Under the pieces are notes generated by a model. The model was not told where the DNA came from, made no database searches, and worked only from the letters and a program-made list of their open reading frames with translations. A stretch of 63,217 nt of DNA from Desulfovibrionaceae bacterium (GTDB lineage Bacteria; Desulfobacterota; Desulfovibrionia; Desulfovibrionales; Desulfovibrionaceae). The stretch lies in the NCBI GenBank assembly GCA_015233395.1, contig JADFXV010000010.1:1-63217 (forward strand), written 5' to 3'. Positions 1 to 63,217 of the stretch are shown here, piece after piece (position 1 is the stretch's first letter; each line of letters starts with the position of its first letter). The translations under genes and the position numbers were made by a program.

Positions 1-11
1 CCGGCACCGGC

Positions 12-41
12 GGCCATCCTCCCCCCGGGGGGAGGATGGCC
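12..41. repeat. perfect 15-bp inverted repeat (hairpin)
   Basis: The arm at 12-26 is exactly complementary to 27-41, giving a very GC-rich hairpin. No T-run follows on either strand, so it is not a textbook rho-independent terminator. It lies just outside the transposase remnant and may be a terminator or a decayed mobile-element end. Confidence 0.5.
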
Positions 42-81
42 CTCAGTCCAGCCCCAGCCCGTTATGCTTCAGTGACTAACA

Positions 82-556
82 TTGGGGTTGGTACATAAAC
101 TGGGGGCAGGTCAAACTCACCACGCTGACGTCGAGGATGGCCCCCTCGCGGACCAGGACGCCGGACCGCTGGAGTTGGTGATTGAGCTTACCGAACAGGC
201 GCTTGGCGACGTTCTTTTCCCGCTAGGCGTTGCGGAACCGGCAGATAGTGGTGGCATCGGGCACATCCTCGTCATCGAGGGACAATCCGACGAATCTGAC
301 AGACGAAAACCGGTCGCCCAGCGCGTCTTCCATGGCGTCGTCGCTGAGATGGTCTCACCTTTGGGCGAAAAGAATCTTCAATATGGCTCCGGATACGCCG
401 GATTGCCGACGGCGTTGACGTTGCGGCGGATCTTCTTGGTCAGAAGCTTCTCGGTGGGTTTCCGGTCGATGAGGCGGTCGATTTCGTCGAGAAAGGTTTC
501 CTTGCGCTTACGCCGATGGGCGACAATGTAATCCGCAACGCCAGGCATCTTCTTGC
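82..556 (-). pseudogene. decayed IS5-family transposase, N-terminal part
   Basis: On the minus strand an IS5-type transposase N-terminus is readable from about 556 (MPGVADYIVAHRRK...) through NAVGNPAYPEPY. It then needs a frameshift near 378, after which RWDHLSD-like, DALGDRFSSVRFVG and DATTICRFRN segments follow, interrupted by two stop codons. It fades out near DVSVV, the region of the first catalytic Asp. The remaining catalytic domain and the terminal repeats are absent. The order of conserved blocks is typical of IS5/IS1182-like transposases; the exact subgroup is not determined. The remnant borders a polysaccharide gene block and suggests past rearrangement there. Confidence 0.75.
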
Positions 557-668
557 GTTCGTTCATAATCGCCGCTGCAATAAAATATGGAGTATATTTG
601 CCATAAATTACAACAACTTGAAAGATAAGTCTGGCATCTTTGCCGTGCATCCGCCCAGTAATATTTCA

Positions 669-1604
669 CTACCATTTTTCAGCTCCAGACGTCCAAATCC
701 CATAGGCAAAGCAATCCCGAACCGGGTCAACCAAGGCAGGGTTATCGATTTTCGCGTTGTCGCAGTCACCTGGATGATGTGCGATCAGCTTGTAGTCCGT
801 TCCATCAGATTTATACAAGTATTGGTTGGCTGGATCAAAATTATTCCGTGGATCCCTGGGCAATTGCGAGATGTACTTTGGAGCGAGTCCTACAATCCAA
901 TCCGATCGGGCTTCTCCCCACAAGGTGAACAGGCCATCAAATCCCCTGCTGACTGGATAGCCCCCGTGGTCTTCGTGGTATTTCTCCAATGAATCTTTTA
1001 AGATTTTCAAATCCTTCATGCGTCGATCATAATCGAGGGGATATAAAAACCTGGGTTTCAGCGTGAAGAGACCATAGCTGACTGCAATAATGAGTAAGAC
1101 AACGCCGGTTAGTATCCAATTCCTCCGGCGCCGAAAATGCGTTGCCGCGCTCAAATAACTTTTGCAACTGTAAGATTTGATTACGAAGTGAAAGTCGGCC
1201 AGGGCCAAGACCGCCTTGGCATCCACTCTTTCAAGGTATACGACGGAAAGAGGCGACTGTAAAGATTGAACAATCATCTCGGACAAGACCGTCAACGTAT
1301 CGGCGAAACGATCACGACGCGCGATGATCGCGAGCCGTGCCGGATTGGGATCGATGGCCTGAAGATGATCGAGAGCAGACAGACCACCTTGAAGCAGTGA
1401 TGAAAATCTCCTCAAAATCGGAATTGCGTCATCCGGAGAAAATCCAAAGGTGGATTTATAAGCCATCCAACTCGTCTTTGAAGCTTTGAAGGCGGCTATA
1501 ACGATGCTTAGGGCCTCACGAAAGAGGCACTCATGCTCTGTGAGGGGAGGTGCAAAGGCAAGTCGGCGTATTTTCGAGTCGGCGGGTTTCAGGGAAATAT
1601 TCAT
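669..1604 (-). CDS. membrane-anchored protein with GspG-like C-terminal domain (copy A)
   Basis: 311 residues of unknown role. Residues 1-160 look like a soluble, helix-rich domain. A single hydrophobic segment lies near 165-185, followed by a long helix and a C-terminal part resembling the globular domain of type II secretion major pseudopilins (LPRDPRNNFDPANQYLY, then SDGTDYKLIAH). No prepilin peptidase site is at the N-terminus, so it is not itself a pseudopilin. The start ATG overlaps the stop of the upstream membrane protein gene as ATGA, implying translational coupling. It is a paralogue of the protein at 3294-4190: both end in a YGIW-x-SGA-x-x-W tail and share the Cys-containing loop before it. 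A role in surface polysaccharide or protein glycosylation is inferred from neighbours only. Confidence 0.75.
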   Translation of the reverse strand: MNISLKPADSKIRRLAFAPPLTEHECLFREALSIVIAAFKASKTSWMAYKSTFGFSPDDAIPILRRFSSLLQGGLSALDHLQAIDPNPARLAIIARRDRFADTLTVLSEMIVQSLQSPLSVVYLERVDAKAVLALADFHFVIKSYSCKSYLSAATHFRRRRNWILTGVVLLIIAVSYGLFTLKPRFLYPLDYDRRMKDLKILKDSLEKYHEDHGGYPVSRGFDGLFTLWGEARSDWIVGLAPKYISQLPRDPRNNFDPANQYLYKSDGTDYKLIAHHPGDCDNAKIDNPALVDPVRDCFAYGIWTSGAEKW

Positions 1605-3250
1605 TTACTTGGCCGATTCAGAATTTCAGAGGATGGGGTGTTTTTCCTGACGTATTTCCGAATGGATATTGCCTTTCTTGGAACGTCGTTCGGCAAAGAG
1701 ACCTCTGTCCAGCCATCACGCCCGGCAATGAAGTCTTCAACAAAAGACACATTAGCCTCAAAATTGTTGATGATAGGTTTGACTGGCCTAACAACGTACA
1801 TAATATTTTTAGCTGTTTGGTCCATAATCGCTTCCAGTTGAGTTTGCAGTTCTTTTTTGTCCTGCCCAAAAACTTCATAAACGATCCCAGGAGCACAGGA
1901 CGTGAAACAAGCAATCTGTGTGCCAACGCCCCAATCCGAAGCAACGAAGAACGCTTCCCGAGCATGTTTGCTGGAGAATATTCCCAACTCGGTGTATTCT
2001 TGATTCCAGCGTTTTCCATACTGATTTTGACTGCCAACATAAATGAATTGAACAAGCCCAGCAATACGAAAAATAATAAAAATAAAAATAATTAGTGAAA
2101 AAAAAGTACGAATGAAAGTAATTCTCTCTAACAAAAATGAACACCGCCAAAGGAAACCCATTGTCATGGCCATGGCGACATATTGGAACGGAGTCCCCAC
2201 AATCCAGTGGTGCGCCCAGGTGCGTTGCGGGAAATAATAAAACAAAATGCCAATGGCCAAATAGCTCACCAAGGATATAAAGCCGATTTTGGCTTGGGTA
2301 TCGTATCGTCTGAATGCGAAAGTGACCGCAGCCGATATAATGAGCAAAGCACAAGTGAAAGCCAATGCGCCGGATACGACCCAAGCGGGTCTTTCGAGGT
2401 CGTACACATGGATGAAGAAAGAAGCTCCAGATCCAAGATTGAGATATTGTGCTGCAAAATTGACAAAATTTCCTGGCGCGATGACACTGACGCCCCCCAG
2501 CGATACGAGATTGTTTCGGGTCACGTAGCTATGAATATTGATTATGACAAGCGGCAGTGAACCTGCAAGGGCACCCCAAAAGGCGCTTCGGACATGCCGC
2601 AAATTAAATCTGGTCGTTTTTGATAATACGATGCAAAGTAACGGCGCGAGCAACACGACCGAGGATAGCTTTTCAAACACCGACAGAGAAAAAATCAAGC
2701 CAAGCCAAAAGGTCAGGCTTGATCTGGACGAGGCGACCCGCTCCCCGTTGATCCAAACCGCGATAAAAACAAGCCGAAGCGCCAACGCCAGCGCCGTCGG
2801 CCCCCAATCTAGTCGGGTTGAAAGATAGATGTCCGTATCGGTGAAAAACAGCGCAATAAAAATTGCCGCAGGAACTATGCCCTGTCGGCGAATCATCATG
2901 AGAACAGCTGCGAATAAGCCAAGCGAAACAAAAAAAACCCCAAAAAATCGCCAGCTTAAAACTGAAAACTCCTTAAATATCACGAGGTAAGCGCCATAAA
3001 CAAGGCTTTTTATGGCTCCGCTATAGCCCATGTTCAAGACGGGTATTTTTCCGATCAAATATGAAAAAGGGACATTGGTGAGGGTGTTGTCAAGATACAG
3101 GAACGAGGCGCAAGCCTGGTGCAGTTCATCGTAAAACAAACCAGGACCGGTGATTCCGATCAGGCAAAAGGCCGCAAAAGCGAACGCGGCGTAAAAACTC
3201 AGCGCTGCTGGCCCCGATAAAATCGGCAATATGCGGGTATCGCGTGGCAT
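1601..3250 (-). CDS. multi-pass membrane protein, GT-C glycosyltransferase-like (GT39/PMT type)
   Basis: 549 residues with roughly ten or more hydrophobic segments. The first periplasmic loop carries an acidic pair (YDELHQ, about residues 40-45), and STRLDWGPTALAL follows later, a layout seen in lipid-linked sugar-dependent GT-C transferases of the dolichyl-phosphate-mannose mannosyltransferase superfamily. The C-terminal 150 residues look soluble and periplasmic. The natural role would be moving a sugar from a polyprenyl carrier onto a surface glycan or protein; acceptor and sugar are unknown. The stop overlaps the start of the GspG-like gene downstream. The gene is visibly more AT-rich than its neighbours, suggesting transfer. 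A polysaccharide polymerase-like protein is an alternative. Confidence 0.65.
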   Translation of the reverse strand: MPRDTRILPILSGPAALSFYAAFAFAAFCLIGITGPGLFYDELHQACASFLYLDNTLTNVPFSYLIGKIPVLNMGYSGAIKSLVYGAYLVIFKEFSVLSWRFFGVFFVSLGLFAAVLMMIRRQGIVPAAIFIALFFTDTDIYLSTRLDWGPTALALALRLVFIAVWINGERVASSRSSLTFWLGLIFSLSVFEKLSSVVLLAPLLCIVLSKTTRFNLRHVRSAFWGALAGSLPLVIINIHSYVTRNNLVSLGGVSVIAPGNFVNFAAQYLNLGSGASFFIHVYDLERPAWVVSGALAFTCALLIISAAVTFAFRRYDTQAKIGFISLVSYLAIGILFYYFPQRTWAHHWIVGTPFQYVAMAMTMGFLWRCSFLLERITFIRTFFSLIIFIFIIFRIAGLVQFIYVGSQNQYGKRWNQEYTELGIFSSKHAREAFFVASDWGVGTQIACFTSCAPGIVYEVFGQDKKELQTQLEAIMDQTAKNIMYVVRPVKPIINNFEANVSFVEDFIAGRDGWTEVSLPNDVPRKAISIRKYVRKNTPSSEILNRPSK

Positions 3251-3293
3251 ACAGATTCAGATCACGTGTCGCTTGTCGTGCCGTCGCCCATCG

Positions 3294-4190
3294 CTACCAT
3301 CCCCTCGCGCCGCTAGACCAAATGCCATACGCCCGGCAATCGCGCACCGGATCGATGAGTTGCGGCCGCGTTTTTTTGACGGCCTCGCAGTCTTCGACAT
3401 TGTGCGCGATCAGCTTATAATCCTTGCCATCCGAATTATACAGATATTGGTGCGCCGGATCGTCGTCTTGCCTCGGATCGCGGGGCAACGCGCGGGTATA
3501 GGAGGGGACCAGTCCCGGTATCCAGGCCGGCGAGGCCGTGTGGCCGTTGGCGTACAGGCCGATAAATTCGTTCGTGACCGGATACCCCCCGTTGTCGTGT
3601 CGATACCGCTCAAGCAGCCGTTTGATCCCTCGAAAATCGTCCAAACGCTTTTCGAAATTTGTTTGCGGAAAAATCACGGGCCAAAAAGAAACCGCGACCC
3701 CGGCGGCCAGCGCCAGAATAAAGGCCGCCAGGGCCGTATTGTCCTCCAGGGGAACAAGCCAGCGATCAATGGTGCGAAAGGGTTTTTCTCGCAAGAGAGC
3801 AGGGATGGCCCGGCGGGCCTGTTTCAAAAAAAGACGTGCGGCCAAAACGGCCTCGCCGGCCGAAGCCGCGGGATCGGCCTCGCCTTTGCGTCCGGCCAAA
3901 GAAACCAGGCGCAGCGCCGCCTCGCCAAGTTTTGACGTGTTGCGCCGCTGAAGATTCTCTCTGGCCGTTTCAAGATCATCGGGCAACGGCCGCCTCTCAA
4001 GAAAGAGGGCCAGATCGGCGGCCTGGAGGGCCACGGAGGTCACGAGCAGCCACGCCGCTTCGGGGTCGCTCGCCAAGACCGTTTCCAGGGACTCAAGGCG
4101 CAGCCGGGCAGCGAATTCCAGGCGCCTAGCCTCCCGGTAAAACTGCCGCGCGCTGTATCTGCCGGTCACCGGCAAGACGGCATCGATCAT
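3294..4190 (-). CDS. membrane-anchored protein with GspG-like C-terminal domain (copy B)
   Basis: 298 residues from ATG 4190, which overlaps the TGA of the preceding membrane gene (ATGA). The same reading frame is open further upstream, but that stretch lies inside the neighbour's coding region, so the coupled start is preferred. Layout matches the copy at 669-1604: helical N-terminal domain, one membrane segment near residues 165-185, then a GspG-like domain (LPRDPRQDDDPAHQYLY, SDGKDYKLIAHN) and a YGIWSSGARGW tail. The two C-terminal halves are clearly homologous while the N-terminal halves have diverged strongly. Function unknown; the repeated pairing with a GT-C-like membrane protein argues for a dedicated partner role. 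Confidence 0.75.
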   Translation of the reverse strand: MIDAVLPVTGRYSARQFYREARRLEFAARLRLESLETVLASDPEAAWLLVTSVALQAADLALFLERRPLPDDLETARENLQRRNTSKLGEAALRLVSLAGRKGEADPAASAGEAVLAARLFLKQARRAIPALLREKPFRTIDRWLVPLEDNTALAAFILALAAGVAVSFWPVIFPQTNFEKRLDDFRGIKRLLERYRHDNGGYPVTNEFIGLYANGHTASPAWIPGLVPSYTRALPRDPRQDDDPAHQYLYNSDGKDYKLIAHNVEDCEAVKKTRPQLIDPVRDCRAYGIWSSGARGW

Positions 4191-5728
4191 CTCGTTGCCT
4201 CCCCGGGTGAAAAAAGAGAAACGAGACCGGTCACCTTCTGCTTTATCGCGCAATACTCCCTGGGATTATTTCCTTCAAAGTCGCCCAGATATCCGGTCAG
4301 GCCAATGGAGGCATTGGTCAATATGCTGTAGAGCGCCAAAGGCGCGGCCAAGGCGTAAAGCCAGGACAGAGCCCTGGTCGTAAAGCGATAGCGAGACGCC
4401 ATCATCAAGAAAAAAATGGCCGTGCACAGCAGGAAAAAAGGGATGAAATCAAAAAGATAACGTAACGTGGCGTGTGAATACGCCATAACCAGGGACATGT
4501 TGACCACGCCCGGAACGGCGAGCAACCCCAGGGCGGCCGAACCGGGGCGGGCCAAAGAAAGCCGTTTGGTCAAAAGCAGGGCCACGCCAAAAATCAGAAG
4601 CAGCAAAATCGGAATGTTGGTCAGCGCGCCCATAATTTTTTCGTCGCCGATGTAGCCCGCCGGCGGCCGCAACCACTCCGGCGGCTCCGTTTGGGCTTGG
4701 AAGTAGGGAAAATCGGCTTCCAGGCGCAAGGGGAAAAACAGGTTGAGATATAGGTTGGCCGGCACAAAACGCGGCGAGAGAAACTCGTAGCTATCGGCCT
4801 TGAGTGAAGTCAGCTGATATTCGTGCCCGGTGCTGAAGGGCGAATCGAACCGGACATAATTGTAGATGAGCAAGCAGCCGATCAACGCCGCCCCCGGCAG
4901 CACGAAGGCCGCCGCCATGGCGAACCGCCCCGGCTTGCCTTGGGCCGGGCGGCGTTTTTCGCCAAGCGCGACCCACAACAGCAAGGCGACCGGCGGGATG
5001 CTCAACAGATAGCTTTGCCGCGAGCCGACCGCCAAGGCGAGGAAAACACTTCCCAAAACCAACCCTGCCAATTTTTTGCGAAACGTGGTCACGGAGAGAA
5101 CGACGGGCAGAAGAGTCAGGATGGCGGCCAAAGTGAAAAAGACCCCGGCCGCGATGGAAGCCTCATACACCGAGGGCCGTCGCAGCATGAAAAGCTGCGT
5201 TCCACAGAGCCCATAGGCCAGGCAGGCGGCGAAGACCGCCAGATTGGACGCATTGGGCGCCAGGGCGCGGCGCAGGCGCACAATGATCAGCATGCCCGCG
5301 AGATAGGTTAAGGCGCAAAAAACAGCCGGCAACAGGTATTCGTTGAAATCGAGCCCGGTGATCAGTTTGAACGGCGCGCCCAGGACCAGCGAGGGAACCG
5401 GGCCGAAATAGATGTAATATTTGCCGTTGTAATAACTTGCGTCATGAAGATAGGCAGCCGAGCCTTCAATCCGGGGATTGCGCTGCGCCGGATCGTACGG
5501 GTCTTTGAGGGTTTTCAACTCTTCGGGCGGACGTTCCTCAAAATAGGTTCTCCCGGCCAAAAAAGCCTCGGACAGCCTGCCGTAGTACCCTTTATTGTTG
5601 GGAGAAAAATCAGACGGCCGGCCCGAAATCGAGGTCCAGACGTAGAAAGCGATGACCAGCCCGGCCAAGGCGGCGTGGATTGTAACAATGGCGCATCGCG
5701 CGAAATGAGATTGAGCCGGACTACGCAT
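4187..5728 (-). CDS. multi-pass membrane protein, putative GT-C glycosyltransferase
   Basis: 513 residues from ATG 5728, chosen because it follows an AAAGGA-type ribosome binding site and overlaps the stop of the upstream gene by 8 bases. A hydrophobic segment at about residues 10-35 is followed by a periplasmic loop with many Tyr and charged residues (GYYGRLSEAFLAG; YYNGKYYIYFGP), then about ten more membrane segments. The YNGKYYIYFGP pattern occurs in bacterial membrane proteins annotated as glycosyltransferase-like or hypothetical. It is functionally paired with the GspG-like protein just downstream. Substrate unknown; membership in the GT39 group is likely but not certain. Confidence 0.6.
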   Translation of the reverse strand: MRSPAQSHFARCAIVTIHAALAGLVIAFYVWTSISGRPSDFSPNNKGYYGRLSEAFLAGRTYFEERPPEELKTLKDPYDPAQRNPRIEGSAAYLHDASYYNGKYYIYFGPVPSLVLGAPFKLITGLDFNEYLLPAVFCALTYLAGMLIIVRLRRALAPNASNLAVFAACLAYGLCGTQLFMLRRPSVYEASIAAGVFFTLAAILTLLPVVLSVTTFRKKLAGLVLGSVFLALAVGSRQSYLLSIPPVALLLWVALGEKRRPAQGKPGRFAMAAAFVLPGAALIGCLLIYNYVRFDSPFSTGHEYQLTSLKADSYEFLSPRFVPANLYLNLFFPLRLEADFPYFQAQTEPPEWLRPPAGYIGDEKIMGALTNIPILLLLIFGVALLLTKRLSLARPGSAALGLLAVPGVVNMSLVMAYSHATLRYLFDFIPFFLLCTAIFFLMMASRYRFTTRALSWLYALAAPLALYSILTNASIGLTGYLGDFEGNNPREYCAIKQKVTGLVSLFSPGEATR

Positions 5729-7781
5729 CCGAAAGATTCCTTTGCAAGAGACCTGAGCCGGCCTCTCTCTCCCGGGTTCTCCATATTGCTGAAAATCGTT
5801 CATTTGAACTGGTTTTCTCCGGCCATTCTTGCAGGATGTCTTGGTTGCGCATCGCCTCGGGCCCGGGAACAGCAGTATACTCAATGACTACTTTTTCGCG
5901 AAAGAGTAAAAATGCAGGATACGGAGTGTATAACTCCACTTCGGCTTCGGACAAGTTGAGATGATCCGGCGCGTTCGCATGCATCGCGTCAAGAAAATTG
6001 CTATTTGAGTAAATTATGGGACTTAGCATGAACTTGTTTGTTGCCGTAGTCAATACGAGACCGGATTCGCCGACCGCTCCGCTTTTCGTCTTCCAGTGTA
6101 AATCGATCTGGGGCGATTTATAAAGAAGCGTAAACAATTTTCCCAGCCAATTCAATTCGACGTTGAATTTTGCGATGCAAATATCGGTGGGAGTCACCCG
6201 GGGAAAAATAAAAGGAATATTGATCCGGCACGTCAATTCACCGCCGTTCATGGCGATTTCCGGGAAGACAAGGCTGTCCCGCCGTCGCAGGAGCAAGTAC
6301 TTATTCTCATGTATCATGGGCTGATAATTGTAGAGAAGGTATAAAAACGCCAGTGAATCCTCCTGCGAGGCGATGCGCTGGTCGAGCGGATTCATTTGGA
6401 CGATGAAGTATCGGGGACTCCTCTCGGGATCGGACAAAAACCGCAGGTTTGCTTCCTGTAAATAGGCATTGGCGGCTGCAAAGGCGATGGGCATGGGGCG
6501 AGGCCGGTAGTGAAAGCCATTGAGCAATACAACTCCCGGTGAAGTGCCCCAATAATCCACCGGTTCGTTTGCAATGATGTGAGCGATCTCTGGCAACCTA
6601 TTTTTGATTTCATTGTCGCTCAACTCGGATTTCAGACCGGCAAGATAGTCCACTGGCGAGGCGAAAAACCGGGCTTTCGCTTGCAAATCGGCTGCAATAT
6701 CGAAGAATAGTGAATGATGAGATGAGAAAAACAGCGCTGCAATCGAAATTCCTGATAGAGCAGCATAAAAATACAGCATCAGCTTGCGTTCATTGAACTT
6801 CCGAATCGGCCAGGGAATTCCTGGATGTGAGAAGAAAAGTACGATCGGCGTTGAAAAGATAAAATATTTGAAAAATATATCGGACCGGCTTTCTCCCCTA
6901 TTAAAAGAATGCTTGAAGGCCATATAGAGCATTAAAGTGTTCACAAGAAAAAATAATATATAACGTATCTCTATTTTCCCGTATGACAATAATCGACATG
7001 AAAAAAGTGTGACAAATAGAATTGCAGCAATTGCGATGAAGAGTACTTGTCCGGGAACAACGTACTTTGCCAAGGCGTATGCATAGGCATCCGCGAATGA
7101 AAATACACCTTTGATATAACTGGTGAAGTTTGACAATTCTTGATGGGCTAAAAGATCAAAAAAGCCTAGCATGACAATGTATAGCGATGCAATATAAAGT
7201 GTTTTTACGTACTTTTTCTCAATTGTCGTGCGAATACAGAAGAACGCCATTGATACGGACGATAAAACGACGCAAAATCCCTTTGCATAAAAAATGAACG
7301 CTGAAAATAAAATGATTAAAAATTCAACCGGCTGACTTCGCTGATTTTCTGATTTTTTCAGAAGGTAATGATTTATCAAGATATAAAACAAATATGGCTT
7401 TATGTCCTGCATTGCTCCGAAAATAAGCGTGCAGAAAAAAATAAGTGACATATTAAACTGATTCGAATATTTTATAATATTGTAAGATAAAATAACCAAT
7501 ATTGTTGAAAATAAAAAACCGACGAGTATCTTGCTCAATACGAGATTGCTATAGTAAGGGTCATCATAAAAGATAAATCCAAAAGGGCCGATATTTTGAA
7601 TGATATCAGCGCCCCACTGGTAATGATGTATAAAGCTGTACTCGTCGGCGGCCTGGCTGGAAATGTCGAGAGACGTATCGAGGGCGGAAGTCGGGATCGA
7701 AACAAGGCGAACCCATAACAGCGCAAGGACAGCAGCGAAGAGTATATTGCGGGTGCGAGAAGACGTATGCATTGAAGCCAT
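5721..7781 (-). CDS. large polytopic membrane protein, surface polysaccharide related
   Basis: 686 residues from ATG 7781; a second Met three codons later is also possible. About eleven hydrophobic helices occupy the first 400 residues, followed by a soluble region of nearly 290 residues with mixed sheet character. No catalytic motif is recognised with confidence. Size and layout resemble membrane glycosyltransferase or polymerase-like proteins of polysaccharide clusters. The part encoded by about 6.7-7.6 kb is strikingly AT-rich compared with the flanking genes, consistent with horizontal acquisition. Its stop overlaps the start of the next gene, so it heads the minus-strand operon 7781 to 669. 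A hairpin element sits about 120 bases upstream. Confidence 0.6.
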   Translation of the reverse strand: MASMHTSSRTRNILFAAVLALLWVRLVSIPTSALDTSLDISSQAADEYSFIHHYQWGADIIQNIGPFGFIFYDDPYYSNLVLSKILVGFLFSTILVILSYNIIKYSNQFNMSLIFFCTLIFGAMQDIKPYLFYILINHYLLKKSENQRSQPVEFLIILFSAFIFYAKGFCVVLSSVSMAFFCIRTTIEKKYVKTLYIASLYIVMLGFFDLLAHQELSNFTSYIKGVFSFADAYAYALAKYVVPGQVLFIAIAAILFVTLFSCRLLSYGKIEIRYILFFLVNTLMLYMAFKHSFNRGESRSDIFFKYFIFSTPIVLFFSHPGIPWPIRKFNERKLMLYFYAALSGISIAALFFSSHHSLFFDIAADLQAKARFFASPVDYLAGLKSELSDNEIKNRLPEIAHIIANEPVDYWGTSPGVVLLNGFHYRPRPMPIAFAAANAYLQEANLRFLSDPERSPRYFIVQMNPLDQRIASQEDSLAFLYLLYNYQPMIHENKYLLLRRRDSLVFPEIAMNGGELTCRINIPFIFPRVTPTDICIAKFNVELNWLGKLFTLLYKSPQIDLHWKTKSGAVGESGLVLTTATNKFMLSPIIYSNSNFLDAMHANAPDHLNLSEAEVELYTPYPAFLLFREKVVIEYTAVPGPEAMRNQDILQEWPEKTSSNERFSAIWRTREREAGSGLLQRNLSDA

Positions 7782-7902
7782 AAAGCGAAATCTTTCGTCC
7801 TTTTGTCCGACTGAAAATGATTCCCGGGGACGAAAGTACGCTGTTTTTCGTTCCCGGCGGCAGACGCAGTTGGCCCCCTCTATGGGCTGGGCCGTAATGG
7901 CG

Positions 7903-7942
7903 AACGGGAGCAAGAAAATGAAGGTATTTTCCGCTCCCGTTT
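7903..7942 (-). repeat. hairpin element, single-stem copy (family A)
   Basis: Imperfect inverted repeat with arms AACGGGAGC and GCTCCCGTT and A/T-rich inner stems (GAAAAT / ATTTTC). It follows the UDP-glucuronate decarboxylase gene in the transcribed direction. The same arms recur at about 20367, 52513 and 56437. A terminator or 3'-end stabilising role is likely. Confidence 0.6.
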
Positions 7943-7988
7943 ATAGATCACAAGACCTGCCGCGGCGCCAAGCAGCCGATCCCCGTCT

Positions 7989-8942
7989 TTAATTTGATCT
8001 TTTCAGAAACTCGTCGAAATAGGCGATGGTCTTGACCAGCCCCTCACGCAGTTTGATCGCCGGCTCCCAGCCGAGTTCCTTTTTGGCCAGGGCGATGTCG
8101 GGCTTGCGCTGCCTGGGATCGTCCGAGGGCAGCGGCAAATGATCGATTTTGGATTTGGAGCCGATCATTTCGATGACCAGCTCGGCCAGCTCAAGGATGG
8201 TGAATTCGCCGGGATTGCCCAAGTTGACCGGTCCGGTGAACTCGTCCTTGGTGCCCATCAAGCGGATGAATCCTTCGACCAGATCGTCCACGTAGCAGAA
8301 GGATCTGGTCTGCAAACCCTCGCCGTACACCGTGATCGGCTCGTTCTTGAGGGCCTGGACGATGAAATTGGAAACCACCCGGCCGTCGTTGGGGTGCATG
8401 CGCGGACCGTAGGTGTTGAAAATCCGGGCGACCTTGATGCGCAATTTGTGCTGGCGGCGGTAATCGAAGAACAGGGTTTCGGCGCAGCGTTTGCCCTCGT
8501 CGTAGCAGGAGCGCGAGCCGATGGGGTTGACGTTGCCCCAGTAGGACTCCGGCTGGGGATGCACGGCCGGGTCGCCGTAGACCTCAGAGGTCGAGGCCTG
8601 CATGATCTTGGCTTTGACCCGTTTGGCCAGGCCCAGCATGTTGATGGCGCCGTGCACGCTGGTTTTGGTCGTCTGAACCGGGTCGAACTGGTAGTGGATG
8701 GGCGAGGCCGGGCAGGCCAGATTGTAAATCTCGTCCACCTCGGCGTAGAGGGGGAAGGTGACGTCGTGGCGCAAAAATTCAAAATTGCTTTTCCCGATCA
8801 AATGCAGGATGTTTTGCTTGGAACCGGTAAAGCAATTGTCCACGCAGATGACGTCGTGGTTGGCCGCGACCAGGCGTTCGCACAGATGCGAGCCGAGAAA
8901 TCCGGAACCGCCGGTCACAAGAACTCGTTTTTGGAGATGCAT
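7989..8942 (-). CDS. UDP-glucuronate decarboxylase (UDP-xylose synthase), SDR family
   Basis: 317 residues. It converts UDP-glucuronate to UDP-xylose with enzyme-bound NAD+ in the cytoplasm, supplying a sugar donor for surface glycans. The Rossmann motif GGSGFLG is at residues 11-17. The catalytic region includes ASTSEVYG (116-123) and Tyr147 with Lys151 in YDEGK, the decarboxylase-type variant of the SDR YxxxK motif. The downstream blocks [21 protein letters not shown] and [17 protein letters not shown] are those of bacterial and plant UXS enzymes. Length is normal for the family. It precedes the membrane glycosyltransferase-like genes on the same strand, separated by about 200 bases that hold a hairpin. 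Confidence 0.9.
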
Positions 8943-9088
8943 GATTTTTCGCCTTCATTGGAGTTTAGTGAGTCTGGTCGCGAGCCGTCCGTTTTGGACC
9001 GTAAAGCCCCGCGCGCATCGATTTTCCTACGCCTCTTGACCGGCCTTGTAAATAATCAACCCCGGTTGCCCGGCCCGCCCGGCGGCCG

Positions 9089-9628
9089 TCATTTGTAGTG
9101 CTCGCTGTGGGCCTGGTGGGCCTTCCAGTTGTCCCGGTACATCGCGGCCAATTCCGGGGAGTCCAGGATCAAGAGGTTTTCGGCGTTTTTGTCCTCGGCG
9201 GCGTTGGTGAAATTGAAACTGCCCGTGATCAGCCGGACTCCGTCGATGATCATGACTTTGTTGTGGGCAATGGCGTGCTCGGCGTCGATGAAGGTCGGTC
9301 CGATGGAGCGTGCGGCCTTGGCCTGGCCGGCGTCGTGATCGCTGACGCAACTTTTGTCCAAAATCAAGCGCACGGCCACGCCTGCCTTGGCCGCCCGCTG
9401 CAGGGCGGCGATGATGGCCTTGTTGGTGAAGGTGTAAGCCTGCACCAGGATTTCCTTATCGGCGCGGTCGATCTCCGCGACGATCGCCTCTTGCGCCCCG
9501 CCGCGAGGAGAAAAATACGCCCTGACCCGGCCCGGCTCAAGCTGCGTCTCGCGCGTCCCGGGCAGGCAGCCGACGATCGCCAGAAGCAGGGCCATAAGCC
9601 CCAGGCGGAAAACCGCGCGCGCGCTCAC
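9089..9628 (-). CDS. phospholipase D-like (HKD) lipoprotein
   Basis: 179 residues if translation starts at GTG 9628, which overlaps the TGA of the upstream gene (GTGA). From that start the N-terminus is a lipoprotein signal (hydrophobic run ending in LAIVGC), so the mature protein would be lipid-anchored outside the cytoplasm. One HKD motif is present (HNKVMIIDG followed by GSFNFTNAAEDKNAEN), typical of single-domain PLD-family nucleases or phosphodiesterases such as Nuc, which act as dimers. Substrate could be nucleic acid or phospholipid. It is last in the ruvX-mltG operon, transcriptionally coupled rather than functionally obvious. Confidence 0.8.
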   Translation of the reverse strand: MSARAVFRLGLMALLLAIVGCLPGTRETQLEPGRVRAYFSPRGGAQEAIVAEIDRADKEILVQAYTFTNKAIIAALQRAAKAGVAVRLILDKSCVSDHDAGQAKAARSIGPTFIDAEHAIAHNKVMIIDGVRLITGSFNFTNAAEDKNAENLLILDSPELAAMYRDNWKAHQAHSEHYK

Positions 9629-10113
9629 GGCCTGCTCCCGGCGTCGTCTTTGGCCGGCGCGGGCGAGCATTTGCCGGTCATGGACTCGATGTCGATGCGC
9701 ACGACCAGGGTCTTGTCCACGATCTCGCGGGGGAATTCGTTTTTATCGCTGCCGTAGTGGCTCATCAGCAGCGCAAGCCCCAGTCTTTTTTCCCGCGCGT
9801 CCTCGACCACGGCCGCCCGGCCGTAGCCGATCACGGATTTGAAATGGGCGGTAAAGCCGCAGGGCTTGGGCTCGCGGACCACGACCGCGTCCACGGTCAC
9901 CTCGAAACAGATATCCGGATGGGCGGCCAGGGCCCGGGCCTTTTTGCCTTCGCGCGAGGAATGCAGGTAGATCCTGCCGTCTTGGTAAGCATAGTTGACC
10001 GGAACGACGTAAGGCCTGTGTCCGTCCCACAGGCCCAGGCGCATCAGTTCGCCCCGCGCGAGGATGTCCTCAATCAGCCTGGGGCTGGTTATCTCTTTTT
10101 CTGTCCTGCGCAT
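9625..10113 (-). CDS. pyridoxamine 5'-phosphate oxidase-like flavin-binding protein
   Basis: 162 residues with the split-barrel FMN/heme-binding fold of the PNPOx-like superfamily (LGLWDGHRPYVVPVNYAYQDGRIYLHSSREGKK, the block common to NimA-like proteins). A KSVIGYGRAAVVED segment continues the barrel. Members bind FMN, F420 or heme; a specific reaction cannot be assigned, and true PdxH function is unlikely at this length. The start overlaps the 3' end of mltG by 44 bases and its stop overlaps the PLD-like gene, so it lies inside a tight operon. Confidence 0.75.
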   Translation of the reverse strand: MRRTEKEITSPRLIEDILARGELMRLGLWDGHRPYVVPVNYAYQDGRIYLHSSREGKKARALAAHPDICFEVTVDAVVVREPKPCGFTAHFKSVIGYGRAAVVEDAREKRLGLALLMSHYGSDKNEFPREIVDKTLVVRIDIESMTGKCSPAPAKDDAGSRP

Positions 10114-11128
10114 TGGCCCTGCCTTGTTTGTTCAATTGGAAGCGGCGCACGGCGTCGTTGTGCTCGTCGAGGGTGGCGCTGAAATAATGGCTGCCGTCTT
10201 TCCTGGAGACGAAGTAGTACAAGGCGTGTTTTTCCGGATTGCTCGCGGCCGCGAGCGACTCGCGCCCCGGAGAACAGATCGGCCCGGGCGGCAGGCCGGG
10301 GCGCTTGTAAGTGTTGTAGGGATTGGCGGGATCGTCGAGTTGCGCTCGGTGCAGGCTGCCGTCGTAGGCCTCGCCCAGGCCGTAGATGACCGTGGGGTCG
10401 GTCTGCAGGAGCATGCCCTTGGCCAGGCGGTTTTTGAACACCCCGGCCACCTTGGGCCGCTCCGAGGGCAGGGCCGATTCCTTTTCCACGATCGAGGCCA
10501 GAATCACGGTCTCGACCAAGGCCTTGCCCGCCGGCGCCGCGTCTGGCCAAATCGCCTTCGCCTGTTTGCGGAATTCGGCCAGCATGGCCTCGACCACATA
10601 GCGCGTGTCGCCCCCGGGCTTGCGGGTCAGCATGTACGTCTGGGGAAACAAGAAGCCTTCGGCGGTTTTGGCCGCGATGTCGTACTTGGCCAGCAGTTGC
10701 GCATCGGCGGCCGCGCTCTCGAAACTTACGGCGCTTCCGAGCCCGGCCTCTTCCACCAGCTTGGCCGTCTGGCGCAGGGTCAAACCCTCGGGAACGGACA
10801 AACGGTGCAGGACGCCCGGGGTGTTGGCCAGGATGTCGAGGATTTTGGCCGGAACCAGGCCCGTGTTCAGGAGGAACTCCCCGGCCCTGATCCTGGAGCC
10901 GAGCCCGGTGTACAGGGCGAGCAGCCTGAACTTGAATTCGTCGGCGATCAATCCGGCCTGCCGGAGCGTCCTTGCGGTCTGCTCGAAGGATTGGCCGGGT
11001 TCGATGACGATCGTCACCTCATGGCCCGGTGTTTCCGGGGGGACGTTCAAGAATTGCTGGACGCGGTAAACGGCCGTGGCGGCGAAGGCCAAGGCCACAA
11101 GCAGGGCCGCGAGCAGTTTATACTTCAT
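10070..11128 (-). CDS. mltG: endolytic peptidoglycan transglycosylase MltG
   Basis: 352 residues from ATG 11128, which overlaps the ruvX stop (ATGA). An N-terminal membrane anchor (residues 4-20) leads to a LysM-like region and the YceG catalytic domain, with ASIVEKE around residues 211-217 holding the catalytic Glu. DPTVIYGLG and PYNTYKRPGLPPGPICSPG follow, the family's most conserved blocks. The protein cleaves nascent glycan strands at the periplasmic face of the inner membrane and sets their length. The in-frame upstream extension is mostly the shadow of ruvX and is rejected. Confidence 0.92.
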   Translation of the reverse strand: MKYKLLAALLVALAFAATAVYRVQQFLNVPPETPGHEVTIVIEPGQSFEQTARTLRQAGLIADEFKFRLLALYTGLGSRIRAGEFLLNTGLVPAKILDILANTPGVLHRLSVPEGLTLRQTAKLVEEAGLGSAVSFESAAADAQLLAKYDIAAKTAEGFLFPQTYMLTRKPGGDTRYVVEAMLAEFRKQAKAIWPDAAPAGKALVETVILASIVEKESALPSERPKVAGVFKNRLAKGMLLQTDPTVIYGLGEAYDGSLHRAQLDDPANPYNTYKRPGLPPGPICSPGRESLAAASNPEKHALYYFVSRKDGSHYFSATLDEHNDAVRRFQLNKQGRANAQDRKRDNQPQAD

Positions 11129-11544
11129 GAGCGGGTCCGCGCCTGGCTGAAATAGGTTTGCAAAATATGCACCGCCGCCTGCTGGTCGAGGACGGCCGCG
11201 AGGCGGGCGCCTTTGCGTCCCGCCGCGACGAGATCGTCCTTGGCCGCCTCGCTGGTCAGAGCCTCGTTCACCAGGATCAACGGCGTATCCAGGCGGCGCC
11301 TGAGGCTGTCCGCGAAATTGCGCGCCTGGCGCGACCCCAGGGTTTCGCCGCCGTCCAAAGCCAGGGGCAGGCCGACCACGATCTCGCCCACGTCCTGCTC
11401 GCGCACGATGCGCGCGATGTCCTCGAAAAGCTTCGCCCGCGCTCCGCGCGCCAGGGTCGCATGCGGATAGGCAAAGCGCGTCCCGGCGTCGGCCAGGGCG
11501 AGTCCGACCCGTTTGGTCCCCAAATCGATCGCCAGAATGCGCAT
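11125..11544 (-). CDS. ruvX: Holliday junction resolvase-like protein RuvX/YqgF
   Basis: 139 residues from ATG 11544. The RNase H-like fold is recognised from MRILAIDLGTKRVGLALAD (first acidic residue D7), a central EIVVGLPLALDGGE block, and a C-terminal DQQAAVHILQTYF in which the Asp completes the acidic set. YqgF proteins are implicated in 16S rRNA 5'-end maturation and as putative resolvases. It is usually found beside mltG in many bacteria, as here, with ATGA coupling. The in-frame N-terminal extension to 11859 is not homologous and is excluded. Confidence 0.9.
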   Translation of the reverse strand: MRILAIDLGTKRVGLALADAGTRFAYPHATLARGARAKLFEDIARIVREQDVGEIVVGLPLALDGGETLGSRQARNFADSLRRRLDTPLILVNEALTSEAAKDDLVAAGRKGARLAAVLDQQAAVHILQTYFSQARTRS

Positions 11545-11659
11545 TTCGTTCCCCTGGTCCGGACTCGTTTCGCTCTTGCCGCAATCGGGAAAAAATATTT
11601 TAATCGGACAGCGTCCGGGCGGCAAGGACAAACCAAGCCCGGCGCGGGGGAGCCGTCCA

Positions 11660-12106
11660 ATGCAATATTCCCAGGGAACGATCGGCCGGGTTTTCGTACT
11701 GCGCCTTGGCGACGGCGACAAGCTGCCCGGCTCTATCGAGGATTTCGCCGCCGCCCACGGCGTTTCCCAGGCCTTTTGCGCGCTCGTCGGCGGCGCGGAC
11801 GACGGCAGCCGCGTCGTTGCCGGACCGCGAGACGGCGCGGTCATGCCGCCTGAGCCCATGACGCAGGCAATCCACGGCGTTCACGAGGCCGCCGCAGTGG
11901 GCACGATCTTTCCGGACGCCAAGGGCCAGCCCAAATTACACATGCACGCCGCCCTGGGCCGGGGCAAGGACACGGTCACCGGCTGCGTGCGGGCCGGGGT
12001 GGATATCTGGAAGATCGGCGAAGTGGTCATCCTGGAGATCGCCGGGACGGACATGGCGCGCCGCATCGACCCGCAGACGGGTTTTGAGCTGCTTTGCCGC
12101 GCGTGA
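11660..12106 (+). CDS. PPC (DUF296) domain protein
   Basis: 148 residues from ATG 11660, divergent from ruvX. The whole protein is one PPC domain: an N-terminal strand GRVFVLRLGDGDKLPGSIEDF, a central Gly-rich turn (ALVGGADDGS) and a histidine pair in KLHMHAALGR that in relatives coordinates metal. Bacterial PPC proteins form trimers, and many are annotated as DNA-binding proteins with regulatory function, but the biochemical role is mostly unknown. Length matches stand-alone bacterial members. Confidence 0.8.
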   Translation: MQYSQGTIGRVFVLRLGDGDKLPGSIEDFAAAHGVSQAFCALVGGADDGSRVVAGPRDGAVMPPEPMTQAIHGVHEAAAVGTIFPDAKGQPKLHMHAALGRGKDTVTGCVRAGVDIWKIGEVVILEIAGTDMARRIDPQTGFELLCRA

Positions 12107-12133
12107 GGGGAAAAAACCGATTGCGGCTTATCA

Positions 12134-12976
12134 TCAGAGCAGGACCGTCTCGAAGGCGGCGTCGGCCAGATCAAAGAGCAGCATTTTGCCCCACAGGGCC
12201 GGCCGCCGTCCGCGCAAGACGTCCAGGGCTGCCCCGGCCATGATGGCCGCGGCCGCGCCCACGGCCGGGGCCGGGGTTCCCGAGACGATTTCCGCGCTTT
12301 GGCCTTTGGCCGAGGCCATCAGGCCCGCCGGGCTTGCCGCACCGGGCGCGACCACGGCCACCCAGCCGGTTTGCCCTGCCACCGCGGCCGTGACCAGGGG
12401 GATGCGGGCCGCCGCCGCCGCCTCGGCCAGCTCCAGGCGCATGGGCAAGCCCCCCAGGGCGTCGATTACGACCTGGCTGTCTTGGACAAAGGCCGTAACC
12501 GACTCCCTGTCCACGAATCGACGCCAAGCCTCGATCTCGCAGGCCGGATTGAGCGACGCGGCCCGGACCGCCGCCGCCTCGGCCTTGGATTGCCCAAGCG
12601 ACTCCGGGGAACTGAGTATCTGGCGATTGAGGTTGGATTCCTCGAAGACGTCGCCGTCGGCGGCGCGGATGCGCCCGGTTCCGGAGCGCGTCAGCAATTC
12701 CAGCGCCAGTCCCCCCAGCCCTCCCAGTCCAAGCAGCGCGGCGCGAGACTCAAGCAAGCGGATCTGGTCCTCAAAGGAGAACCCGGCGAAGTTGCGCAGG
12801 TATCTTTCCGGCGCCACCGCGTTGCGCAGGGCGATGATCTCGACGCCTTTGACGTGAACTCTGGCCTTTCGGGCGAGAGCTTCAAGCGCGCGGCCGGCGG
12901 CGCAGCGAAACGGCGACGGCTCCGGAGCCGGACGGGACAGGGCGGCGACAGCCCGGGCGATTTCCGCCTCGGTCAC
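12134..12976 (-). CDS. ThiF/MoeB/HesA-family adenylyltransferase
   Basis: 280 residues from GTG 12976, one base after the stop of the MoaD-like gene. A 100-residue N-terminal helical part precedes the E1-like nucleotide-binding motif GLGGLGGLALELLTRSGTG, the acidic RAADGDVFEESNLNRQILS block, and a DALGGLPMRLELAEAA segment. The CxxC zinc pairs of MoeB are not evident. The family adenylates the C-terminal Gly-Gly of small sulfur carriers; the adjacent MoaD-like protein is the obvious substrate. The pair sits downstream of an aldehyde oxidoreductase on the same strand, so it probably serves sulfur transfer for its tungstopterin cofactor. Confidence 0.8.
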   Translation of the reverse strand: MTEAEIARAVAALSRPAPEPSPFRCAAGRALEALARKARVHVKGVEIIALRNAVAPERYLRNFAGFSFEDQIRLLESRAALLGLGGLGGLALELLTRSGTGRIRAADGDVFEESNLNRQILSSPESLGQSKAEAAAVRAASLNPACEIEAWRRFVDRESVTAFVQDSQVVIDALGGLPMRLELAEAAAAARIPLVTAAVAGQTGWVAVVAPGAASPAGLMASAKGQSAEIVSGTPAPAVGAAAAIMAGAALDVLRGRRPALWGKMLLFDLADAAFETVLL

Positions 12977-12977
12977 G

Positions 12978-13205
12978 CTAGCCGCCCCCGACGGCCGGAA
13001 ACAGGCCGACCCGGTCGCCATCGGCCAGGAGCGTTTCGCGCGGGGCGTGGACGCCGTTGACGAACACTACGGCGACCTCTTCTTCCGGGATGCCCAGGCG
13101 CGCGATGAGGCGCTCCACGGTTTCGGGCGGCTTCAGGGGAAAGTCCGCCGCGTTTTCGGGCTGGAACCGGCCGAGGGTGGCGAAGCATTTCAAAGTGACG
13201 CGCAT
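12978..13205 (-). CDS. MoaD/ThiS-family sulfur carrier protein
   Basis: 75 residues from ATG 13205. It has the beta-grasp pattern MRVTLKCFATLGRF, a VNGVHAPRETLLADGDRVGLFPAVGGG end and a terminal Gly-Gly that would be adenylated and thiocarboxylated to donate sulfur to molybdopterin. Length is normal (about 75-90). It lies between an aldehyde:ferredoxin oxidoreductase gene and a ThiF-like gene, a recurrent arrangement in anaerobes that supports a role in the tungsten-pterin cofactor rather than in thiamine synthesis. Confidence 0.85.
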   Translation of the reverse strand: MRVTLKCFATLGRFQPENAADFPLKPPETVERLIARLGIPEEEVAVVFVNGVHAPRETLLADGDRVGLFPAVGGG

Positions 13206-13310
13206 GGGGCGAAAATAAGGCCGGCCACGGCCGCAGTCAACCGTAACCCCCCGAGGCCGCACGGGCGGACGACGGCCCCGGGGCGATCATGGCGGCTTTG
13301 CCGGGCCGCG

Positions 13311-15038
13311 CTATTTCACCAAGGCGCCGCGCAGGTCCTCTTCGGTCAGGTCCCAGGTCAGGTTGTGGGGCGGCAAGGGCTCTTCGCTGAAAAACCTGGG
13401 CAGCTGGTCGTGATGCGCGTTGAATCCCGCCGCCCGGTTGAAGTCGATTTCGTCTTTGAGCGTGGCTGCGCCGAGCGCGACCACGTCGTCCACTCCGTAG
13501 GGTTTGCCGGTCAGGCTCGAAACCAGCTCGGCGATGGTCGGCACGCCCTTGTCGTTGTCTAGGATGGCGAAGGCCACGAACAAGCACAGTCCCAGGCTGT
13601 CGACGGCGGCGGTGGCCACCTGGAGATTTTTGGACAACTCGGCCTGTCCGGCCTTGGAGTGCGGATCGACGTCCCCGCCGACCTTGAGGATGTTCTGGGC
13701 CACGGCGTATCCGGCGGTGTGGTCCGCGCCCATGGTCGAGGTGGCGTAGGTCACGCCGATGCCCTTGACCACGCGAGGATCGTAGGCCGGCAGGGACTGG
13801 CCCTTGACCACGGGAACCCGGGTCACGCCCACGGCCTCGGCCATGTAGCGGCAGCCGTTGCCGACGATTGCGCCGAGCGGGTCCTTGGTCCCGGCCTTGC
13901 GCAGCAGTTCGATGGCCGCCTTGCCGTCGCCCCAGGCGATGACGCCGCCGTCCATGGCCACGGCGATGGTGTTGCCCATTTCGATGGTGTCCAGGCCCAG
14001 GTCGTCGCAGGTGCGGTCGAGCATGGCGATGTCGTCGAGGTCCTTGATGAGCGAGTTCGCTCCCATGGCCCAGATGGTTTCGTACTCGAAGCCCGAGGTC
14101 AGGTACTTGCCGTCCTTGTCCAGGTAACTTTGGGAACACTGGATGACGCAACCGGAATGGCAGCCTTCCTTGGTTTTGCCGCCGCGCTTGGAGATGGTTT
14201 CGGCGATGGTCTCGCCGCTGATGTCGGCGGCGAATTCAAAGCGGCCGAAGCGGAAATTCTTGGTCGGCAGGGCTCCGGCCTCGTTGATGATGTTCACCAG
14301 GATGGCGGTGCCGTAAGCCGGCAAGCCCTGCCCGGTGACCGGATGGCTCTTTAGAATTTCCACCCAGCGTTTGTTCGCGTCCTTGAAGCGTTCCGGTTCG
14401 GCCGGGGAAACGACCCCGCAGCCGGCGTCGTCGAGCACCACGGCCTTGATTTTCTTGCTGCCCATGACCGCGCCCAGGCCGCCGCGCCCGGCCGCCCTGG
14501 CCGGCCGGCCCTCGGGATCGGAAAACTGGATCGAAGCCGCCAGGCGCTGGTGTTCGCCGGCCGGACCGATGAGCATGGCGCAGGTCCTTTGGCCGAACTC
14601 GGCGCGCAGCTTGTCCATGCACTCATACGTCCCCTTGCCGGCATAGGCCGAGGCGTCCGTGACGCTCACCCCGTCCGTGTTGATGCAAATATTGACCGGC
14701 GGCGCGTCCTTGGGTGGGCAATCCTCCAGGACGACAGCCAAAATGCCCAGCCTGGCCAGTTTCTGGGCGAACATGCCGCCCGAGTTGGATTCCTTGATCG
14801 TGCCGGTGAGAGGCGACTTGGCCCCGACCGAAATGCGCCCGGAATTGGCCGCCACCGAGCCGGTCAGGATGCCCGCCGCGGCAACGAGCTTGTTGGCCGC
14901 CGCGAGCGGATGGCAGTCGGCCGGGACCTCGCTTAAAACCAGGCGCGAGGTCAAGGCCCGGCCGCCCAGGCCGGCGTATTTGCCCAATTCCTCGAAGCGA
15001 TGCTCCCGCGTGCGCGTATTGATGCGTAATATTTTCAT
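13311..15038 (-). CDS. aor: aldehyde:ferredoxin oxidoreductase (tungsten-type AOR family)
   Basis: 575 residues from ATG 15038, preceded by AAAGGAG. The enzyme oxidises an aldehyde to its acid and reduces ferredoxin in the cytoplasm using a bis-tungstopterin and one [4Fe-4S] cluster. The N-terminus shows the KYAGLGGRALTSRL pterin-binding block and later GRGGLGAVMGSKKIKAV. A CHSGCVIQC motif (C-x3-C-x3-C) and a distal Cys in DSLGLC form the probable cluster ligands. It is slightly shorter than the archaeal enzymes (about 605). MoaD-like and ThiF-like genes follow 105 bases downstream. The upstream region is AT-rich and contains a short dyad (15081-15098). Confidence 0.9.
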   Translation of the reverse strand: MKILRINTRTREHRFEELGKYAGLGGRALTSRLVLSEVPADCHPLAAANKLVAAAGILTGSVAANSGRISVGAKSPLTGTIKESNSGGMFAQKLARLGILAVVLEDCPPKDAPPVNICINTDGVSVTDASAYAGKGTYECMDKLRAEFGQRTCAMLIGPAGEHQRLAASIQFSDPEGRPARAAGRGGLGAVMGSKKIKAVVLDDAGCGVVSPAEPERFKDANKRWVEILKSHPVTGQGLPAYGTAILVNIINEAGALPTKNFRFGRFEFAADISGETIAETISKRGGKTKEGCHSGCVIQCSQSYLDKDGKYLTSGFEYETIWAMGANSLIKDLDDIAMLDRTCDDLGLDTIEMGNTIAVAMDGGVIAWGDGKAAIELLRKAGTKDPLGAIVGNGCRYMAEAVGVTRVPVVKGQSLPAYDPRVVKGIGVTYATSTMGADHTAGYAVAQNILKVGGDVDPHSKAGQAELSKNLQVATAAVDSLGLCLFVAFAILDNDKGVPTIAELVSSLTGKPYGVDDVVALGAATLKDEIDFNRAAGFNAHHDQLPRFFSEEPLPPHNLTWDLTEEDLRGALVK

Positions 15039-15308
15039 GGCGTTGCTCCTTTGCGGATTGCAGTGCTGTATATTTTCCAAATTATTGTTGAAAATAATGC
15101 CTGTGCGAGCCGGAGTCAAACGTATTTTTATTATGCCGTTAAAAACATACTTGTCGGAAAGTAGAGAAGATCAGGGAGTTTATTGTGTCAATAAAAGCAT
15201 AGATAAAAATTCCGACCGAAAGCATTGCGATCTTCGGTGTTTTTTTAAAATATTAGAATGGAAAGGAATGTATTGCCAAAAACGACTCAAAAAAATACAT
15301 TCTTCTTC
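15039..15308. promoter_or_regulatory. divergent AT-rich intergenic region with dyad
   Basis: A 270-base AT-rich spacer separates the aldehyde oxidoreductase gene (minus) from the unknown gene at 15309 (plus). It holds the dyad ATTATT-N6-AATAAT at 15081-15098, about 45 bases upstream of the AOR start, which could be an operator. No sigma-54 or convincing sigma-70 hexamers were recognised. Confidence 0.35.
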
Positions 15309-15896
15309 ATGAAGGAAAACCCCGTTGTGCTGGTCAAAGCCAGGCCGCATCCGGTCGAGTTCTGGCTTCCCTTGCTGCGCCGGGGGGTCGTCGTCCGGGC
15401 GACGGTGAACGTGAGCGCGATGGACTTTCTCGTGAACGCGGCGAGGTTTGATCCGGAGTATATCCGCGAGCGGATCGGCTCGGTCTTTCTCGACGGCCGC
15501 CCGGTGGACGACCTCAACCGGGCGGCGATCACCGAAGGCTGCCATTTGGCGCTGGGCATGGCCGCCCCGGGTCTGGCCGGAGCCAGCCTGAACCGGGGCA
15601 GTCCGTTGGCGGAATTTCGCGCGGATATTTCGTATCGTCCCGGGCAGGGGCCGATGCAGCCGGTCCCCGGGACGTTGACATTGAAGCTCTTCAATCTGGT
15701 CGCCCGGGAAACGGCCGCAAGCATCCTGCGTCTGGGCTTTGCCGTGCCGGGCGAGGCGCTGGATTCGGTCCGGGCCGGAGATCCGCAAGGATTTGCGGCC
15801 TGCGTGTCCGGGATCGAACGCGGCGGCAGGGAAATTGCCCCGGCTCGGTTCGCCGGGGCGTTCGCCGACGCACCGGTGCGCGTGGCCTTGGCCTGA
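15309..15896 (+). CDS. conserved-looking protein of unknown function
   Basis: 195 residues from ATG 15309; an in-frame ATG at 15258 would add 17 residues rich in Asn, Thr and Phe and is less likely. There is no signal peptide or membrane segment. The sequence contains HPVEFWLPLLRRGVVVRATVNVSAMDFL, then FDPEYIRERIGSVFLDGRPVDDL and a GTLTLKLFNLVARE block. Codon use matches its GC-rich neighbours, so it is probably a real gene, but I do not recognise the family. It is divergent from the AOR gene and convergent with the acyl-CoA ligase. Confidence 0.6.
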   Translation: MKENPVVLVKARPHPVEFWLPLLRRGVVVRATVNVSAMDFLVNAARFDPEYIRERIGSVFLDGRPVDDLNRAAITEGCHLALGMAAPGLAGASLNRGSPLAEFRADISYRPGQGPMQPVPGTLTLKLFNLVARETAASILRLGFAVPGEALDSVRAGDPQGFAACVSGIERGGREIAPARFAGAFADAPVRVALA

Positions 15897-16015
15897 GCGG
15901 CCGGGCGGCGGCCGCCGCGCCAAGAGGCCATGTTCGCGAAAAAGGCCGCAGACTTGCATCCGCAGCCTCAAAAAGCCCGTAGACCGCCAGGCGATCCGAA
16001 AAAACGGAGGCGGGC

Positions 16016-17680
16016 CTATTTCGCGGCCGGGTCCATGGCCTCGGGAAACAGGAGGGCCGCCTCCTCGCGCAATTTGTACTTTTGCACCTTGCCGCTGGCC
16101 GTCATGGGATAAGCGTCCACAAAGGCCACGTATTTCGGGATCTTGTGCCAGGCGATCTGCCCCCGGCAATAGTCGCGCACGTCCGCCTCGGTTATTTCCG
16201 CCCCAGCCTTGCGCACGATGAACGCCCCGACTTCCTCGCCGTATTTGTGGCTTTGCACGCCGACGACCTGGACGTCGGCGACGCCTTGCATGGTGTGCAA
16301 AAATTCCTCGATCTCGCGGGGATAGATGTTTTCCCCGCCCCGGATGATCATGTCTTTGAGCCGGCCGGTGATGGAGAGGTAGTCGTTTGCATCCATCACC
16401 CCCAGGTCGCCGGAATGCAGCCAGCCGTCCGCGTCGATGGCTTTGGCCGTGGCCTCGGGATTGTTGTAGTACCCCTTCATGAGGGAATAGCCCCGGCAAA
16501 GCACTTCGCCCTGGTTCCCGCGCGGCAGCTCCTCGCCCGTCTCCGGAGCAGCCACCTTGACCTCGATGCCGGGCATGGGCCGGCCCACGCTTTCGACCCG
16601 GTAGCGGAATTCGTCGTCGGGCGTGGTCTGGGTCATCACCGGCGAGTTTTCGGTCAGGCCGTAGCAGATGGTGATCTCGCGCAGATACATCGACTCGATC
16701 GCCTGGCGCATGGTGTGCACCGGGCAGGGCGAACCGGCCATGATGCCGGTGCGCAGCGAGGAGAAGTCGAACTTGGAAAAGAGCTTGTGCTCCAGCATGG
16801 CGATGAACATCGTGGGCACGCCGTAGAGCGCCGTGCAGCGCTCTTCCTCCACCGAGGTCATCGCCTGAACGGGATTGAAGGTCTCAAGCACCACCATGGC
16901 CGTGCCGTGCGAGACCGCCGCCAGTACGCCAAGGACGCAGCCGAAACAATGGAACAAGGGCACCGTCAGGCACAGGCGGTCCTTTTCGGTGAAGCGCTGG
17001 CGTTCGCCGATCCAAAACCCGTTGTTGGCGATGCTGCGGTGGCTGAGCATGACCCCCTTGGGAAACCCGGTGGTGCCCGAGGTGTATTGCATGTTCACCA
17101 CGTCGTCAGGGGAGAGGCTCGCCTGGCGGGCGAGATATTGCGGCTCCGGGACCGTACGGGCAAGGCCGGTGATTTCCGGGACCGAGTACATGCCCCGGTG
17201 CTTTTCCTGGCCCAAAAACAAGACCCGTTTCAAATGCGGGAAGGTCTCGCTGACGATGCGCCCGCGTTCCTGGCTGCGCAGTTCCGGCGCCAGGTCGTAG
17301 AGAATCTGGATATAGTCCGAGTCGCGGTAGCCGTCGATCAGGAAGATGTTTTCGGCCTCGGAATTTTGGAGCAAAAATTTCAGCTCGTTGCGTTTGTAAC
17401 TGGTGTTGACGGTCAGTAAAACGGCCCCGATCTTGGCCGTGGCGAACTGCAAGGCGATCCAGTGCGGCACGTTGGTGGCCCAGACGGCCACCTTTTCGCC
17501 CCGCTGCACGCCCAAGGCCAAAAGCCCCTTGGCCAGGCCGTCCACCTGCTCGGCGAATTGCCGCCAGGTCAAACGGTAATCCCGGTCGACGTAGACCAGG
17601 GCCTCGCCGTCCGGATGGGCGGCCACGGTGGCGTCCAGCATTTGTCCTAGAGTAATGTCTTTGATGGCGAAGGTTTCCAT
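16016..17680 (-). CDS. AMP-forming acyl-CoA synthetase (medium/long-chain type)
   Basis: 554 residues from ATG 17680 with an AGAGGGG binding site. It activates a carboxylic acid with ATP and CoA. The AMP-binding signature YTSGTTGFPKGVMLSH lies near residues 194-209, YGLTENSPV near 340, the hinge GRLKDMIIRGGENIYPREIEEFL near 440-465, and the catalytic Lys in MTASGKVQKYKLRE near the C-terminus. Length is typical for FadD-like ligases. The XRE-cupin regulator gene ends 27 bases upstream on the same strand, so the two form an operon and the regulator probably senses a related acid or acyl-CoA. Chain-length preference cannot be read from sequence. Confidence 0.9.
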   Translation of the reverse strand: METFAIKDITLGQMLDATVAAHPDGEALVYVDRDYRLTWRQFAEQVDGLAKGLLALGVQRGEKVAVWATNVPHWIALQFATAKIGAVLLTVNTSYKRNELKFLLQNSEAENIFLIDGYRDSDYIQILYDLAPELRSQERGRIVSETFPHLKRVLFLGQEKHRGMYSVPEITGLARTVPEPQYLARQASLSPDDVVNMQYTSGTTGFPKGVMLSHRSIANNGFWIGERQRFTEKDRLCLTVPLFHCFGCVLGVLAAVSHGTAMVVLETFNPVQAMTSVEEERCTALYGVPTMFIAMLEHKLFSKFDFSSLRTGIMAGSPCPVHTMRQAIESMYLREITICYGLTENSPVMTQTTPDDEFRYRVESVGRPMPGIEVKVAAPETGEELPRGNQGEVLCRGYSLMKGYYNNPEATAKAIDADGWLHSGDLGVMDANDYLSITGRLKDMIIRGGENIYPREIEEFLHTMQGVADVQVVGVQSHKYGEEVGAFIVRKAGAEITEADVRDYCRGQIAWHKIPKYVAFVDAYPMTASGKVQKYKLREEAALLFPEAMDPAAK

Positions 17681-17707
17681 TGTCCCCTCTTTGGCGATGC
17701 GCCGCGC

Positions 17708-18286
17708 TCAGGCCGGGAAATAGATCACGGCGTGGATAGAGGCCTTGGCCGGCCCGGCCGCGCCGACATGGTGGGGCACGACGGAATTGAAATAGATGCT
17801 GTCGCCCGGACCGAGCAGGTATCGCTCCTGGCCCAGGACGATTTCCACCGTACCCGAGATGACCACGATGAATTCCTCGCCCTCGTGGCCCGACAGGGTC
17901 TTCGGAACCGAGGCGTCGTCGGGTTCGATCTCGATGTAAAACGGCTCCATGTGGCGGTCGATCTTGCCCGCGCCGAGCGAATGGAAGGCAAGCGCATGGC
18001 GCGCCTTGCGCGCCTTGCGCAGAGTGTCGTCGCCCGTGGAGCGGTCAGCCCTCCGGCAGACGCAGACATCGGAGCCGAACTCGTCGTCGATGAGCGTTCC
18101 GAGCCTGGTCCCGAGTCCGCGCGAGACCTTGAGCAACGGGCCAAGCGCCGGGCTCACCGCGCCGTGCTCCAAGGCCTCCAGGTACTCTGCGTCGAGCCCG
18201 GTGCGCGCAGCCAAATCCTCGATGCTCAGCCCCAGGTTCTTGCGCAGTTTTTTGATGCGCTGGGCGAATTTACGCTCGCCGATCAT
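17708..18286 (-). CDS. XRE-family regulator with C-terminal cupin domain
   Basis: 192 residues from ATG 18286 with an AAGGGGGA ribosome binding site. A helix-turn-helix of the lambda-repressor type lies at about 10-62 (KLRKNLGLSIEDLAARTGL, then ALEHGAVSPALGPLLKVSRGLG). A cupin_2 barrel occupies about 110-190 (HEGEEFIVVISGTVEIVLGQERYLLGPGDSIYFNSVVPHHVG). Such proteins are small-molecule-responsive repressors or activators. It is the first gene of a two-gene operon with the acyl-CoA ligase, a pairing common in Desulfovibrio and related anaerobes, suggesting local autoregulation. Confidence 0.88.
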   Translation of the reverse strand: MIGERKFAQRIKKLRKNLGLSIEDLAARTGLDAEYLEALEHGAVSPALGPLLKVSRGLGTRLGTLIDDEFGSDVCVCRRADRSTGDDTLRKARKARHALAFHSLGAGKIDRHMEPFYIEIEPDDASVPKTLSGHEGEEFIVVISGTVEIVLGQERYLLGPGDSIYFNSVVPHHVGAAGPAKASIHAVIYFPA

Positions 18287-18468
18287 GGTTTCCCCCTTGC
18301 ACGGATGCGTTGCGCGATTGACGCCACTCGCTACCCGTACACCATCATCATTTTGTCATGCAAGCCCGAAGGACAATTGAGGTGAAGCGCTAGTCTTCCA
18401 ACCATATTATATCATTGAAATATTGCTTTTCATCGTCATGAGCCCCGCGCTCGCTCGGAAAAGCCGGG

Positions 18469-19110
18469 CTAATCGCGCTTCCCGACACTGTGCGTCGATT
18501 GCAGTCCCCGGCTGAGTTCGCCCTGGATGTTGGCCTGGTAATGCACGAAAGCGCGGCCGACGGGGTCGTATCCGGTTATCCAGACTCGGCCGGTGACGGC
18601 GCCGCCCATGAAATTGAGGGACAATTCCCCGGCATTGGCCGCGATCCGAGTGGGCAGGGCGACCTTGCGGGCCTGCCTGATGTCTTCTTTTTCGTGTTGC
18701 GTGACGGTGGCGGCCCGTAAAAGCCTGGGCGACAGGTAATAGAAATGGATGTTCGCCTGTTTGAAGGCGGAATCGACCACCCGGCAGACGACCATGGAGG
18801 AGACGTCGGTCATGAGCGTATCGTCGGAAACCCAGACGAAGGTGTTTAGGCCGTTGTCCCTTGGCCAGCCGGACACGGTGAGCACGTAGGTGTTTTGGGC
18901 GCCCTCGGGCGAAGGGGCGAGGGTCAAGATGGCCTTGGTGTTGGAAAAATTGTCGATGCCCACGCTGCCGTCGAGTTGCACCAGGTATTGCTTGGAGGAT
19001 TCTTCCCGGTCGCTCAGGATATCCTGGGCCGCCGCCTGGGCCGGCCAAAGGCCGGCGAACAGGGCCAGGACCATGACGATCCGAAACCGGAGGATGTTGC
19101 GTTTGGCCAT
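18469..19110 (-). CDS. exported protein of unknown function
   Basis: 213 residues from ATG 19110; a longer start at 19140 is possible. An N-terminal signal peptide (basic MAKRNILRFR, hydrophobic core, cleavage near AQAAAQ) predicts export to the periplasm. The mature part is soluble, predicted beta-rich, without recognised motifs; Cys pairs and metal sites are absent. Segments such as NTYVLTVSGWPRDNGLNTFVW and VTGRVWITGYDPVGRAFVHY look like strands of a sandwich domain. It stands alone between the XRE regulator and the GNAT-like gene. Confidence 0.6.
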   Translation of the reverse strand: MAKRNILRFRIVMVLALFAGLWPAQAAAQDILSDREESSKQYLVQLDGSVGIDNFSNTKAILTLAPSPEGAQNTYVLTVSGWPRDNGLNTFVWVSDDTLMTDVSSMVVCRVVDSAFKQANIHFYYLSPRLLRAATVTQHEKEDIRQARKVALPTRIAANAGELSLNFMGGAVTGRVWITGYDPVGRAFVHYQANIQGELSRGLQSTHSVGKRD

Positions 19111-19214
19111 GGGACGATCCAAGAAGAGCCCCGGGTTCATTCAGGGCCGGTTGACGATGAACACAAGAGGCTGCCCGGAACGGCGGCCATATCGGCGATG
19201 AATGCCGGCATACG

Positions 19215-20315
19215 CTATTTCTTGCCGCTTGAACGCATGCGCTCCCGCGCATTGCGCAACGTTTTCATCGCCCAGTTTTTTATCGAAGGCTTGAGTATCC
19301 GAACCCAAAGCATCGAGCTTCTTTGATTGGCGAAACATTCCTTGTAACGTTCTTCTCCCGCCAAAAAATCGTAAACCTTGTTCCCAAGTCGGGCATTGTA
19401 CACAATCGCTTCGGCATTGGCCAGCATCCCCGGGCTCGCCTTGTTGTCTCTCTCATAGTGAAATCCGCTTTGATAAAAATAAACATGACCATGGTAAACC
19501 AAGTTGTAGATGTAACCAATGACCTGGTCCCCGGCTTGTATTTTCAGCATCTGTATTTCACCGGTCTCAAATCTGTTTCGGATAAGCGCGGTAGAGTGTT
19601 TGACAAAATGTTCATTCAAGGACGAGGCGCCATTTCTTTTGCTCAAAATAATCTTTTTCAGTTCAATCAAATCCGCGAGCATGCCAAGCGCCTCTTCGAT
19701 CGAGGCGGCCCGGCGCAGTTTGATTTCGCCGACGGCGTCGTAAAATTTGATCGTTCTGCGGATATGATTTCGCGTGCTTTTGGAAAGCGAATCGACGTAT
19801 CCGGTTCGTTCTTGTGGAATGACGCAGAGATCGACGGAAAAGTTCGGTTTGTCGTAGTCGTATATCACCCAGTCCTGGTCGCACTCCCGGATCGCTTTTC
19901 CGGGGTTGCGGTCCAGGCACATTCCAGGGATATATATTTCATCCCACGGCGTATCGATGGATTTCAGAAATTCGTTGATATCGAAACTGTCGTCGCCAAG
20001 TTGAAGAAAATGATTGTATTCTATGCAAACGCTATCTTTTTCATAATCACCGGTACAATTTATATTCAAAACTCGTGACGGGAAAATTCCCCCCCGAAAT
20101 TGTCGTTTGAAGTTGACGATTGTCGCATAAATGGGAGATGTCCCATTTTTTATTGTCATCAATTGAAATTGTTCTCCAGCACTAAAACACTCGATCCAGG
20201 CATGTATCCAGCCGGGAGACATAAAATAGGAATGGTCGCTCGACAGGCAATACTCGTTCCACAATGATTCTATTTTTTCAATATTTGACTTGACGTCAAT
20301 AAAGTCGATATGCAT
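19215..20315 (-). CDS. GNAT/FemAB-like acyltransferase (BcsL/CelD type)
   Basis: 366 residues from ATG 20315, in an AT-rich stretch. The first 150 residues form one degenerate GNAT half. The second half has the CelD/FemAB-like core with STRNHIRRTIKFYDAVGEIKL, then GEIQMLKIQAGDQVIGYIYNLVYHGHVYFYQSGFHYE and SPGMLANAEAIVYNARLGNKVYDFLAGEERYKECFA. Members transfer acyl or aminoacyl groups and are frequent in exopolysaccharide loci. The substrate is unknown. The gene is divergent from an FkbM methyltransferase gene 424 bases away, and base composition suggests both were acquired laterally. Confidence 0.75.
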   Translation of the reverse strand: MHIDFIDVKSNIEKIESLWNEYCLSSDHSYFMSPGWIHAWIECFSAGEQFQLMTIKNGTSPIYATIVNFKRQFRGGIFPSRVLNINCTGDYEKDSVCIEYNHFLQLGDDSFDINEFLKSIDTPWDEIYIPGMCLDRNPGKAIRECDQDWVIYDYDKPNFSVDLCVIPQERTGYVDSLSKSTRNHIRRTIKFYDAVGEIKLRRAASIEEALGMLADLIELKKIILSKRNGASSLNEHFVKHSTALIRNRFETGEIQMLKIQAGDQVIGYIYNLVYHGHVYFYQSGFHYERDNKASPGMLANAEAIVYNARLGNKVYDFLAGEERYKECFANQRSSMLWVRILKPSIKNWAMKTLRNARERMRSSGKK

Positions 20316-20739
20316 CGGGTTCTATGGGTTTGTATGGCGTCAATGAAAGTAGAGCTCATTGTATTACTGGGGGCGCAAAAAGGAAGACATTTTCCGCTCC
20401 CATTTATATGCGCCTCGCATCCAAACGGCCGCCCGGGAAAAATCGGTCCGTCAGGCGAATCCGGCCTGCGTTCTCGTTCGCCGGCAGCGCAAGACGTTCA
20501 TCTTCGCCGGTCCACGACTTGAGGAATTGAAATTTCATATGAAAATCCGGGGAAAGGTGTCAATATGCTTGTCTCGGGCGGAGCATACCGGTATTTGGGG
20601 GCCAGCGGCCCTTTTCGCGTCATCAAGCGGCGCGGCTCGTCTCCAACGCTTCAAGGCCCCGCCGTTGGCCCGGCGGACTTATTGCTGGCAGTATAGAGCG
20701 AGAGGCTTCATGCTCTGAGTAATACGTTGAGGAAAGAAA
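20316..20739. other. 424-base divergent intergenic region with hairpin relic
   Basis: No convincing gene is present; short open frames here lack binding sites and resemble nothing. At 20367-20408 it holds a worn copy of the family A hairpin, oriented on the minus strand as if it once followed a gene now lost. The promoters for the GNAT-like gene (minus) and the FkbM gene (plus) must lie here; I could not place their hexamers. Composition shifts from GC-rich in the middle to AT-rich at both ends. Confidence 0.5.
20367..20408 (-). repeat. degenerate family A hairpin element
   Basis: Read on the minus strand, ATATAAATGGGAGC and GGAAAATGTCTTC match the copy at 56437 nearly base for base. The second arm has changed to GCGCCCCCAGT, so the stem pairs only partly. 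There is no intact gene upstream of it on the minus strand. Confidence 0.5.
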
Positions 20740-21561
20740 ATGACTCATCTTTTTACTGGCCTCGGCAATAGAATAAAAAATATGAAAAACAAAAGACTGG
20801 TCGGTTTTTTGGCCAGCGTCTATGGAACGTTCAGGAATAAAAGACCGTGCTGGGTCTCCCATGATTCCAACGCCTGGATAACCAGACAGGACGGCTGGCG
20901 CATCGCCGATCCGCACATTTGCCTGCAAACACAAGATGAATTGTTTTCCCAAGTCGAGGATTCGTACCTTCTCCATTACCGCGTCAAACCGGGCAATGTC
21001 ATCCTGGATATCGGCGCCGGACTCGGATACGAAGCGATGTATTTTTCCAGGATGACCGGCGAAACCGGCAAGGTTTTTTCCATTGAGGCCTCTCCGCATA
21101 CCTTTTGGTACCTTGATCTAAATATACATTTGAATAAAATTACGAATGTCAATATATGCAATTGTGCAATCGCTGATAAAAAACGCGCCTTGTACGCGGA
21201 AGACTCGGAAGCTCATGTGGCCAACAGGGTGTCCGGAACCGAAGCAACTCGGGATAATGTGAACGGTATATCTTTAGATGAGTTTGTCTCGGAAAACAAT
21301 ATAAGTATAATCAACTTTTTAAAAATGAATATCGAAGGGTTTGAAAGATATGCGATCGACGGAATGAGCGCGTCCATCAAGATTGTGCAAGAAGCATGTA
21401 TTTGTTGCCACGACTTTCTTGCCGATGCATACAAAGACGAATCCATGAGAACAAAAGAGCTCGTCGCGCATTTTCTGAAAGAAAATAATTTCCGGGTTCT
21501 CACCCGCGACGCCGACCCAAGGCCGGATATCCGGGACACTCTGTACGCATACAGGCTGTAG
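20740..21561 (+). CDS. FkbM-family SAM-dependent methyltransferase
   Basis: 273 residues from ATG 20740 with GAGGAAAG upstream. The SAM-binding motif I is VILDIGAGLGYEAMYFSRM, near residues 86-105. The acidic residue that binds the SAM ribose is in VFSIEASPHTFWYLDLNI, and the FkbM C-terminal block is SLDEFVSENNISIINFLKMNIEGFE. FkbM proteins O-methylate sugars or polyketides and are common in surface polysaccharide loci. The N-terminal 75 residues are an extra region. The gene is AT-rich like the neighbouring GNAT-like gene and converges on the glycosyltransferase operon. Confidence 0.85.
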   Translation: MTHLFTGLGNRIKNMKNKRLVGFLASVYGTFRNKRPCWVSHDSNAWITRQDGWRIADPHICLQTQDELFSQVEDSYLLHYRVKPGNVILDIGAGLGYEAMYFSRMTGETGKVFSIEASPHTFWYLDLNIHLNKITNVNICNCAIADKKRALYAEDSEAHVANRVSGTEATRDNVNGISLDEFVSENNISIINFLKMNIEGFERYAIDGMSASIKIVQEACICCHDFLADAYKDESMRTKELVAHFLKENNFRVLTRDADPRPDIRDTLYAYRL

Positions 21562-21603
21562 ACTTTTCGCTCCTTGCGCGAGGTTTCCCGCCGGGGAGAA
21601 CGT

Positions 21604-23760
21604 CTAACGCCCCTTGGCCGCCAGCGACAGGAAGATCTTCCAATGATCGTCGAGCAGCCGGCGCGCGGCCGCGAAGCCGCGTTCGCCCATGGCGGCGGCC
21701 TGGTCCGGGTCGGCGAAGAGCTTGGCGAGTTTTGCCAGGAGTTCGCGGTCGTCGCCAGGTTCGTAGAAATACGCCGCATCGCCTTCCTCGGAATATTCGA
21801 CCGTGGCCACGTTGGCTGCGGCGACCACCGGCCGCGAAAGGCTCATGGCTTCGAGCATGACGTTTTGGCCGGCGGCCAGCTCCCTTTTCACCGTGGGCAC
21901 GACCACGACCGCCGCCCCCTCGATCAGCCGGGCCAAGGCCTCGTTGTCCAGCCGGTCGCGGATGACCCGGACGTTTGCCGGCAGGGGGCCGTCCAGGGCG
22001 TAAGCCTGGGTCAGGATGACCGCCGGCGCCGCGAGGTCTTGGGCCGCGCGCAGCACCGCCTGGTAGTCCCGGTCGCTGTTGCCGTAGGCCAGGACGTAGT
22101 CCCCCGGCCTGGTGCGCGGGCGGTCGATCAGTTCGCCGTGCGGTTCGTCCGGATAAAAGGACAGGCGTTCGGGAGCGAGGCCGAGCCGCTTGGCGTAGAC
22201 GGCGCATTCGCTCCTCGACGTGCACCAGAACCGGTCGATTCCCGGCAAGGCCAGGCGCAAAAGCGCCAGTTTCAGGCGATAGCGCGTGTCGGAGCGCGTC
22301 GGGTCGAAATGGAAGTCGCGGCAGATGTGCTCAGGCCGCAGGGCGCGCGGAACAAAGCGCAGGGCGAGGCCGAGACAAACGCCCTGGTTGGTGGACCAGG
22401 AGACCATAAGGTTGTAGCCGCCAAGCCGCGTCAGCGCGCAAAGCGCCTGCAAGGCGGAGCGCAGCGCGACGGGCGCTCTCGGGCCGCGGGGCGCCGGGCA
22501 GATGACGTCCACCTTGTTTACGCGGGCCCGGAGATTCTGCAAAAGCCGCCACTGCCCCAGTTCCGGCCAGCTGACAATCAGACACAGCCTGAGCGCCTCC
22601 GGCCCCCGCAGGCGGGCGAGGTCCGGCGATGGCCCAAGCAGGGTCGCAAAGAGTTCCTCGAAGCCGCGCGCCATGGCGTCCAAGGTGTGCCGGCTCAGCA
22701 CCAGTTCTTTGGCGCGCCGTCCCATGGCCAGCCTGGCTTCGTCGTCGCTTAGAAGCCGCCGCAGGGCGCCGGCGTAGCCGTCCAAGTCGCCGGAGTCGAC
22801 CAGCAGGCCGGTCTCGCCGGGAATGACGATCTCCTCCATGAAGCCGACCCGGGTCGCGAGCATGGGAATGCCGGTGGACATGGCTTCCAGGGCGGCGACC
22901 GAGAGCGTCTCCTGCATCGGCTTGGAGGACAGGCAGACCAGGTCCAGGGCCGCCAGCACGTCCGGCAGGCCCTCGCGCCGAAAGCCCAGAAAGCTCACCC
23001 GGTCGTGGATGCCAAGTTCGCGGGCCAGGTCCTCCAGGTTCTGGCGCAGCGGTCCGTCGCCGATGACCAGGAAGTGGGCGTCGATTGCGCCAACCACCCT
23101 GGCGGCGGCCCGCAGGAAGAGATCGTGGGCCTTGTCGGGTCGCAGCACGGCCAGGATGCCGGCCGTTTTGCGCCCTGGCGGGACGCCCAGTTTTTCCTTG
23201 GCCTGCTCGCGCGTCAGGGGCGAGCGAAAACGCGACGGGTCCACGGCGTTGACGATGGGCAGGACTTTGCGGGCCGGGACGCGCTCGCGTTCCACGAGGT
23301 AGTTGGCGTGCCCCCTGGCGGCGGCCACGAAGGCGTCGACGCCGGGCGTGAGCAACCGGCGCAGGGCCATGAACGCGCCGTTAAAGCGGTAGCGCTTGAA
23401 GGTCTCGTTCTCCCAGTTGACCACCGCCTTGACCCGGGCCAGCTTGGCCGCGGGCACGCCGTAGGCCAGGGCGTTGCGGTGGTTGACCAGCATCAGGACG
23501 CGGACCTTGTCCAGGGCGAAAAGGCTCGCCAGCTTGACCGGGACGATCAACCCCCAGTCCCTGCCCTGGATCTCGGCCCGGCAGGCGACTCCGAGCGCCT
23601 TGATTTCATCGCCCACCGGACCGAGTTCGCGCAGCAGATAGAGCCTGGGCGTGAATTTGGCCCGGTCCAGGCGGCGCAAAAATTCGAGCAGCAGTTGCTC
23701 GGCCCCGCCCACGTGCAGCGACGAAGCCAAAATTCCCAAGGTGACCGGCGTTTGCGTCAT
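21604..23760 (-). CDS. double glycosyltransferase: two fused GT-B (GT4-like) domains
   Basis: 718 residues from ATG 23760, which overlaps the previous gene's TGA. Residues 1-370 are a complete GT4 enzyme: LASSLHVGGAEQLLLEFLRRL at the N-terminus, a C-terminal AVLRPDKAHDLFLRAA block and the donor-site motif ETLSVAALEAMSTGIPMLATRVG. Residues about 380-718 form a second GT-B-like unit whose donor-side motif is GQNVMLEAMSLSRPVVAAANVATVEY. Fusions of this kind can add two sugars in sequence. The second unit lacks the usual N-terminal glycine loop of GT4 and may be degenerate or specialised. It is the last gene of the exopolysaccharide operon. Confidence 0.8.
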   Translation of the reverse strand: MTQTPVTLGILASSLHVGGAEQLLLEFLRRLDRAKFTPRLYLLRELGPVGDEIKALGVACRAEIQGRDWGLIVPVKLASLFALDKVRVLMLVNHRNALAYGVPAAKLARVKAVVNWENETFKRYRFNGAFMALRRLLTPGVDAFVAAARGHANYLVERERVPARKVLPIVNAVDPSRFRSPLTREQAKEKLGVPPGRKTAGILAVLRPDKAHDLFLRAAARVVGAIDAHFLVIGDGPLRQNLEDLARELGIHDRVSFLGFRREGLPDVLAALDLVCLSSKPMQETLSVAALEAMSTGIPMLATRVGFMEEIVIPGETGLLVDSGDLDGYAGALRRLLSDDEARLAMGRRAKELVLSRHTLDAMARGFEELFATLLGPSPDLARLRGPEALRLCLIVSWPELGQWRLLQNLRARVNKVDVICPAPRGPRAPVALRSALQALCALTRLGGYNLMVSWSTNQGVCLGLALRFVPRALRPEHICRDFHFDPTRSDTRYRLKLALLRLALPGIDRFWCTSRSECAVYAKRLGLAPERLSFYPDEPHGELIDRPRTRPGDYVLAYGNSDRDYQAVLRAAQDLAAPAVILTQAYALDGPLPANVRVIRDRLDNEALARLIEGAAVVVVPTVKRELAAGQNVMLEAMSLSRPVVAAANVATVEYSEEGDAAYFYEPGDDRELLAKLAKLFADPDQAAAMGERGFAAARRLLDDHWKIFLSLAAKGR

Positions 23761-25019
23761 CGGTTCTTTCCCTCCGCCAGAGACGCGAGGATGTCCGCCA
23801 GCGCGGCGGCGTGGGCCGCCGGATCGTTCTGCGCGAGCACGCGCTCGCGTCCGGCCCGGCCCATGGCGGCCAGGCGCTCGCGGTCGGCGAGCAGGCGGGT
23901 CAGGGTTCCGGCCAGGTCCGAGGCCGATTCCGGGGCGAACAGGGCGCCGTCCACGCCATCGCGGATCTGCTCCGGGATGCCGCCCATGGCCGCGCCCGCC
24001 ACCGGCGTGCCGTGCAGCATGCTTTCGTAGACGCTCAAGGGGGCGTTGTCGTGCCAGCGGCTGGGCACGACGGTGAGCTGCGCCCCGGAAATGATCCGCG
24101 AGAGCTCGTCGCCCGAGGCGAATCCCGGAAAGCGGATGCGCGAGGCGAATTCGGGCCGGATGCGGGCTTTTAAGCGCCCAAGCTCCCCGTCGTAGTCGCG
24201 GCCCAGGACGACCAGGTCGGCGTCCGGCGCGGCCATTTGGTAGGCGTCGATCAGGACGTCCAAGCCTTTTTCGGCGGAAATGCGGCCAAAGGACAGGAGG
24301 TAATTTCCCTTGGGCTCCGGGGTGTCCCGGACAACGGCGCGCACCGGGTAGCGTACGAGCCGGAGTTTTTTCTCCGGGATGCCGGCCTCGGCCAGGCGCT
24401 CGCGCATGAAGGCGCAGGGGGTGAGAAAGAGGTCCACCAGATTCCAGAGCCCAAGCAGCCGCTGGACGTACATGGAGACGACGCGCACCGCCGAAGCCGC
24501 GAGCGAGCCCTTGACGCAACGGTAGCGCAGGCCGTTTGCGTAGGCGCCTTTCTGGCACAAAAAACAGGGCTTGTTGTCGCGCAGGAACTGGTAGCTGGGA
24601 CACATCAGGTTGTAGTCGCCGACCAGCATGGCGATGGGCGCGCCCCGCCTGGTCAGCACCGGCAGGATGCTCGGCGACATGTAGTTGTAGATGTTGATGA
24701 CCAGGGCCGCGTCCACCGGCCCGGTTTCGTCAAGCAGGCGGCGCAGGCATTTTTGCGCGGCCAGGGAATAGATCGAGCGGTCGAGCAGGGCGAGCATCCG
24801 GCCCGGGGTGAGCCGCATCTGCTCAAGCCTCGGCGCGCCCGGGCCGGCCGGGGAGGGGAGGAAATACTTGGCGTAGGGGCTTGGCCAGTCGCCTTGGTAG
24901 GCAACGGCGAAGGGCACGCATTCGTGGCCGAGCTTGGGCAGCTCGTCCAGCAGGATGCGCAGATAGATCTCCGTGCCGCCGTTGGGAAAGAAATACTTGT
25001 TGGCCAGCAAGAGCCTCAC
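23757..25019 (-). CDS. glycosyltransferase, GT4 family
   Basis: 420 residues from GTG 25019, overlapping the upstream TGA (GTGA). The N-terminal glycine-loop motif is KYFFPNGGTEIYLRILLDEL, and the nucleotide-sugar side shows GRISAEKGLDVLIDAY, PSRWHDNAPLSVYESMLHGTPVAGAAMGGIPE (the E-x7-E-type region). An internal Cys-rich stretch (MCPSYQFLRDNKPCFLCQKG then YRCVKGS) is typical of a GT4 subset. It acts at the cytoplasmic face of the membrane, transferring a sugar during repeat-unit assembly. Donor and acceptor cannot be told. Confidence 0.88.
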   Translation of the reverse strand: MRLLLANKYFFPNGGTEIYLRILLDELPKLGHECVPFAVAYQGDWPSPYAKYFLPSPAGPGAPRLEQMRLTPGRMLALLDRSIYSLAAQKCLRRLLDETGPVDAALVINIYNYMSPSILPVLTRRGAPIAMLVGDYNLMCPSYQFLRDNKPCFLCQKGAYANGLRYRCVKGSLAASAVRVVSMYVQRLLGLWNLVDLFLTPCAFMRERLAEAGIPEKKLRLVRYPVRAVVRDTPEPKGNYLLSFGRISAEKGLDVLIDAYQMAAPDADLVVLGRDYDGELGRLKARIRPEFASRIRFPGFASGDELSRIISGAQLTVVPSRWHDNAPLSVYESMLHGTPVAGAAMGGIPEQIRDGVDGALFAPESASDLAGTLTRLLADRERLAAMGRAGRERVLAQNDPAAHAAALADILASLAEGKNR

Positions 25020-27166
25020 GGTTTTTCCTTCAACCGGAAGATGCACAGCCCGTTGGCGCCGACCAGCGGGCCGCCGGGGGCCGGGGCCAGGCAGGTGATA
25101 TTGGCCCGGGGCAGCTCCGAATGGATCTGGGCGAAGGATTTTCCGCCGTCGAGGCTCACGTAGAGACCGTCGGCGGCCTTGAGATCGTACGCCGAGGTCC
25201 CGGCGTAGACGATGTCCGCGTTGGCCGGGTCCACGGCCACGACCTGGGTGGCGACGTAGGCCGGACGCTCTCCGGGGAGCACGATTTCCTTCCAGGCGCG
25301 CCCGCCGTCTTCCGTGACCACCAGGCGCTTTTCACTGACCCCGGCGAACACCCGGCCGGGCTTGCTCGGGTCGGCGGCGAGCCCGAAGGTGAAGTTCCAG
25401 CGGGGCGAGGCGGGCAGCCAGGAGCGGCCGGCGTTTTCGCTGGTCCAGACGCCCCCGCCAAGCGTCGAGGCGTAGAGCTTGTTCGGGTTGTCCGGGGCGA
25501 TGAGCAGGCTGTCGGCGTTGGGGAAATTGGGCAGGGGCAGCCCGGAGCCGACGTTCTCCACGGCTTCCTTGGCCTTGCCCTCGGCCAGAAGCGCGGTGTT
25601 GACCCGGTACAGGCCATGGCCGTTGGAGCCGACATAGACGACGTCCTCGTCGCGGGGATCGATGCGCAGGGCGGTCGGCCTGCCGTCGGCGTAGGGCGCC
25701 AGTTTCCTGGCCGCGACGGTGAAGGTCAGGGTTTTCCAGGTGGCCCCGGCGTCCAGGCTCTTACAGAGGAAAAAAACGGCCGAGTCCGGGTTTTTCGGCT
25801 TGTTCCACGGGGAAAACAGGAAATAGGCCTTTTGGGGATCGTTCTTTGCGAAGCGCACGGCCATGGCGTCGCCGTCGTCCACGCCGCTCATGGACCGGGC
25901 CCAGGTCGCGCCGCCGTCGGTGGAGCGCATGATTCCATTGTCGGCCGTGCCCATGAGGATGGTCTCGGGTTTGTCCGGATGAAAGGCCAGGGCGTTGACC
26001 ACGGTGTTTTGCAGCCCCTTGTGGAGCTGGGTGAAGCTCGCGCCGCCGTCGCTTGAGCGCCAGACGTTCCACCAATCCGAAACGTATACGTTTTCGCCGT
26101 TTTGCGAGAACGCGATCGCTTCCACGGATTCCAGGCCTTTTGTCCAGTTGGGCGGGGCGTCTTTAGCCAGGGCGAAGTTGGCGGCCACGGTCCAGGTCGC
26201 GCCGGAATCCTCGGAAATAAAGAGCTGGTTCGGCCAATAGCTCGGATCGGTGGCCATGAAGACGCGTCCGGGCTTGGCCGGGTCCAGGCCCAGGGCTTTG
26301 AATTCGATGGGCTTGTCGCCGCTTTTGGCCGGAGACGGACCGGGCTTGGTCCAGGCGTTCTTGGCCGGATCAAAGCGCACCAGCCCCTCGTCGCGGACAA
26401 CGGCGAACAGGCCGGATTTGGGGTCGGCGGCCAGGTCCGAGACCAGCATGTGTTCCGGGGACAGGCCCGCGCCGGCCGGGACGAAGCGGTTGTCCTGAAC
26501 GCGGTAGACGCCTTTGTCGGTGGCCGCGAACAGCGCGCCCGCCCACATGGCCAGGCTGTTGACCTTTATGCCCTCAAGGCCGGGAATGGGCGTCTCGGGC
26601 GCGCCCGGAGTTTCCCATTTCTGGCTGAAGACTCCCTTCGTATCCGTGGCCACGATCAGCGCCGGTCCGGCGAAGAGCAGGAGCTTGCCGCCGAAAAAGC
26701 GCGAGGCGTAGCCGAGCTTGGCGTTGAGCAGCGTCGCCGTCTTGCCGCCGTCGCGGCTGAGATAGAGGCCGGCGTCGCACTGCACGGCCACGACGCCCGG
26801 ATGCCCCGGATCAAAGGCCAGGGCGGACACGGCCAGGCCGCCGAGCTCCTTGCCCCGGAGCATGAATTCCCGGCCGTCCGGCCCCGGGATGAAATAACCG
26901 GCCACGTCCGAGCCGACCACCAGCCGGTCCGGGCTCGACGGGTCCAGGGCCAGGGCGGTGAAACGGCCGCCGCCGCCGTATCCGGCGGGGATCAGGCGCC
27001 AATCGTTGATGCCGCCGGCCGGGGCCGCCCCGGCCGGTCCAGTCGGCCCGGAAGCCCCGGCTGCGCCGGGTCCACCGGTCGCGCCGGTCGCCTGAAAGCA
27101 CAGCATAAAAGTCAGGAGGGCCGCGCCGAGCGAACGTGCCGTCAGGATGCGTGCAGAGCGGTTCAT
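25016..27166 (-). CDS. secreted Asp-box beta-propeller protein with collagen-like N-terminal linker
   Basis: 716 residues from ATG 27166 with an AGGAGA site. A signal peptide (residues 1-28) is followed by Gly-rich triplets (ATGATGGPGAAGASGPTGPAG) reminiscent of collagen-like G-X-Y repeats, then a propeller. Asp-box repeats are visible several times: SRDGGKTAT, SEDSGATWTV, SSDGGASFT, STDGGATWAR, SLDAGATWKT, TENAGRSWL-like, TEDGGRAWKE and SLDGGKSFAQ. The fold is that of sialidase/xyloglucanase-type or Vps10-like propellers, often poorly catalytic. A Cys pair is at the C-terminal end. In an exopolysaccharide operon it may bind or cleave the secreted polymer. Confidence 0.8.
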   Translation of the reverse strand: MNRSARILTARSLGAALLTFMLCFQATGATGGPGAAGASGPTGPAGAAPAGGINDWRLIPAGYGGGGRFTALALDPSSPDRLVVGSDVAGYFIPGPDGREFMLRGKELGGLAVSALAFDPGHPGVVAVQCDAGLYLSRDGGKTATLLNAKLGYASRFFGGKLLLFAGPALIVATDTKGVFSQKWETPGAPETPIPGLEGIKVNSLAMWAGALFAATDKGVYRVQDNRFVPAGAGLSPEHMLVSDLAADPKSGLFAVVRDEGLVRFDPAKNAWTKPGPSPAKSGDKPIEFKALGLDPAKPGRVFMATDPSYWPNQLFISEDSGATWTVAANFALAKDAPPNWTKGLESVEAIAFSQNGENVYVSDWWNVWRSSDGGASFTQLHKGLQNTVVNALAFHPDKPETILMGTADNGIMRSTDGGATWARSMSGVDDGDAMAVRFAKNDPQKAYFLFSPWNKPKNPDSAVFFLCKSLDAGATWKTLTFTVAARKLAPYADGRPTALRIDPRDEDVVYVGSNGHGLYRVNTALLAEGKAKEAVENVGSGLPLPNFPNADSLLIAPDNPNKLYASTLGGGVWTSENAGRSWLPASPRWNFTFGLAADPSKPGRVFAGVSEKRLVVTEDGGRAWKEIVLPGERPAYVATQVVAVDPANADIVYAGTSAYDLKAADGLYVSLDGGKSFAQIHSELPRANITCLAPAPGGPLVGANGLCIFRLKEKP

Positions 27167-27233
27167 GGTCGGTCTCTCCTCTGGATGGCGGTTTGGCGGC
27201 GCGGCCGGTTGTCCGGACCAGGTCTTTGCGAGG

Positions 27234-27353
27234 CTAAAAAAGCCCGTGGAAAAGCATGGGCAGGTTGGCCAGGAGAAGGACGTGCATGGCCAGAAGGGTC
27301 GCGGCGACGGCCAGGATATAGCCCCTGGCCGCGGGCAGATGCGCTGAAGCCAT
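27234..27353 (-). CDS. 39-residue single-pass membrane peptide
   Basis: A small frame from ATG 27353 preceded by a textbook AAGGAG at 7 bases spacing. It starts 11 bases after the stop of the glycosyltransferase gene, so it is placed as an operon gene. The product is one hydrophobic helix (YILAVAATLLAMHVLLLANL, residues 12-31) with a short polar N-terminus and PMLFHGLF at the end. It could be an accessory of a membrane-bound glycosylation complex. No family is known to me. The ideal binding site and position are the main support. Confidence 0.55.
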   Translation of the reverse strand: MASAHLPAARGYILAVAATLLAMHVLLLANLPMLFHGLF

Positions 27354-27364
27354 GTCGAAGCTCC

Positions 27365-28537
27365 TTACAACCGGCAAGGCCGGCCGGACAACGCCTCGCC
27401 GTAGAGGCGCGCAAGCGAGGCCGCGGCCGTGTCCCAGCTGAAATTTTGCGTTACCCTGTTCTTGCAGGCCAGGCCCCGTTCGGTCAAGACCCCGGCCGGC
27501 GCGGCCAGGACCGTGTCCATGAGGCCGCCCAGGGCGTCGACGCCGGCTACCGGGAAGAGCCAGGGGTAATCGTCGCCCAGGACTTCCAGATGGGGCTTCA
27601 AGTCGCTGGCCAGGCAAGGCAAGCCGTAGCTCATGGCCTCAAGCAGCGAAAGCGGCATGCCTTCGAGTTCCGAGGCGGTCACGAAGGCCAGGGCGTTCCC
27701 GTACAGGGCGGCCAGCTCCTCGCCGAAACGGTAGCCGCAGAAGACCACCCCGGAATCGCCTCCGGCGGCCTGGGCGAGCGTGCGCAGATAGTCCCCGCCC
27801 GAGGCGTCGTCGCCGACCAGGGCCAGCTTGACCGGGCGCGGGGAGCGCAAAAAGGCGTCGATGATGTCTTTTACCCGTTTTTCCGGCGTCAGCCTGGCCA
27901 CGAAGAGCAGGTAGCCCCGGGGCGCCAGGCCCATGGTCGCAAGCAGCGCGTCCGAGACGGGCAAGGGGACGGGCGCCGGAGCGGACACGCCGTTTACGAT
28001 GGTCGCGCAGTCGACCCCGTAGCGCTCGCGGTAATAATCGGCCAGGGCCTTGGAAACCATCACCCGGCAATGCGTGAGCCTGGCCGAGAAAAATTCGCCC
28101 AGGCGGATGACGCGGGCCGCGGGCTTGGGCCATTTGCGGCGCTGCCAGTCCAGGCCGCCGCAAGTGAAAAATATTTTGGCCCGGGGCATGAGCAGGCGCG
28201 CCAGGGGCGCAAACAGGCACGGTCCCTGGCCGTAGATGTGGATGATCGCCGGGCGCGAGCGAAAGGCCATGTCCAAGATGCACAAAAAAGTGTGGACAAA
28301 GGCTTCCAGGTATTTGGAGGCCGTGGCGGGCAGCGTTCTGACGGCCACGCCCCGGTGCGTTTTCACGTCCGGCGGAACGTAGCCCTTGCGGGCGTAAACC
28401 AGGACGTTTTGCCCGCTCGCCGCCAGGCGGGAATAGAGTTCTTCGCACTGGCGCTCGACGCCGCCCCAGCTGGCGGGAATGCCGCGCGTTCCGGTCACGG
28501 CCACAAGCGGGCCGGCATGGCGGCCGTTTACGTCCAC
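27365..28537 (-). CDS. glycosyltransferase, GT4 family
   Basis: 390 residues from GTG 28537, which overlaps the stop of the upstream gene by 10 bases; a GTG a few codons further on is also possible. The N-terminus AVTGTRGIPASWGGVERQCEELYSRL is the classical rhamnosyl/mannosyl-type GT4 glycine loop. The donor site shows LFVARLTPEKRVKDIIDAFL and SELEGMPLSLLEAMSYGLPCLASDLKP (E-x7-E). It is a cytoplasmic, membrane-associated inverting or retaining enzyme of the EPS repeat-unit pathway. The long in-frame extension to 29749 is the shadow of the neighbouring gene and is excluded. Confidence 0.88.
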   Translation of the reverse strand: MDVNGRHAGPLVAVTGTRGIPASWGGVERQCEELYSRLAASGQNVLVYARKGYVPPDVKTHRGVAVRTLPATASKYLEAFVHTFLCILDMAFRSRPAIIHIYGQGPCLFAPLARLLMPRAKIFFTCGGLDWQRRKWPKPAARVIRLGEFFSARLTHCRVMVSKALADYYRERYGVDCATIVNGVSAPAPVPLPVSDALLATMGLAPRGYLLFVARLTPEKRVKDIIDAFLRSPRPVKLALVGDDASGGDYLRTLAQAAGGDSGVVFCGYRFGEELAALYGNALAFVTASELEGMPLSLLEAMSYGLPCLASDLKPHLEVLGDDYPWLFPVAGVDALGGLMDTVLAAPAGVLTERGLACKNRVTQNFSWDTAAASLARLYGEALSGRPCRL

Positions 28538-29829
28538 AGGGCCTCGTAGGCCGCGACCACGCGCCGGATGTCGAAGGTTTCGCGGGCCTTGGCCTGGGCG
28601 GCCCGGGCCAGGCGTTCGGCCAGGGCGGGGTCGCTCAGCAGGCGGCCGGCGGCGGCGGCCAGTGAGGAGGCGTCGGCCGGCGCGAACATGAGGGCGTCGG
28701 CGCCGTCCGTAAGCAGTTCGCGGTTGCCGGGGATGTCCGAGACCGCCAGGGGCTTGCCCGCGGCCATGGCTTCCATCAGGGCCAGCGACGTGCCCTCCCA
28801 CAAAGAGGCCCCGACCACCAGGTCGCTTATGGCCAGAAGATCGGGCGCGTCCAGGCGCGCGCCGAGCAGGAAGGCCCGGCCGCCAAGTCCGAGCCGGTCG
28901 ATTTCGCCGGCCAGCGCGCTCTCTTCCGGACCGTCCCCGGCGATGAGCAGCTTCAGGTCCGGATGGGTCCCGGCGAGTTCGGCCAGGGCCCGGATGACGT
29001 AAATCTGGCCCTTGAGCGGCACCAGGCGGCCCAAATTGAGAATGACCCGGTCGGCGGGGGAAAGGCCCAGTTCGCGGCGCAGCGCTTCCGGCGGCGTGCG
29101 CGAGCCAAGGTCGTCGCAATCCACGCCGTTGGGAATATGAAACAGGCGCTCGGGCGCGATTCCGACCACGTCGCGCAGGGCGTCCCGGGTCTGCGCCGAA
29201 ACCGCGACCACCGCGTCGGCCCGGCGATAGATCAGACGCATGGTCAGGATGCGCAGCCGGTCGCGCAGCCGGTTGCGCAACCGGTTGATAAGCCGCCCGC
29301 GCCGGTCGTTCAGCCAGGCGCGCCGGTCGCTCAGCCACTCCAGCCAGCCGCGCCGGCCAGGCCGGCCAGGCCGGTCGCGCCGGTCGCGAAGGTCGCGCCG
29401 GTCGCGAGGGAGGACGCGCCTGTCGGCCCGCGGGCGTTCGGGCAGCAGCGCGGGCGTGTGGAAGGTCATCGACACCTTGCGCGCTCCGGCCGCCCGGCCG
29501 GCCAGGATGCCGAGGAATTCCGAGTCCGAGAGATGGCAATGGACGATGTCCGCGCCGAGCTTCTTTTTCAGGCGGGCGATGTCGCGCAGGTTGAGCGCGA
29601 TATAGGCCAGAAAACGAAAGGGGGAGAAGATGGAGGGTCTGGGCCGGTTCAGGGGATAGACCGCCACGCCGTTGGCCTCCAGGCGGGCCTTGACGTCCAG
29701 GCGCGGCTGCAGGACGCAGACCGCCATGCTTCGGCCGGGCGGCGCCCATTTGGCAAGCAGCGCCAGGAGTTCCTGGGCGCCGCCGGTATTGAGGGCGTCG
29801 ATGACGTGCAGGGCGGTGTTCGGAACCAT
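28528..29829 (-). CDS. glycosyltransferase, GT4 family, with Arg/Asp-rich low-complexity insert
   Basis: 433 residues from ATG 29829. The N-terminus VIDALNTGGAQELLALLAKW and the HCHLSDSEFLGILAG block are GT4-like. The donor domain is NLGRLVPLKGQIYVIRALAEL and ASLWEGTSLALMEAMAAGKPLAVSDIPGN. Between them, residues 131-193 form an Arg/Asp-rich low-complexity insert (RDRRDLRDRRDRPGRPGRRG and related) that is not part of the fold and comes from a tandem 9-base DNA repeat. The start lies 19 bases after the CpsD-like gene. Activity is probably retained because both halves of the fold are complete. Confidence 0.85.
   Translation of the reverse strand: MVPNTALHVIDALNTGGAQELLALLAKWAPPGRSMAVCVLQPRLDVKARLEANGVAVYPLNRPRPSIFSPFRFLAYIALNLRDIARLKKKLGADIVHCHLSDSEFLGILAGRAAGARKVSMTFHTPALLPERPRADRRVLPRDRRDLRDRRDRPGRPGRRGWLEWLSDRRAWLNDRRGRLINRLRNRLRDRLRILTMRLIYRRADAVVAVSAQTRDALRDVVGIAPERLFHIPNGVDCDDLGSRTPPEALRRELGLSPADRVILNLGRLVPLKGQIYVIRALAELAGTHPDLKLLIAGDGPEESALAGEIDRLGLGGRAFLLGARLDAPDLLAISDLVVGASLWEGTSLALMEAMAAGKPLAVSDIPGNRELLTDGADALMFAPADASSLAAAAGRLLSDPALAERLARAAQAKARETFDIRRVVAAYEALWT
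29251..29439 (-). repeat. degenerate 9-base tandem repeat (CGCGACCGG type) inside a GT4 gene
   Basis: Read on the minus strand, units based on CGCGACCGG recur many times with substitutions, encoding runs of R-D-R and R-P-G. The same 9-mer occurs in another frame in the secreted propeller gene near 27068-27092. It looks like slippage expansion rather than a functional domain. Confidence 0.7.
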
Positions 29830-29848
29830 TCTCGGGGCCGGGCGCGGT

Positions 29849-30694
29849 CTATTTCATTCTTTTGTAGATGGCCGGGGGAATGGGGAAGTGTCTGTCGTTC
29901 AAAATCAGGCCGTCGACCTTGGCGCCTCCGGCGGCGAAGGTTTCGATGGCGCGGTTGACGACCTCGCGCCTTGAATGGGCGTAACGGCATACGAGAATCA
30001 CCATGTCCATGTGTTTGGCGATGGACACCGTCCAGGGAGCCGTGAGCACGGATTTGCCGTTGCAGATGATGCAGTCGAAATGATCCCGGGAATACGCGAC
30101 GAAGTTTTCCAGTCCGCCGGGCCGCTGGATGAGCAGAGCCTGGGCGTGTTTCACCTGGGCGCCGCCGTAGGGCAAAACCGACAGGCCGGGCACGCTGCTT
30201 TGCATGATGGCCGAGGAGATGTCGCCGCCCTCGAACAGGACGTCCACCAGCCCGCCGTGGGCCAGGGACTCGTCCGGAGGCCAGCTGTTTTTGCCCTTGC
30301 CGGCGGCGTTGACGTACAAAATCCGGCTGCCGTATTCCATGGCCAGGTGCAGGCTCAGACTTTGGGCCAACAGCGAGACCCCCTCCCCGGGCGCCGAGCC
30401 GCTCAGGATGACGCTGCGGGGAGATTTGCCGTGGGCGAGCAGGACGTTGCCCCAGATCATGTCCAGGGCGTACTGCATGCGGCTGAAGAGTTTTTGATTG
30501 ATGTCGATGCGGCAAACACCGCCATTGCCGCCGTTGCCGCCGGACTTTGCGCCTGCCGGCGCAGGGCCGGCCTCGGCCTGCTCGTTTTCGGTCTTGAAAA
30601 TCAGTTTGTCCCGGTCGGGCTTCGGGCCCCGGATGAGATCGAGAAGGCGGCCGGCAGGCGTGGCTTTGTTTTTTTGCTTGTTGTCTACGGCCAT
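29849..30694 (-). CDS. CpsD/CapB-like (BY-kinase family) protein with degenerate ATP site
   Basis: 281 residues from ATG 30694. The fold of exopolysaccharide co-polymerase kinases is recognisable: a disordered Gly-rich linker (50-60), FSRMQYALDMIWGNV, then SVILSGSAPGEGVSLLAQSLSLHLA. In active BY-kinases the last motif is GEGKS/T, but here the Walker A Lys is Val106. The Walker A' position is LYVNAAGKGKNSW rather than a D-x-D-type block, and the Walker B region reads CIICNGKS instead of IIDTPP. The C-terminus has no Tyr cluster. It is thus probably a catalytically dead structural regulator of polymerisation or export. First gene of the minus-strand exopolysaccharide operon. Confidence 0.75.
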   Translation of the reverse strand: MAVDNKQKNKATPAGRLLDLIRGPKPDRDKLIFKTENEQAEAGPAPAGAKSGGNGGNGGVCRIDINQKLFSRMQYALDMIWGNVLLAHGKSPRSVILSGSAPGEGVSLLAQSLSLHLAMEYGSRILYVNAAGKGKNSWPPDESLAHGGLVDVLFEGGDISSAIMQSSVPGLSVLPYGGAQVKHAQALLIQRPGGLENFVAYSRDHFDCIICNGKSVLTAPWTVSIAKHMDMVILVCRYAHSRREVVNRAIETFAAGGAKVDGLILNDRHFPIPPAIYKRMK

Positions 30695-30935
30695 GGCGGA
30701 CGGATTCCCTCGCGAGGATGGTGAAAATAACAAGAGGATTCAGGGCGAAACCTAGCCGGTTTCCGCCTGCAACGCAATATAGGCGAAGCCCGGGCAGCAA
30801 AATGATCCCGGGCCGGCGTCCCGGTGTCCCGGTTGCCTCCGGTGTTGCGTCGCGTTACAACGCGGCATCGCCGCCGGCCGTCTCCGCCGGCCTGCGAAAA
30901 ATGCGCCGCGCCGCGCCGGGACAAGGGAAAAAATC

Positions 30936-33900
30936 GTGACAACGCCGCTTTTACAGGCCGTGAGCGCCGGTGTTTTGGTGCTCGATGAAGCCACCGGCGT
31001 GGTTCTGGACGCCAACGCCAAGGCCCTGGAGCTGACCGGGCTTTCGGCCCTGGAGCTGATCGGGCGGCCGTGTCCGGACTTGCCGCGCCAGGGCGACCGC
31101 GAGGCGTCGCCTCCGGGAGCCTTGGCGCAGCCGTCGCAAGGCCCGGAGCGCCGCCTGCTCGTTCGGCCGGGCGGCCCGGACCGTTGCGTTCCGGTTTTGG
31201 TCGGCTCCAAACGGGTCGTCGAGGACGGCCTGGCGAAACTGGTGGTGACGGTGACGGACTTAAGCCGCCTGGGCCGGGCCGATGAGAAATACCGGAGTTT
31301 TTTTGAAAACGCCGTGGAGGGCATTTTCCAGTCCACGCCGAGCGGCCATTTCATCGCCGTCAATCCCGCCCTGGCCACGACGCTCGGCTACGACAGCCCC
31401 GAGGATCTGATCGAGAGCCTGACCGACCTGCGCAGCCAGCTCTACGTCGATCCCGCGGACCGCGACCGCCTGTTCGACGCCCTGCGGCGGGCCGGGCGCG
31501 TTTCCAATCACGAGATCCGTTTTTATTGCAAGGACGGCAGCGTCAAGTGGATATCGCAGTCCGCCAGGGAAGTGCTCGCGCCCACCGGGGAGCTGCTCTA
31601 CATCGAGGGCTTCAACGTCGACGTCACCGACCGCAAACGCGCCGAGGAGGCCCTGCGCGAAAACGAGGAAAAATTCCGCCGCACCTTCGACCAGTCGCCC
31701 ATCGGGGTTTCCATGGTGGGCCTGGATTCCACGTTTTTACGAGTCAACGAGGCCTTCTGCCGCATCACCGGCTTTCGCGAGGACGAACTGCGAGGCAAGA
31801 CCTACCTGGAGATCACCCATCCCGACGACCGGGCGTTCAACCTGGAGCAGACCAACCGGCTGCTCTCCGGCGAAATCGACCGCTACGAATTCGACAAGCG
31901 CTACATCCACAAGGACGGCCACGTCGTCTGGATCAGTCTTTCCGCGGGCCTGATCCGCGACGGCGAAGGCGCCCCGCTGTATTTCCTGCCCATCGTCCAG
32001 GACATCACCGCGCGCAAGCTGTCCGAGGAAACCCTGGCCAAGACCAAGGCCCGGCTCGACAGCCTGCTCACCTCCAGCCCGGCCGTGATCTATAGCCGCG
32101 CCGTGGGAGGCGACCACGCCATCACCTTCATCAGCGAAAACATCCAGGATCTGACGGGCTGCGAGCCCAAGGATTTCCTGGGCGATCCCGGCTTTTGGCT
32201 GTCCCGGATGCATCCCGAGGACGCGGGCGCCTTCGCTGCGGGACTCGACGCCGGGCTGCGCCAGGGCGTTTACGCGCGCGAATACCGGCTGCTTGGCCGC
32301 GACGGCGCCTACCTCTGGGTGCGCGACCAGTTCCGTCTGGCGCGGGGGCCGCTCGGACGCCCCCTGGAAATCGTGGGCTACGTGACCGACGTCACCGACC
32401 GGCTGCTCATCAAGGACGCCCTGCAAAAGAGCGAGGCCAGATACCGGGCGATCGTGGACGACCAGACCGAACTCGTCTGCCGCTTCAACCCCGGCGGGCT
32501 CCTGACGTTCGTCAACGAGGCCTACGCCAGGTATTGCGGCAAGACCAAGGAGGAACTGCTCGGCACGCGGGTCATGCCCATGATCCCGGAAGCCGACTGG
32601 GCCAGGATCAAGGAGCATCTGTCGCGTCTTCGGCCGGACAATCCGGTCGAAACCATCGAACACCGGCTGCTGATGCCGGGTGGGGAGGTGCGCTGGCAGC
32701 AGCGCATCGACCGGGCTTTTTTCGGCGAAAACGGCGAACTGGTCGAATACCAATCCGCCGGCCGCGACATCACCGAACGCATCAACACCGAGCAGAAGAT
32801 GCGCACGATCTTCGAGGAAAAAGAGGACCTGCGCCTCAATCTCGAAGCGGTGTTCCGCTCCATTCCCGACGCGATCATCACCGTGGACACCAACATGCGG
32901 GTGATCCAGACCAACCGCGCCCTGGTGGACATCTGCTGCATCGCCGGGGAGATCTGCCCGGGCCAGGAGCTCTCGGTCAACGCCGGCCGTTGCAAGCGGG
33001 CCTGTTTCGAGGTGCTGCGCACCACGCTGCGCACCCGCCGGCCGGTGACCGAATACCGGGTGGAATGCCTGGGCCGGACCCCGGGCAAGGTGATCGTGAT
33101 CAATTCCTCGCCGCTGCTCGACCGGGAACATAAATTCGCCGGCGCGGTGCTGGTCATCCGCGACATCACCCGCCTGGCCGATCTGGAAAAACGCCTGACC
33201 GGACTGCACGGCCACCGGGGCGTCATCGGCAAGAGCAAGGTCATGCGCGACATCTACGACATCCTGGACAATCTTTCGGAAGTCGACTCCACGGTGCTCA
33301 TCACCGGCGAATCCGGCACCGGCAAGGAGCTTATCGCCGACGCGCTGCATTACGGCGGGCCCAGGGCCAAGGGGCCGCTGATCAAGGTCAACTGTTCGGC
33401 CCTGTCCGAAAGCCTGCTGGAGAGCGAACTCTTCGGCCACGTCCGGGGGGCTTTCACCGGCGCCATCCGGGAAAGGGTCGGCCGCTTCGAGGCGGCCGAG
33501 GGCGGCACCATCTTTCTCGACGAAATCGGCGACATCTCCCCGCGCATCCAGCTCAATTTGCTGCGGGTCCTGGAAAACAAGGAATACGAGAGGGTGGGCG
33601 ACTCCAAGACGCGCCGGGCGAATGTGCGCGTGCTGGCGGCCACCAACGTGGATCTGCGCGAGAAGATCCGCCGGGGGCTGTTCCGCGAAGACCTCTATTA
33701 CCGGCTCAAGGTCATGGTCATTCATCTGCCGCCGCTTCGCGAACGCACCGAGGACATTCCGCTTTTGACCGAGCACTTTCTCAACAGCTTCCGGGCCGCC
33801 TTCGGCAAGAACATCACCCGCGTCTCCGAGGAGGTCATGCGCCTGTTTATGACCTTCCCCTGGCCGGGCAATGTCCGTGAGCTCAAGTACGCCCTGGAGC

Positions 33901-34139
33901 ATGCCTGCATCCTGTGTCCGGGCGGGGAGATCGGGCCGGCGCACCTGCCGCCGGAAACCACGAATTCACCGGCCGCGGCCGCTTCGGAGCCGGCCGCGGC
34001 CGGACGCAAGGGCCTGAGCCGGGAAAATATTTTGGAAGCCTTGTCCAACGCGGGCGACAACCGCGCCCGGGCGGCCAGGCTTCTCGGCGTGCACCGGCGA
34101 ACGCTGTACCGCAACATGGAAAAATATTCGATCGAGTGA
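30936..34139 (+). CDS. multi-PAS sigma-54-dependent transcriptional activator (NtrC family, Fis-type HTH)
   Basis: 1067 residues from GTG 30936. Five or six PAS domains occupy about 1-750, several ending in D-x-T-x-R-K/R-x-x-E linkers. The last (about 635-750) contains Cys667, 668, 674, 686 and 690, a possible redox or metal site. The AAA+ domain follows: Walker A GESGTGKE (791-798), the sigma-54 contact loop GAFTGA (838-843), Walker B GGTIFLDEIGD and the R-finger region. A Fis-like helix-turn-helix is at about 1030-1065 (RARAARLLGVHRRTLYRNM). No receiver domain, so it senses signals directly. It lies directly upstream of, and likely drives, the sigma-54 promoter of the dctA-frd operon. Confidence 0.92.
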   Translation: MTTPLLQAVSAGVLVLDEATGVVLDANAKALELTGLSALELIGRPCPDLPRQGDREASPPGALAQPSQGPERRLLVRPGGPDRCVPVLVGSKRVVEDGLAKLVVTVTDLSRLGRADEKYRSFFENAVEGIFQSTPSGHFIAVNPALATTLGYDSPEDLIESLTDLRSQLYVDPADRDRLFDALRRAGRVSNHEIRFYCKDGSVKWISQSAREVLAPTGELLYIEGFNVDVTDRKRAEEALRENEEKFRRTFDQSPIGVSMVGLDSTFLRVNEAFCRITGFREDELRGKTYLEITHPDDRAFNLEQTNRLLSGEIDRYEFDKRYIHKDGHVVWISLSAGLIRDGEGAPLYFLPIVQDITARKLSEETLAKTKARLDSLLTSSPAVIYSRAVGGDHAITFISENIQDLTGCEPKDFLGDPGFWLSRMHPEDAGAFAAGLDAGLRQGVYAREYRLLGRDGAYLWVRDQFRLARGPLGRPLEIVGYVTDVTDRLLIKDALQKSEARYRAIVDDQTELVCRFNPGGLLTFVNEAYARYCGKTKEELLGTRVMPMIPEADWARIKEHLSRLRPDNPVETIEHRLLMPGGEVRWQQRIDRAFFGENGELVEYQSAGRDITERINTEQKMRTIFEEKEDLRLNLEAVFRSIPDAIITVDTNMRVIQTNRALVDICCIAGEICPGQELSVNAGRCKRACFEVLRTTLRTRRPVTEYRVECLGRTPGKVIVINSSPLLDREHKFAGAVLVIRDITRLADLEKRLTGLHGHRGVIGKSKVMRDIYDILDNLSEVDSTVLITGESGTGKELIADALHYGGPRAKGPLIKVNCSALSESLLESELFGHVRGAFTGAIRERVGRFEAAEGGTIFLDEIGDISPRIQLNLLRVLENKEYERVGDSKTRRANVRVLAATNVDLREKIRRGLFREDLYYRLKVMVIHLPPLRERTEDIPLLTEHFLNSFRAAFGKNITRVSEEVMRLFMTFPWPGNVRELKYALEHACILCPGGEIGPAHLPPETTNSPAAAASEPAAAGRKGLSRENILEALSNAGDNRARAARLLGVHRRTLYRNMEKYSIE

Positions 34140-34172
34140 TTTTCGTTTCGCCTTGCGTCTTTTCTTCGCCAC

Positions 34173-34210
34173 GAGCATGTGGCGCCACGTGCATGTGGCG
34201 CCACATGCTC
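34173..34210. promoter_or_regulatory. tandem palindromic enhancer sites (candidate activator binding sites)
   Basis: Two copies of GTGGCGCCAC (34179-34188 and 34195-34204) are 16 bases apart. The downstream copy is the centre of a perfect 18-bp palindrome GCATGTGGCGCCACATGC (34191-34208); the upstream copy has one mismatched pair. Together they also form a 16-bp inverted repeat with a 6-base loop. They lie about 150 bases upstream of the sigma-54 promoter, the usual place for NtrC-type activator sites, and start 33 bases after the activator gene. A terminator role is less likely: no T-run follows. Confidence 0.65.
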
Positions 34211-34322
34211 TCATGGCGTCACACTTTATTCCGTGTCCCTCTCCTTCCCCATTTGTCACTTTTGACGTTGTAACGCATTTATATTTCTAATATTTTTTTT
34301 ATATTTCCGGGATTGTCCTGGC

Positions 34323-34337
34323 TGGCACGGCGATTGC
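34323..34337 (+). promoter_or_regulatory. sigma-54 (-24/-12) promoter
   Basis: The sequence TGGCACGGCGATTGC matches the sigma-54 consensus TGGCAC-N5-TTGC exactly, with GG and GC separated by ten bases. Transcription should start near 34348-34350, leaving a leader of about 250 bases before dctA. The 40 bases upstream are very AT-rich and could be a bend or IHF site. Both the activator gene and palindromic sites are immediately upstream. Confidence 0.85.
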
Positions 34338-34601
34338 CTATTGCCTGCATAAGATGCCGCGTTCGCGTGGTTGTCCTTGTATTTGGCCGATTCAGCCCAC
34401 GTCGGATTCCAAATCGCCGCCGGAACTTGCCCGTCCGGTTGCGGGAGTGTAAGAAAATCCCGAATTCGGGGAGAAGGGCGCCGATCGCGCGCCAGCCCGG
34501 CCCTGATTCCCAATGGATCATCCCCCCGGGGGGGGGCGGCCGACGGCGCAAGCGGAGCGCCGAAACAAGGCAACGAACGAAACAGGAGAGGAGTGCATTT
34601 C

Positions 34602-35963
34602 ATGGAAGGGAAAAAACCGATCTACCATTCGCTCTATTTCTGGGTCATCACGGGCATCGTCGTCGGCATCCTCCTCGGGTTCATTCCGGCGACAAAGGGT
34701 TTCGCCACGAACCTGCAGCCCCTCGGTCAGGCCTTCATCAAGATGGTCAAGATGCTGATCGCGCCGATCATCTTCTGCACCGTGGTCACCGGCATCGCCA
34801 AGATGGGCGACATGTCCAAGGTCGGCCGCGTCGGCCTCAAGGCCATGGTCTATTTTTGGACCATGACGCTGTTCGCCCTGGCCATCGGCCTGGTGGTGGT
34901 CAACCTCTACGACCCCGGCCAGGGCATGGACCAGTACGCCCAGCAGCTCCAGCAGGACGCCAAGCACATGAAAGAGGTCGAGGCCTACGCGGGCAAGACC
35001 GCCCAGAACACCTCCACCGTCGGCTTCATCATGCACATCATCCCCGACACGGTGGTTGACGCCTTCGCCAAGGGCGAGATCCTTCAGGTGCTCTTTTTCT
35101 CCATCCTGTTCGGCATCGGCCTGGCCACGCTCGGGGAGCGCGGCAAGCTCATGGTGCAGGTGATCGACCAGTTCGCGCGGGGACTCTTCAAAGTCATCCA
35201 CTACATCATGTATTTCGCCCCGTTCGGAGCCTGCGGCGCCATGGCCTTCGTGGTCGCCTCCCAGGGGATTGACGCCTTGGCCAAGCTCTTCATGCTCATG
35301 CTCGGGGTCTACTCCACCTGCCTGGTCTTCATCTTCGTGTGCCTGAACCTGGTCTGCGCCTGGTCGGGCTTTTCGCTGTGGAAGTATCTGAAGTACATCA
35401 AGGAAGAGATCCTGCTGGTGCTTGGCACCTCTTCCTCGGAAGTGGCCCTGCCGCGCATGATGGCCAAGCTCGAGAACGCCGGAGCGGAAAAGTCCGTGGT
35501 GGGCATGGTCATCCCCATGGGCTATTCCTTCAACCTGGACGGCACCTGCATCTACCTGACCATGGCCGCCGTGTTCCTGGCCCAGGCCACCCAGACCCCG
35601 ATGACGTTCAGCGACCAGCTCTACCTGCTCTTCATCCTGCTTCTGACCTCCAAGGGCGCGGCCGCGGTGACCGGCGGCGGCTTCATCACGCTGGCGGCCA
35701 CCCTGCAGACCATGGGCACCATCCCGGTGGCTTCGATGACGCTCCTGCTCGGCGTCGACCGCTTCATGAGCGAGGCCCGCGCCATCACCAACCTGATCGG
35801 CAACGGCATCGCCACCTTCGTGGTCGCCAAATGGGAGGGCGCCCTGGATATGGACCGGATGCAGCGGGTCCTGAACAAGGAAACCGGCGCGGAGGCCGAT
35901 TCGCCCGAGGAAGTCCTGATCACGGACGCCGAAACCGCGAAGAACGGCGCCGGCGGCAAGTAA
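34602..35963 (+). CDS. dctA: Na+/H+:C4-dicarboxylate symporter DctA (DAACS family)
   Basis: 453 residues from ATG 34602 with an AGGAGAGGAG site. It imports fumarate, malate or succinate across the inner membrane. Eight membrane helices with two re-entrant loops are expected. Signature blocks match DctA: GTSSSEVALPRMM, SFNLDGTCIYLTMAAVFLAQ, SKGAAAVTGGGFITLAATL and GVDRFMSEARAITNLIGN, the last running into GIATFVVAKWEGALD as in E. coli DctA. An extra 25-residue acidic C-terminal tail is present. The region about residues 105-140 (QQLQQDAKHMKEVEAYAG) is longer than in E. coli. First gene of the sigma-54 operon. Confidence 0.93.
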   Translation: MEGKKPIYHSLYFWVITGIVVGILLGFIPATKGFATNLQPLGQAFIKMVKMLIAPIIFCTVVTGIAKMGDMSKVGRVGLKAMVYFWTMTLFALAIGLVVVNLYDPGQGMDQYAQQLQQDAKHMKEVEAYAGKTAQNTSTVGFIMHIIPDTVVDAFAKGEILQVLFFSILFGIGLATLGERGKLMVQVIDQFARGLFKVIHYIMYFAPFGACGAMAFVVASQGIDALAKLFMLMLGVYSTCLVFIFVCLNLVCAWSGFSLWKYLKYIKEEILLVLGTSSSEVALPRMMAKLENAGAEKSVVGMVIPMGYSFNLDGTCIYLTMAAVFLAQATQTPMTFSDQLYLLFILLLTSKGAAAVTGGGFITLAATLQTMGTIPVASMTLLLGVDRFMSEARAITNLIGNGIATFVVAKWEGALDMDRMQRVLNKETGAEADSPEEVLITDAETAKNGAGGK

Positions 35964-35997
35964 CCGCCGCCAAGCCGGCGCATATCCGGAGGAGTCA

Positions 35998-36657
35998 ATG
36001 TCCCTATCAACGATCGCGACCCATAGGCCGGTGTCCCCGGGCCTCACGGCGGCCTACCTGGACTGGCTGCAGATGCTCACCGGGGCGGCTCTGATCCTGT
36101 TCATGTGGTGCCACATGATCCTGGTGTCGAGCGTCATCGTGGGCCCCGGGGTCATGAACGCCATCGCCGGTTTCTTCGAGTTCACCTATATGGCCCAACT
36201 CGGCGGGCCGGCGATCTTCGCCGTGTTCCTGGTCCACTTCGTCCTGGCCTCGCGCAAGATCCCCTTCCGCACGGCCGAGCAGAAAGTCATGTGGGCGAAC
36301 GCCAAGCGTCTTGAGCACAAGGACACCTGGTTATGGATGGTCCAGGCCGCAACGGCCATGGTCATCCTGGTCATGGGCGCCATCCACATGTGGGTGGTGC
36401 TCACCGACCTGCCCATCAGCGCCGCCAAAAGCGCCGCCCGCATTCAGACCGGCTGGTGGCTGCTTTTTTATCTGTGCCTCTTGCCCATGGTGGAGCTGCA
36501 CGTCGGCATCGGGCTCTACCGCATCGCCGTCAAGTGGGGCTTCGTGGGCCGCAAGGACCGGAGCGGATTTAAGGTCAAAGAGAATTCGATCACCTACATA
36601 TTCATCGGCATCGGCGTGCTGACCCTCATCCGGTTCATGTTCCTGGCCGTGAAATAA
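35998..36657 (+). CDS. frdC: quinol:fumarate reductase / succinate dehydrogenase diheme cytochrome b subunit
   Basis: 219 residues from ATG 35998. Five membrane helices and four well-placed histidines (H39, H80, H130, H168), whose spacings of 41, 50 and 38 resemble those of the four heme ligands in Wolinella succinogenes FrdC. It anchors the complex and passes electrons between menaquinol and the FrdB clusters. Order C-A-B is that of epsilon- and deltaproteobacterial enzymes (B-type, single large cytochrome subunit), which can work in either direction. The gene is separated from dctA by 34 bases and from frdA by 10 bases. Confidence 0.92.
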   Translation: MSLSTIATHRPVSPGLTAAYLDWLQMLTGAALILFMWCHMILVSSVIVGPGVMNAIAGFFEFTYMAQLGGPAIFAVFLVHFVLASRKIPFRTAEQKVMWANAKRLEHKDTWLWMVQAATAMVILVMGAIHMWVVLTDLPISAAKSAARIQTGWWLLFYLCLLPMVELHVGIGLYRIAVKWGFVGRKDRSGFKVKENSITYIFIGIGVLTLIRFMFLAVK

Positions 36658-36667
36658 GGAAATCGTC

Positions 36668-38503
36668 ATGCAGATCATTCAAACCGATCTCTTGTGCATC
36701 GGCGCCGGCCTGGCCGGCGAACGGGTGGCCATCGAGGCCGCCGGGAACGGATTTTCCGTCATCTGCCTGTCGCTCGTGCCGGCCAGGCGCTCGCATTCCT
36801 CGGCGGCCCAGGGCGGCATGCAGGCGGCGCTCGGCAACTGCGTCATGGGCGAGGGCGACAGCCCCGACGTCCATTTCCAGGACACGGTCAAGGGCTCGGA
36901 CTGGGGCTGCGACCAGGAAGTGGCCCGGCTCTTCGTGGATGGCGGACCGATCGCCATGCGCCAGATGGCCTTCTGGGGCGTGCCCTGGAACCGCGTCGTC
37001 CCCGGAGAGCACACCTACTACAAGGGCGGAAAACCCTTCACGGCCATCGAAAAACAGGAAAAAGAAGGCCTGATCACGGCGCGCAATTTCGGCGGCACGG
37101 CCAAGTGGCGCACCTGCTACACTTCGGACGGCACCGGCCACGCCGTGCTGTACACCTTAGACAACAAGGCCGCCCAGATGGGCGTGGAAGTCCACGACAA
37201 GACCGAGGCCGTGGCCCTGATCCACGACGGCGAAACCTGCATGGGCGCGATCGTGCGCTGCCTGAAAACCGGCGAGCTGCGCGCCTATCTGGCCCGGGCC
37301 ACGCTCGTGGCCACCGGCGGCTTCGGCCGCATCTACCGCGAATCCACCAACGCCGTGATCAACGACGGCGGCGGGCTGATCGTCGCTCTTGACACCGGCG
37401 TGGCGATGCTCGGCAACATGGAGGCGGTGCAGTTCCACCCGACCGGCATCGTGCCCACGGATATCCTGGTCACCGAAGGCTGCCGGGGCGACGGCGGCAC
37501 CCTGCTCGACGTCAACGAATACCGCTTCATGCCCGACTACGAGCCGGAAAAGGCCGAACTGGCCTCGCGCGACGTGGTCTCCCGGCGCATGACCGAACAC
37601 ATGCGCAAGGGCCTGGGCGTCAAGTCCGCCTACGGCGACCACCTCTGGCTCGACATCCGCCATCTGGGCGAAAAGCATATCCGCCACAACCTGCGCGAGG
37701 TGGACGAGATCTGCCAGTCCTTCTTGGGCCGCGATCCGCTCTATCAGCTCATCCCGGTGCGGCCGACCCAGCACTATTCCATGGGCGGCCTGCGCACCAA
37801 CAAGGACGGCGCGGCTTACGGCTTAAAGGGCCTGTTCTCGGCTGGCGAGGCCGCCTGCTGGGACATGCACGGCTTCAACCGCCTGGGCGGCAACTCCTTG
37901 GCCGAGACCATCGTGGCCGGCATGATCGTGGGCGGCAAGGTGGTCGAGTTTCTGGCCGGGACCGACACGGTTTTCAAGACGAAGTGCGTGCGCGAAGCGT
38001 TTGACGCCCAGCAGGGGCGTATCGACCGGCTCCTGGCCGGTCAAAACGGCGCCGAATCCGCCTACGCCATCCGCGACGCCATGTTCGACTCGATCATGGT
38101 CGGCGCGGGCATCTTCCGCAACGGCCGCGACCTAGACGAGTGCGTGAAGACCTTGCAAGTCCTGCACGAACGGGCGGGCAGGGTCGGCCTGCGCTCGGAC
38201 GGCCTGGGCGCCAACCCGGAACAGGCTCTGGCGCTGAAAATCCAGGGCATGGTCAAGCTCGCCCTGTGCGTGGCTTACGGAGCGCTCATGCGCACCGAAT
38301 CGCGCGGCGCGCACACCCGCGAAGACTTCCCCGAGCGCAACGACCGCGACTGGCTTTCGCGCACCCTGGCGACCTGGAAGGACGGCGCGGACCTGCCCAC
38401 GCTGCACTACGAGCCGGCAACCCAAACCTTCGAGATCCCGCCCGGGGACCGGGGGTACGGCGGCGGCAAGATCATCCCCATGCAAACCGAGCAGGGCCGG
38501 TAA
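36668..38503 (+). CDS. frdA: fumarate reductase flavoprotein subunit
   Basis: 611 residues from ATG 36668. An N-terminal dinucleotide-binding GAGLAGERVAIEAA leads to the covalent-FAD histidine H43 in RSHSSAAQGGMQ. Capping-domain and catalytic blocks are HTYYKGGKPF, GGFGRIYRESTNA, QFHPTGIVPTDILVTEGCRGDGG and the RPTQHYSMGG motif with DMHGFNRLGGNSLAET. It interconverts fumarate and succinate on the cytoplasmic side. The length is somewhat shorter than the Wolinella FrdA (about 656). Start codon follows AAGGAAATC. It lies between frdC and frdB. Confidence 0.95.
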   Translation: MQIIQTDLLCIGAGLAGERVAIEAAGNGFSVICLSLVPARRSHSSAAQGGMQAALGNCVMGEGDSPDVHFQDTVKGSDWGCDQEVARLFVDGGPIAMRQMAFWGVPWNRVVPGEHTYYKGGKPFTAIEKQEKEGLITARNFGGTAKWRTCYTSDGTGHAVLYTLDNKAAQMGVEVHDKTEAVALIHDGETCMGAIVRCLKTGELRAYLARATLVATGGFGRIYRESTNAVINDGGGLIVALDTGVAMLGNMEAVQFHPTGIVPTDILVTEGCRGDGGTLLDVNEYRFMPDYEPEKAELASRDVVSRRMTEHMRKGLGVKSAYGDHLWLDIRHLGEKHIRHNLREVDEICQSFLGRDPLYQLIPVRPTQHYSMGGLRTNKDGAAYGLKGLFSAGEAACWDMHGFNRLGGNSLAETIVAGMIVGGKVVEFLAGTDTVFKTKCVREAFDAQQGRIDRLLAGQNGAESAYAIRDAMFDSIMVGAGIFRNGRDLDECVKTLQVLHERAGRVGLRSDGLGANPEQALALKIQGMVKLALCVAYGALMRTESRGAHTREDFPERNDRDWLSRTLATWKDGADLPTLHYEPATQTFEIPPGDRGYGGGKIIPMQTEQGR

Positions 38504-38531
38504 CGGCGCGCGCGACCCCGAGGAGAACGAT

Positions 38532-39284
38532 ATGGCGAGAACGCTTCGCTTCAACATCTTCCGCTACAATCCGCGCAACCCGGCCTCGGTCGCGCACATG
38601 CGGGAGTATAGCCTGGGCGAGACCGAGTCCATGACCCTGTTCATCGCGCTCAACCGCATCCGCGAGGAACAAGATCCCTCTTTGCAGTTCGATTTCTGCT
38701 GCCGGGCCGGCATCTGCGGCGCCTGCGCCATGGTCGTCAACGGCAAGCCGGGCCTGGCCTGCCACACCAAGACCAAGGACATGCCGGGGGAGATCAGCCT
38801 GATGCCGCTGCCCTTCTTCAAACTGGTCGGCGACCTTTCGGTGGACACCGGGTCCTGGTTTCGCGGCATGTACCAGAAGGTCGAGTCCTGGGTGCATACC
38901 TCCAAAACCTTCGACCCGGCGGCCGAGGAAGAACGCATGGACAACGAACTGGCCGAGAAGATCTACGAGCTTGACCGCTGCATCGAGTGCGGCTGCTGCG
39001 TGGCCGCCTGCGGCACGGCGCTGATGCGCGAAGACTTCCTCGGAGCGGTGGCGCTCAACCGCGTGGCCAGGTTCCTGATCGATCCGCGCGACGAGCGCAC
39101 CGAAAAGGAATACTTCGATGTGGTCGGCAGCGACGACGGCGTCTTCGGCTGCATGGGCCTTCTGGCCTGCGAAGACGTCTGCCCCAAGGACATCCCGCTC
39201 CAGGACCAGCTCGGCATGCTGCGGCGCAAGATGGCCCTGGCCGCGGTGCGGGGCATGCTGCCGAAGTTTTTGAGGAAAGATTAG
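38532..39284 (+). CDS. frdB: fumarate reductase iron-sulfur subunit
   Basis: 250 residues from ATG 38532 with GAGGAG upstream. The N-terminal plant-type ferredoxin domain holds C57, C62, C65 and C77 (CRAGICGAC, then GLACHTK), ligands of a [2Fe-2S] cluster. The C-terminal domain has CIECGCCVAAC and CMGLLACEDVCPKDIP, ligands for the [4Fe-4S] and [3Fe-4S] clusters. It carries electrons from the heme subunit to FAD in FrdA. It is the normal length for the family. Two strong hairpins follow before the fumarase genes. Confidence 0.94.
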   Translation: MARTLRFNIFRYNPRNPASVAHMREYSLGETESMTLFIALNRIREEQDPSLQFDFCCRAGICGACAMVVNGKPGLACHTKTKDMPGEISLMPLPFFKLVGDLSVDTGSWFRGMYQKVESWVHTSKTFDPAAEEERMDNELAEKIYELDRCIECGCCVAACGTALMREDFLGAVALNRVARFLIDPRDERTEKEYFDVVGSDDGVFGCMGLLACEDVCPKDIPLQDQLGMLRRKMALAAVRGMLPKFLRKD

Positions 39285-39302
39285 TAGAGAGGGGGGAGGG
39301 AA

Positions 39303-39344
39303 TTGGGGGAAGAACCCTTTGTGAACAAAGGGTTCTTCCCCCAA
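39303..39344. terminator. 19-bp hairpin between frdB and fumA
   Basis: A perfect 19-bp stem (39303-39321 with 39326-39344) and a 4-base loop. It has no following T-run on the plus strand, so it may lower distal transcription or protect the frdB 3' end rather than stop transcription fully. Confidence 0.6.
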
Positions 39345-39393
39345 ACCCCCATCTCCTAAAAACTTTAAAGTTTTTTGGGGAAAGGTGGGGCCT

Positions 39394-39437
39394 GGGGAGG
39401 AAAACCCCTTTTGTCCACAAAAGGGGTTTTCCTCCCC
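39394..39437. terminator. 21-bp hairpin before fumA (GGGGAAAACCCCTTTT family)
   Basis: Arms 39394-39414 and 39417-39437 are perfectly complementary. It is a relative of the hairpin at 62756-62799, with the shared core AAAACCCCTTTT/AAAAGGGGTTTT, and is 33 bases upstream of the fumA start. Between the two hairpins lies a small palindrome (AAAAACTTTAAAGTTTTT, near 39358). Confidence 0.6.
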
Positions 39438-39470
39438 GGATTCCTCTCCCAAACGCCAAGGAGGAAAGCG

Positions 39471-40310
39471 ATGCGAACGATAGCCGCGAGCTACATCATC
39501 GAAAAAGTCGCGGACATGTGCATCAGGGCCAACCGCGAACTGCCGGCCGACGTTCTGGCCGCGTTTGCGCGGCGCCAGGCCGAGGAAACCGGGCCGGCGG
39601 CCAAGGAGATTTTTCGCCAGTTGCTCGAAAACGCCGCCTTGGCCGCCGAAACCGGGCTGCCCTTGTGCCAGGACTGCGGCTTGGCCGTGTTCTTCGTGGA
39701 GTTGGGCGAGGACGTGAAGATCGAAGGCATGGGCCTGCGTCAGGCGATCAATGAAGGCATGGTCAAGGGCTACAAGGACGGCTACCTGCGCAAGTCCTCC
39801 TGCGACCCGTTTACGCGCAAGAACACCGGCGACAATTCCCCGGCCATCATCCATTTCGACGTCGTGCCCGGGGACAAGCTCAAAATCTCCATGATGGCCA
39901 AGGGGGGAGGATCGGAGAACATGTCGCGGGCGACCATGTTCGCCCCGGCCCAGGGTTGGAAGGGCATCAAGGAATTCGTGGTCACCCGGGTGGCCGAGGC
40001 CGGCCCCAACCCCTGCCCGCCGGTGATCGTGGGCGTGGGCATCGGCGGCAACTTCGAGCTGGCGGCGATCAATTCCAAGAAGGTCCTGCTGCGCGAGCTC
40101 GGCGACACCCACCCCGACCCGGCCGTCGCCAAACTCGAAGAGGAGCTTTTCACGGCCATCAACCGGCTCGGCGTCGGCCCCATGGGCCTTGGAGGCGCGA
40201 CCACCTGCCTGGCGGTCAAGATTCTGGTCGCGCCCTGCCATCTGGCCAGCCTGCCTCTGGCCGTGAATATTCAGTGCCACTCCGCACGGCACAAGGAGGT
40301 GGTATTGTAA
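39471..40310 (+). CDS. fumA: class I fumarate hydratase, alpha subunit
   Basis: 279 residues from ATG 39471 with AAGGAGGAAA. The protein is the N-terminal half of iron-dependent fumarase. It has the LPLCQDCGLAVFFVE block with the first cluster Cys, RKSSCDPFTRKNTGDNSP, the KGGGSENMSRATMF loop, and the C-terminal GPMGLGGATTCLAVKI with a further ligand. It forms a [4Fe-4S] enzyme with the beta subunit and reversibly hydrates fumarate to malate. The stop overlaps the start of the beta gene (TAATG). In this operon it feeds fumarate reductase from malate. Confidence 0.93.
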   Translation: MRTIAASYIIEKVADMCIRANRELPADVLAAFARRQAEETGPAAKEIFRQLLENAALAAETGLPLCQDCGLAVFFVELGEDVKIEGMGLRQAINEGMVKGYKDGYLRKSSCDPFTRKNTGDNSPAIIHFDVVPGDKLKISMMAKGGGSENMSRATMFAPAQGWKGIKEFVVTRVAEAGPNPCPPVIVGVGIGGNFELAAINSKKVLLRELGDTHPDPAVAKLEEELFTAINRLGVGPMGLGGATTCLAVKILVAPCHLASLPLAVNIQCHSARHKEVVL

Positions 40311-40864
40311 TGAGCGAACATCATCTGAAAACGCCGCTGACCGACGCGGACGTGGAAAAGCTGGCCATCGGCGACGTGGTGTACCTGACCGGGACCATCT
40401 ACACCGGCCGCGACGCGGCCCACAAGCGCCTGGCCGATTCGCTCGACAAGGGCGAGGCCCTGCCGTTTGATCTCAAGGGCGCGCTCATCTACTACGTGGG
40501 CCCAAGCCCCGCTCCTCCCGGACGCCCCATCGGCGCGGCCGGACCGACCACCAGCTACCGCATGGACTCTTTCGCCCCGCGCCTGTACGGCCTGGGGCTC
40601 AAGGCCACCATCGGCAAGGGCAAGAGATCCCAGGAAGTCAAGGACGCCATGGTCAAGCACAAGGCGGTCTACCTCGGGGCCACCGGCGGCGCGGGCGCGC
40701 TCTTGTCCCAGCGCATCAAGGCGGCCAAGGTCATCGCCTACGAAGACCTGGGGCCGGAAGCCATCCGCGAACTCTCCGTGGAGGATTTTCCGTTGCTGGT
40801 CATCAACGACTGCCGAGGCGGCGAGCTTTACGTGCAGCCCGATCTGGCGTCGGCCCTGGCCTGA
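40310..40864 (+). CDS. fumB: class I fumarate hydratase, beta subunit
   Basis: 184 residues from ATG 40310, in TAATG overlap with the alpha gene. Matches the C-terminal half of class I fumarase/L(+)-tartrate dehydratase: [47 protein letters not shown], and [16 protein letters not shown], with [23 protein letters not shown]. Fumarase and tartrate dehydratase cannot be separated safely from sequence, but the frd context strongly favours fumarase. A hairpin at 40886-40914 follows. Confidence 0.92.
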
Positions 40865-40885
40865 CGGGCCGGATTCCCCCCCGGA

Positions 40886-40914
40886 GCGCCCCGGACGCGG
40901 GCGGTCCGGGGCGC
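40886..40914. terminator. 11-bp GC hairpin between fumB and hdrA
   Basis: GCGCCCCGGAC (40886-40896) pairs with GTCCGGGGCGC (40904-40914). There is no T-run. It sits in the 92-base gap before hdrA and may mark a processing or attenuation point inside the operon. Confidence 0.45.
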
Positions 40915-40956
40915 GCCGTTAGGCGGCCTGGCGAACCAGACGAGGACGAGGCGCTC

Positions 40957-43900
40957 ATGATCCCCTATGACGACCCGGCGGCGGAAAAAACCATGCCCGT
41001 GGGCGCGGCCCTGGTGGTCGGGGCCGGAATCGCCGGCATGCAGGCCGCCCTCGACCTGGCCGATCACGGTTTCAAGGTCTATTTGGTCGAGCGCGAGGCC
41101 GGGATCGGCGGGGCCATGGCCCAGTTGGACAAGACCTTCCCGACCAACGACTGCGCCCTCTGAATCAGCTCGCCCAAGCTCGTCGAGTGCGGTCGGCACC
41201 CGAACATCGAACTCATCACCCTGGCCGAAGTCGCCAAGGTCGAAGGCCAGGCCGGAAACTTCACCGTCACCCTGGCCGTGGCCCCGCGCTACGTCGATCT
41301 TGACAAGTGCATCGCCTGCGGCGAGTGCGCCGCCAAGTGCCCAAAGCGCGTCCCCGACCCGTTCAACGCCGGTCTGGCCAATCGCAAGGCTGCCTACATC
41401 CTCTACGGCCAGACCGTGCCGCTCAAATACGCGATCGATCCCGAGCACTGCATCTACCTCGCCAAGGGTAAGTGCCGGGCCTGCGAAAAGGTCTGCCCCA
41501 CGGGGGCCGTCAATCTCGATCAGACCGGCGTCCACCGCCTGCTTCAGGTCGGCGCGATCGTGCTCGCCGCGGGTTTTAAGACCTTCGATCCCTCGCACCT
41601 GGATTATCTGGGCCTGCGGCGCGCGCCTGACGTGGTCACCAGCCTGGAGTACGAGCGCCTCTTGTCCTCCTCCGGACCGAACCGGGGCCATTTGAAGCGG
41701 CCCTCGGACGGGGCCGAGCCGAAAAAGGTGGCCTGGATCCAGTGCGTGGGCTCGCGGTCGCTCAACAAATGCGACAACGCCTATTGTTCGGGCGTGTGCT
41801 GCATGGCCGCCGTCAAGCAGGCGCTCATGACCGCCGAGCATGTCAAGGACGTCGCCGACCGGGCGATCTACTGCATGGACATGCGCACCCATGGCAAGAA
41901 TTTCGAAAGCTACTACGAAAAGGCCCAGGCCCAGGGCGTGCGTTTTCTGCGCTCCAGGCCGCACACGCTTGGTCCCGGACCGCAAGGCAAGGGCGTGCGC
42001 ATACGCTACGCCAGCGAGGCGCGCCGGGAACTCATCCTGGACTTCGACCTGGCCGTGCTCTCGGTCGGCCTGGAAGCGCCGCGCCACTTCGCACGGCTCG
42101 CCGAAACCACGGGCATCGCCGTAAACGATCTGCGTTTCGCCGCTGCCCAGGACCTGACCCCGGTGGCGTCGAGCCGGCCGGGAATTTATGTCTGCGGCTG
42201 CTTCACCGGTCCCAAGGACATTCCCCAATCGGTGGTCGAGGCCTCGGCCGCGGCCTGCGCCGCCGCCGGTCAGCTCGTCCTGGCTCGGGGAGCCTTCGTG
42301 CCCGAGACCGCGATCCGTCCGGTCATCGACGTTGCCGGGGAGCCGCCGCGCCTGGGCGTGTTCGTCTGCTCCTGCGGCGCCAACATCGCCGGGGTGGTGG
42401 ATGTGGACAGGGTGGCGGGCGAGGCGGCAAAGCTCCCGGGCGTGGCCCACGTGGAAAACGCCCTGTTCGCCTGTTCCCAGGATTTTCAGGAGCGCATCGC
42501 TTTGGCGGTGCGCGAGCACGGGCTCAACCGGGTGGTGGTGGCGGCCTGCACCCCGCGCACCCATGAGCCGCTTTTCCAGGAAACCATCGCCGGCGCCGGG
42601 CTCAACAAATATCTCTTCGAGATGGCCAATATCCGCAACCAGGCCTCCTGGGTCCACGCCGCCGATCCGGCCGCGGCCACGGACCGGGCCGTCGACCAGG
42701 TGCGCATGGCCGCGGCCAAGGCCGCGCGGCTTCGCCCCTTGAGCGAACCCAAACTTTCGGTCATCCCCCGGGCGCTGGTCGTCGGCGGCGGACTGGCCGG
42801 CATGACCGCCGCGCTGGAACTGGCCAAACAGGATTTTACGGTCCACATCGTCGAGCGCCAGGCGGAGCTGGGCGGCAACGCGCGCTCGCTTCGGGCCACG
42901 CTCGGCGGCCAGGACGTGGCCATGCACCTGGCCAGGCTGCGCCGCCGGGTGGAGGAAGAAGGGCGCATCACCGTGCATCTGGGCAAGGTGGTCGCCCAGG
43001 TCGAGGGCTACGTCGGCCGCTTCGCCACCACGCTCACGGCGGTCGGCGGCCACGGCGAGTCCGAGGTCGTGGAGCACGGCGCGGCCATCCTGGCCGTGGG
43101 CGGCCAGGAAGCCAAACCGAACGACTACGGCCACGGCAAGCACCACCGCGTCATGACCCACCTGGAGATCGACCGGGCCTTGCGTTTCGGCTCGCTCGAC
43201 CCCTACGACGTGGGCAGCGCCGTGTTCATCCAGTGCGTCGGCTCGCGCGAGCCCAAGCGGCCGTATTGCTCCAGGCTGTGCTGCACGCACACGCTCAAGA
43301 CCGTCTTGTACCTCAAGGAGAAAAACCCGGACCTGCGCGCCTACGTGCTTTACCGCGACATGCGCCCCTACGGCGAACGCGAGTTGCTCTACCAGAAGGC
43401 GCGCGAACTGGGCGTGATCTTTATCCGCTTCGAACTGGAGACCAAGCCTTGGGTGGTGGTCGGCGGCGACGACATCACGGTCTATGTCAAGGACCATATC
43501 CTGGGAGACCTGCTGGAGCTGCCGGCCGACATCCTCGGCTTGGCCACGGGCATCGAGCCGAGCGACGCGGCCGACTTGGCGAGAATGTTCAAAGTGCCGC
43601 TGGACGCCGACGGCTGGCTGGTCGAAGCCCACGCCAAGCTTCGGCCCGTGGATTTCGCCACCGACGGCGTGTTCATGGCCGGCATGGCCCATTACCCCAA
43701 ACCCATCGAGGAGGCCGTGGCCCAGGCCCAGGCCGCCGCCGGCCGGGCCGGGGCGCTGCTCGCCCGCGAGGAGATCACCCTGCCCGGCCTGATCTCGCGC
43801 ATCGACGCCGCTTTGTGCTCGGGCTGCGGCGTGTGCCTGGCGGTCTGCCCTTACGGGGCGATTTCGCGCGGCGAAGCGAACCTGGCCGAGGTCAACGAGG

Positions 43901-44022
43901 CCTTGTGCAAGGGCTGCGGCCTGTGCGCCGCCTGTTGCCGCTCCGGCGCGCCGAGTCTGGCGGGATTCACCGACGCCGACATCCTGGCCCAAGTGGACGC
44001 CATGCTGGAGGACCATTCGTGA
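40957..44022 (+). CDS. hdrA: double-length HdrA-type flavoprotein, selenoprotein (in-frame UGA)
   Basis: 1021 residues read from ATG 40957 through the TGA at 41161-41163 (residue 69) to 44022. Residues 14-440 form a first FAD unit ([37 protein letters not shown]; then after the [24 protein letters not shown] and two ferredoxin-type motifs [11 protein letters not shown] and CRACEKVC). The UGA replaces the second Cys of the C-x2-C in the HdrA signature DC-x-x-C-x3-P. Residues 465-600 are HdrA N-terminal-like ([31 protein letters not shown]), residues 605-935 a second FAD unit lacking that signature, and about 950-1000 a C-terminal 2[4Fe-4S] domain. HdrA carries the bifurcating flavin of heterodisulfide reductase. 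Confidence 0.9.
41161..41199 (+). other. selenocysteine UGA codon with candidate bacterial SECIS hairpin
   Basis: The TGA at 41161-41163 is flanked by conserved HdrA residues on both sides in one frame. A short stem GTGC/GCAC (41187-41190, 41196-41199) encloses a GGTCG loop starting 28 bases after the TGA, inside the distance range for bacterial SECIS elements. The GGUC-containing apical loop recalls that of fdhF. SECIS assignment by eye is tentative. Confidence 0.7.
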
Positions 44023-44456
44023 CACGCGAAGCATTCTCGCCGCGCATCGCCGCCTTTCTGTGCTCCTGGTGCTCCTACGGAGCGGCCGACATGGCCGGGG
44101 TGGGGCGGATGGGCTATCCGGCCGATTTCAGGGTGGTGCGCATCCCCTGCACCGGGCGCCTGAGCCCCAAATTCATTCTTTCGGCCCTGCGCCAGGGCGC
44201 GGACGGCGTCTGGGTCTCGGGCTGCCATCCCGGCGATTGCCACTTCATATCCGGCAACCTCATGGTCAGGCGGCACTTCACCCTGCTCAAAAATCTTCTG
44301 GAATACGTCGGAGTCGAGCCGGGGCGGCTGCATTTTTCCTGGATCTCCTCGGCCGAGGCGGACAAATTCGCCCGGGTGGCCGCGGATGTGGCCGCCGCCG
44401 TGCGCGCGCTCGGGCCGGCGAGCGGCGCCCTTGGCGCGCTGATCAAGGCGGTCTGA
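44019..44456 (+). CDS. flxD: MvhD/FlxD-type iron-sulfur subunit
   Basis: 145 residues from GTG 44019, overlapping the hdrA TGA (GTGA). The whole protein is the hydrogenase delta-subunit domain: CSWCSYGAADMAG, VRIPCTGRLSPKFILSAL, GADGVWVSGCHPGDCHFISGN and HFSWISSAEADKF. Cys pairs in CSWC and CHPGDC would bind a [2Fe-2S] cluster. In methanogens and Desulfovibrio the equivalent carries electrons from the Flx or hydrogenase module into HdrA. Coupled translation with hdrA fits complex formation. Confidence 0.9.
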   Translation: MTREAFSPRIAAFLCSWCSYGAADMAGVGRMGYPADFRVVRIPCTGRLSPKFILSALRQGADGVWVSGCHPGDCHFISGNLMVRRHFTLLKNLLEYVGVEPGRLHFSWISSAEADKFARVAADVAAAVRALGPASGALGALIKAV

Positions 44457-44457
44457 C

Positions 44458-45420
44458 ATGCAAACGCGAATCGTGAACATCCGCGCCGCCGCGAAGGCGG
44501 CCCTGGAAGAAGGGCTGTGCCGGGTGGTGGCCGGCTACGCCCCGGGCGCCATAGCCATGCGCGCGCGGCCGGTCTTCATCGACAAGCCCGAAGACGCGGG
44601 CAAACTGACCTGGAGCAGCTTTTGCGTGGGCAACCTGGCCGGACTGCTCACTCAGGCGGCAAAGCAAGCATCCGGCAGGATCGGCGTGGTCGCCCAGGGC
44701 TGCGTCAGCCGGAACCTGGTCGGGCTGATCGGCGAGGGCAGGCTGGCGCGCGAAGACCTCTATGTCATCGGCGTTCCCTGCCTGGGCATGGCCGAACGGC
44801 GCAAGATCGAGGCCAGATACCCCGGCCGGGCGATCATCGCCGTGGAGGAATCCGAGGAGGTGTTCGTGGTCCGGGGCAAGCGCCGCGAAGAGCGCATGCT
44901 GCGCCGCGACGCGCTCAGGGACAACTGCTACACTTGCGTGCAGCGCAACCCCGTGATTTACGACGCGCTGGTCGCCGAACCCGTGCCCGACACCGGCGGA
45001 GGCGATATCGACAAGGTGGCCGCGCCCTGGGAAAAACATCCGCCCGGGGAACGCCTGGCGGCTTTTCAGGCGGCCTACGCGAACTGCACCCGCTGCCACG
45101 CCTGCCGGGACGTCTGCCCGCTGTGCTATTGTTCGACCTGTTTCGTGGACGAATCGACGCCGCAGTGGGCGGGCAAGACCGGCGATTTCGCCGACGTCGC
45201 CACCTACCACCTGCTGCGCGCCCTGCACTGCGCCGGGCGCTGCACCGACTGCGGCGCCTGCGAGTCGGCTTGTCCGCAGAACATCAAGGTGCGCCGGCTT
45301 ACCTCAAAATTGGAGAAGGACGTGCGCGCCCTCTACGGCTGCCAGGCCGGCATGGCGCTTGGCGAATCGCCGCCGCTGACCGTGTTTCGGCCCGACGATC
45401 CTCAGGATTTCATCAAATAG
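44458..45420 (+). CDS. flxC: Flx-module iron-sulfur protein (FlxC-like)
   Basis: 320 residues from ATG 44458, one base after the flxD stop. The N-terminal 190 residues contain FrhB/FdhB-like segments (GQGCVSRNL-type VAQGCVSRNLVGLIGEG, VIGVPCLGMAERRKIEARYPG), then Cys-rich ferredoxin motifs CTRCHACRDVCPLCYCSTC and CTDCGACESACPQNIK. It would pass electrons between the flavin subunit FlxA and HdrA. Similarity to Flx iron-sulfur subunits is by layout and context; the B/C naming could be swapped relative to other species. Confidence 0.75.
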   Translation: MQTRIVNIRAAAKAALEEGLCRVVAGYAPGAIAMRARPVFIDKPEDAGKLTWSSFCVGNLAGLLTQAAKQASGRIGVVAQGCVSRNLVGLIGEGRLAREDLYVIGVPCLGMAERRKIEARYPGRAIIAVEESEEVFVVRGKRREERMLRRDALRDNCYTCVQRNPVIYDALVAEPVPDTGGGDIDKVAAPWEKHPPGERLAAFQAAYANCTRCHACRDVCPLCYCSTCFVDESTPQWAGKTGDFADVATYHLLRALHCAGRCTDCGACESACPQNIKVRRLTSKLEKDVRALYGCQAGMALGESPPLTVFRPDDPQDFIK

Positions 45421-45429
45421 GACGCAGGC

Positions 45430-46530
45430 ATGCAGAGTTACCTTTTGGCCAAAGACCGCCTGGACGGTTTCGTCTCCCGCTTGGCGGATAGACTTACGGT
45501 CTATGTTCCGGCCAAGGGCGCGGACGGGCTTTGGAGCTTTGTCGCCTCCGGGAGCGCGCAGCCCCCTCTCGCCTTGACGCCCGAGGGCGGCAACACGAAC
45601 ATGCCGCCGAAGTCCTTTGTCTTTCCCCGGACCGAGGTGCTCATGCGCTTTGACAACCGCGCGGGCGAGGGGGGCATGATCTTGCGCGAGGAGCCTGTCC
45701 CGGCCGGACGCGCCGTGCTGCTCGGGGTGCGGCCCTGCGACGCCAAGGCCCTGGCCGTGCTCGACGGGATTTTTGGCCGCCGCGCGTCCGGTGACGCTTC
45801 CGGCGAAGTTTCCGGCGGAGCTTTTGGCGCCGACCCCTACTGGGCGGCCAGGCGCGAAGCCACGATCCTCTGCGGCCTGGCCTGCAACTATCCCTGCCCG
45901 ACCTGTTTTTGCGATCAGATGGGCTGCGGCCCGCACCACCGCGAAGGGCTCGACGCCCTGTGGACGGATCTGGGCGAGTCCTATCTCGTCACAATCCTGA
46001 CCGAGCGCGGCCGCGAACTGGCGAGCGATCTGGCGCCGGCGGCCCAAGCCGACCTTAACCGGGCCGAGAGCCTCAAGGCCGAGGCCGCCTCGCTTCTGAC
46101 CGGGAAGTTTCCCATGGACAAAATTGCGCAACGCGGGGTGCTCGAATTGTGCGAGCTGCCCCTGTGGGCGGAGCTGGCCGCGACCTGCCTGAACTGCGGG
46201 GCCTGCACCCACGTCTGCCCGACCTGCCACTGCTTCGACATCCAAGACGAGGTCAAGGGGGAACGCGGCCGCCGGCTGCGCAACTGGGACACCTGCATGT
46301 CGGGCCTGTTCACCCGCCACGCCTCGGGGCACAACCCGCGCGGCGACAAACTCGCCCGGGTGCGCCAGCGGTTCATGCACAAATTCAAGTACATCCCGGT
46401 CAAACGCGGCGAGGCCGGTTGCGTGGGCTGCGGCCGCTGCATCAAGGCCTGCCCGGTGAACATCGACGTGCGCGAGGTGGTCCGGGCCATGAACGAGCAG
46501 GCCCCCCAAACCCCGGAGGGCGCGGCGTGA
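45430..46530 (+). CDS. flxB: Flx-module iron-sulfur protein, hydrogenase/sulfite-reductase-associated type (FlxB-like, AsrA-related)
   Basis: 366 residues from ATG 45430. Resembles the iron-sulfur partner of FAD/NAD(P)H subunits in cytoplasmic hydrogenases and anaerobic sulfite reductase (AsrA): an N-terminal domain with LGVRPCDAKALAVLDGIF and LCGLACNYPCPTCFCDQMGCGP, and a C-terminal 2[4Fe-4S] domain with CLNCGACTHVCPTCHCFD, and CVGCGRCIKACPVNIDVRE. It shares the operon with the flavin subunit, whose GTG start overlaps its stop (GTGA). Its role is wiring NAD(P)H electrons to HdrA. Confidence 0.8.
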   Translation: MQSYLLAKDRLDGFVSRLADRLTVYVPAKGADGLWSFVASGSAQPPLALTPEGGNTNMPPKSFVFPRTEVLMRFDNRAGEGGMILREEPVPAGRAVLLGVRPCDAKALAVLDGIFGRRASGDASGEVSGGAFGADPYWAARREATILCGLACNYPCPTCFCDQMGCGPHHREGLDALWTDLGESYLVTILTERGRELASDLAPAAQADLNRAESLKAEAASLLTGKFPMDKIAQRGVLELCELPLWAELAATCLNCGACTHVCPTCHCFDIQDEVKGERGRRLRNWDTCMSGLFTRHASGHNPRGDKLARVRQRFMHKFKYIPVKRGEAGCVGCGRCIKACPVNIDVREVVRAMNEQAPQTPEGAA

Positions 46531-47366
46531 ACAATCCCTATCTGCCGTATCCGGCGCGCCTAACCGGCGTGCGGGAGGAGACCGAGGACAAGTCCATCCG
46601 CACCTTCCGGCTTGAGTTGCTGGACCCGGGCCAGGCCGGGGCGTTCGCTTACGTCCCGGGGCAGTTCGCCGAACTCTCCCTGGCGGGCGTGGGCGAAGCG
46701 CCCATCGGCATCGCCTCCAGCCCGACCGAGGGCCAAGAGCTCCTCTTTTCGGTTTTCCGCACCGGCAAGGTGACCGAGGCTCTGCACGCGCTCGCCCCGG
46801 GCGCGGTCATGGGCGTGCGCGGCCCGCTGGGCAAGGGATTTCCGCTTGGAGACCTGAAAGGCGAAAATCTGGTCATCATCGCCGGCGGCTTCGCCGTGAC
46901 CACCCTGCGCTCGGCCATGGTCTGGCTGCTCGACCCGGCCAACCGGGGCGACTTCGGCGAGATCACCTTCATTTACGGAGCGCGCACGCCGGGCATGCTG
47001 CTCTACCGCGAGCAGCTTGCGACATGGGCCGCGCGCGCGGACGTCGCCTGCCATGTCGCCGTGGACCGGCCGGCCCCGGGTTGGGACGGACAGGTGGGAT
47101 TTGTGCCCCAAATCGTCGCCGAGGCCGCTCCCCGCCCGGAAAACGCCGCCGCCCTGGTCTGCGGGCCGCCGGCGATGATCAAATACACCCAGCCGGTTTT
47201 GAGCGAACTGGGTTGGCAAGACGGCCAAATCTTTTTATCGCTGGAGAACCGCATGAAGTGCGGCATCGGCGTCTGCGGGCGGTGCAACGTCGGTCCCTAT
47301 TACGTGTGCAAGGACGGACCGGTGTTCACCAAGGCCGAACTCGACCTTCTGCCGAAGGAATACTGA
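46527..47366 (+). CDS. flxA: Flx-module FAD/NAD(P)H-binding subunit (FlxA-like, AsrB-related)
   Basis: 279 residues from GTG 46527. Ferredoxin reductase-type fold: FAD domain with YVPGQFAELSLAG (RxYS-like region altered) and the pyrophosphate-binding GPLGKGFPLGDLKGENLVIIAGGFAV, then the NAD(P)H domain FIYGARTPGMLLYREQL. The C-terminal CGIGVCGRCNVGPYYVCKDGPVF provides the cysteines for a [2Fe-2S] cluster, as in dihydroorotate dehydrogenase PyrK/AsrB relatives. It oxidises NAD(P)H and passes electrons to HdrA through FlxB-D. Last of four coupled flx genes here in the order D-C-B-A. Confidence 0.85.
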   Translation: MNNPYLPYPARLTGVREETEDKSIRTFRLELLDPGQAGAFAYVPGQFAELSLAGVGEAPIGIASSPTEGQELLFSVFRTGKVTEALHALAPGAVMGVRGPLGKGFPLGDLKGENLVIIAGGFAVTTLRSAMVWLLDPANRGDFGEITFIYGARTPGMLLYREQLATWAARADVACHVAVDRPAPGWDGQVGFVPQIVAEAAPRPENAAALVCGPPAMIKYTQPVLSELGWQDGQIFLSLENRMKCGIGVCGRCNVGPYYVCKDGPVFTKAELDLLPKEY

Positions 47367-47443
47367 GGCGGAAAAAAGGACTTGCAACCGGGGGCGCTGG
47401 TCGCGTCGCTCCCGCCAAACCCTGCTGTGCGGCGAGGTACTCC

Positions 47444-48301
47444 ATGGCCAACACCATCTTGCGAAAACGCAGCCTGATCCCGGGCACGACCAGCGAACTG
47501 GTCGTCGACGCGCCGCATATCGCGGCCAAGGCCCGGCCGGGCAATTTCGTGATCCTGCGGGTCTGTCCCGACGGCGAGCGCATCCCCCTGACCATCGCCG
47601 ACGCCGACCCCACGGCCGGCACCATCACCATCGTCTATCTCGTGCTCGGCAAGACCACCGCCCACCTGGAGACCCTGGGGGAAGGCGACGGCATCCTGGA
47701 CCTGTGCGGCCCGCTCGGCCGCGCCACGGACATCCACAAGCTGCCGGGCGAGGTGATCTGCGTCGGCGGCGGCACGGGCATCGCCGCCATGCACCACATC
47801 GCCAAGGGCCATCACAAGGCAGGCAATTACGTGGTCGGCGTGATCGGAGCCCGCAGCCGGGAGCTTTTGCTTTTTTACGACGAACTCAAGGCCATCTGCC
47901 CGGAAGTGCTGGTCTCCACCAACGACGGCAGCTTCGGCCGCCAGGGCCTGGTGACCGAGCTTCTGCAGGAGCGCCTGAAAAACTCGCCTCTGGTCTCCGA
48001 GGTCGTGGGCGTGGGCCCGGTGCCCATGATGGAGGCCGTGGCCAAAGTGACCAAGCCGTTTGGCGTCAAGACCACCGTCAGCCTCAACTCCATCATGGTG
48101 GACGGCATCGGCATGTGCGGCGCCTGCCGCGTTTCGGTCGGGGGCAAGACCAAGTTCGCCTGTGTGGACGGTCCGGAGTTCGACGGCCAGCTGGTGGACT
48201 ACCGCGAACTGTCCCAGCGGCTCGGCGCGTTTAAGCCCCAGGAACAACGCTCATACGAGGAGTTCAAGAAAAGCCATGTCTGCAAATGCACCCACTCCTA
48301 A
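47444..48301 (+). CDS. nfnA: NADH-dependent ferredoxin:NADP+ oxidoreductase, subunit A
   Basis: 285 residues from ATG 47444. Contains FAD-binding (PLTIADADPTAGTITIVYLVLG) and NAD-binding domains (EVICVGGGTGIAAMHHIAKG; GARSRELLLFYDEL), and a C-terminal [2Fe-2S] motif, MCGACRVSVGGKTKFACVDGPEFDG. NfnA carries the NAD(H) site and an unusual Asp-ligated [2Fe-2S] cluster in the Thermotoga enzyme. The pair with NfnB is clear. The gene begins 77 bases after flxA and overlaps nfnB by 26 bases. The complex bifurcates NADPH electrons to ferredoxin and NAD+, or the reverse. Confidence 0.92.
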   Translation: MANTILRKRSLIPGTTSELVVDAPHIAAKARPGNFVILRVCPDGERIPLTIADADPTAGTITIVYLVLGKTTAHLETLGEGDGILDLCGPLGRATDIHKLPGEVICVGGGTGIAAMHHIAKGHHKAGNYVVGVIGARSRELLLFYDELKAICPEVLVSTNDGSFGRQGLVTELLQERLKNSPLVSEVVGVGPVPMMEAVAKVTKPFGVKTTVSLNSIMVDGIGMCGACRVSVGGKTKFACVDGPEFDGQLVDYRELSQRLGAFKPQEQRSYEEFKKSHVCKCTHS

Positions 48302-49706
48302 AGGCAAAAAGACCGGGCCCCGCACCCCCATGCCCGAGCAGGCCCCGGCCGCTCGCGTGAAAAATTTCAGCGAGGTGGCCCTCGGCTACACCCCGGACTT
48401 GGCCAAGGCCGAGGCTGTCCGTTGCCTGAGCTGCAAAAAGCCTCCGTGCCGCAAGGGCTGTCCGGTGGAGATCGACATCCCGGGCTTCATCGCCAGGATC
48501 GTGGCGAACGACCTGGACGGGGCGTACAAGGTCATCCGGGAGACCAACAGCCTGCCGGCCGTGTGCGGCCGGGTCTGTCCGCAGGAAGTGCAATGCGAGG
48601 GCCAGTGCATTCTGGGCAAAAAACACGAGCCCGTGGCCATCGGCCGCCTGGAGCGCTTTGTGGCCGACGCCCATCTTTCGGCCTCGGCCTGCGAGACGCT
48701 GACCGGCGGCGACGAATGCAAACTCGTGCGCGAGGATTTGAAAGTCGCCTGCATCGGAAGCGGCCCTTCGAGCCTGACCGTGGCCGGCTACCTCGCCGCC
48801 CAGGGGATCAAGGTCACGGTCTTCGAGGCCCTGCACGAACTCGGCGGCGTCCTGGTCTACGGCATTCCCGAGTTCCGCCTGCCCAAGGCGATCGTGCGCC
48901 AGGAAATCGACGCCATGCGCGCCCAGGGCGTGGAATTCAAGACCAACTGGGTCGGCGGCATGACCATCACCGTGCCCGAGCTGCTGGAGCAGGGCTACAA
49001 GGCGGTGTTCATCGGCGTGGGCGCGGGCCTGCCCAAGTTTCTCGGCGTGCCGGGCGAAAACCTGATCGGCATGTTCTCGGCCAACGAGTTCCTCACGAGG
49101 GTCAACCTCGGCCGGGCCTATAAGTTCCCCGAGGCCGACACGCCGGTCATCGCGGGCAAGAACGTGGTCGTGTTCGGCGGCGGCAACGTGGCCATGGACG
49201 CGGCCCGCACGGCCATGCGCCTGGGCGCGGACGCGGTGACTCTCGCCTACCGCCGCGGCGAACCCGAGATGCCCGCCCGCAAGGAAGAACTGCACCACGC
49301 CAAGGAAGAGGGCCTGATCCTCAAATGCCTGCACGGTCCCATCGAATTCACCGGCGACGACAAAGGCTACCTCACGGGCGTGCGGCTGCAGAAGATGACG
49401 CTCGGGGAACCCGACGCCTCCGGCCGCTGCCGGCCGGTCGTCTGCGAGGGCGACACCTGCGAAGTGCCCTGCGACATGGCCGTGGTCGCCGTGGGCACCG
49501 GGGCCAATCCGTTGATCCCCCAAACCACCCCGGGCTTGTCCGTCAACAAATGGGGCTACATCGAAGCCGATCCGGAAACCGGAGAGACGAACATGCCGGG
49601 CGTCTTCGCCGGCGGCGACATCGTCACCGGCGCGGCCACGGTCATCTCGGCCATGGGCGCCGGCCGCAAGGCGGCCAAGGAAATCGCCAGGCGGCTGCTC
49701 GGATAG
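48276..49706 (+). CDS. nfnB: NADH-dependent ferredoxin:NADP+ oxidoreductase, subunit B (GltD-like)
   Basis: 476 residues from ATG 48276 inside the nfnA 3' end. The N-terminal domain binds two [4Fe-4S] clusters (CLSCKKPPCRKGCPVEIDIPGFI; CGRVCPQEVQCEGQCILGKK). The glutamate synthase small-subunit-type body has FAD motif CIGSGPSSLTVAGYLAAQG and NADPH motif VVVFGGGNVAMDAARTAMRLG with AYRRGEPEMPARKEE. The C-terminal GDIVTGAATVISAMGAGRKAAKEI closes the FAD site. NfnB hosts the bifurcating FAD and the NADPH site. Stand-alone GltD is excluded because NfnA lies next to it and no gltB is present. Confidence 0.93.
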   Translation: MSANAPTPKGKKTGPRTPMPEQAPAARVKNFSEVALGYTPDLAKAEAVRCLSCKKPPCRKGCPVEIDIPGFIARIVANDLDGAYKVIRETNSLPAVCGRVCPQEVQCEGQCILGKKHEPVAIGRLERFVADAHLSASACETLTGGDECKLVREDLKVACIGSGPSSLTVAGYLAAQGIKVTVFEALHELGGVLVYGIPEFRLPKAIVRQEIDAMRAQGVEFKTNWVGGMTITVPELLEQGYKAVFIGVGAGLPKFLGVPGENLIGMFSANEFLTRVNLGRAYKFPEADTPVIAGKNVVVFGGGNVAMDAARTAMRLGADAVTLAYRRGEPEMPARKEELHHAKEEGLILKCLHGPIEFTGDDKGYLTGVRLQKMTLGEPDASGRCRPVVCEGDTCEVPCDMAVVAVGTGANPLIPQTTPGLSVNKWGYIEADPETGETNMPGVFAGGDIVTGAATVISAMGAGRKAAKEIARRLLG

Positions 49707-49919
49707 GCAAGAGAATCGGGGGGAAAACCCCTTTCCTCAAAAAACTTTTCCGGGGGGACTGGGGCTGCGCGGTTTGAAGCAGCACCCGCGCGGCCCCCTT
49801 GGTTTGAGGGCGGGGCTAAGGGGCGCCAGCCCCTCGGAAAAAACAGTGATTTTGGTTTTCAATCGTCGCGAACAACGGCCGCGCGCGGGCCGCAATGATC
49901 CTGCCCGAGGGGGCTCGCT
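49707..49919. terminator. hairpin-rich spacer between nfnB and the HdrC-HdrB fusion gene
   Basis: The 213-base gap has two stems: 49761-49772 with 49786-49797 (12 bp, one G-U) and GGGGCT/AGCCCC (49812-49817, 49828-49833). There is also a worn GGGGAAAACCCCTTT element near 49719. A partial terminator is plausible, so the downstream gene may have its own promoter, though none was recognised. Confidence 0.45.
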
Positions 49920-51233
49920 ATGCTGGTAGTCCAACCCCGGGAGCTTCCCCCCGCCGTAAGGAAGCATTTCAAGAAGTACGACCTCGGCCGTTGCCTGACC
50001 TGCGGCGCCTGTTCCAGCGGCTGCCCGATCACCGGCATGCCTGGCATGGAGAAATACGACACCCGCAAGGTGATCCGCATGATTTCGCTCGGCCTGCTCG
50101 ACGAGGTGGTCGCCTCGAATTTTCCTTGGGTATGCACCGGCTGCGGCCGCTGCGCCCACGCCTGTCCCATGAACATCGACATCGTGCCGGTCATGGCGCA
50201 CTTGAAACACCTGCGTGCGCGCGACGAAGTGCCGGGCATCCTGCACAAGGGCGTGGAAAAGGTCATGGAGACGGGCAACAACATGGCCATCTCCAAGGCC
50301 GATTACCTGGGCGCCCTGGCCGACGTGGGCGCGGAGCTCGCAAGCGAGGATTGCCCGGGCTTCTACGTGCCCGTGGACAAACCCGGGGCGGACATCCTGT
50401 TTTTCCCCAATTCCAAGGAAATCTACGGCGACTTCGAGGACTTGAAATGGTGGTGGAAGATCTTCTACGCCGCCCGAGAGTCCTGGACCGTGCCCTCGGA
50501 AAACTGGGAGGCCGTGGACTGGGGGCTGTTCACCGCCAACTACCAGGTCACGCGCGTCCTGGCCCAGCGCAAGATCGACAAGCTGCGCGAACTCGGGGTG
50601 CGGCGCATGATCATGCCCGACTGCGGCGGCGGCTCCTACGGCTGCCGGGTGGGCATGAAATTCTGCTCCCTCGACGACCCGTCCAACAAGGTCAATTACG
50701 CCTATCTCTACGAATACCTGCTCGAACTCATGAAGGCCGGCCGGGTTACGCTCGACAAATCGGTCAACGCCGGACGCCGCTTCACCTGGCACGATTCCTG
50801 TAAACACGGCCGCGAACTGGCCCGGCATTTCGGCTTCGGCTATTTCGACGAGCCGCGCTGGATCATCGCCCAATGCGTGGACGACTTCGTGGAAATGACC
50901 CCGAACCGGGAAAACAATTTCTGCTGCGGCGCCGGGGGCGGCAACTGGCCCATGCCCTATGAAAAGGAATCGGCCTCCCACGGCAGGTTCAAGGCCGGCC
51001 AGATTCGCGAGACCGGCGCGGACGTGGTGGTGGTCGGTTGTTCCAACTGCCGCGACCAGATCATGCGCCGCCTGCCCAAGCACTACCCGGACCTGAAGTA
51101 CGAAGTGAAATACCTCTGGCAGCTGGTGGCCGAATCGCTGGTCATCGAACCAAGGAGCGAAGGCGAGGTCCGGGTCCTTGCGGCCGAAGCCGCGGCCCAG
51201 TGGGCCGCCTTCGGGGTGGAAGTCGAGGAATGA
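49920..51233 (+). CDS. fused HdrC-HdrB-like iron-sulfur protein (CCG domain, HdrD/TmcB type)
   Basis: 437 residues from ATG 49920. The N-terminus is HdrC-like, with C25, C28, C31, C35 and C72, C75, C78, C82 for two [4Fe-4S] clusters. The C-terminal two-thirds are HdrB-like: a degenerate first CCG repeat (MPDCGGGSYGCRVGM) and a full second one, C294-x40-C335-C336-x37-C374-x2-C377, expected to bind the active noncubane cluster of heterodisulfide reductases. HdrA in the operon has no separate hdrB/hdrC, so this fused protein probably supplies disulfide reduction, or a thiol/quinone interface. No membrane segment is seen. Its substrate is unknown. Confidence 0.85.
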   Translation: MLVVQPRELPPAVRKHFKKYDLGRCLTCGACSSGCPITGMPGMEKYDTRKVIRMISLGLLDEVVASNFPWVCTGCGRCAHACPMNIDIVPVMAHLKHLRARDEVPGILHKGVEKVMETGNNMAISKADYLGALADVGAELASEDCPGFYVPVDKPGADILFFPNSKEIYGDFEDLKWWWKIFYAARESWTVPSENWEAVDWGLFTANYQVTRVLAQRKIDKLRELGVRRMIMPDCGGGSYGCRVGMKFCSLDDPSNKVNYAYLYEYLLELMKAGRVTLDKSVNAGRRFTWHDSCKHGRELARHFGFGYFDEPRWIIAQCVDDFVEMTPNRENNFCCGAGGGNWPMPYEKESASHGRFKAGQIRETGADVVVVGCSNCRDQIMRRLPKHYPDLKYEVKYLWQLVAESLVIEPRSEGEVRVLAAEAAAQWAAFGVEVEE

Positions 51234-51249
51234 TCGCGTCCAGGCCGGC

Positions 51250-52350
51250 TCAGCGCCCGGCGGCCTGCCGGAACACGTCCAGGGTCTGGCGGGCGGCGGT
51301 TTCCCAGGAAAAACGGCGCACGTTGGCCAGGCCCTTGGCGGAAAGCTCCGCGCGCAGGCCGGGGTCGCACGCCAGGCGGACAAGGCCCTCGGCGATGGCT
51401 TCGACCGAACGGGGATCGACCAGATAGGCCGAATCCCCGGCCACTTCCGGCAGCGAGGTGGTGTTGGAGCACAAAACCGGCACGCCCTGGGCCTGGGCCT
51501 CCAGCACCGGCAGGCCAAAGCCCTCGAACAGCGTGGGGAAGACGAAAACCGCAGCCGATTTGTACAGCGCCGGCATCTGCTCGCGGACAATAAAGCCGAG
51601 CTTGCGCACGCGGTCTTGCAGCCCCAGCCCCCGCACCCAATCCTCGAAGTCCGCGCCCCAGGCAGTGCCGCCGGTGAGCGCCAGGTCGAAATCGCACCGG
51701 CTGGCCGCCTGGGCGAAGGCGGCCAGCAGGGCGCGCAGGTTTTTGCGCGGCGAGATGTTGCCGGTGTACAGGAAAAAATCGCGGGCAAGCCCGTGGCGCG
51801 CCCGAAAGGCCGCCGTCTCCCCCGGCGAAACCTCCCGGGAGTACATGGCGTCCGGGGCCAGGTGGATGGTGTGCGTCTTGTGCGCGGGCGCGCCGGTGAT
51901 GCGGGTCAAATCGCGCCTGGTGGCCTCGGAAATGGCGATCAGCCGGGTGGCGCGCCGGGCGGCGCGGCGGATGGCGTAGCGCATGTAGATCGTGTCCGGC
52001 AGCCGGTACATGCGGTATTCGCGCACGAAATAGCCCAGGTCGAGCATGGTCACCACGCTCGGCCGGCCCACGGCCGGACACATGTTGGAAAAAGGGAAGA
52101 AGGCCAAGTCGATCTTGTGGCGGCTCAAGGCGCCCGGCAGTTTGAGCCAGTCGAAAACCAGCCGGTTGGAGACGCCAAGCGACACCTCCTCGGCCCCGGG
52201 AAAGCGCCCGAAATGCTTCTTGTCCGTATGAAACAGGACGTAGCGGTTGCCTTGGTCGACGGCCAGCAACGCGCCAAGCAGGCTGATCAGATATTCCTTG
52301 GCTCCGCCGGACTCGTAGTCCAAAACCCGGGCGTTGACGCCGATGCGCAT
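51250..52350 (-). CDS. glycosyltransferase, GT4 family
   Basis: 366 residues from ATG 52350 with AAAGGAGCGAC upstream. GT4 glycine loop region MRIGVNARVLDYESGGAKEYLISLL, PSVVTMLDLGYFVREYR, and the donor-side block YTGNISPRKNLRALLAAF with PTLFEGFGLPVLEAQAQGVPVLCSNTTSLPEVAG. It transfers an activated sugar to a carbohydrate or lipid acceptor, but neither can be deduced. It converges on the Hdr gene and is followed upstream by the composite hairpin element that ends cbiD. The in-frame extension past 52350 is not conserved. Confidence 0.88.
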   Translation of the reverse strand: MRIGVNARVLDYESGGAKEYLISLLGALLAVDQGNRYVLFHTDKKHFGRFPGAEEVSLGVSNRLVFDWLKLPGALSRHKIDLAFFPFSNMCPAVGRPSVVTMLDLGYFVREYRMYRLPDTIYMRYAIRRAARRATRLIAISEATRRDLTRITGAPAHKTHTIHLAPDAMYSREVSPGETAAFRARHGLARDFFLYTGNISPRKNLRALLAAFAQAASRCDFDLALTGGTAWGADFEDWVRGLGLQDRVRKLGFIVREQMPALYKSAAVFVFPTLFEGFGLPVLEAQAQGVPVLCSNTTSLPEVAGDSAYLVDPRSVEAIAEGLVRLACDPGLRAELSAKGLANVRRFSWETAARQTLDVFRQAAGR

Positions 52351-52383
52351 GTCGCTCCTTTGGGGGAGGGCCGGCGGGAAGAA

Positions 52384-52424
52384 CGCCTCCGGCGGCCAAA
52401 GGGGCGGGGCCCCTTTGGAATCCC
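52384..52424. repeat. palindromic intergenic repeat (CCTCCGGCGGCCAAAGGG type)
   Basis: Contains a GC-rich palindrome with AAAGGGGC/GGGCCCCTTT arms and the flanks CCTCCGGCGGCC and TTTGGAATCCC. Near-identical sequence occurs at 56608-56645 and, reversed, at 56805-56843. It lies between the GT4 start and the cbiD-end element. Confidence 0.6.
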
Positions 52425-52436
52425 TTTCAATTATTA

Positions 52437-52558
52437 CTTTGAGCAAAAAGTATCTTACTTTTTGCTCAAAGCGGCGTGCGCCGCTTGGCCCCGCTCTTCG
52501 CGGGGCCGTACTTATAAACGGGAGCGCGAAAATGAAGAAATTTTCTGCTCCCGTTAAT
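52437..52558 (-). repeat. composite four-hairpin element at the 3' end of cbiD (copy 1)
   Basis: Reading away from cbiD (minus strand): a GGGAGC...GCTCCC hairpin (52513-52558), a GGCCCCG/CGGGGCC hairpin (52487-52507), a small GCGGCG hairpin (52469-52486) and a perfect 16-bp stem with CTTTGAGC...GCTCAAAG ends (52437-52471). The cbiD stop codon lies in the first arm. The same four units in the same order follow the glycosyltransferase gene ending at 56484. Transcription terminator or RNA stabiliser are both possible. Confidence 0.7.
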
Positions 52559-53672
52559 AATCGGGCCTGGCCGCGCTGGCAAGGCTGTCCCGGCGCAGCA
52601 GGCGGCCGTCGAAATCAAAGACGTACAGAGCCAGGGCCGGGGAGCAACCCGCATGGAGGCGGGCCTGGGCCTGGGCCTTGGCGACGAGACCGGCCAGGGC
52701 CTTGGGACGGGCCGGGTCGTTCTCCAACAGTTCCAGCACGCGCCGGGCGGTGATCGCCCCCAGGCAGCCCGCGATCGTTTCGGCCGTCGCCCCGGCTTCG
52801 TCCAGCCACCCGGCCAGGACGGCGAAATCCACCGGCCCGCTTTTGGCGTGGGTGTAGGCGTAGCCCAGGGCCATCTTGACCAGTTTGCCGAAAAAGCAGC
52901 CGATGGCGATGCGGGAAAAATCCCGCTTGGCCGCCTGGGCAAGCGAAAAGGCGAAATAGTCGGCGGCCTGGACGTAGCTTTGGTCCGGCAGGCCGGGCAG
53001 CTCCCGGCGCAGGAAACGTTCGCTTTTGCGGCCCGTGGTCAGGGCGATTTCGCGAAGGCCCGTGGCCCGGGCCACGTCGAGGCCGCCCTTGATCGTCGCC
53101 TTCCAGGCCGAATGGCTGAACGGCTTGACGATCCCGGTCGTGCCCAGGATGGAAATGCCGCCGACGATGCCCAGGCGGGCGTTGAGCGTCTTTTGGGCGA
53201 TCCGCTCGCCGTCCTCGACTTCCACGGTCAAAAGGAGCGGGCCGAAGTATCCGGCCGCGTCCATGGCTTCGGCGGCGGCCTCGCGGATCTGGCGCAGCGG
53301 GTCGGGGTTGATGGCCGCCTGGCCGGGGGCGACCGCCAGCCCGGGCAGGGTCACCCGGCCGACTCCGGTCCCGCCGGCGATTTCCACCCGCTCCCCGTCC
53401 GCGCCGTGGCACAGCCGCGCCCGGCACATCACGCGCGCTCCGTGGGTGGCGTCCGGGTCGTCGCCGCCGTCCTTGATGACGCTCGCCCGGGCCTGCGCAT
53501 CGCCGAAAAGTTCGTATCCGGCGATGGGGATGCCGAGCCTGCCCCCGGCGGGCAGGGGGATGTCGATTGTGTCCAAGGCCTCGCCGGTCAAAAGCCGCCA
53601 GATCGCCGCCTTGGCGGCGGCGGCCGCCGCCGAACCGGTGGTGAAGCCCTGGCGGGCGCCGCGTTTAGCCAC
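52554..53672 (-). CDS. cbiD: cobalt-precorrin-5B (C1)-methyltransferase CbiD
   Basis: 372 residues from GTG 53672, overlapping the end of cbiA by 8 bases. The N-terminal GFTTGSAAAAAAKAA motif is the CbiD hallmark, followed by DPDATHGA, GTGVGRVTLPGL, RLGIVGGISILGTTGIVKPFSHSAW and the C-terminal GKLVKMALGYAYTHAKSGPVDFAVLAGW. It methylates C1 of the corrin ring with SAM in the anaerobic B12 route. Cobamide supply is normal in sulfate reducers for corrinoid enzymes. The last codons and stop run into a repeat element. Confidence 0.93.
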   Translation of the reverse strand: MAKRGARQGFTTGSAAAAAAKAAIWRLLTGEALDTIDIPLPAGGRLGIPIAGYELFGDAQARASVIKDGGDDPDATHGARVMCRARLCHGADGERVEIAGGTGVGRVTLPGLAVAPGQAAINPDPLRQIREAAAEAMDAAGYFGPLLLTVEVEDGERIAQKTLNARLGIVGGISILGTTGIVKPFSHSAWKATIKGGLDVARATGLREIALTTGRKSERFLRRELPGLPDQSYVQAADYFAFSLAQAAKRDFSRIAIGCFFGKLVKMALGYAYTHAKSGPVDFAVLAGWLDEAGATAETIAGCLGAITARRVLELLENDPARPKALAGLVAKAQAQARLHAGCSPALALYVFDFDGRLLRRDSLASAARPDY

Positions 53673-55131
53673 GGGCGGTCTCGCGGGGCGCGAGTCCGGC
53701 GCGGTAGGCCGCGCACAGGCGCATGAAATGCCCGGGTATCTCCGGGTTGCTCGCGAAATGCAGGTGCACGTAGCTGGCCAGGACGTTGCCCCGGACAAAG
53801 CCCTCCGGGCCGGGCAACGCGCCCCGGCTCCCGGTCAGGTCGTAGATCGCCTCGGTCTGCGGCGCGCCGTATGCGGCGATGCGGGAATAGTGGAATTCGT
53901 GGCCCCTGGCCGTGGTTCCGGCCGGGCCGAGCAGGCTTGCGGCCCGGGTCGCGATTTCGCGGTAGCCCAAAGCCTGGCGTTTTTCGCCCATGGCCGCGAG
54001 AAACGGGAACACCCCGGCCATGGGAAAGACCTCGCCGCCTGCGTCGCGCAGCGCGCGCGCAAGGGCCATGAAGCCGCCGCATTCGGCGTAGACCGGGCCG
54101 CCGGCGTCCGCGAAGGCGCGCAGTTCTCCAAGCAGGGAGGCGTTTTCGCTCAAGGCGCGCGCGTGAAGCTCCGGATAGCCGCCGCACAGGTAAACGCCGC
54201 CGATGTCTTCGGGCAGGGTCCGGTCGTCAAGCGGGGAAAAAAACACGATTCTCGCCCCGGCTTCTTCGAGCAGGCGCAGGTTTTCCCGGTAGACGAAGCA
54301 AAAGGCCCGGTCGCGCGAGACCGCCAGCCGCGTGCGCTTAGGGACGGGGATTGGGTCGGAGCGTGGATCTGTTGGAGATTTTGCGGCCGGGGCCGGGCGG
54401 GCGCAGCGGGCCAGCAGGCCGTCCAGATCGAGGCGGCTTTCCGCCAGGCGCGCCAAGGCGGCGAAAAAATCGTCGCTTCGGCCCGCGTCTTCGGCCGTGA
54501 CCAAGCCCAGATGGCGCGAGGGCAGGCCGACGGCGGCGTCGCGGGGCAGGGCGCCGAGAAAGGGGAGGTCGCCCAGTCCGGCGAAAGCCTGGTGCAGGAC
54601 GAACTCATGGTTGTCGCTGGAGACGTTGTTTGCAATCACTCCGGCGATTTTCAGGCTCGGGTCGAAGCGGGCGTAGCCCAGGGCCATGGCCGCCGCCGAT
54701 CGTCCGAGCCCGGCGGCGTCCAGGACCAGCACAACCGGGAGGCCGAGCAGTCCGGCCGCCTGGGCGGCGCTGCCCTGGCCGCTGTCTCCGGAGGCTCCGT
54801 CGAAAAGGCCCATGGCCCCTTCGACCACGGCCGCGTCCGCTCCGGCCGCATGGCGCTCGAAGCAGCGCCTGAGCGCCGCCTCGCCCATCATCCAGCCGTC
54901 GAGATTGTGGCTCGGCCGTCCGGTGGCCAGGGCGTGGTGGCCCGGATCGATGAAGTCCGGTCCGGTCTTGAAGGCCTGCACGGCCAGGCCGCGCCGGGTC
55001 AGGGCGGCCATGATCGCCAGGCTCGCCGTGGTCTTGCCGCAGCCGGATTTGGTCCCGGCGACCATAAAGGCGGACAGGGCCGTCTTGGCGCGGGAGGGGG
55101 CGATTTTCAGGCTGAGGTCGAATTCGTTCAT
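53665..55131 (-). CDS. cbiA: cobyrinic acid a,c-diamide synthase
   Basis: 488 residues from ATG 55131. The ATP-binding domain opens with VAGTKSGCGKTTASLAIMAAL (P-loop) and FKTGPDFIDPGHH. The glutamine amidotransferase domain has YLCGGYPELHARALSEN and the nucleophile Cys in YAECGGFMAL, with a His near the C-terminus (FHYSRIAAYGAP). The enzyme amidates the a and c side chains of cobyrinate using glutamine and ATP. CbiA rather than hydrogenobyrinate CobB is favoured because cbiD marks the anaerobic pathway. Operon order cbiA-cbiD with an 8-base overlap. Confidence 0.92.
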   Translation of the reverse strand: MNEFDLSLKIAPSRAKTALSAFMVAGTKSGCGKTTASLAIMAALTRRGLAVQAFKTGPDFIDPGHHALATGRPSHNLDGWMMGEAALRRCFERHAAGADAAVVEGAMGLFDGASGDSGQGSAAQAAGLLGLPVVLVLDAAGLGRSAAAMALGYARFDPSLKIAGVIANNVSSDNHEFVLHQAFAGLGDLPFLGALPRDAAVGLPSRHLGLVTAEDAGRSDDFFAALARLAESRLDLDGLLARCARPAPAAKSPTDPRSDPIPVPKRTRLAVSRDRAFCFVYRENLRLLEEAGARIVFFSPLDDRTLPEDIGGVYLCGGYPELHARALSENASLLGELRAFADAGGPVYAECGGFMALARALRDAGGEVFPMAGVFPFLAAMGEKRQALGYREIATRAASLLGPAGTTARGHEFHYSRIAAYGAPQTEAIYDLTGSRGALPGPEGFVRGNVLASYVHLHFASNPEIPGHFMRLCAAYRAGLAPRETARG

Positions 55132-55284
55132 GGCGCTCCCTTCATACCCTCCCGGGCGGCGCATGAAAAGCGCCAAACGCGGAAAGCGCCCGATTGAAAG
55201 GGCGGGCCAAAGGCGCTATGGGGGTACGGCGCTTGAACGCGGCTAGGCCCGGGCGGCGGCTTTGCCCGCGGGGAAGGACACGGC

Positions 55285-56484
55285 ATGAAAATATTGCTTA
55301 TCAACTACGAATATCCGCCGGTCGGCGGCGGGGCGGGCAACGCGGCCGCCTTTTTGGCCAAGGAGTTCCTCGCCGCCGGAGCCGCGCCGGTGGTCTTGAC
55401 CACGGCCTTCGGCTGCCTGCCCCGGCGCGAGGACGATTGCGGCGTCCCGGTGGTCAGGATCGCCACCGGACGGCGCCGGGCCGACCGCTGCTCGGTGCCG
55501 GAAATGACTTCGTTCATGGCCAGGGCCGTTCCCGCCGCCTTGGCCCTGCACCGCGAATTCTCCTTCGACGCCAGCCTGGCCTTTTTCGGCATTCCCGGCG
55601 GTCCGGCGGCCTACGTCCTCAAAAGGCTGCGCAAGACGCCCTACGTCGTGTCCCTGCGCGGCGGCGACGTGCCGGGCTTTTTGCCGGGCGAGCTCTCGGG
55701 ATTGCACGCCCTGACCCGGCCGGTCATCCGCCACATCTGGAAGCACGCGGCCTCGGTCGTGGCCAATAGCCTCGGCCTGGCCGAGCTGGCGCGGCGGACG
55801 GCGGGTAAGACGCCCATCGCGGTCATCGCCAACGGCGTGGATACGCAGCGCTTTGCGCCCGGCTTGCCCAAAAACGCCTCGGAACCGGCGCGGCTGCTGT
55901 TCGCCGGCCGGGTGGTGCGGCAAAAGGGCTTAGACGTCCTTTTGCCCGCATTGGCCGCTTTGGCCAATGCGCCCGGGCGCGACTTCCACCTCGACGTGGC
56001 CGGCGACGGCAGCGAGGTTGCGGAACTCAGAGCCCTGGCCGAACGGCTGGGCATCGGCGCCAAGGTGTCCTTTTTGGGCTGGCGCGACCGCGACGCCTTG
56101 CCCGGCCTGTACGCCCGCGCCGACGTCTTCGTCTTTCCCTCGCGCGACGAGGGCATGCCCAACGCCGTGCTCGAAGCCATGGCGAGCGCCCTGCCGGTGG
56201 TGGCCACGGACATCGCCGGCAACCAGGAACTGGTGCGCCACGAGCAGACCGGCCTGCTGACCCCGTGCGAGGACGTCCCCGCCCTCACCGCCGCCCTGGA
56301 CCGCCTGATTCGCGACCGGGAGCTGGCCGCGCGCTACGGGAAAGCCGGCAGGCGGCTGGTCCAGGAAGACTATTCCTGGCGGGCGGCCGCCCGGGCCTAT
56401 CTCGACCTGCTCGGCGAGGCGGCCGCCAAAGCGGGATATAAATGGGAGCAGAAAATGTCTTCATTTTCGCGCTCCCATTTATAA
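55285..56484 (+). CDS. glycosyltransferase, GT4 family, 3' end formed by a repeat element
   Basis: 399 residues from ATG 55285. GT4 features are complete: NYEYPPVGGGAGNAAAFLAKEF glycine loop, FAGRVVRQKGLDVLLPALAAL and PSRDEGMPNAVLEAMASALPVVATDIAGN. The last 15 or so residues (KWEQKMSSFSRSHL, then TAA) are encoded by the hairpin element at 56437-56483, so the true ancestral C-terminus was replaced. Function as a sugar transferase for surface glycan is likely. It stands alone, convergent with nothing, between cbiA and uvrA. Confidence 0.88.
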   Translation: MKILLINYEYPPVGGGAGNAAAFLAKEFLAAGAAPVVLTTAFGCLPRREDDCGVPVVRIATGRRRADRCSVPEMTSFMARAVPAALALHREFSFDASLAFFGIPGGPAAYVLKRLRKTPYVVSLRGGDVPGFLPGELSGLHALTRPVIRHIWKHAASVVANSLGLAELARRTAGKTPIAVIANGVDTQRFAPGLPKNASEPARLLFAGRVVRQKGLDVLLPALAALANAPGRDFHLDVAGDGSEVAELRALAERLGIGAKVSFLGWRDRDALPGLYARADVFVFPSRDEGMPNAVLEAMASALPVVATDIAGNQELVRHEQTGLLTPCEDVPALTAALDRLIRDRELAARYGKAGRRLVQEDYSWRAAARAYLDLLGEAAAKAGYKWEQKMSSFSRSHL

Positions 56485-56559
56485 GTACGGCCCCGCTCTT
56501 GGCGGGGCCCAGCGGCGTCCGCCGCTGGGAGCAAAAAGTAAAATACTTTTTGCTCCCAG
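56437..56559 (+). repeat. composite four-hairpin element at the 3' end of a GT4 gene (copy 2)
   Basis: Four units in the order: GGGAGC...GCTCCC hairpin (56437-56483), GGCCCCG/CGGGGCC (56489-56509), GCGGCG hairpin (56510-56526) and a perfect 16-bp stem with CTGGGAGC...GCTCCCAG ends (56525-56559). Compared with copy 1 the last stem differs by paired changes (TTG/CAA to GGG/CCC), as does the third stem, so the structure is conserved rather than the letters. Confidence 0.75.
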
Positions 56560-56607
56560 GAATAATGCCGCCCCGAGAAGGATTCGCAAAAGAGTGGTTT
56601 TTTTAAC

Positions 56608-56645
56608 GCCTCCGGCGGCCAAAGGGCCGGGCCCTTTGGAATTCC
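56608..56645. repeat. palindromic intergenic repeat (copy 2)
   Basis: GCCTCCGGCGGCC then CCAAAGGGCCGGGCCCTTTGG (56619-56639, a perfect palindrome in outline) and a GGAATTCC end. Near-identical to 52384-52424. It is inverted relative to the copy ending next to the uvrA start, with about 160 bases between, in a region that encodes nothing else. Confidence 0.6.
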
Positions 56646-56804
56646 TCGTAATTTTAATGCGTTGCCCAGCCGTGTTGCGAGTCTGGCATGGCGGCGAATG
56701 AATTTTGAAGAGGCTCCAAGCCCTTGATTTTCCCCGCGCCAATCTTATTTCAGAATTTGTCGCCGAAAAACAAGGTAATAATGACCATCAGGAATTAACC
56801 GAAA

Positions 56805-56843
56805 GGGGATTCCAAGGGGCCCGGCCCTTTGGCCGCCGGAGGC
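56805..56843. repeat. palindromic intergenic repeat overlapping the uvrA ribosome binding site
   Basis: Reverse copy of 56608-56645. Its end carries GGAGG at 56838-56842, 11 bases before the uvrA ATG at 56854 and the only purine-rich site there. The repeat therefore seems to provide the Shine-Dalgarno sequence, and the hairpin could hide it. Confidence 0.5.
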
Positions 56844-56853
56844 TTTCTTCATC

Positions 56854-59607
56854 ATGCGCGAATACGGTTGCATCCACATCGAGGGCGCTCGCCAGCACAA
56901 CCTCAAGAATCTCGATTGCGACATTCCCCGAGACAAGATGGTGGTGGTCTGCGGTCCGAGCGGCTCGGGCAAGTCCACCCTGGCTTTCGACATCGTCTAC
57001 GCCGAGGGGCAGCGCCGCTATGTGGAATCGCTTTCGGCCTACGCCCGCCAGTTTCTGCCCCAACTCGACAAGCCCCAAGTGGACAAGATCGAGGGCCTGT
57101 CTCCGGCCATTTCCCTGGAGCAGCAGACGGCCACGCGCAACCCGCGTTCGACCGTGGGCACGGTCACCGAAATCTACGATTTTCTGCGCGTGTTTTTCGC
57201 CCGCCTGGGCAAGCCGCATTGTCCCCAGTGCGGCCGCGAGATCGCCGCCCAGACCACGGAGGCGATCGTGGACGCGGTCATGGCCATGGCGCCCGGAACC
57301 AAGGTCATGCTGCTCGCCCCGCTGGCCGAGCGCCAGAAGGGCGCCCGGGCGGACATGCTCGCCAAGCTCAAGGCCCAGGGCTTCGCGCGCGTGCGCGTGG
57401 ACGGCGAAGTCGTCGCGCTCGACCCCTTGCCCGAACTCGACAAGAACAGGCGCCACAACATCGATCTGGTCGTGGACCGGCTGGTGGTCAAGGACGGCAT
57501 GCGCAACCGCCTGGCCGATTCGGTCGAACTGGCCCTGGCCCACGGCAAGGACCGGGTCGTGGCGCTGGTCCCGGGACAGGCGGACGTCGTCTATTCCACT
57601 TCGGCGGTCTGTCCGGCCTGCAAGATTTCGCTGCCCGCCCCGAGCCCGCAGCTTTTTTCCTTCAATAGCCCCCAGGGGGCCTGCGCGGCCTGCGGGGGGC
57701 TGGGGACGACCGAGTATTTCGAGCCGCGCCTGATCGCCCCGAACCAGGGCCTGTCCATCGCCGGGGGGGCGATTTTGTCCTGGAAAAGCCCGCGCGCCCT
57801 GGCGCGCTACCGCGAGGCGCTGGCCGCGCTCGGGCGCAAGCACAAGTTCACCCTGGAGACGCCGCTGCGGGAGTTTTCCGGCGCGGCCCGGGACGCCCTG
57901 TTCGACGGCGACCGGGAGATGGACTGGCGCGGCGTGGCCGGACTGCTGGAATCGGCCCAGGAACTCGGACACATCTGGCGCGACGAACTTTCACGCTACC
58001 GGCAAAACCGCCCCTGTCCCGCCTGCCGGGGCGCCAGGCTCAAACCCGAGTCGCTGGCGGTGACGGTCGGCGGCCTGAACATCTTCGACTTCTGCTCCCT
58101 GCCCATCGAGCGGGCGCTGGCCTGGCTGTCGGAGCACGTCTTCACGGGCGCGGACGCGCTCGTGGCCGTACCGCTGCTCAAGGAGCTCACCCACCGCCTG
58201 AGCTTTTTAAACAACGTCGGCCTGGAATACTTAGGCCTGGGCCGCAACATGTCCACGCTGTCGGGCGGCGAGGCGCAGCGCATCCGCCTGGCCGGGCAGC
58301 TCGGCTCGGGCCTGGTCGGGGTGACGTACGTGCTCGACGAACCGAGCATCGGCCTGCATCCGCGCGACAACAGCCGGTTGCTCGGCACCCTGCGCAGCCT
58401 GCAAGAGCGCGGCAACACCGTGCTGATCGTGGAGCACGACGAAGCCGCCATCCGCGCCGCCGACCATATCCTCGAACTGGGCCCGGGCTCGGGGCTGTTC
58501 GGAGGCGAAATCGTCTACCAGGGCGACGTCGCCGGCCTGCTCGCCTCCCCGGATTCGCTGACCGCCAAATACCTGCGCGGCGACCTGATCATCGCCCGGC
58601 CGGACAAACGGCGCAAACCCAAAAATTATCTCACCGTCAAGGGCGCGCGCACCAACAATCTGCAAAACCTCGACTGCCGCCTGCCGCTTGGCTGCCTCTC
58701 CTGCGTCACCGGCGTCTCGGGCTCGGGAAAAAGCTCGCTCGTGGTCGACACCGTGTACAAGCATCTGGCCCTGGCCCGGGGAATCAAGGTGGACAACCCG
58801 GGCGTGGTGGACGGCTTTGCCGGGGCCGAGACGATCGAAAAAATCGTCAGCATCGACCAGACCCCCATCGGCCGCACCCCGCGCTCCAATCCGGCCACCT
58901 ACACCAAGATCTTCGACGATATCCGGGGCATCTTCGCCACCACCGCCGACGCGCGCAAACGCGGCTACAAACCCGGCCGCTTCAGTTTCAACGTGCGCGG
59001 CGGCCGTTGCGAAGCCTGCCAGGGCGACGGGCAGATCCGCGTGGAAATGCACTTTCTGCCCGACGTCTTCGTCACCTGCGAGGTCTGCGGCGGCAAACGC
59101 TATAACCGCGAAACCTTGGACGTGCATTACAAGGGCGTGAACATCGCCGACGTCCTGGACATGACCGTGAGCCAGGCCAAGGCCTTTTTCGAGAACTATC
59201 CGGCCCTGAAGCGCCGCCTGGAAGTGCTGGAGCAGGTCGGCCTGGAATACGTGCGCCTGGGCCAGCCCGCGACCACGCTGTCCGGCGGCGAGGCGCAACG
59301 CATCAAGATCTCGCGCGAACTGGGCAAGCGCAGCCTGCCCGGAGCGCTCTACATCCTGGACGAACCGACCACCGGCCTGCACATGCACGAGGTCGGCAGA
59401 CTCATCCACGTCCTGCACCAGCTGGTGGACAAGGGCGCCTCGGTCCTGGTCATCGAGCACAACACAAGCGTCATTATGGCGGCGGATTACGTGATCGACC
59501 TCGGCCCCGGCGGCGGCGAAGCGGGCGGGCGCATCGTGGCCGAAGGCACGCCCGAACAGATCGTCGCCAATCCTGCGTCGGCCACGGGGAAATATTTGGA
59601 GAGGTAA
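56854..59607 (+). CDS. uvrA: excinuclease ABC subunit A
   Basis: 917 residues from ATG 56854. Two ABC modules: Walker [10 protein letters not shown] (33-41) and [10 protein letters not shown] (about 625), each with an LSGGEAQRI signature later (about 470 and 810), and the UvrB-binding and insertion domains in the first half. Zinc-finger cysteines: CPQCGRE, CPACKI...CAACGG and [10 protein letters not shown]...CEVCGG. It scans DNA for bulky lesions and loads UvrB in nucleotide excision repair. The length is close to that of E. coli UvrA (940). Its downstream region holds a T-rich terminator. Confidence 0.97.
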
Positions 59608-59887
59608 GGGAAGCCAGGGAAAAAACAGAGAAAGGCCCGGGGGAAAACCCCTTGCCTCCAAAACTGTATTTTTTTTCGAGGCAAGGGGTTGTCGCTCTAT
59701 CGCGGGAGCCCGGGGCGGCAGCGGCGCCAGCCTCTCGCGGATGAGCCGGCCAGCCCGGGCTTTTTTTACGGCAAGAGAGAGGCCGCATATCGTGAAAGAC
59801 GTTTCCAGGGAGTCTTGATCGCACGAAACAGTATTTGCTAGGAGAAAGAATGTTCGGCTTGGAGCAATCTCTCGCCCGGGCGGCGGC
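59608..59887. terminator. uvrA terminator region
   Basis: A hairpin (arms AACCCCTTGCCTC at 59646-59658 and GAGGCAAGGGGTT at 59678-59690) is followed by a second GC stem (near 59707-59715 with 59754-59761) running into seven Ts. This is a good rho-independent terminator for uvrA. The remaining 120 bases before the kinase gene show GGAGAAAG-type purines but no recognisable promoter. Confidence 0.6.
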
Positions 59888-61711
59888 ATGACGCTGGAAA
59901 CGCCGCAACCCGCCAGCGGTCCGTTTTCCCGGTCCTCGCTGCGGCGGTATCTGACGCTTTTCGTCGTCCTGATCAATGTCTTGGTCGTCGTTCTGGCGGT
60001 CATCGAACTGCGCCGCAGCCTGCTCCAGTTCCAAGAGCGCGCCCGGATCGCCGCCGACAACCTGACCAGGGTCCTGGAAGAAAACCTCTCCGGCTCGTTC
60101 GACAAGATCGACTTGGCCCTGCTTTCGGTGGCGGACGAATTCACGCGCCAGACGGCCGCGGGCGGCATCGACCGGCAGGCGTTCACCGAGTGCATTCTGC
60201 GGCAGAATGGCCGCCTGCCGGAACTCGACAGCCTGCGGGTCGCCGACGCCCAGGGGATCGTCCGATACGGCGTCGGCGTCGATCCCGCCGCCCGGGTCAC
60301 CGCTGCGGACCGCGACTATTTTATCCGCCTGCGCGACGACCCCGAGGCCGGGCTGGTCTTTTCCAGGCCCATGCTGGGCCGGATCAGCGGCAAATGGACG
60401 ATCACCGTGTCTCGCCGCCTAAGCGGCCCGGGCGGAGCGTTCGCCGGGGTGGTCTACGCGGTCATCACTACCGAACATTTCACCGAGCAATTCTCCTGGC
60501 TGCAACTCCAGCATCGCGGCACCATCGCCCTGCTCGACAAGGGTCTCGTTCTTGTCGCCCGTTATCCCGCGCCGGCCGCGGGGTCGGACGTCATCGGCCA
60601 GGTCAAGCCCACGCCGCAGGTTCAGGAGTTGCTCCAAAGCGGCCGCAAAGAAGGGAATTACATCGCGAACTCTCCCGTGGACGGCGTCAAGCGCCTGTTT
60701 TCCTTGCGCGAAATTCCCAACTACCCCTTTTATGTCGCCGTCACCCTGACCCTCGAAGACGCCCTGGCCACCTGGAGGGACGAAGCCGTCTTCGTGGCTT
60801 TGCTGGCCGTCGGCCTGTTCATCGTGACGCTCGTGTCGTCGCGGTTCATCTATCAGGGATGGTCGCGCCAGGCCCAGGCCGCCCAGGCGCTCGGCCAGGC
60901 CCGGGACATGCTGGAGGAACGCGTCGCCGAACGCACCGCCGAACTGGTGGAAACCATCGGGGCCTTGGAGCTGGCCAAGGAGCAGGCCGAATCGGCCATG
61001 CGCATGAAAGCGGCCTTTCTGGAAAACATCAGCCACGAATTCAAGACCCCGCTCAATCCGATCATCGCCTTCACCGATCTCGCCTTGGAATCGGAGCCGA
61101 GCCCGGATCAGCGCGAAAACCTGGTCGAGATCCGCAAGGCGGCCGAAAAACTCCGCGGCATGATCGAGAATCTCATCGAACTGACCAGTCTCGATTCCTA
61201 CCGGCCCGAACCCGGGCCGGTCAGCGCGCGATCCATGCTCGACATGCTGATGCAGGCGCTTTCCCCCGAGGCCCGGGAAAAGGGGCTGGCGCTGACCGGC
61301 GCGGTCGAACCGGGAACTCCCGAGGTATTCGAGGCGGATCTGAATCTCATGCGCCTGGCGCTCATGACGATCGGGGGAAACGCCGTCAAATTCACCAAGC
61401 AGGGCGGAATCGAGTTGCGCGCCTGGGCCGAAAAGAACGGAAACGGCTTCGCCGCGATGTGCTTCGCGGTCCGCGACACCGGCATCGGCGTGGCCGCCGA
61501 GAAGATCGAGGCGATCGCCTCCGGCCTGTGCCAGGCCGACGCCCCCCTGACCAAACGCTACCGCGGCCTGGGCCTGGGCCTGGCCACGGTGCACAAAGCT
61601 CTGGAACTGCTGGAAGGACGCCTGGAAGTGACGAGCGAGCCCGGCAAGGGCTCGACGTTCACGGTCTGCCTGCCCTGGCGGGACGATGTTTCAGGGAGCG
61701 AGGCCTCCTGA
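59888..61711 (+). CDS. sensor histidine kinase with extracytoplasmic Cache domain
   Basis: 607 residues from ATG 59888. Membrane helices at about 22-42 and 300-320 frame a periplasmic dCache-like sensor (DYFIRLRDDPEAGLVFSRPMLG; GKWTITVSRRLSGPGG). A coiled coil leads to the HisKA box with the phospho-acceptor His in NISHEFKTPLNPIIAFTD, and the ATPase domain has N box GGNAVKFTKQG, G1 DTGIGV and G2 GLGLGLATVHKALE. The sensed ligand is unknown; Cache domains often bind carboxylates or amino acids. No response regulator is adjacent, so its partner is elsewhere. Hybrid domains are absent. Confidence 0.88.
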   Translation: MTLETPQPASGPFSRSSLRRYLTLFVVLINVLVVVLAVIELRRSLLQFQERARIAADNLTRVLEENLSGSFDKIDLALLSVADEFTRQTAAGGIDRQAFTECILRQNGRLPELDSLRVADAQGIVRYGVGVDPAARVTAADRDYFIRLRDDPEAGLVFSRPMLGRISGKWTITVSRRLSGPGGAFAGVVYAVITTEHFTEQFSWLQLQHRGTIALLDKGLVLVARYPAPAAGSDVIGQVKPTPQVQELLQSGRKEGNYIANSPVDGVKRLFSLREIPNYPFYVAVTLTLEDALATWRDEAVFVALLAVGLFIVTLVSSRFIYQGWSRQAQAAQALGQARDMLEERVAERTAELVETIGALELAKEQAESAMRMKAAFLENISHEFKTPLNPIIAFTDLALESEPSPDQRENLVEIRKAAEKLRGMIENLIELTSLDSYRPEPGPVSARSMLDMLMQALSPEAREKGLALTGAVEPGTPEVFEADLNLMRLALMTIGGNAVKFTKQGGIELRAWAEKNGNGFAAMCFAVRDTGIGVAAEKIEAIASGLCQADAPLTKRYRGLGLGLATVHKALELLEGRLEVTSEPGKGSTFTVCLPWRDDVSGSEAS

Positions 61712-61716
61712 CGGGG

Positions 61717-62700
61717 TCAATCGTACTTGACCGAACTGATCTGCATGAGCTTGTCGAAGCACAAATGCGACTCCATGTAGCGCACCGTGCCGGTCTTGCC
61801 GCGCATGACGAGCGAATGCGTGATCGCGCCGTGGCCGGTGAAAACCACGCCGTTTAAGAACGTGCCGCCGGAAATGCCCGTGGCCGCGAAATAGACGTCG
61901 TCGGAGTTGATCAGCGTGTCCACGGTCAAGACCTGCTTTAGGTCGATCCCGGCCGAGATTACGGCGTTGCGCTCGCCCTTGGACTGGGGATCGATGCGCG
62001 CGAACATCTCCCCGCCCGTGGCCTTGATGGCGCAGGCCGACAGCACGCCTTCGGGCGTCCCGCCCGTGCCCATCATCACGTCCACGGCGTTTTTCGGATC
62101 GACCGCCATCAGCGACCCGGCCACGTCGCCGTCGGTGTGCAGCTGGATGCGCGCCCCGGCGCGGCGGATATCCTCGATCAGGGCCTGGTGCCTGGGCTTG
62201 TCGAGCACGAACACCACCAGGTCGTTCACGTCCTTGCTCAGCGCGTGAGCGATGTTCTTTAAATTGTCCACGACCGGCGCGTCCAAATCGACCACGTTCT
62301 TGGCCTCGGCCGGAACCACCAGTTTTTGCATGTAATAACTCGGCCCCGGATCATACATCGACCCGGCCGGGGCGATGCCCACCACGGAAATGGCGTTGGG
62401 CCGGCCCAAGGCCAAAAGATTCGTGCCCTCGACCGGGTCCACGGCCACGTCCACCTTGGGACCCGAGCCCGTGCCGACCAGCTCCCCGTTGTACAGCATC
62501 GGGGCCTCGTCCTTCTCGCCCTCGCCGATGATGACCTTGCCGGCGATGTTGATCGTATTGAACGACAAACGCATGGCGTCCACGGCCGCCTTGTCGCCGG
62601 CCTTGCGGTCGCCCTTGCCCAGCCAGCGGGCCGAACTCAGGGCCGCGGTCTCGGTCACCCGCACCAAATCAAGAGCCATGCTGCGTTCGGGATCTTCCAT
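61717..62700 (-). CDS. glpX: class II fructose-1,6-bisphosphatase
   Basis: 327 residues from ATG 62700 with AAGGAG upstream. It dephosphorylates fructose 1,6-bisphosphate in gluconeogenesis in the cytoplasm, using divalent cations. The signature runs GKVIIGEGEKDEAPMLYNGE, DVAVDPVEGTNLLALGRPNAISV, HTDGDVAGSLMAVDP and GTGGTPEGVLSACAIKATGGEM, the standard GlpX set. It matches the usual length of 320-340. It is convergent with the histidine kinase gene (5 bases between stops). The in-frame N-terminal extension encoded by a hairpin region is rejected. Confidence 0.95.
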   Translation of the reverse strand: MEDPERSMALDLVRVTETAALSSARWLGKGDRKAGDKAAVDAMRLSFNTINIAGKVIIGEGEKDEAPMLYNGELVGTGSGPKVDVAVDPVEGTNLLALGRPNAISVVGIAPAGSMYDPGPSYYMQKLVVPAEAKNVVDLDAPVVDNLKNIAHALSKDVNDLVVFVLDKPRHQALIEDIRRAGARIQLHTDGDVAGSLMAVDPKNAVDVMMGTGGTPEGVLSACAIKATGGEMFARIDPQSKGERNAVISAGIDLKQVLTVDTLINSDDVYFAATGISGGTFLNGVVFTGHGAITHSLVMRGKTGTVRYMESHLCFDKLMQISSVKYD

Positions 62701-62963
62701 GGGAAACTCCTTTTTGGAGAAGAGGGAGGGGAGTGGGAACGGGAGTGGGAGAATCGGGGGGAAAACCCCTTTTTGCGTACAAAAAGGGGTTTTCCCCCCG
62801 AGCCCCCCTTTCCCCAAAAAAACTTTATTCTATTTGAGGCTGGGGGTCACCCCCTTGTCGAGGGGTCCGGGGGTTCAACCGCGAGTTGCGAAGGACTTCC
62901 TTCGCGTACTCGCAGTCAATCCCCCGGCGGGGTCCAGGGGAGGCGCCCCTGGTCTTCTCTCGC
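62701..62963. terminator. 263-base spacer with a 20-bp terminator-like hairpin
   Basis: Arms 62756-62775 and 62780-62799 form a perfect 20-bp stem with a 4-base loop; the A/T core (AAAACCCCTTTTT) recurs at 39394. It ends transcription of the small gene upstream on the minus strand and lies about 55 bases before glpX. A second, G/C-rich inverted arrangement (CCCCCGGCGGGG-like near 62920) also follows that gene. Confidence 0.6.
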
Positions 62964-63217
62964 TTAGGCCGCGGCCTGCAGAATTTCTTTCAGGTGGTCG
63001 ATGTGGAATTGGATATGAAAGCCGCACAGGCCCGAGATCAGGGCCTCCAGGGTCGGGTATTCGCCCAGCGGCGATTCCTTGAGCATGGGGATATGCGCCT
63101 TGCGGTCGAGTTGTTCCGGGGTCAGGACCGCCGCGAACTTGGCGATGCAGTCGTATTCGTATTCGGTGTCCTTGAGCAGTTGCGCGAAGGTGGTCCCGGC
63201 GCGTTTTTCGGAGAAAA
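62964..63217 (-). CDS. partial protein, possibly DinB-like, cut by the window edge
   Basis: C-terminal 83 residues, with the N-terminus beyond the right edge. The sequence includes [30 protein letters not shown] and ends [17 protein letters not shown], a helical layout with His and Asp near the C-terminus reminiscent of DinB-superfamily four-helix bundles. Too short to confirm. Codon use fits the genome. Confidence 0.5.

Follow-up and report, generated by a model that had tools for sequence, protein, structure and literature searches.

Several described systems resemble parts of the locus studied here (the papers cited were accessible in part). In Desulfovibrio alaskensis G20, nfnAB-2, malic enzyme and fumarase lie at neighbouring loci (Dde_1250:1, Dde_1253 and Dde_1254:5) and have fitness roles on malate and fumarate, where fumarate reductase matters too (PMC4215793). 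That Nfn takes part in growth on malate/fumarate was already known from this strain (PMC4215793, PMC4916218), whose nfnAB-2 mutants showed 22% of wild-type growth on malate/sulfate and roughly 10% on fumarate/sulfate (PMC4916218); its Hdr/flox-1 genes (Dde_1207:13) are located apart, and besides Rnf it possesses two copies each of Hdr/flox and Nfn. A figure legend names FRD, FHD and MDH among nfn neighbours (PMC6405883). In D. vulgaris Hildenborough, the Flx module of FlxABCD-HdrABC (DVU_2399 to DVU_2404) feeds a 70.9 kDa HdrA; HdrB and HdrC are separate, FlxC and FlxD are fused, and the genes lie near alcohol dehydrogenases, apart from frd-fum at DVU_3261 to DVU_3265 (PMC10920352, PMC4287179). 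Oxidation of NADH by Hdr-Flx with DsrC as the likely acceptor has been proposed (PMC10920352). The glpC-hdrA-frhD-frhG-frhA operons of Syntrophobacter fumaroxidans combine a selenocysteine (Sec) HdrA, an Fe-S oxidoreductase and an MvhD-type subunit with hydrogenase input (PMC1794560), and in the rTCA clusters of tubeworm symbionts and Thioflavicoccus flxABCD-hdrABC is interspersed with a putative thiol-type fumarate reductase, tfrAB (PMC6315080).

The window, i.e., the whole stretch of DNA analysed, had 63,217 nt from a sulfate-reducing Desulfovibrionaceae bacterium (assembly GCA_015233395.1, contig JADFXV010000010.1, positions 1-63,217, forward strand). It carries, in this order, a PAS-type sigma-54 activator, a -24/-12 site, dctA, frdCAB, fumAB, Sec-hdrA, flxDCBA, nfnAB and an HdrD/DsrK-like gene, hdrCB (Table 1); all 14 genes of the row proposed by an earlier sequence-only reading were found on the positive strand, in the order and at the positions claimed. 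Unlike in G20, the single Flx and Nfn copies found in this genome lie inside the row, together with Sec-HdrA and HdrCB. Compared with D. vulgaris, the locus has a 1021-aa Sec-HdrA and an HdrD/DsrK-like protein in place of HdrBC; compared with S. fumaroxidans, it has Flx (NADH) input and fumarate genes; and its fumarate reductase is of the menaquinol type with cytochrome b, in contrast to that of the rTCA clusters. The claim that no such unit had been described was too strong in view of the G20 loci and the nfn neighbours mentioned above. We found no description of an frd/Hdr-Flx operon in Desulfovibrionaceae in the accessible parts of the open-licence literature searched, and as far as that search went only the Flx-Hdr part of the unit is undescribed.

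Table 1 Features of the gene row and its upstream region in the window
Feature	Position	Strand	Basis
Sigma-54 activator, several PAS domains, AAA, Fis HTH	30936..34139	+	PF00158 221.8 bits, PAS families, PF02954
Tandem palindrome GCATGTGGCGCCAC(A/G)TGC, putative activator binding site	34173..34210		inverted repeat, 19-nt arms, 95%; half-sites in relatives
-24/-12 sigma-54 promoter TGGCACGGCGATTGC	34323-34337	+	all ten fixed positions matched
dctA, C4-dicarboxylate symporter	34602..35963	+	PF00375 369.8 bits
frdC, cytochrome b of quinol:fumarate reductase	35998..36657	+	PF01127; best solved relative 5xmj_C, 258.6 bits
frdA	36668..38503	+	NF006383 1061.6 bits, cut-off 663
frdB, without CCG domain	38532..39284	+	PF13085 and Fer4 families only
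Hairpin array, frdB-fumA gap	39285..39470		25-nt and 21-nt inverted repeats; fold -114.4 kcal/mol
fumA, fumarase alpha part	39471..40310	+	PF05681 367.9 bits
fumB, fumarase beta part	40310..40864	+	PF05683 191.1 bits
hdrA, 1021 aa, two FAD modules, C-terminal 4Fe-4S sites	40957..44022	+	HdrA2/HdrA models, PDB HdrA chains
flxD, MvhD/FlpD-type subunit	44019..44456	+	PF02662 165.6 bits
flxC, 4Fe-4S protein	44458..45420	+	Fer4 families
flxB, HydB/AsrA-like 4Fe-4S protein	45430..46530	+	PF17179 117.9 bits; NF040833 139.5 bits, below cut-off
flxA, FAD/NAD(P)H-binding, GTG start	46527..47366	+	NF006220 214 bits, below cut-off; PDB 9nez_C
nfnA, FAD/NAD, DHODB-type	47444..48301	+	PF10418; NF004862 372.9 bits, cut-off 220
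nfnB, GltD-like	48276..49706	+	PF14691, PF07992; TIGR01316 547.6 bits, cut-off 471.75
hdrCB, HdrD/DsrK/HmcF/TmcB-like soluble protein, 4Fe-4S dicluster	49920..51233	+	PF13183; PF02754, one stretch

The reading that we favour, at somewhat better than even chances, is a C4-dicarboxylate growth operon under sigma-54, where FrdCAB reduces fumarate with menaquinol and the recycling of NAD(P)H falls to Nfn and Flx-HdrA. DctA would import fumarate or malate, and FumAB would interconvert the two. An oxidative branch through malic enzyme (encoded elsewhere) and then, presumably, pyruvate oxidation would yield NAD(P)H and reduced ferredoxin, and Nfn would exchange NADPH against NADH and ferredoxin. As to the direction of electron flow and the acceptor of HdrCB, we infer that FlxABC would oxidize NADH and pass electrons through the MvhD-type FlxD to Sec-HdrA, which would divide them between ferredoxin and HdrCB; the latter would reduce a disulfide, most likely DsrC, or feed the quinone pool. 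The NAD(P)H of the oxidative branch would thereby be recycled, with fumarate taking the remaining electrons. Both the poor growth of the G20 nfnAB-2 mutants on malate and fumarate (PMC4916218) and the proposed NADH-oxidizing Hdr-Flx with DsrC as acceptor (PMC10920352) agree with this, within the parts of those papers that were accessible. So does the malic enzyme gene, found on contig C93 of the same genome and within the row in the relatives G020, G254 and G022; it was sought at the 3' end of the window and not found there.

FrdCAB, with a cytochrome b, FrdA and FrdB, is a predicted quinol:fumarate reductase of the Wolinella/Desulfovibrio type. The frdC score (157.9 bits) was below the NF010072 cut-off of 187, and its best solved relative, 5xmj_C, belongs to a fumarate reductase respiratory complex. 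A thiol:fumarate reductase (TfrAB) was ruled out by the lack of a CCG domain (PF02754) in FrdB. NfnA and NfnB, the latter GltD-like with Fer4_20, would form an NfnAB transhydrogenase. RnfC was not found in this genome, which counts against the favoured operon reading and for this reason the Nfn-ferredoxin-Rnf scheme of G20 may not apply.

Junctions within the row ranged from -26 to +213 nt. The ends had been described as mostly overlapping or near-touching, which holds for most junctions, e.g., flxD starts with a GTG that overlaps the hdrA stop, but not for frdB-fumA (186 nt), fumB-hdrA (92 nt), flxA-nfnA (77 nt) and nfnB-hdrCB (213 nt). The next gene downstream of the row is a glycosyltransferase gene, on the negative strand. 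The frdB-fumA gap is strongly folded (z -8.88; 0 of 200 shuffles) and may split or attenuate the transcript. It measured 134-291 nt in 8 of the 23 loci compared, this one included, and six of the other seven long gaps were also structured (z -9.1 in G068, -7.8 in G300, -6.0 in G246, -4.1 in G074, -3.6 in G089 and -2.8 in G247). These gaps weigh against a single operon and suggest a possible, if doubtful, alternative of modules lying side by side: dctA-frdCAB would be the sigma-54 unit, and fumAB-hdrA-flx-nfn-hdrCB, past the hairpins, would be expressed separately or at another level for general redox housekeeping. The three further gaps would fit such a division, as would the single copies found of flxA (E <= 1e-50) and nfnB (E <= 1e-120), which might serve general metabolism, although the same copies, both inside the row, also favour the C4-dicarboxylate operon. 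Against separate modules, no positive-strand sigma-70-like site and no positive-strand -24/-12-like site (two mismatches at most) occurred in the four gaps, frdB and fumA are at most 37 nt apart in 15 of the 23 loci, and the linkage recurs in relatives (see below).

The activator had been called NtrC-type, and it has the sigma-54 AAA domain and the Fis HTH; Pfam reported no receiver domain, which sets it apart from the classical NtrC response regulators. The promoter was perfect as claimed; the window has just one further perfect match, at 1911 on the negative strand. A looser scan of the window (two mismatches at most) gave 55 matches against 77 expected, so weight is placed only on the perfect match and on how well it is conserved: six other genomes match at 9-10 of the 10 positions upstream of the unit. 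The -24/-12 site together with TGTGGC/GCCACA half-sites was common to 7 of the 16 unit starts tested, from four genera (g1, g9, g23 and g25), which supports both sigma-54 control, as predicted earlier, and the C4-dicarboxylate operon; the g21 and g29 units tested lacked these elements, which speaks against the latter. With a -24/-12 site and a PF00158 activator both present, the row is a predicted member of a sigma-54 regulon, and its genes probably form one regulon. Without mismatches the palindrome pattern matched the genome three times, always within the tandem palindrome itself, whereas with one mismatch a reversed control was as frequent (13 against 10). A TGTGGC/GCCACA palindrome with 5-nt spacing was rejected for lack of enrichment: the window had 2 matches where 3.6 were expected. 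A sigma-70-like match lies just upstream of the promoter, at 34278-34305; the region had two, with 2.0 expected by chance.

The synteny search asked for by the sequence-only reading showed the linkage beyond this genome: of 288 genomes of the family, at least 22, belonging to five genera, have Flx-Hdr linked to frd-fum, and two kinds of Hdr-Flx are involved. Chance neighbours in one genome are thereby ruled out, and the C4-dicarboxylate reading gains. It also gains from frd-fum-nfn without Hdr in the stretches fetched from G024, G079 and G338 (g25) and from G056 and G078 (g21). On the other side, none of 79 named long-HdrA loci, many on short contigs, had frd or fum beside it, and Flx-Hdr was unlinked to fumA in other genera among the places displayed, as separate modules would predict. 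A crude binomial for a flxA on the same strand as fumA and no more than 13.5 kb from it gave 2e-7 for at least 5 of 35 genera and 3e-4 for at least 3 of 35, values that are no real probabilities because genera are not independent. An HdrA tree of 107 rows made by a quick method placed the six frd-linked Sec-HdrA rows in one group (support 92; 0 of 500 shuffles); the window's row was flagged there for its odd composition. A flxA tree of 55 rows made by a careful method, in which G074, broken at a contig end, was scored unlinked, did not repeat this group, and a single origin of the linkage was rejected: five linked and four unlinked copies of the Sec type were intermixed, linked copies fell in three separate parts, and all 21 required 5 changes, whether gains or losses, of which starred branches force at least 4. 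An old linkage followed by losses would also be compatible with these trees. Similar complexes beside the same fumarate genes in several related genera suggest that fumarate use and electron splitting are connected functions.

HdrA is longer than the HdrA2/HdrA models and scored below their cut-offs. Its one in-frame TGA, at residue 69, falls at a position for which 116 motif matches comprised 93 TGA, 14 TGC and 9 TGT codons, with a pattern that admitted only Cys or stop; the equivalent residue is X in PDB 9sfi_A and Cys in 8rvv_A. With a tRNA-Sec in the genome (RF01852, 85.7 bits on contig C69; next best 47.2; among 14 control genomes all had matches, 5 above cut-off), HdrA is a predicted selenoprotein. 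In a SECIS search by folding, the 61 nt after the TGA folded no better than shuffles (z 0.68). As in FlxABCD-HdrABC, there are four Flx subunits, including an NAD(P)H-binding FlxA (its relative 9nez_C is a sulfhydrogenase gamma) and an MvhD-type FlxD, and an HdrA flavoprotein adjoins flx; the separate HdrC and two-CCG HdrB are replaced by one protein with one CCG match. Nfn- and Hdr-kind bifurcating enzymes are reversible in principle, and Hdr-Flx could run as a confurcating complex, making NADH from ferredoxin and a thiol such as reduced DsrC, e.g., in fermentation or reverse use of succinate. This is unlikely, because cells growing on C4-dicarboxylates already obtain NAD(P)H from malic enzyme and NADH oxidation would be the likelier need; still, the succinate that G20 releases on fumarate/sulfate or malate/sulfate later vanishes, according to the accessible part of PMC4215793.

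The HdrC-HdrB fusion of the earlier reading exists as a gene, but its product is closest to HmcF, TmcB and DsrK (NF045711 164.5, NF045724 140.2 and NF045796 127.3 bits), below the cut-offs of 750, 735 and 400, respectively. HmcF, TmcB and DsrK work beside membrane cytochromes b, and FrdC is the sole cytochrome b encoded in the row. A bifurcating NADH:fumarate system, in which Flx-HdrA oxidizes NADH and sends electrons both to ferredoxin and to fumarate, the latter by way of HdrCB and of the quinone pool at FrdC or close to it, would need no sulfite or DsrC; that fumarate respiration is thus the dedicated sink of this Flx-Hdr branch, assembled several times in the family, seems quite improbable to us. 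Direct coupling, in which HdrCB hands electrons to quinones at FrdC or in its vicinity and a NADH:fumarate path drives ferredoxin reduction, is very improbable: the HmcF/TmcB/DsrK likeness, the lone cytochrome b and a flxABCD-hdrABC complex with tfrAB and korABCD suggested for rTCA clusters (accessible part of PMC6315080) favour it, but a two-CCG HdrB occupies the hdrCB place in g29 and g9 where tested (G028, G082 and G074), and a 68% hdrCB in G015, whose locus looks like the S. fumaroxidans selenoprotein operons, lies with Sec-hdrA and hydrogenase genes in a fetched stretch that has no frd.

That two kinds of Flx-Hdr complex occur beside the same fumarate genes, across five genera, points to fumarate or malate as a growth condition in which the complex can be tested. 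With one Flx, one Nfn and no RnfC found in this genome, single deletions should be readable without masking by paralogues. The genome's second FlpD match lies at two HdrA-like genes, which we take to be qmoAB, beside an APS reductase beta gene.

The plus strand carries a sigma-54 activator gene, a perfect -24/-12 site and 14 co-directional genes in the order dctA, frdC, frdA, frdB, fumA, fumB, hdrA, flxD, flxC, flxB, flxA, nfnA, nfnB and hdrCB. The gene row with activator and promoter described in the sequence-only reading was thus borne out with small corrections (14 genes, one direction, plus strand). As it said, most junctions are tight (-26 to +34 nt); the exceptions are four gaps: frdB-fumA (186 nt), fumB-hdrA (92 nt), flxA-nfnA (77 nt) and nfnB-hdrCB (213 nt). 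Group 1 glycosyltransferase genes flank the row, the one immediately downstream on the opposite strand. We lean towards reading the row as a sigma-54-controlled operon for growth on C4-dicarboxylates, where it would serve redox balancing.

Positions of features in the window and at two other loci
Feature	Strand	Position
Activator, -24/-12 site and 14-gene row	plus	30936-51233
Tandem palindromes 5' of dctA		34173-34210
Sigma-70-like match		34278-34305
Palindromic element, place 1		39394-39437
Palindromic element, place 2		49724
Palindromic element, place 3		62762-62793
Palindromic element, place 4		3775
Another perfect -24/-12 match	minus	1911-1925
Group 1 glycosyltransferase gene	minus	21607-24603
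Group 1 glycosyltransferase gene	minus	27368-29749
Group 1 glycosyltransferase gene	minus	51253-52446
Group 1 glycosyltransferase gene	plus	55285-56481
Aldehyde:ferredoxin oxidoreductase (PF01314, PF02730)	minus	13314-15119
Further frdA-frdB pair, own genome (L080)		G000:C158:32404-34221
Hdr-hydrogenase locus of G015 (L069)		5705-12996

The tandem palindromes followed the pattern TGTGGCGCCAC(A/G)TGC, which had three matches in the own genome at zero mismatches, all at this site, and 10 at up to one mismatch versus 13 for a reversed control pattern. The comparison took in 16 unit starts, each preceded by 150 nt or more of sequence. Seven of them (G000, G008, G022, G024, G079, G246 and G247; genera g1, g9, g23 and g25) combined a -24/-12 site (9-10 of 10 matches) with three or more TGTGGC/GCCACA half-sites, in G022 even though dctA does not adjoin frdC. 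Of 400 random stretches drawn from all DNA of the same loci, intergenic or not, 3-12 equalled the promoter in quality and 2-24 the half-sites in number. This combination is the best evidence of common control, which it suggests for these units. The other nine starts lacked the two elements together: G020, G254, G056 and G078 (g21), G028, G082 and G060 (g29), G300, and G074, which had two half-sites 5' of dctA and a 9/10 -24/-12 site only 3' of it. Sigma-70-like matches in the region were at chance level (2 vs 2.0 expected), and another perfect -24/-12 match lies elsewhere in the window.

The frdB-fumA gap folded at -114.4 kcal/mol (z -8.88; 0 of 200 shuffles as low) and holds inverted repeats of 25 and 21 nt. 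A AAAACCCCTTTTG-like arm from it belongs to a dispersed palindromic element found at four places, with 8 matches in the window (up to two mismatches, both arms counted) vs 1.6 expected; the nfnB-hdrCB gap was mildly structured (z -1.51). Measured between aligned ends at 23 loci, the frdB-fumA gap was 7-37 nt in 15 and 134-291 nt in eight (G000, G008, G068, G074, G089, G246, G247 and G300), where z ranged from -1.8 (G008) to -9.1 (G068) with 60 shuffles each. Folding was strong (z -2.8 to -9.1) in G068 (L079), G300 (L186), G246 (L179), G074 (L176), G089 (L084) and G247 (L180), irrespective of Hdr-Flx presence; the structured gap is therefore not private to the own genome, and it may act as an attenuator between frd and fum, for fum and everything downstream. 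Its recurrence slightly weakens the single-operon reading and slightly strengthens the alternative that dctA-frdCAB is separate from fumAB and the genes downstream, which we regard as rather unlikely. The four wider gaps held no plus-strand sigma-70-like site and no -24/-12-like site within two mismatches.

Among 288 family genomes, flxA was present in 232 and fumA in 262. A neighbourhood search confirmed frd-fum/Hdr-Flx synteny: fumA and flxA lay no more than about 14 kb apart, on one strand of a single contig, in at least 22 genomes of five genera. These counts are lower bounds from the matches listed, among which comparison of places by eye gave no such linkage in further genera. Thirteen of the 22 were read as neighbourhoods (G000; G022; G020, G249, G250, G254; G008, G246, G247; G028, G060, G082, G259) and nine by coordinates alone (G049, G244, G245; G255, G256, G257, G263, G265, G266), which makes six of seven genomes seen in g9 and 10 of 15 in g29. 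Gene order at each locus came from tblastn searches with the genes of the window, supplemented by Pfam for some unmatched ORFs. In g21 (G020, G249, G250, G254), frdCAB-fumAB led into a malic enzyme gene, which Pfam confirmed for G020 and G254, and then into nfnAB, a distant hdrCB (31%), Sec-hdrA (the selenoprotein type) and flxDCBA; G249 has an incomplete frdC, and the stretch fetched for G250 begins within frdA. G022 (g23) had frdCAB-fumAB-Sec-hdrA-flxDCBA-hdrCB-malic enzyme. In genus g9 (G008, G246, G247, G074), dctA-frdCAB-fumAB-nfnAB was followed by a match resembling HdrC and by HdrB, whose two CCG stretches were checked in G074. Next came an HdrA-like gene, whose piecewise alignment took in roughly 40-60% of the window HdrA, and then flxDCBA; the G074 contig ends after flxB. 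In genus g29 (G028, G082, G060, G259), frdCAB-fumAB preceded a match resembling HdrC, then HdrB, an HdrA-like gene and flxDCBA; HdrB showed two CCG stretches in both G028 and G082. From gene order, the g9 and g29 genes are taken to be ordinary HdrABC-FlxABCD. In g25, G024 and G079 carried activator-dctA-frdCAB-fumAB-nfnAB without Hdr, and G338 was alike from frdC onward; G068, G092, G089 and G300 had frd-fum without adjoining nfn or Hdr.

Apart from the own genome, eight carried Sec-type flxA (66-71% identity), in five cases linked to frd, and the six frd-linked Sec-HdrA rows formed one group in an HdrA tree built by a quick method (support 92). In a flxA tree of 55 selected rows (21 linked, 34 unlinked), linked copies fell in three separate parts (Sec type, g29 and g9), linked and unlinked copies were intermixed within the Sec type, and unlinked paralogues of G244, G245 and G247 were placed away from their linked copies. 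The tree needed five linkage changes, at least four of them forced; the simplest reading would be repeated recruitment of flxA to frd-fum, an old linkage followed by losses being a possible alternative. None of the 79 named long-HdrA loci (from the best 80 of 577 confirmed), many on short contigs, had frdB, frdC, fumA or fumB beside it, and eight of these 79 showed all four flx genes; one frdA-like match (30% identity) was read as a different flavoprotein. G015 carried hdrCB (68%), Sec-hdrA, an MvhD-type gene, then Oxidored_q6 and NiFe-hydrogenase genes, resembling the glpC-hdrA-frhDGA operons described in PMC1794560. Sec-HdrA with HdrCB is therefore a known core taking different input modules, a hydrogenase in G015.

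FrdA scored above the NF006383 cut-off (1061.6 vs 663 bits), and the nearest solved relative of FrdC was chain C of the fumarate reductase complex 5xmj, followed by diheme quinol:fumarate reductase chains such as 1qlb. A thiol:fumarate reductase was ruled out, since a Pfam domain search found no CCG domain in FrdB. HdrA (1021 residues) comprises an HdrA core, a second HdrA-like half and C-terminal 4Fe-4S sites; the single in-frame TGA of its gene falls at residue 69, inside the motif PTNDCxx(C/U)I. With a pattern admitting only Cys or stop at this site, the loci scanned gave 116 matches (93 TGA, 14 TGC, 9 TGT, no TAA or TAG), a few of them repeats because the HdrA rows of L075 and L097 are identical. 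The aligned residue is X in 9sfi_A and Cys in 8rvv_A. The best tRNA-Sec match in the own genome scored 85.7 bits (runner-up 47.2), and local folding at the TGA found no SECIS signal. The gene at the end of the row had been called an HdrC-HdrB fusion; it is there, and not as a plain fusion, its best models being HmcF, TmcB and DsrK, each far under cut-off, with one CCG match. By sequence, we name its product HdrD/DsrK-like.

For D. alaskensis G20, PMC4215793 gives neighbouring numbers to NfnAB-2 (Dde_1250:1), malate dehydrogenase (Dde_1253) and fumarase (Dde_1254:5), places Hdr/flox-1 at Dde_1207:13, and reports that growth on malate and on fumarate involves both fumarase and fumarate reductase. 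In the presence of sulfate, its nfnAB-2 mutants reached 22% of wild-type growth on malate and roughly 10% on fumarate (PMC4916218). In PMC6405883, FRD, FHD and MDH appear in a figure legend among the genes drawn with nfn. For fum, malic enzyme and nfn, D. alaskensis G20 shows that the statement of no such unit having been described goes too far; for Flx-Hdr the statement is fair within the literature searched. Excerpts of PMC10920352 name DsrC as likely acceptor for Hdr-Flx; those of PMC4641369, on the D. vulgaris sigma-54 regulome, contain no mention of dctA, frd, malate or hdr.

The own genome yielded one flxA (E <= 1e-50), one nfnB (E <= 1e-120) and a malic enzyme on contig C93; a search for RnfC among Rnf subunits gave no RnfC_N match. 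The second of its two FlpD matches lies at two HdrA-like genes adjoining an APS reductase beta gene, a pair that we take to be qmoAB. By tblastn, no frdC was found beside a further frdA-frdB pair (76%/74% identity). The window also encodes an aldehyde:ferredoxin oxidoreductase, a possible additional ferredoxin user.
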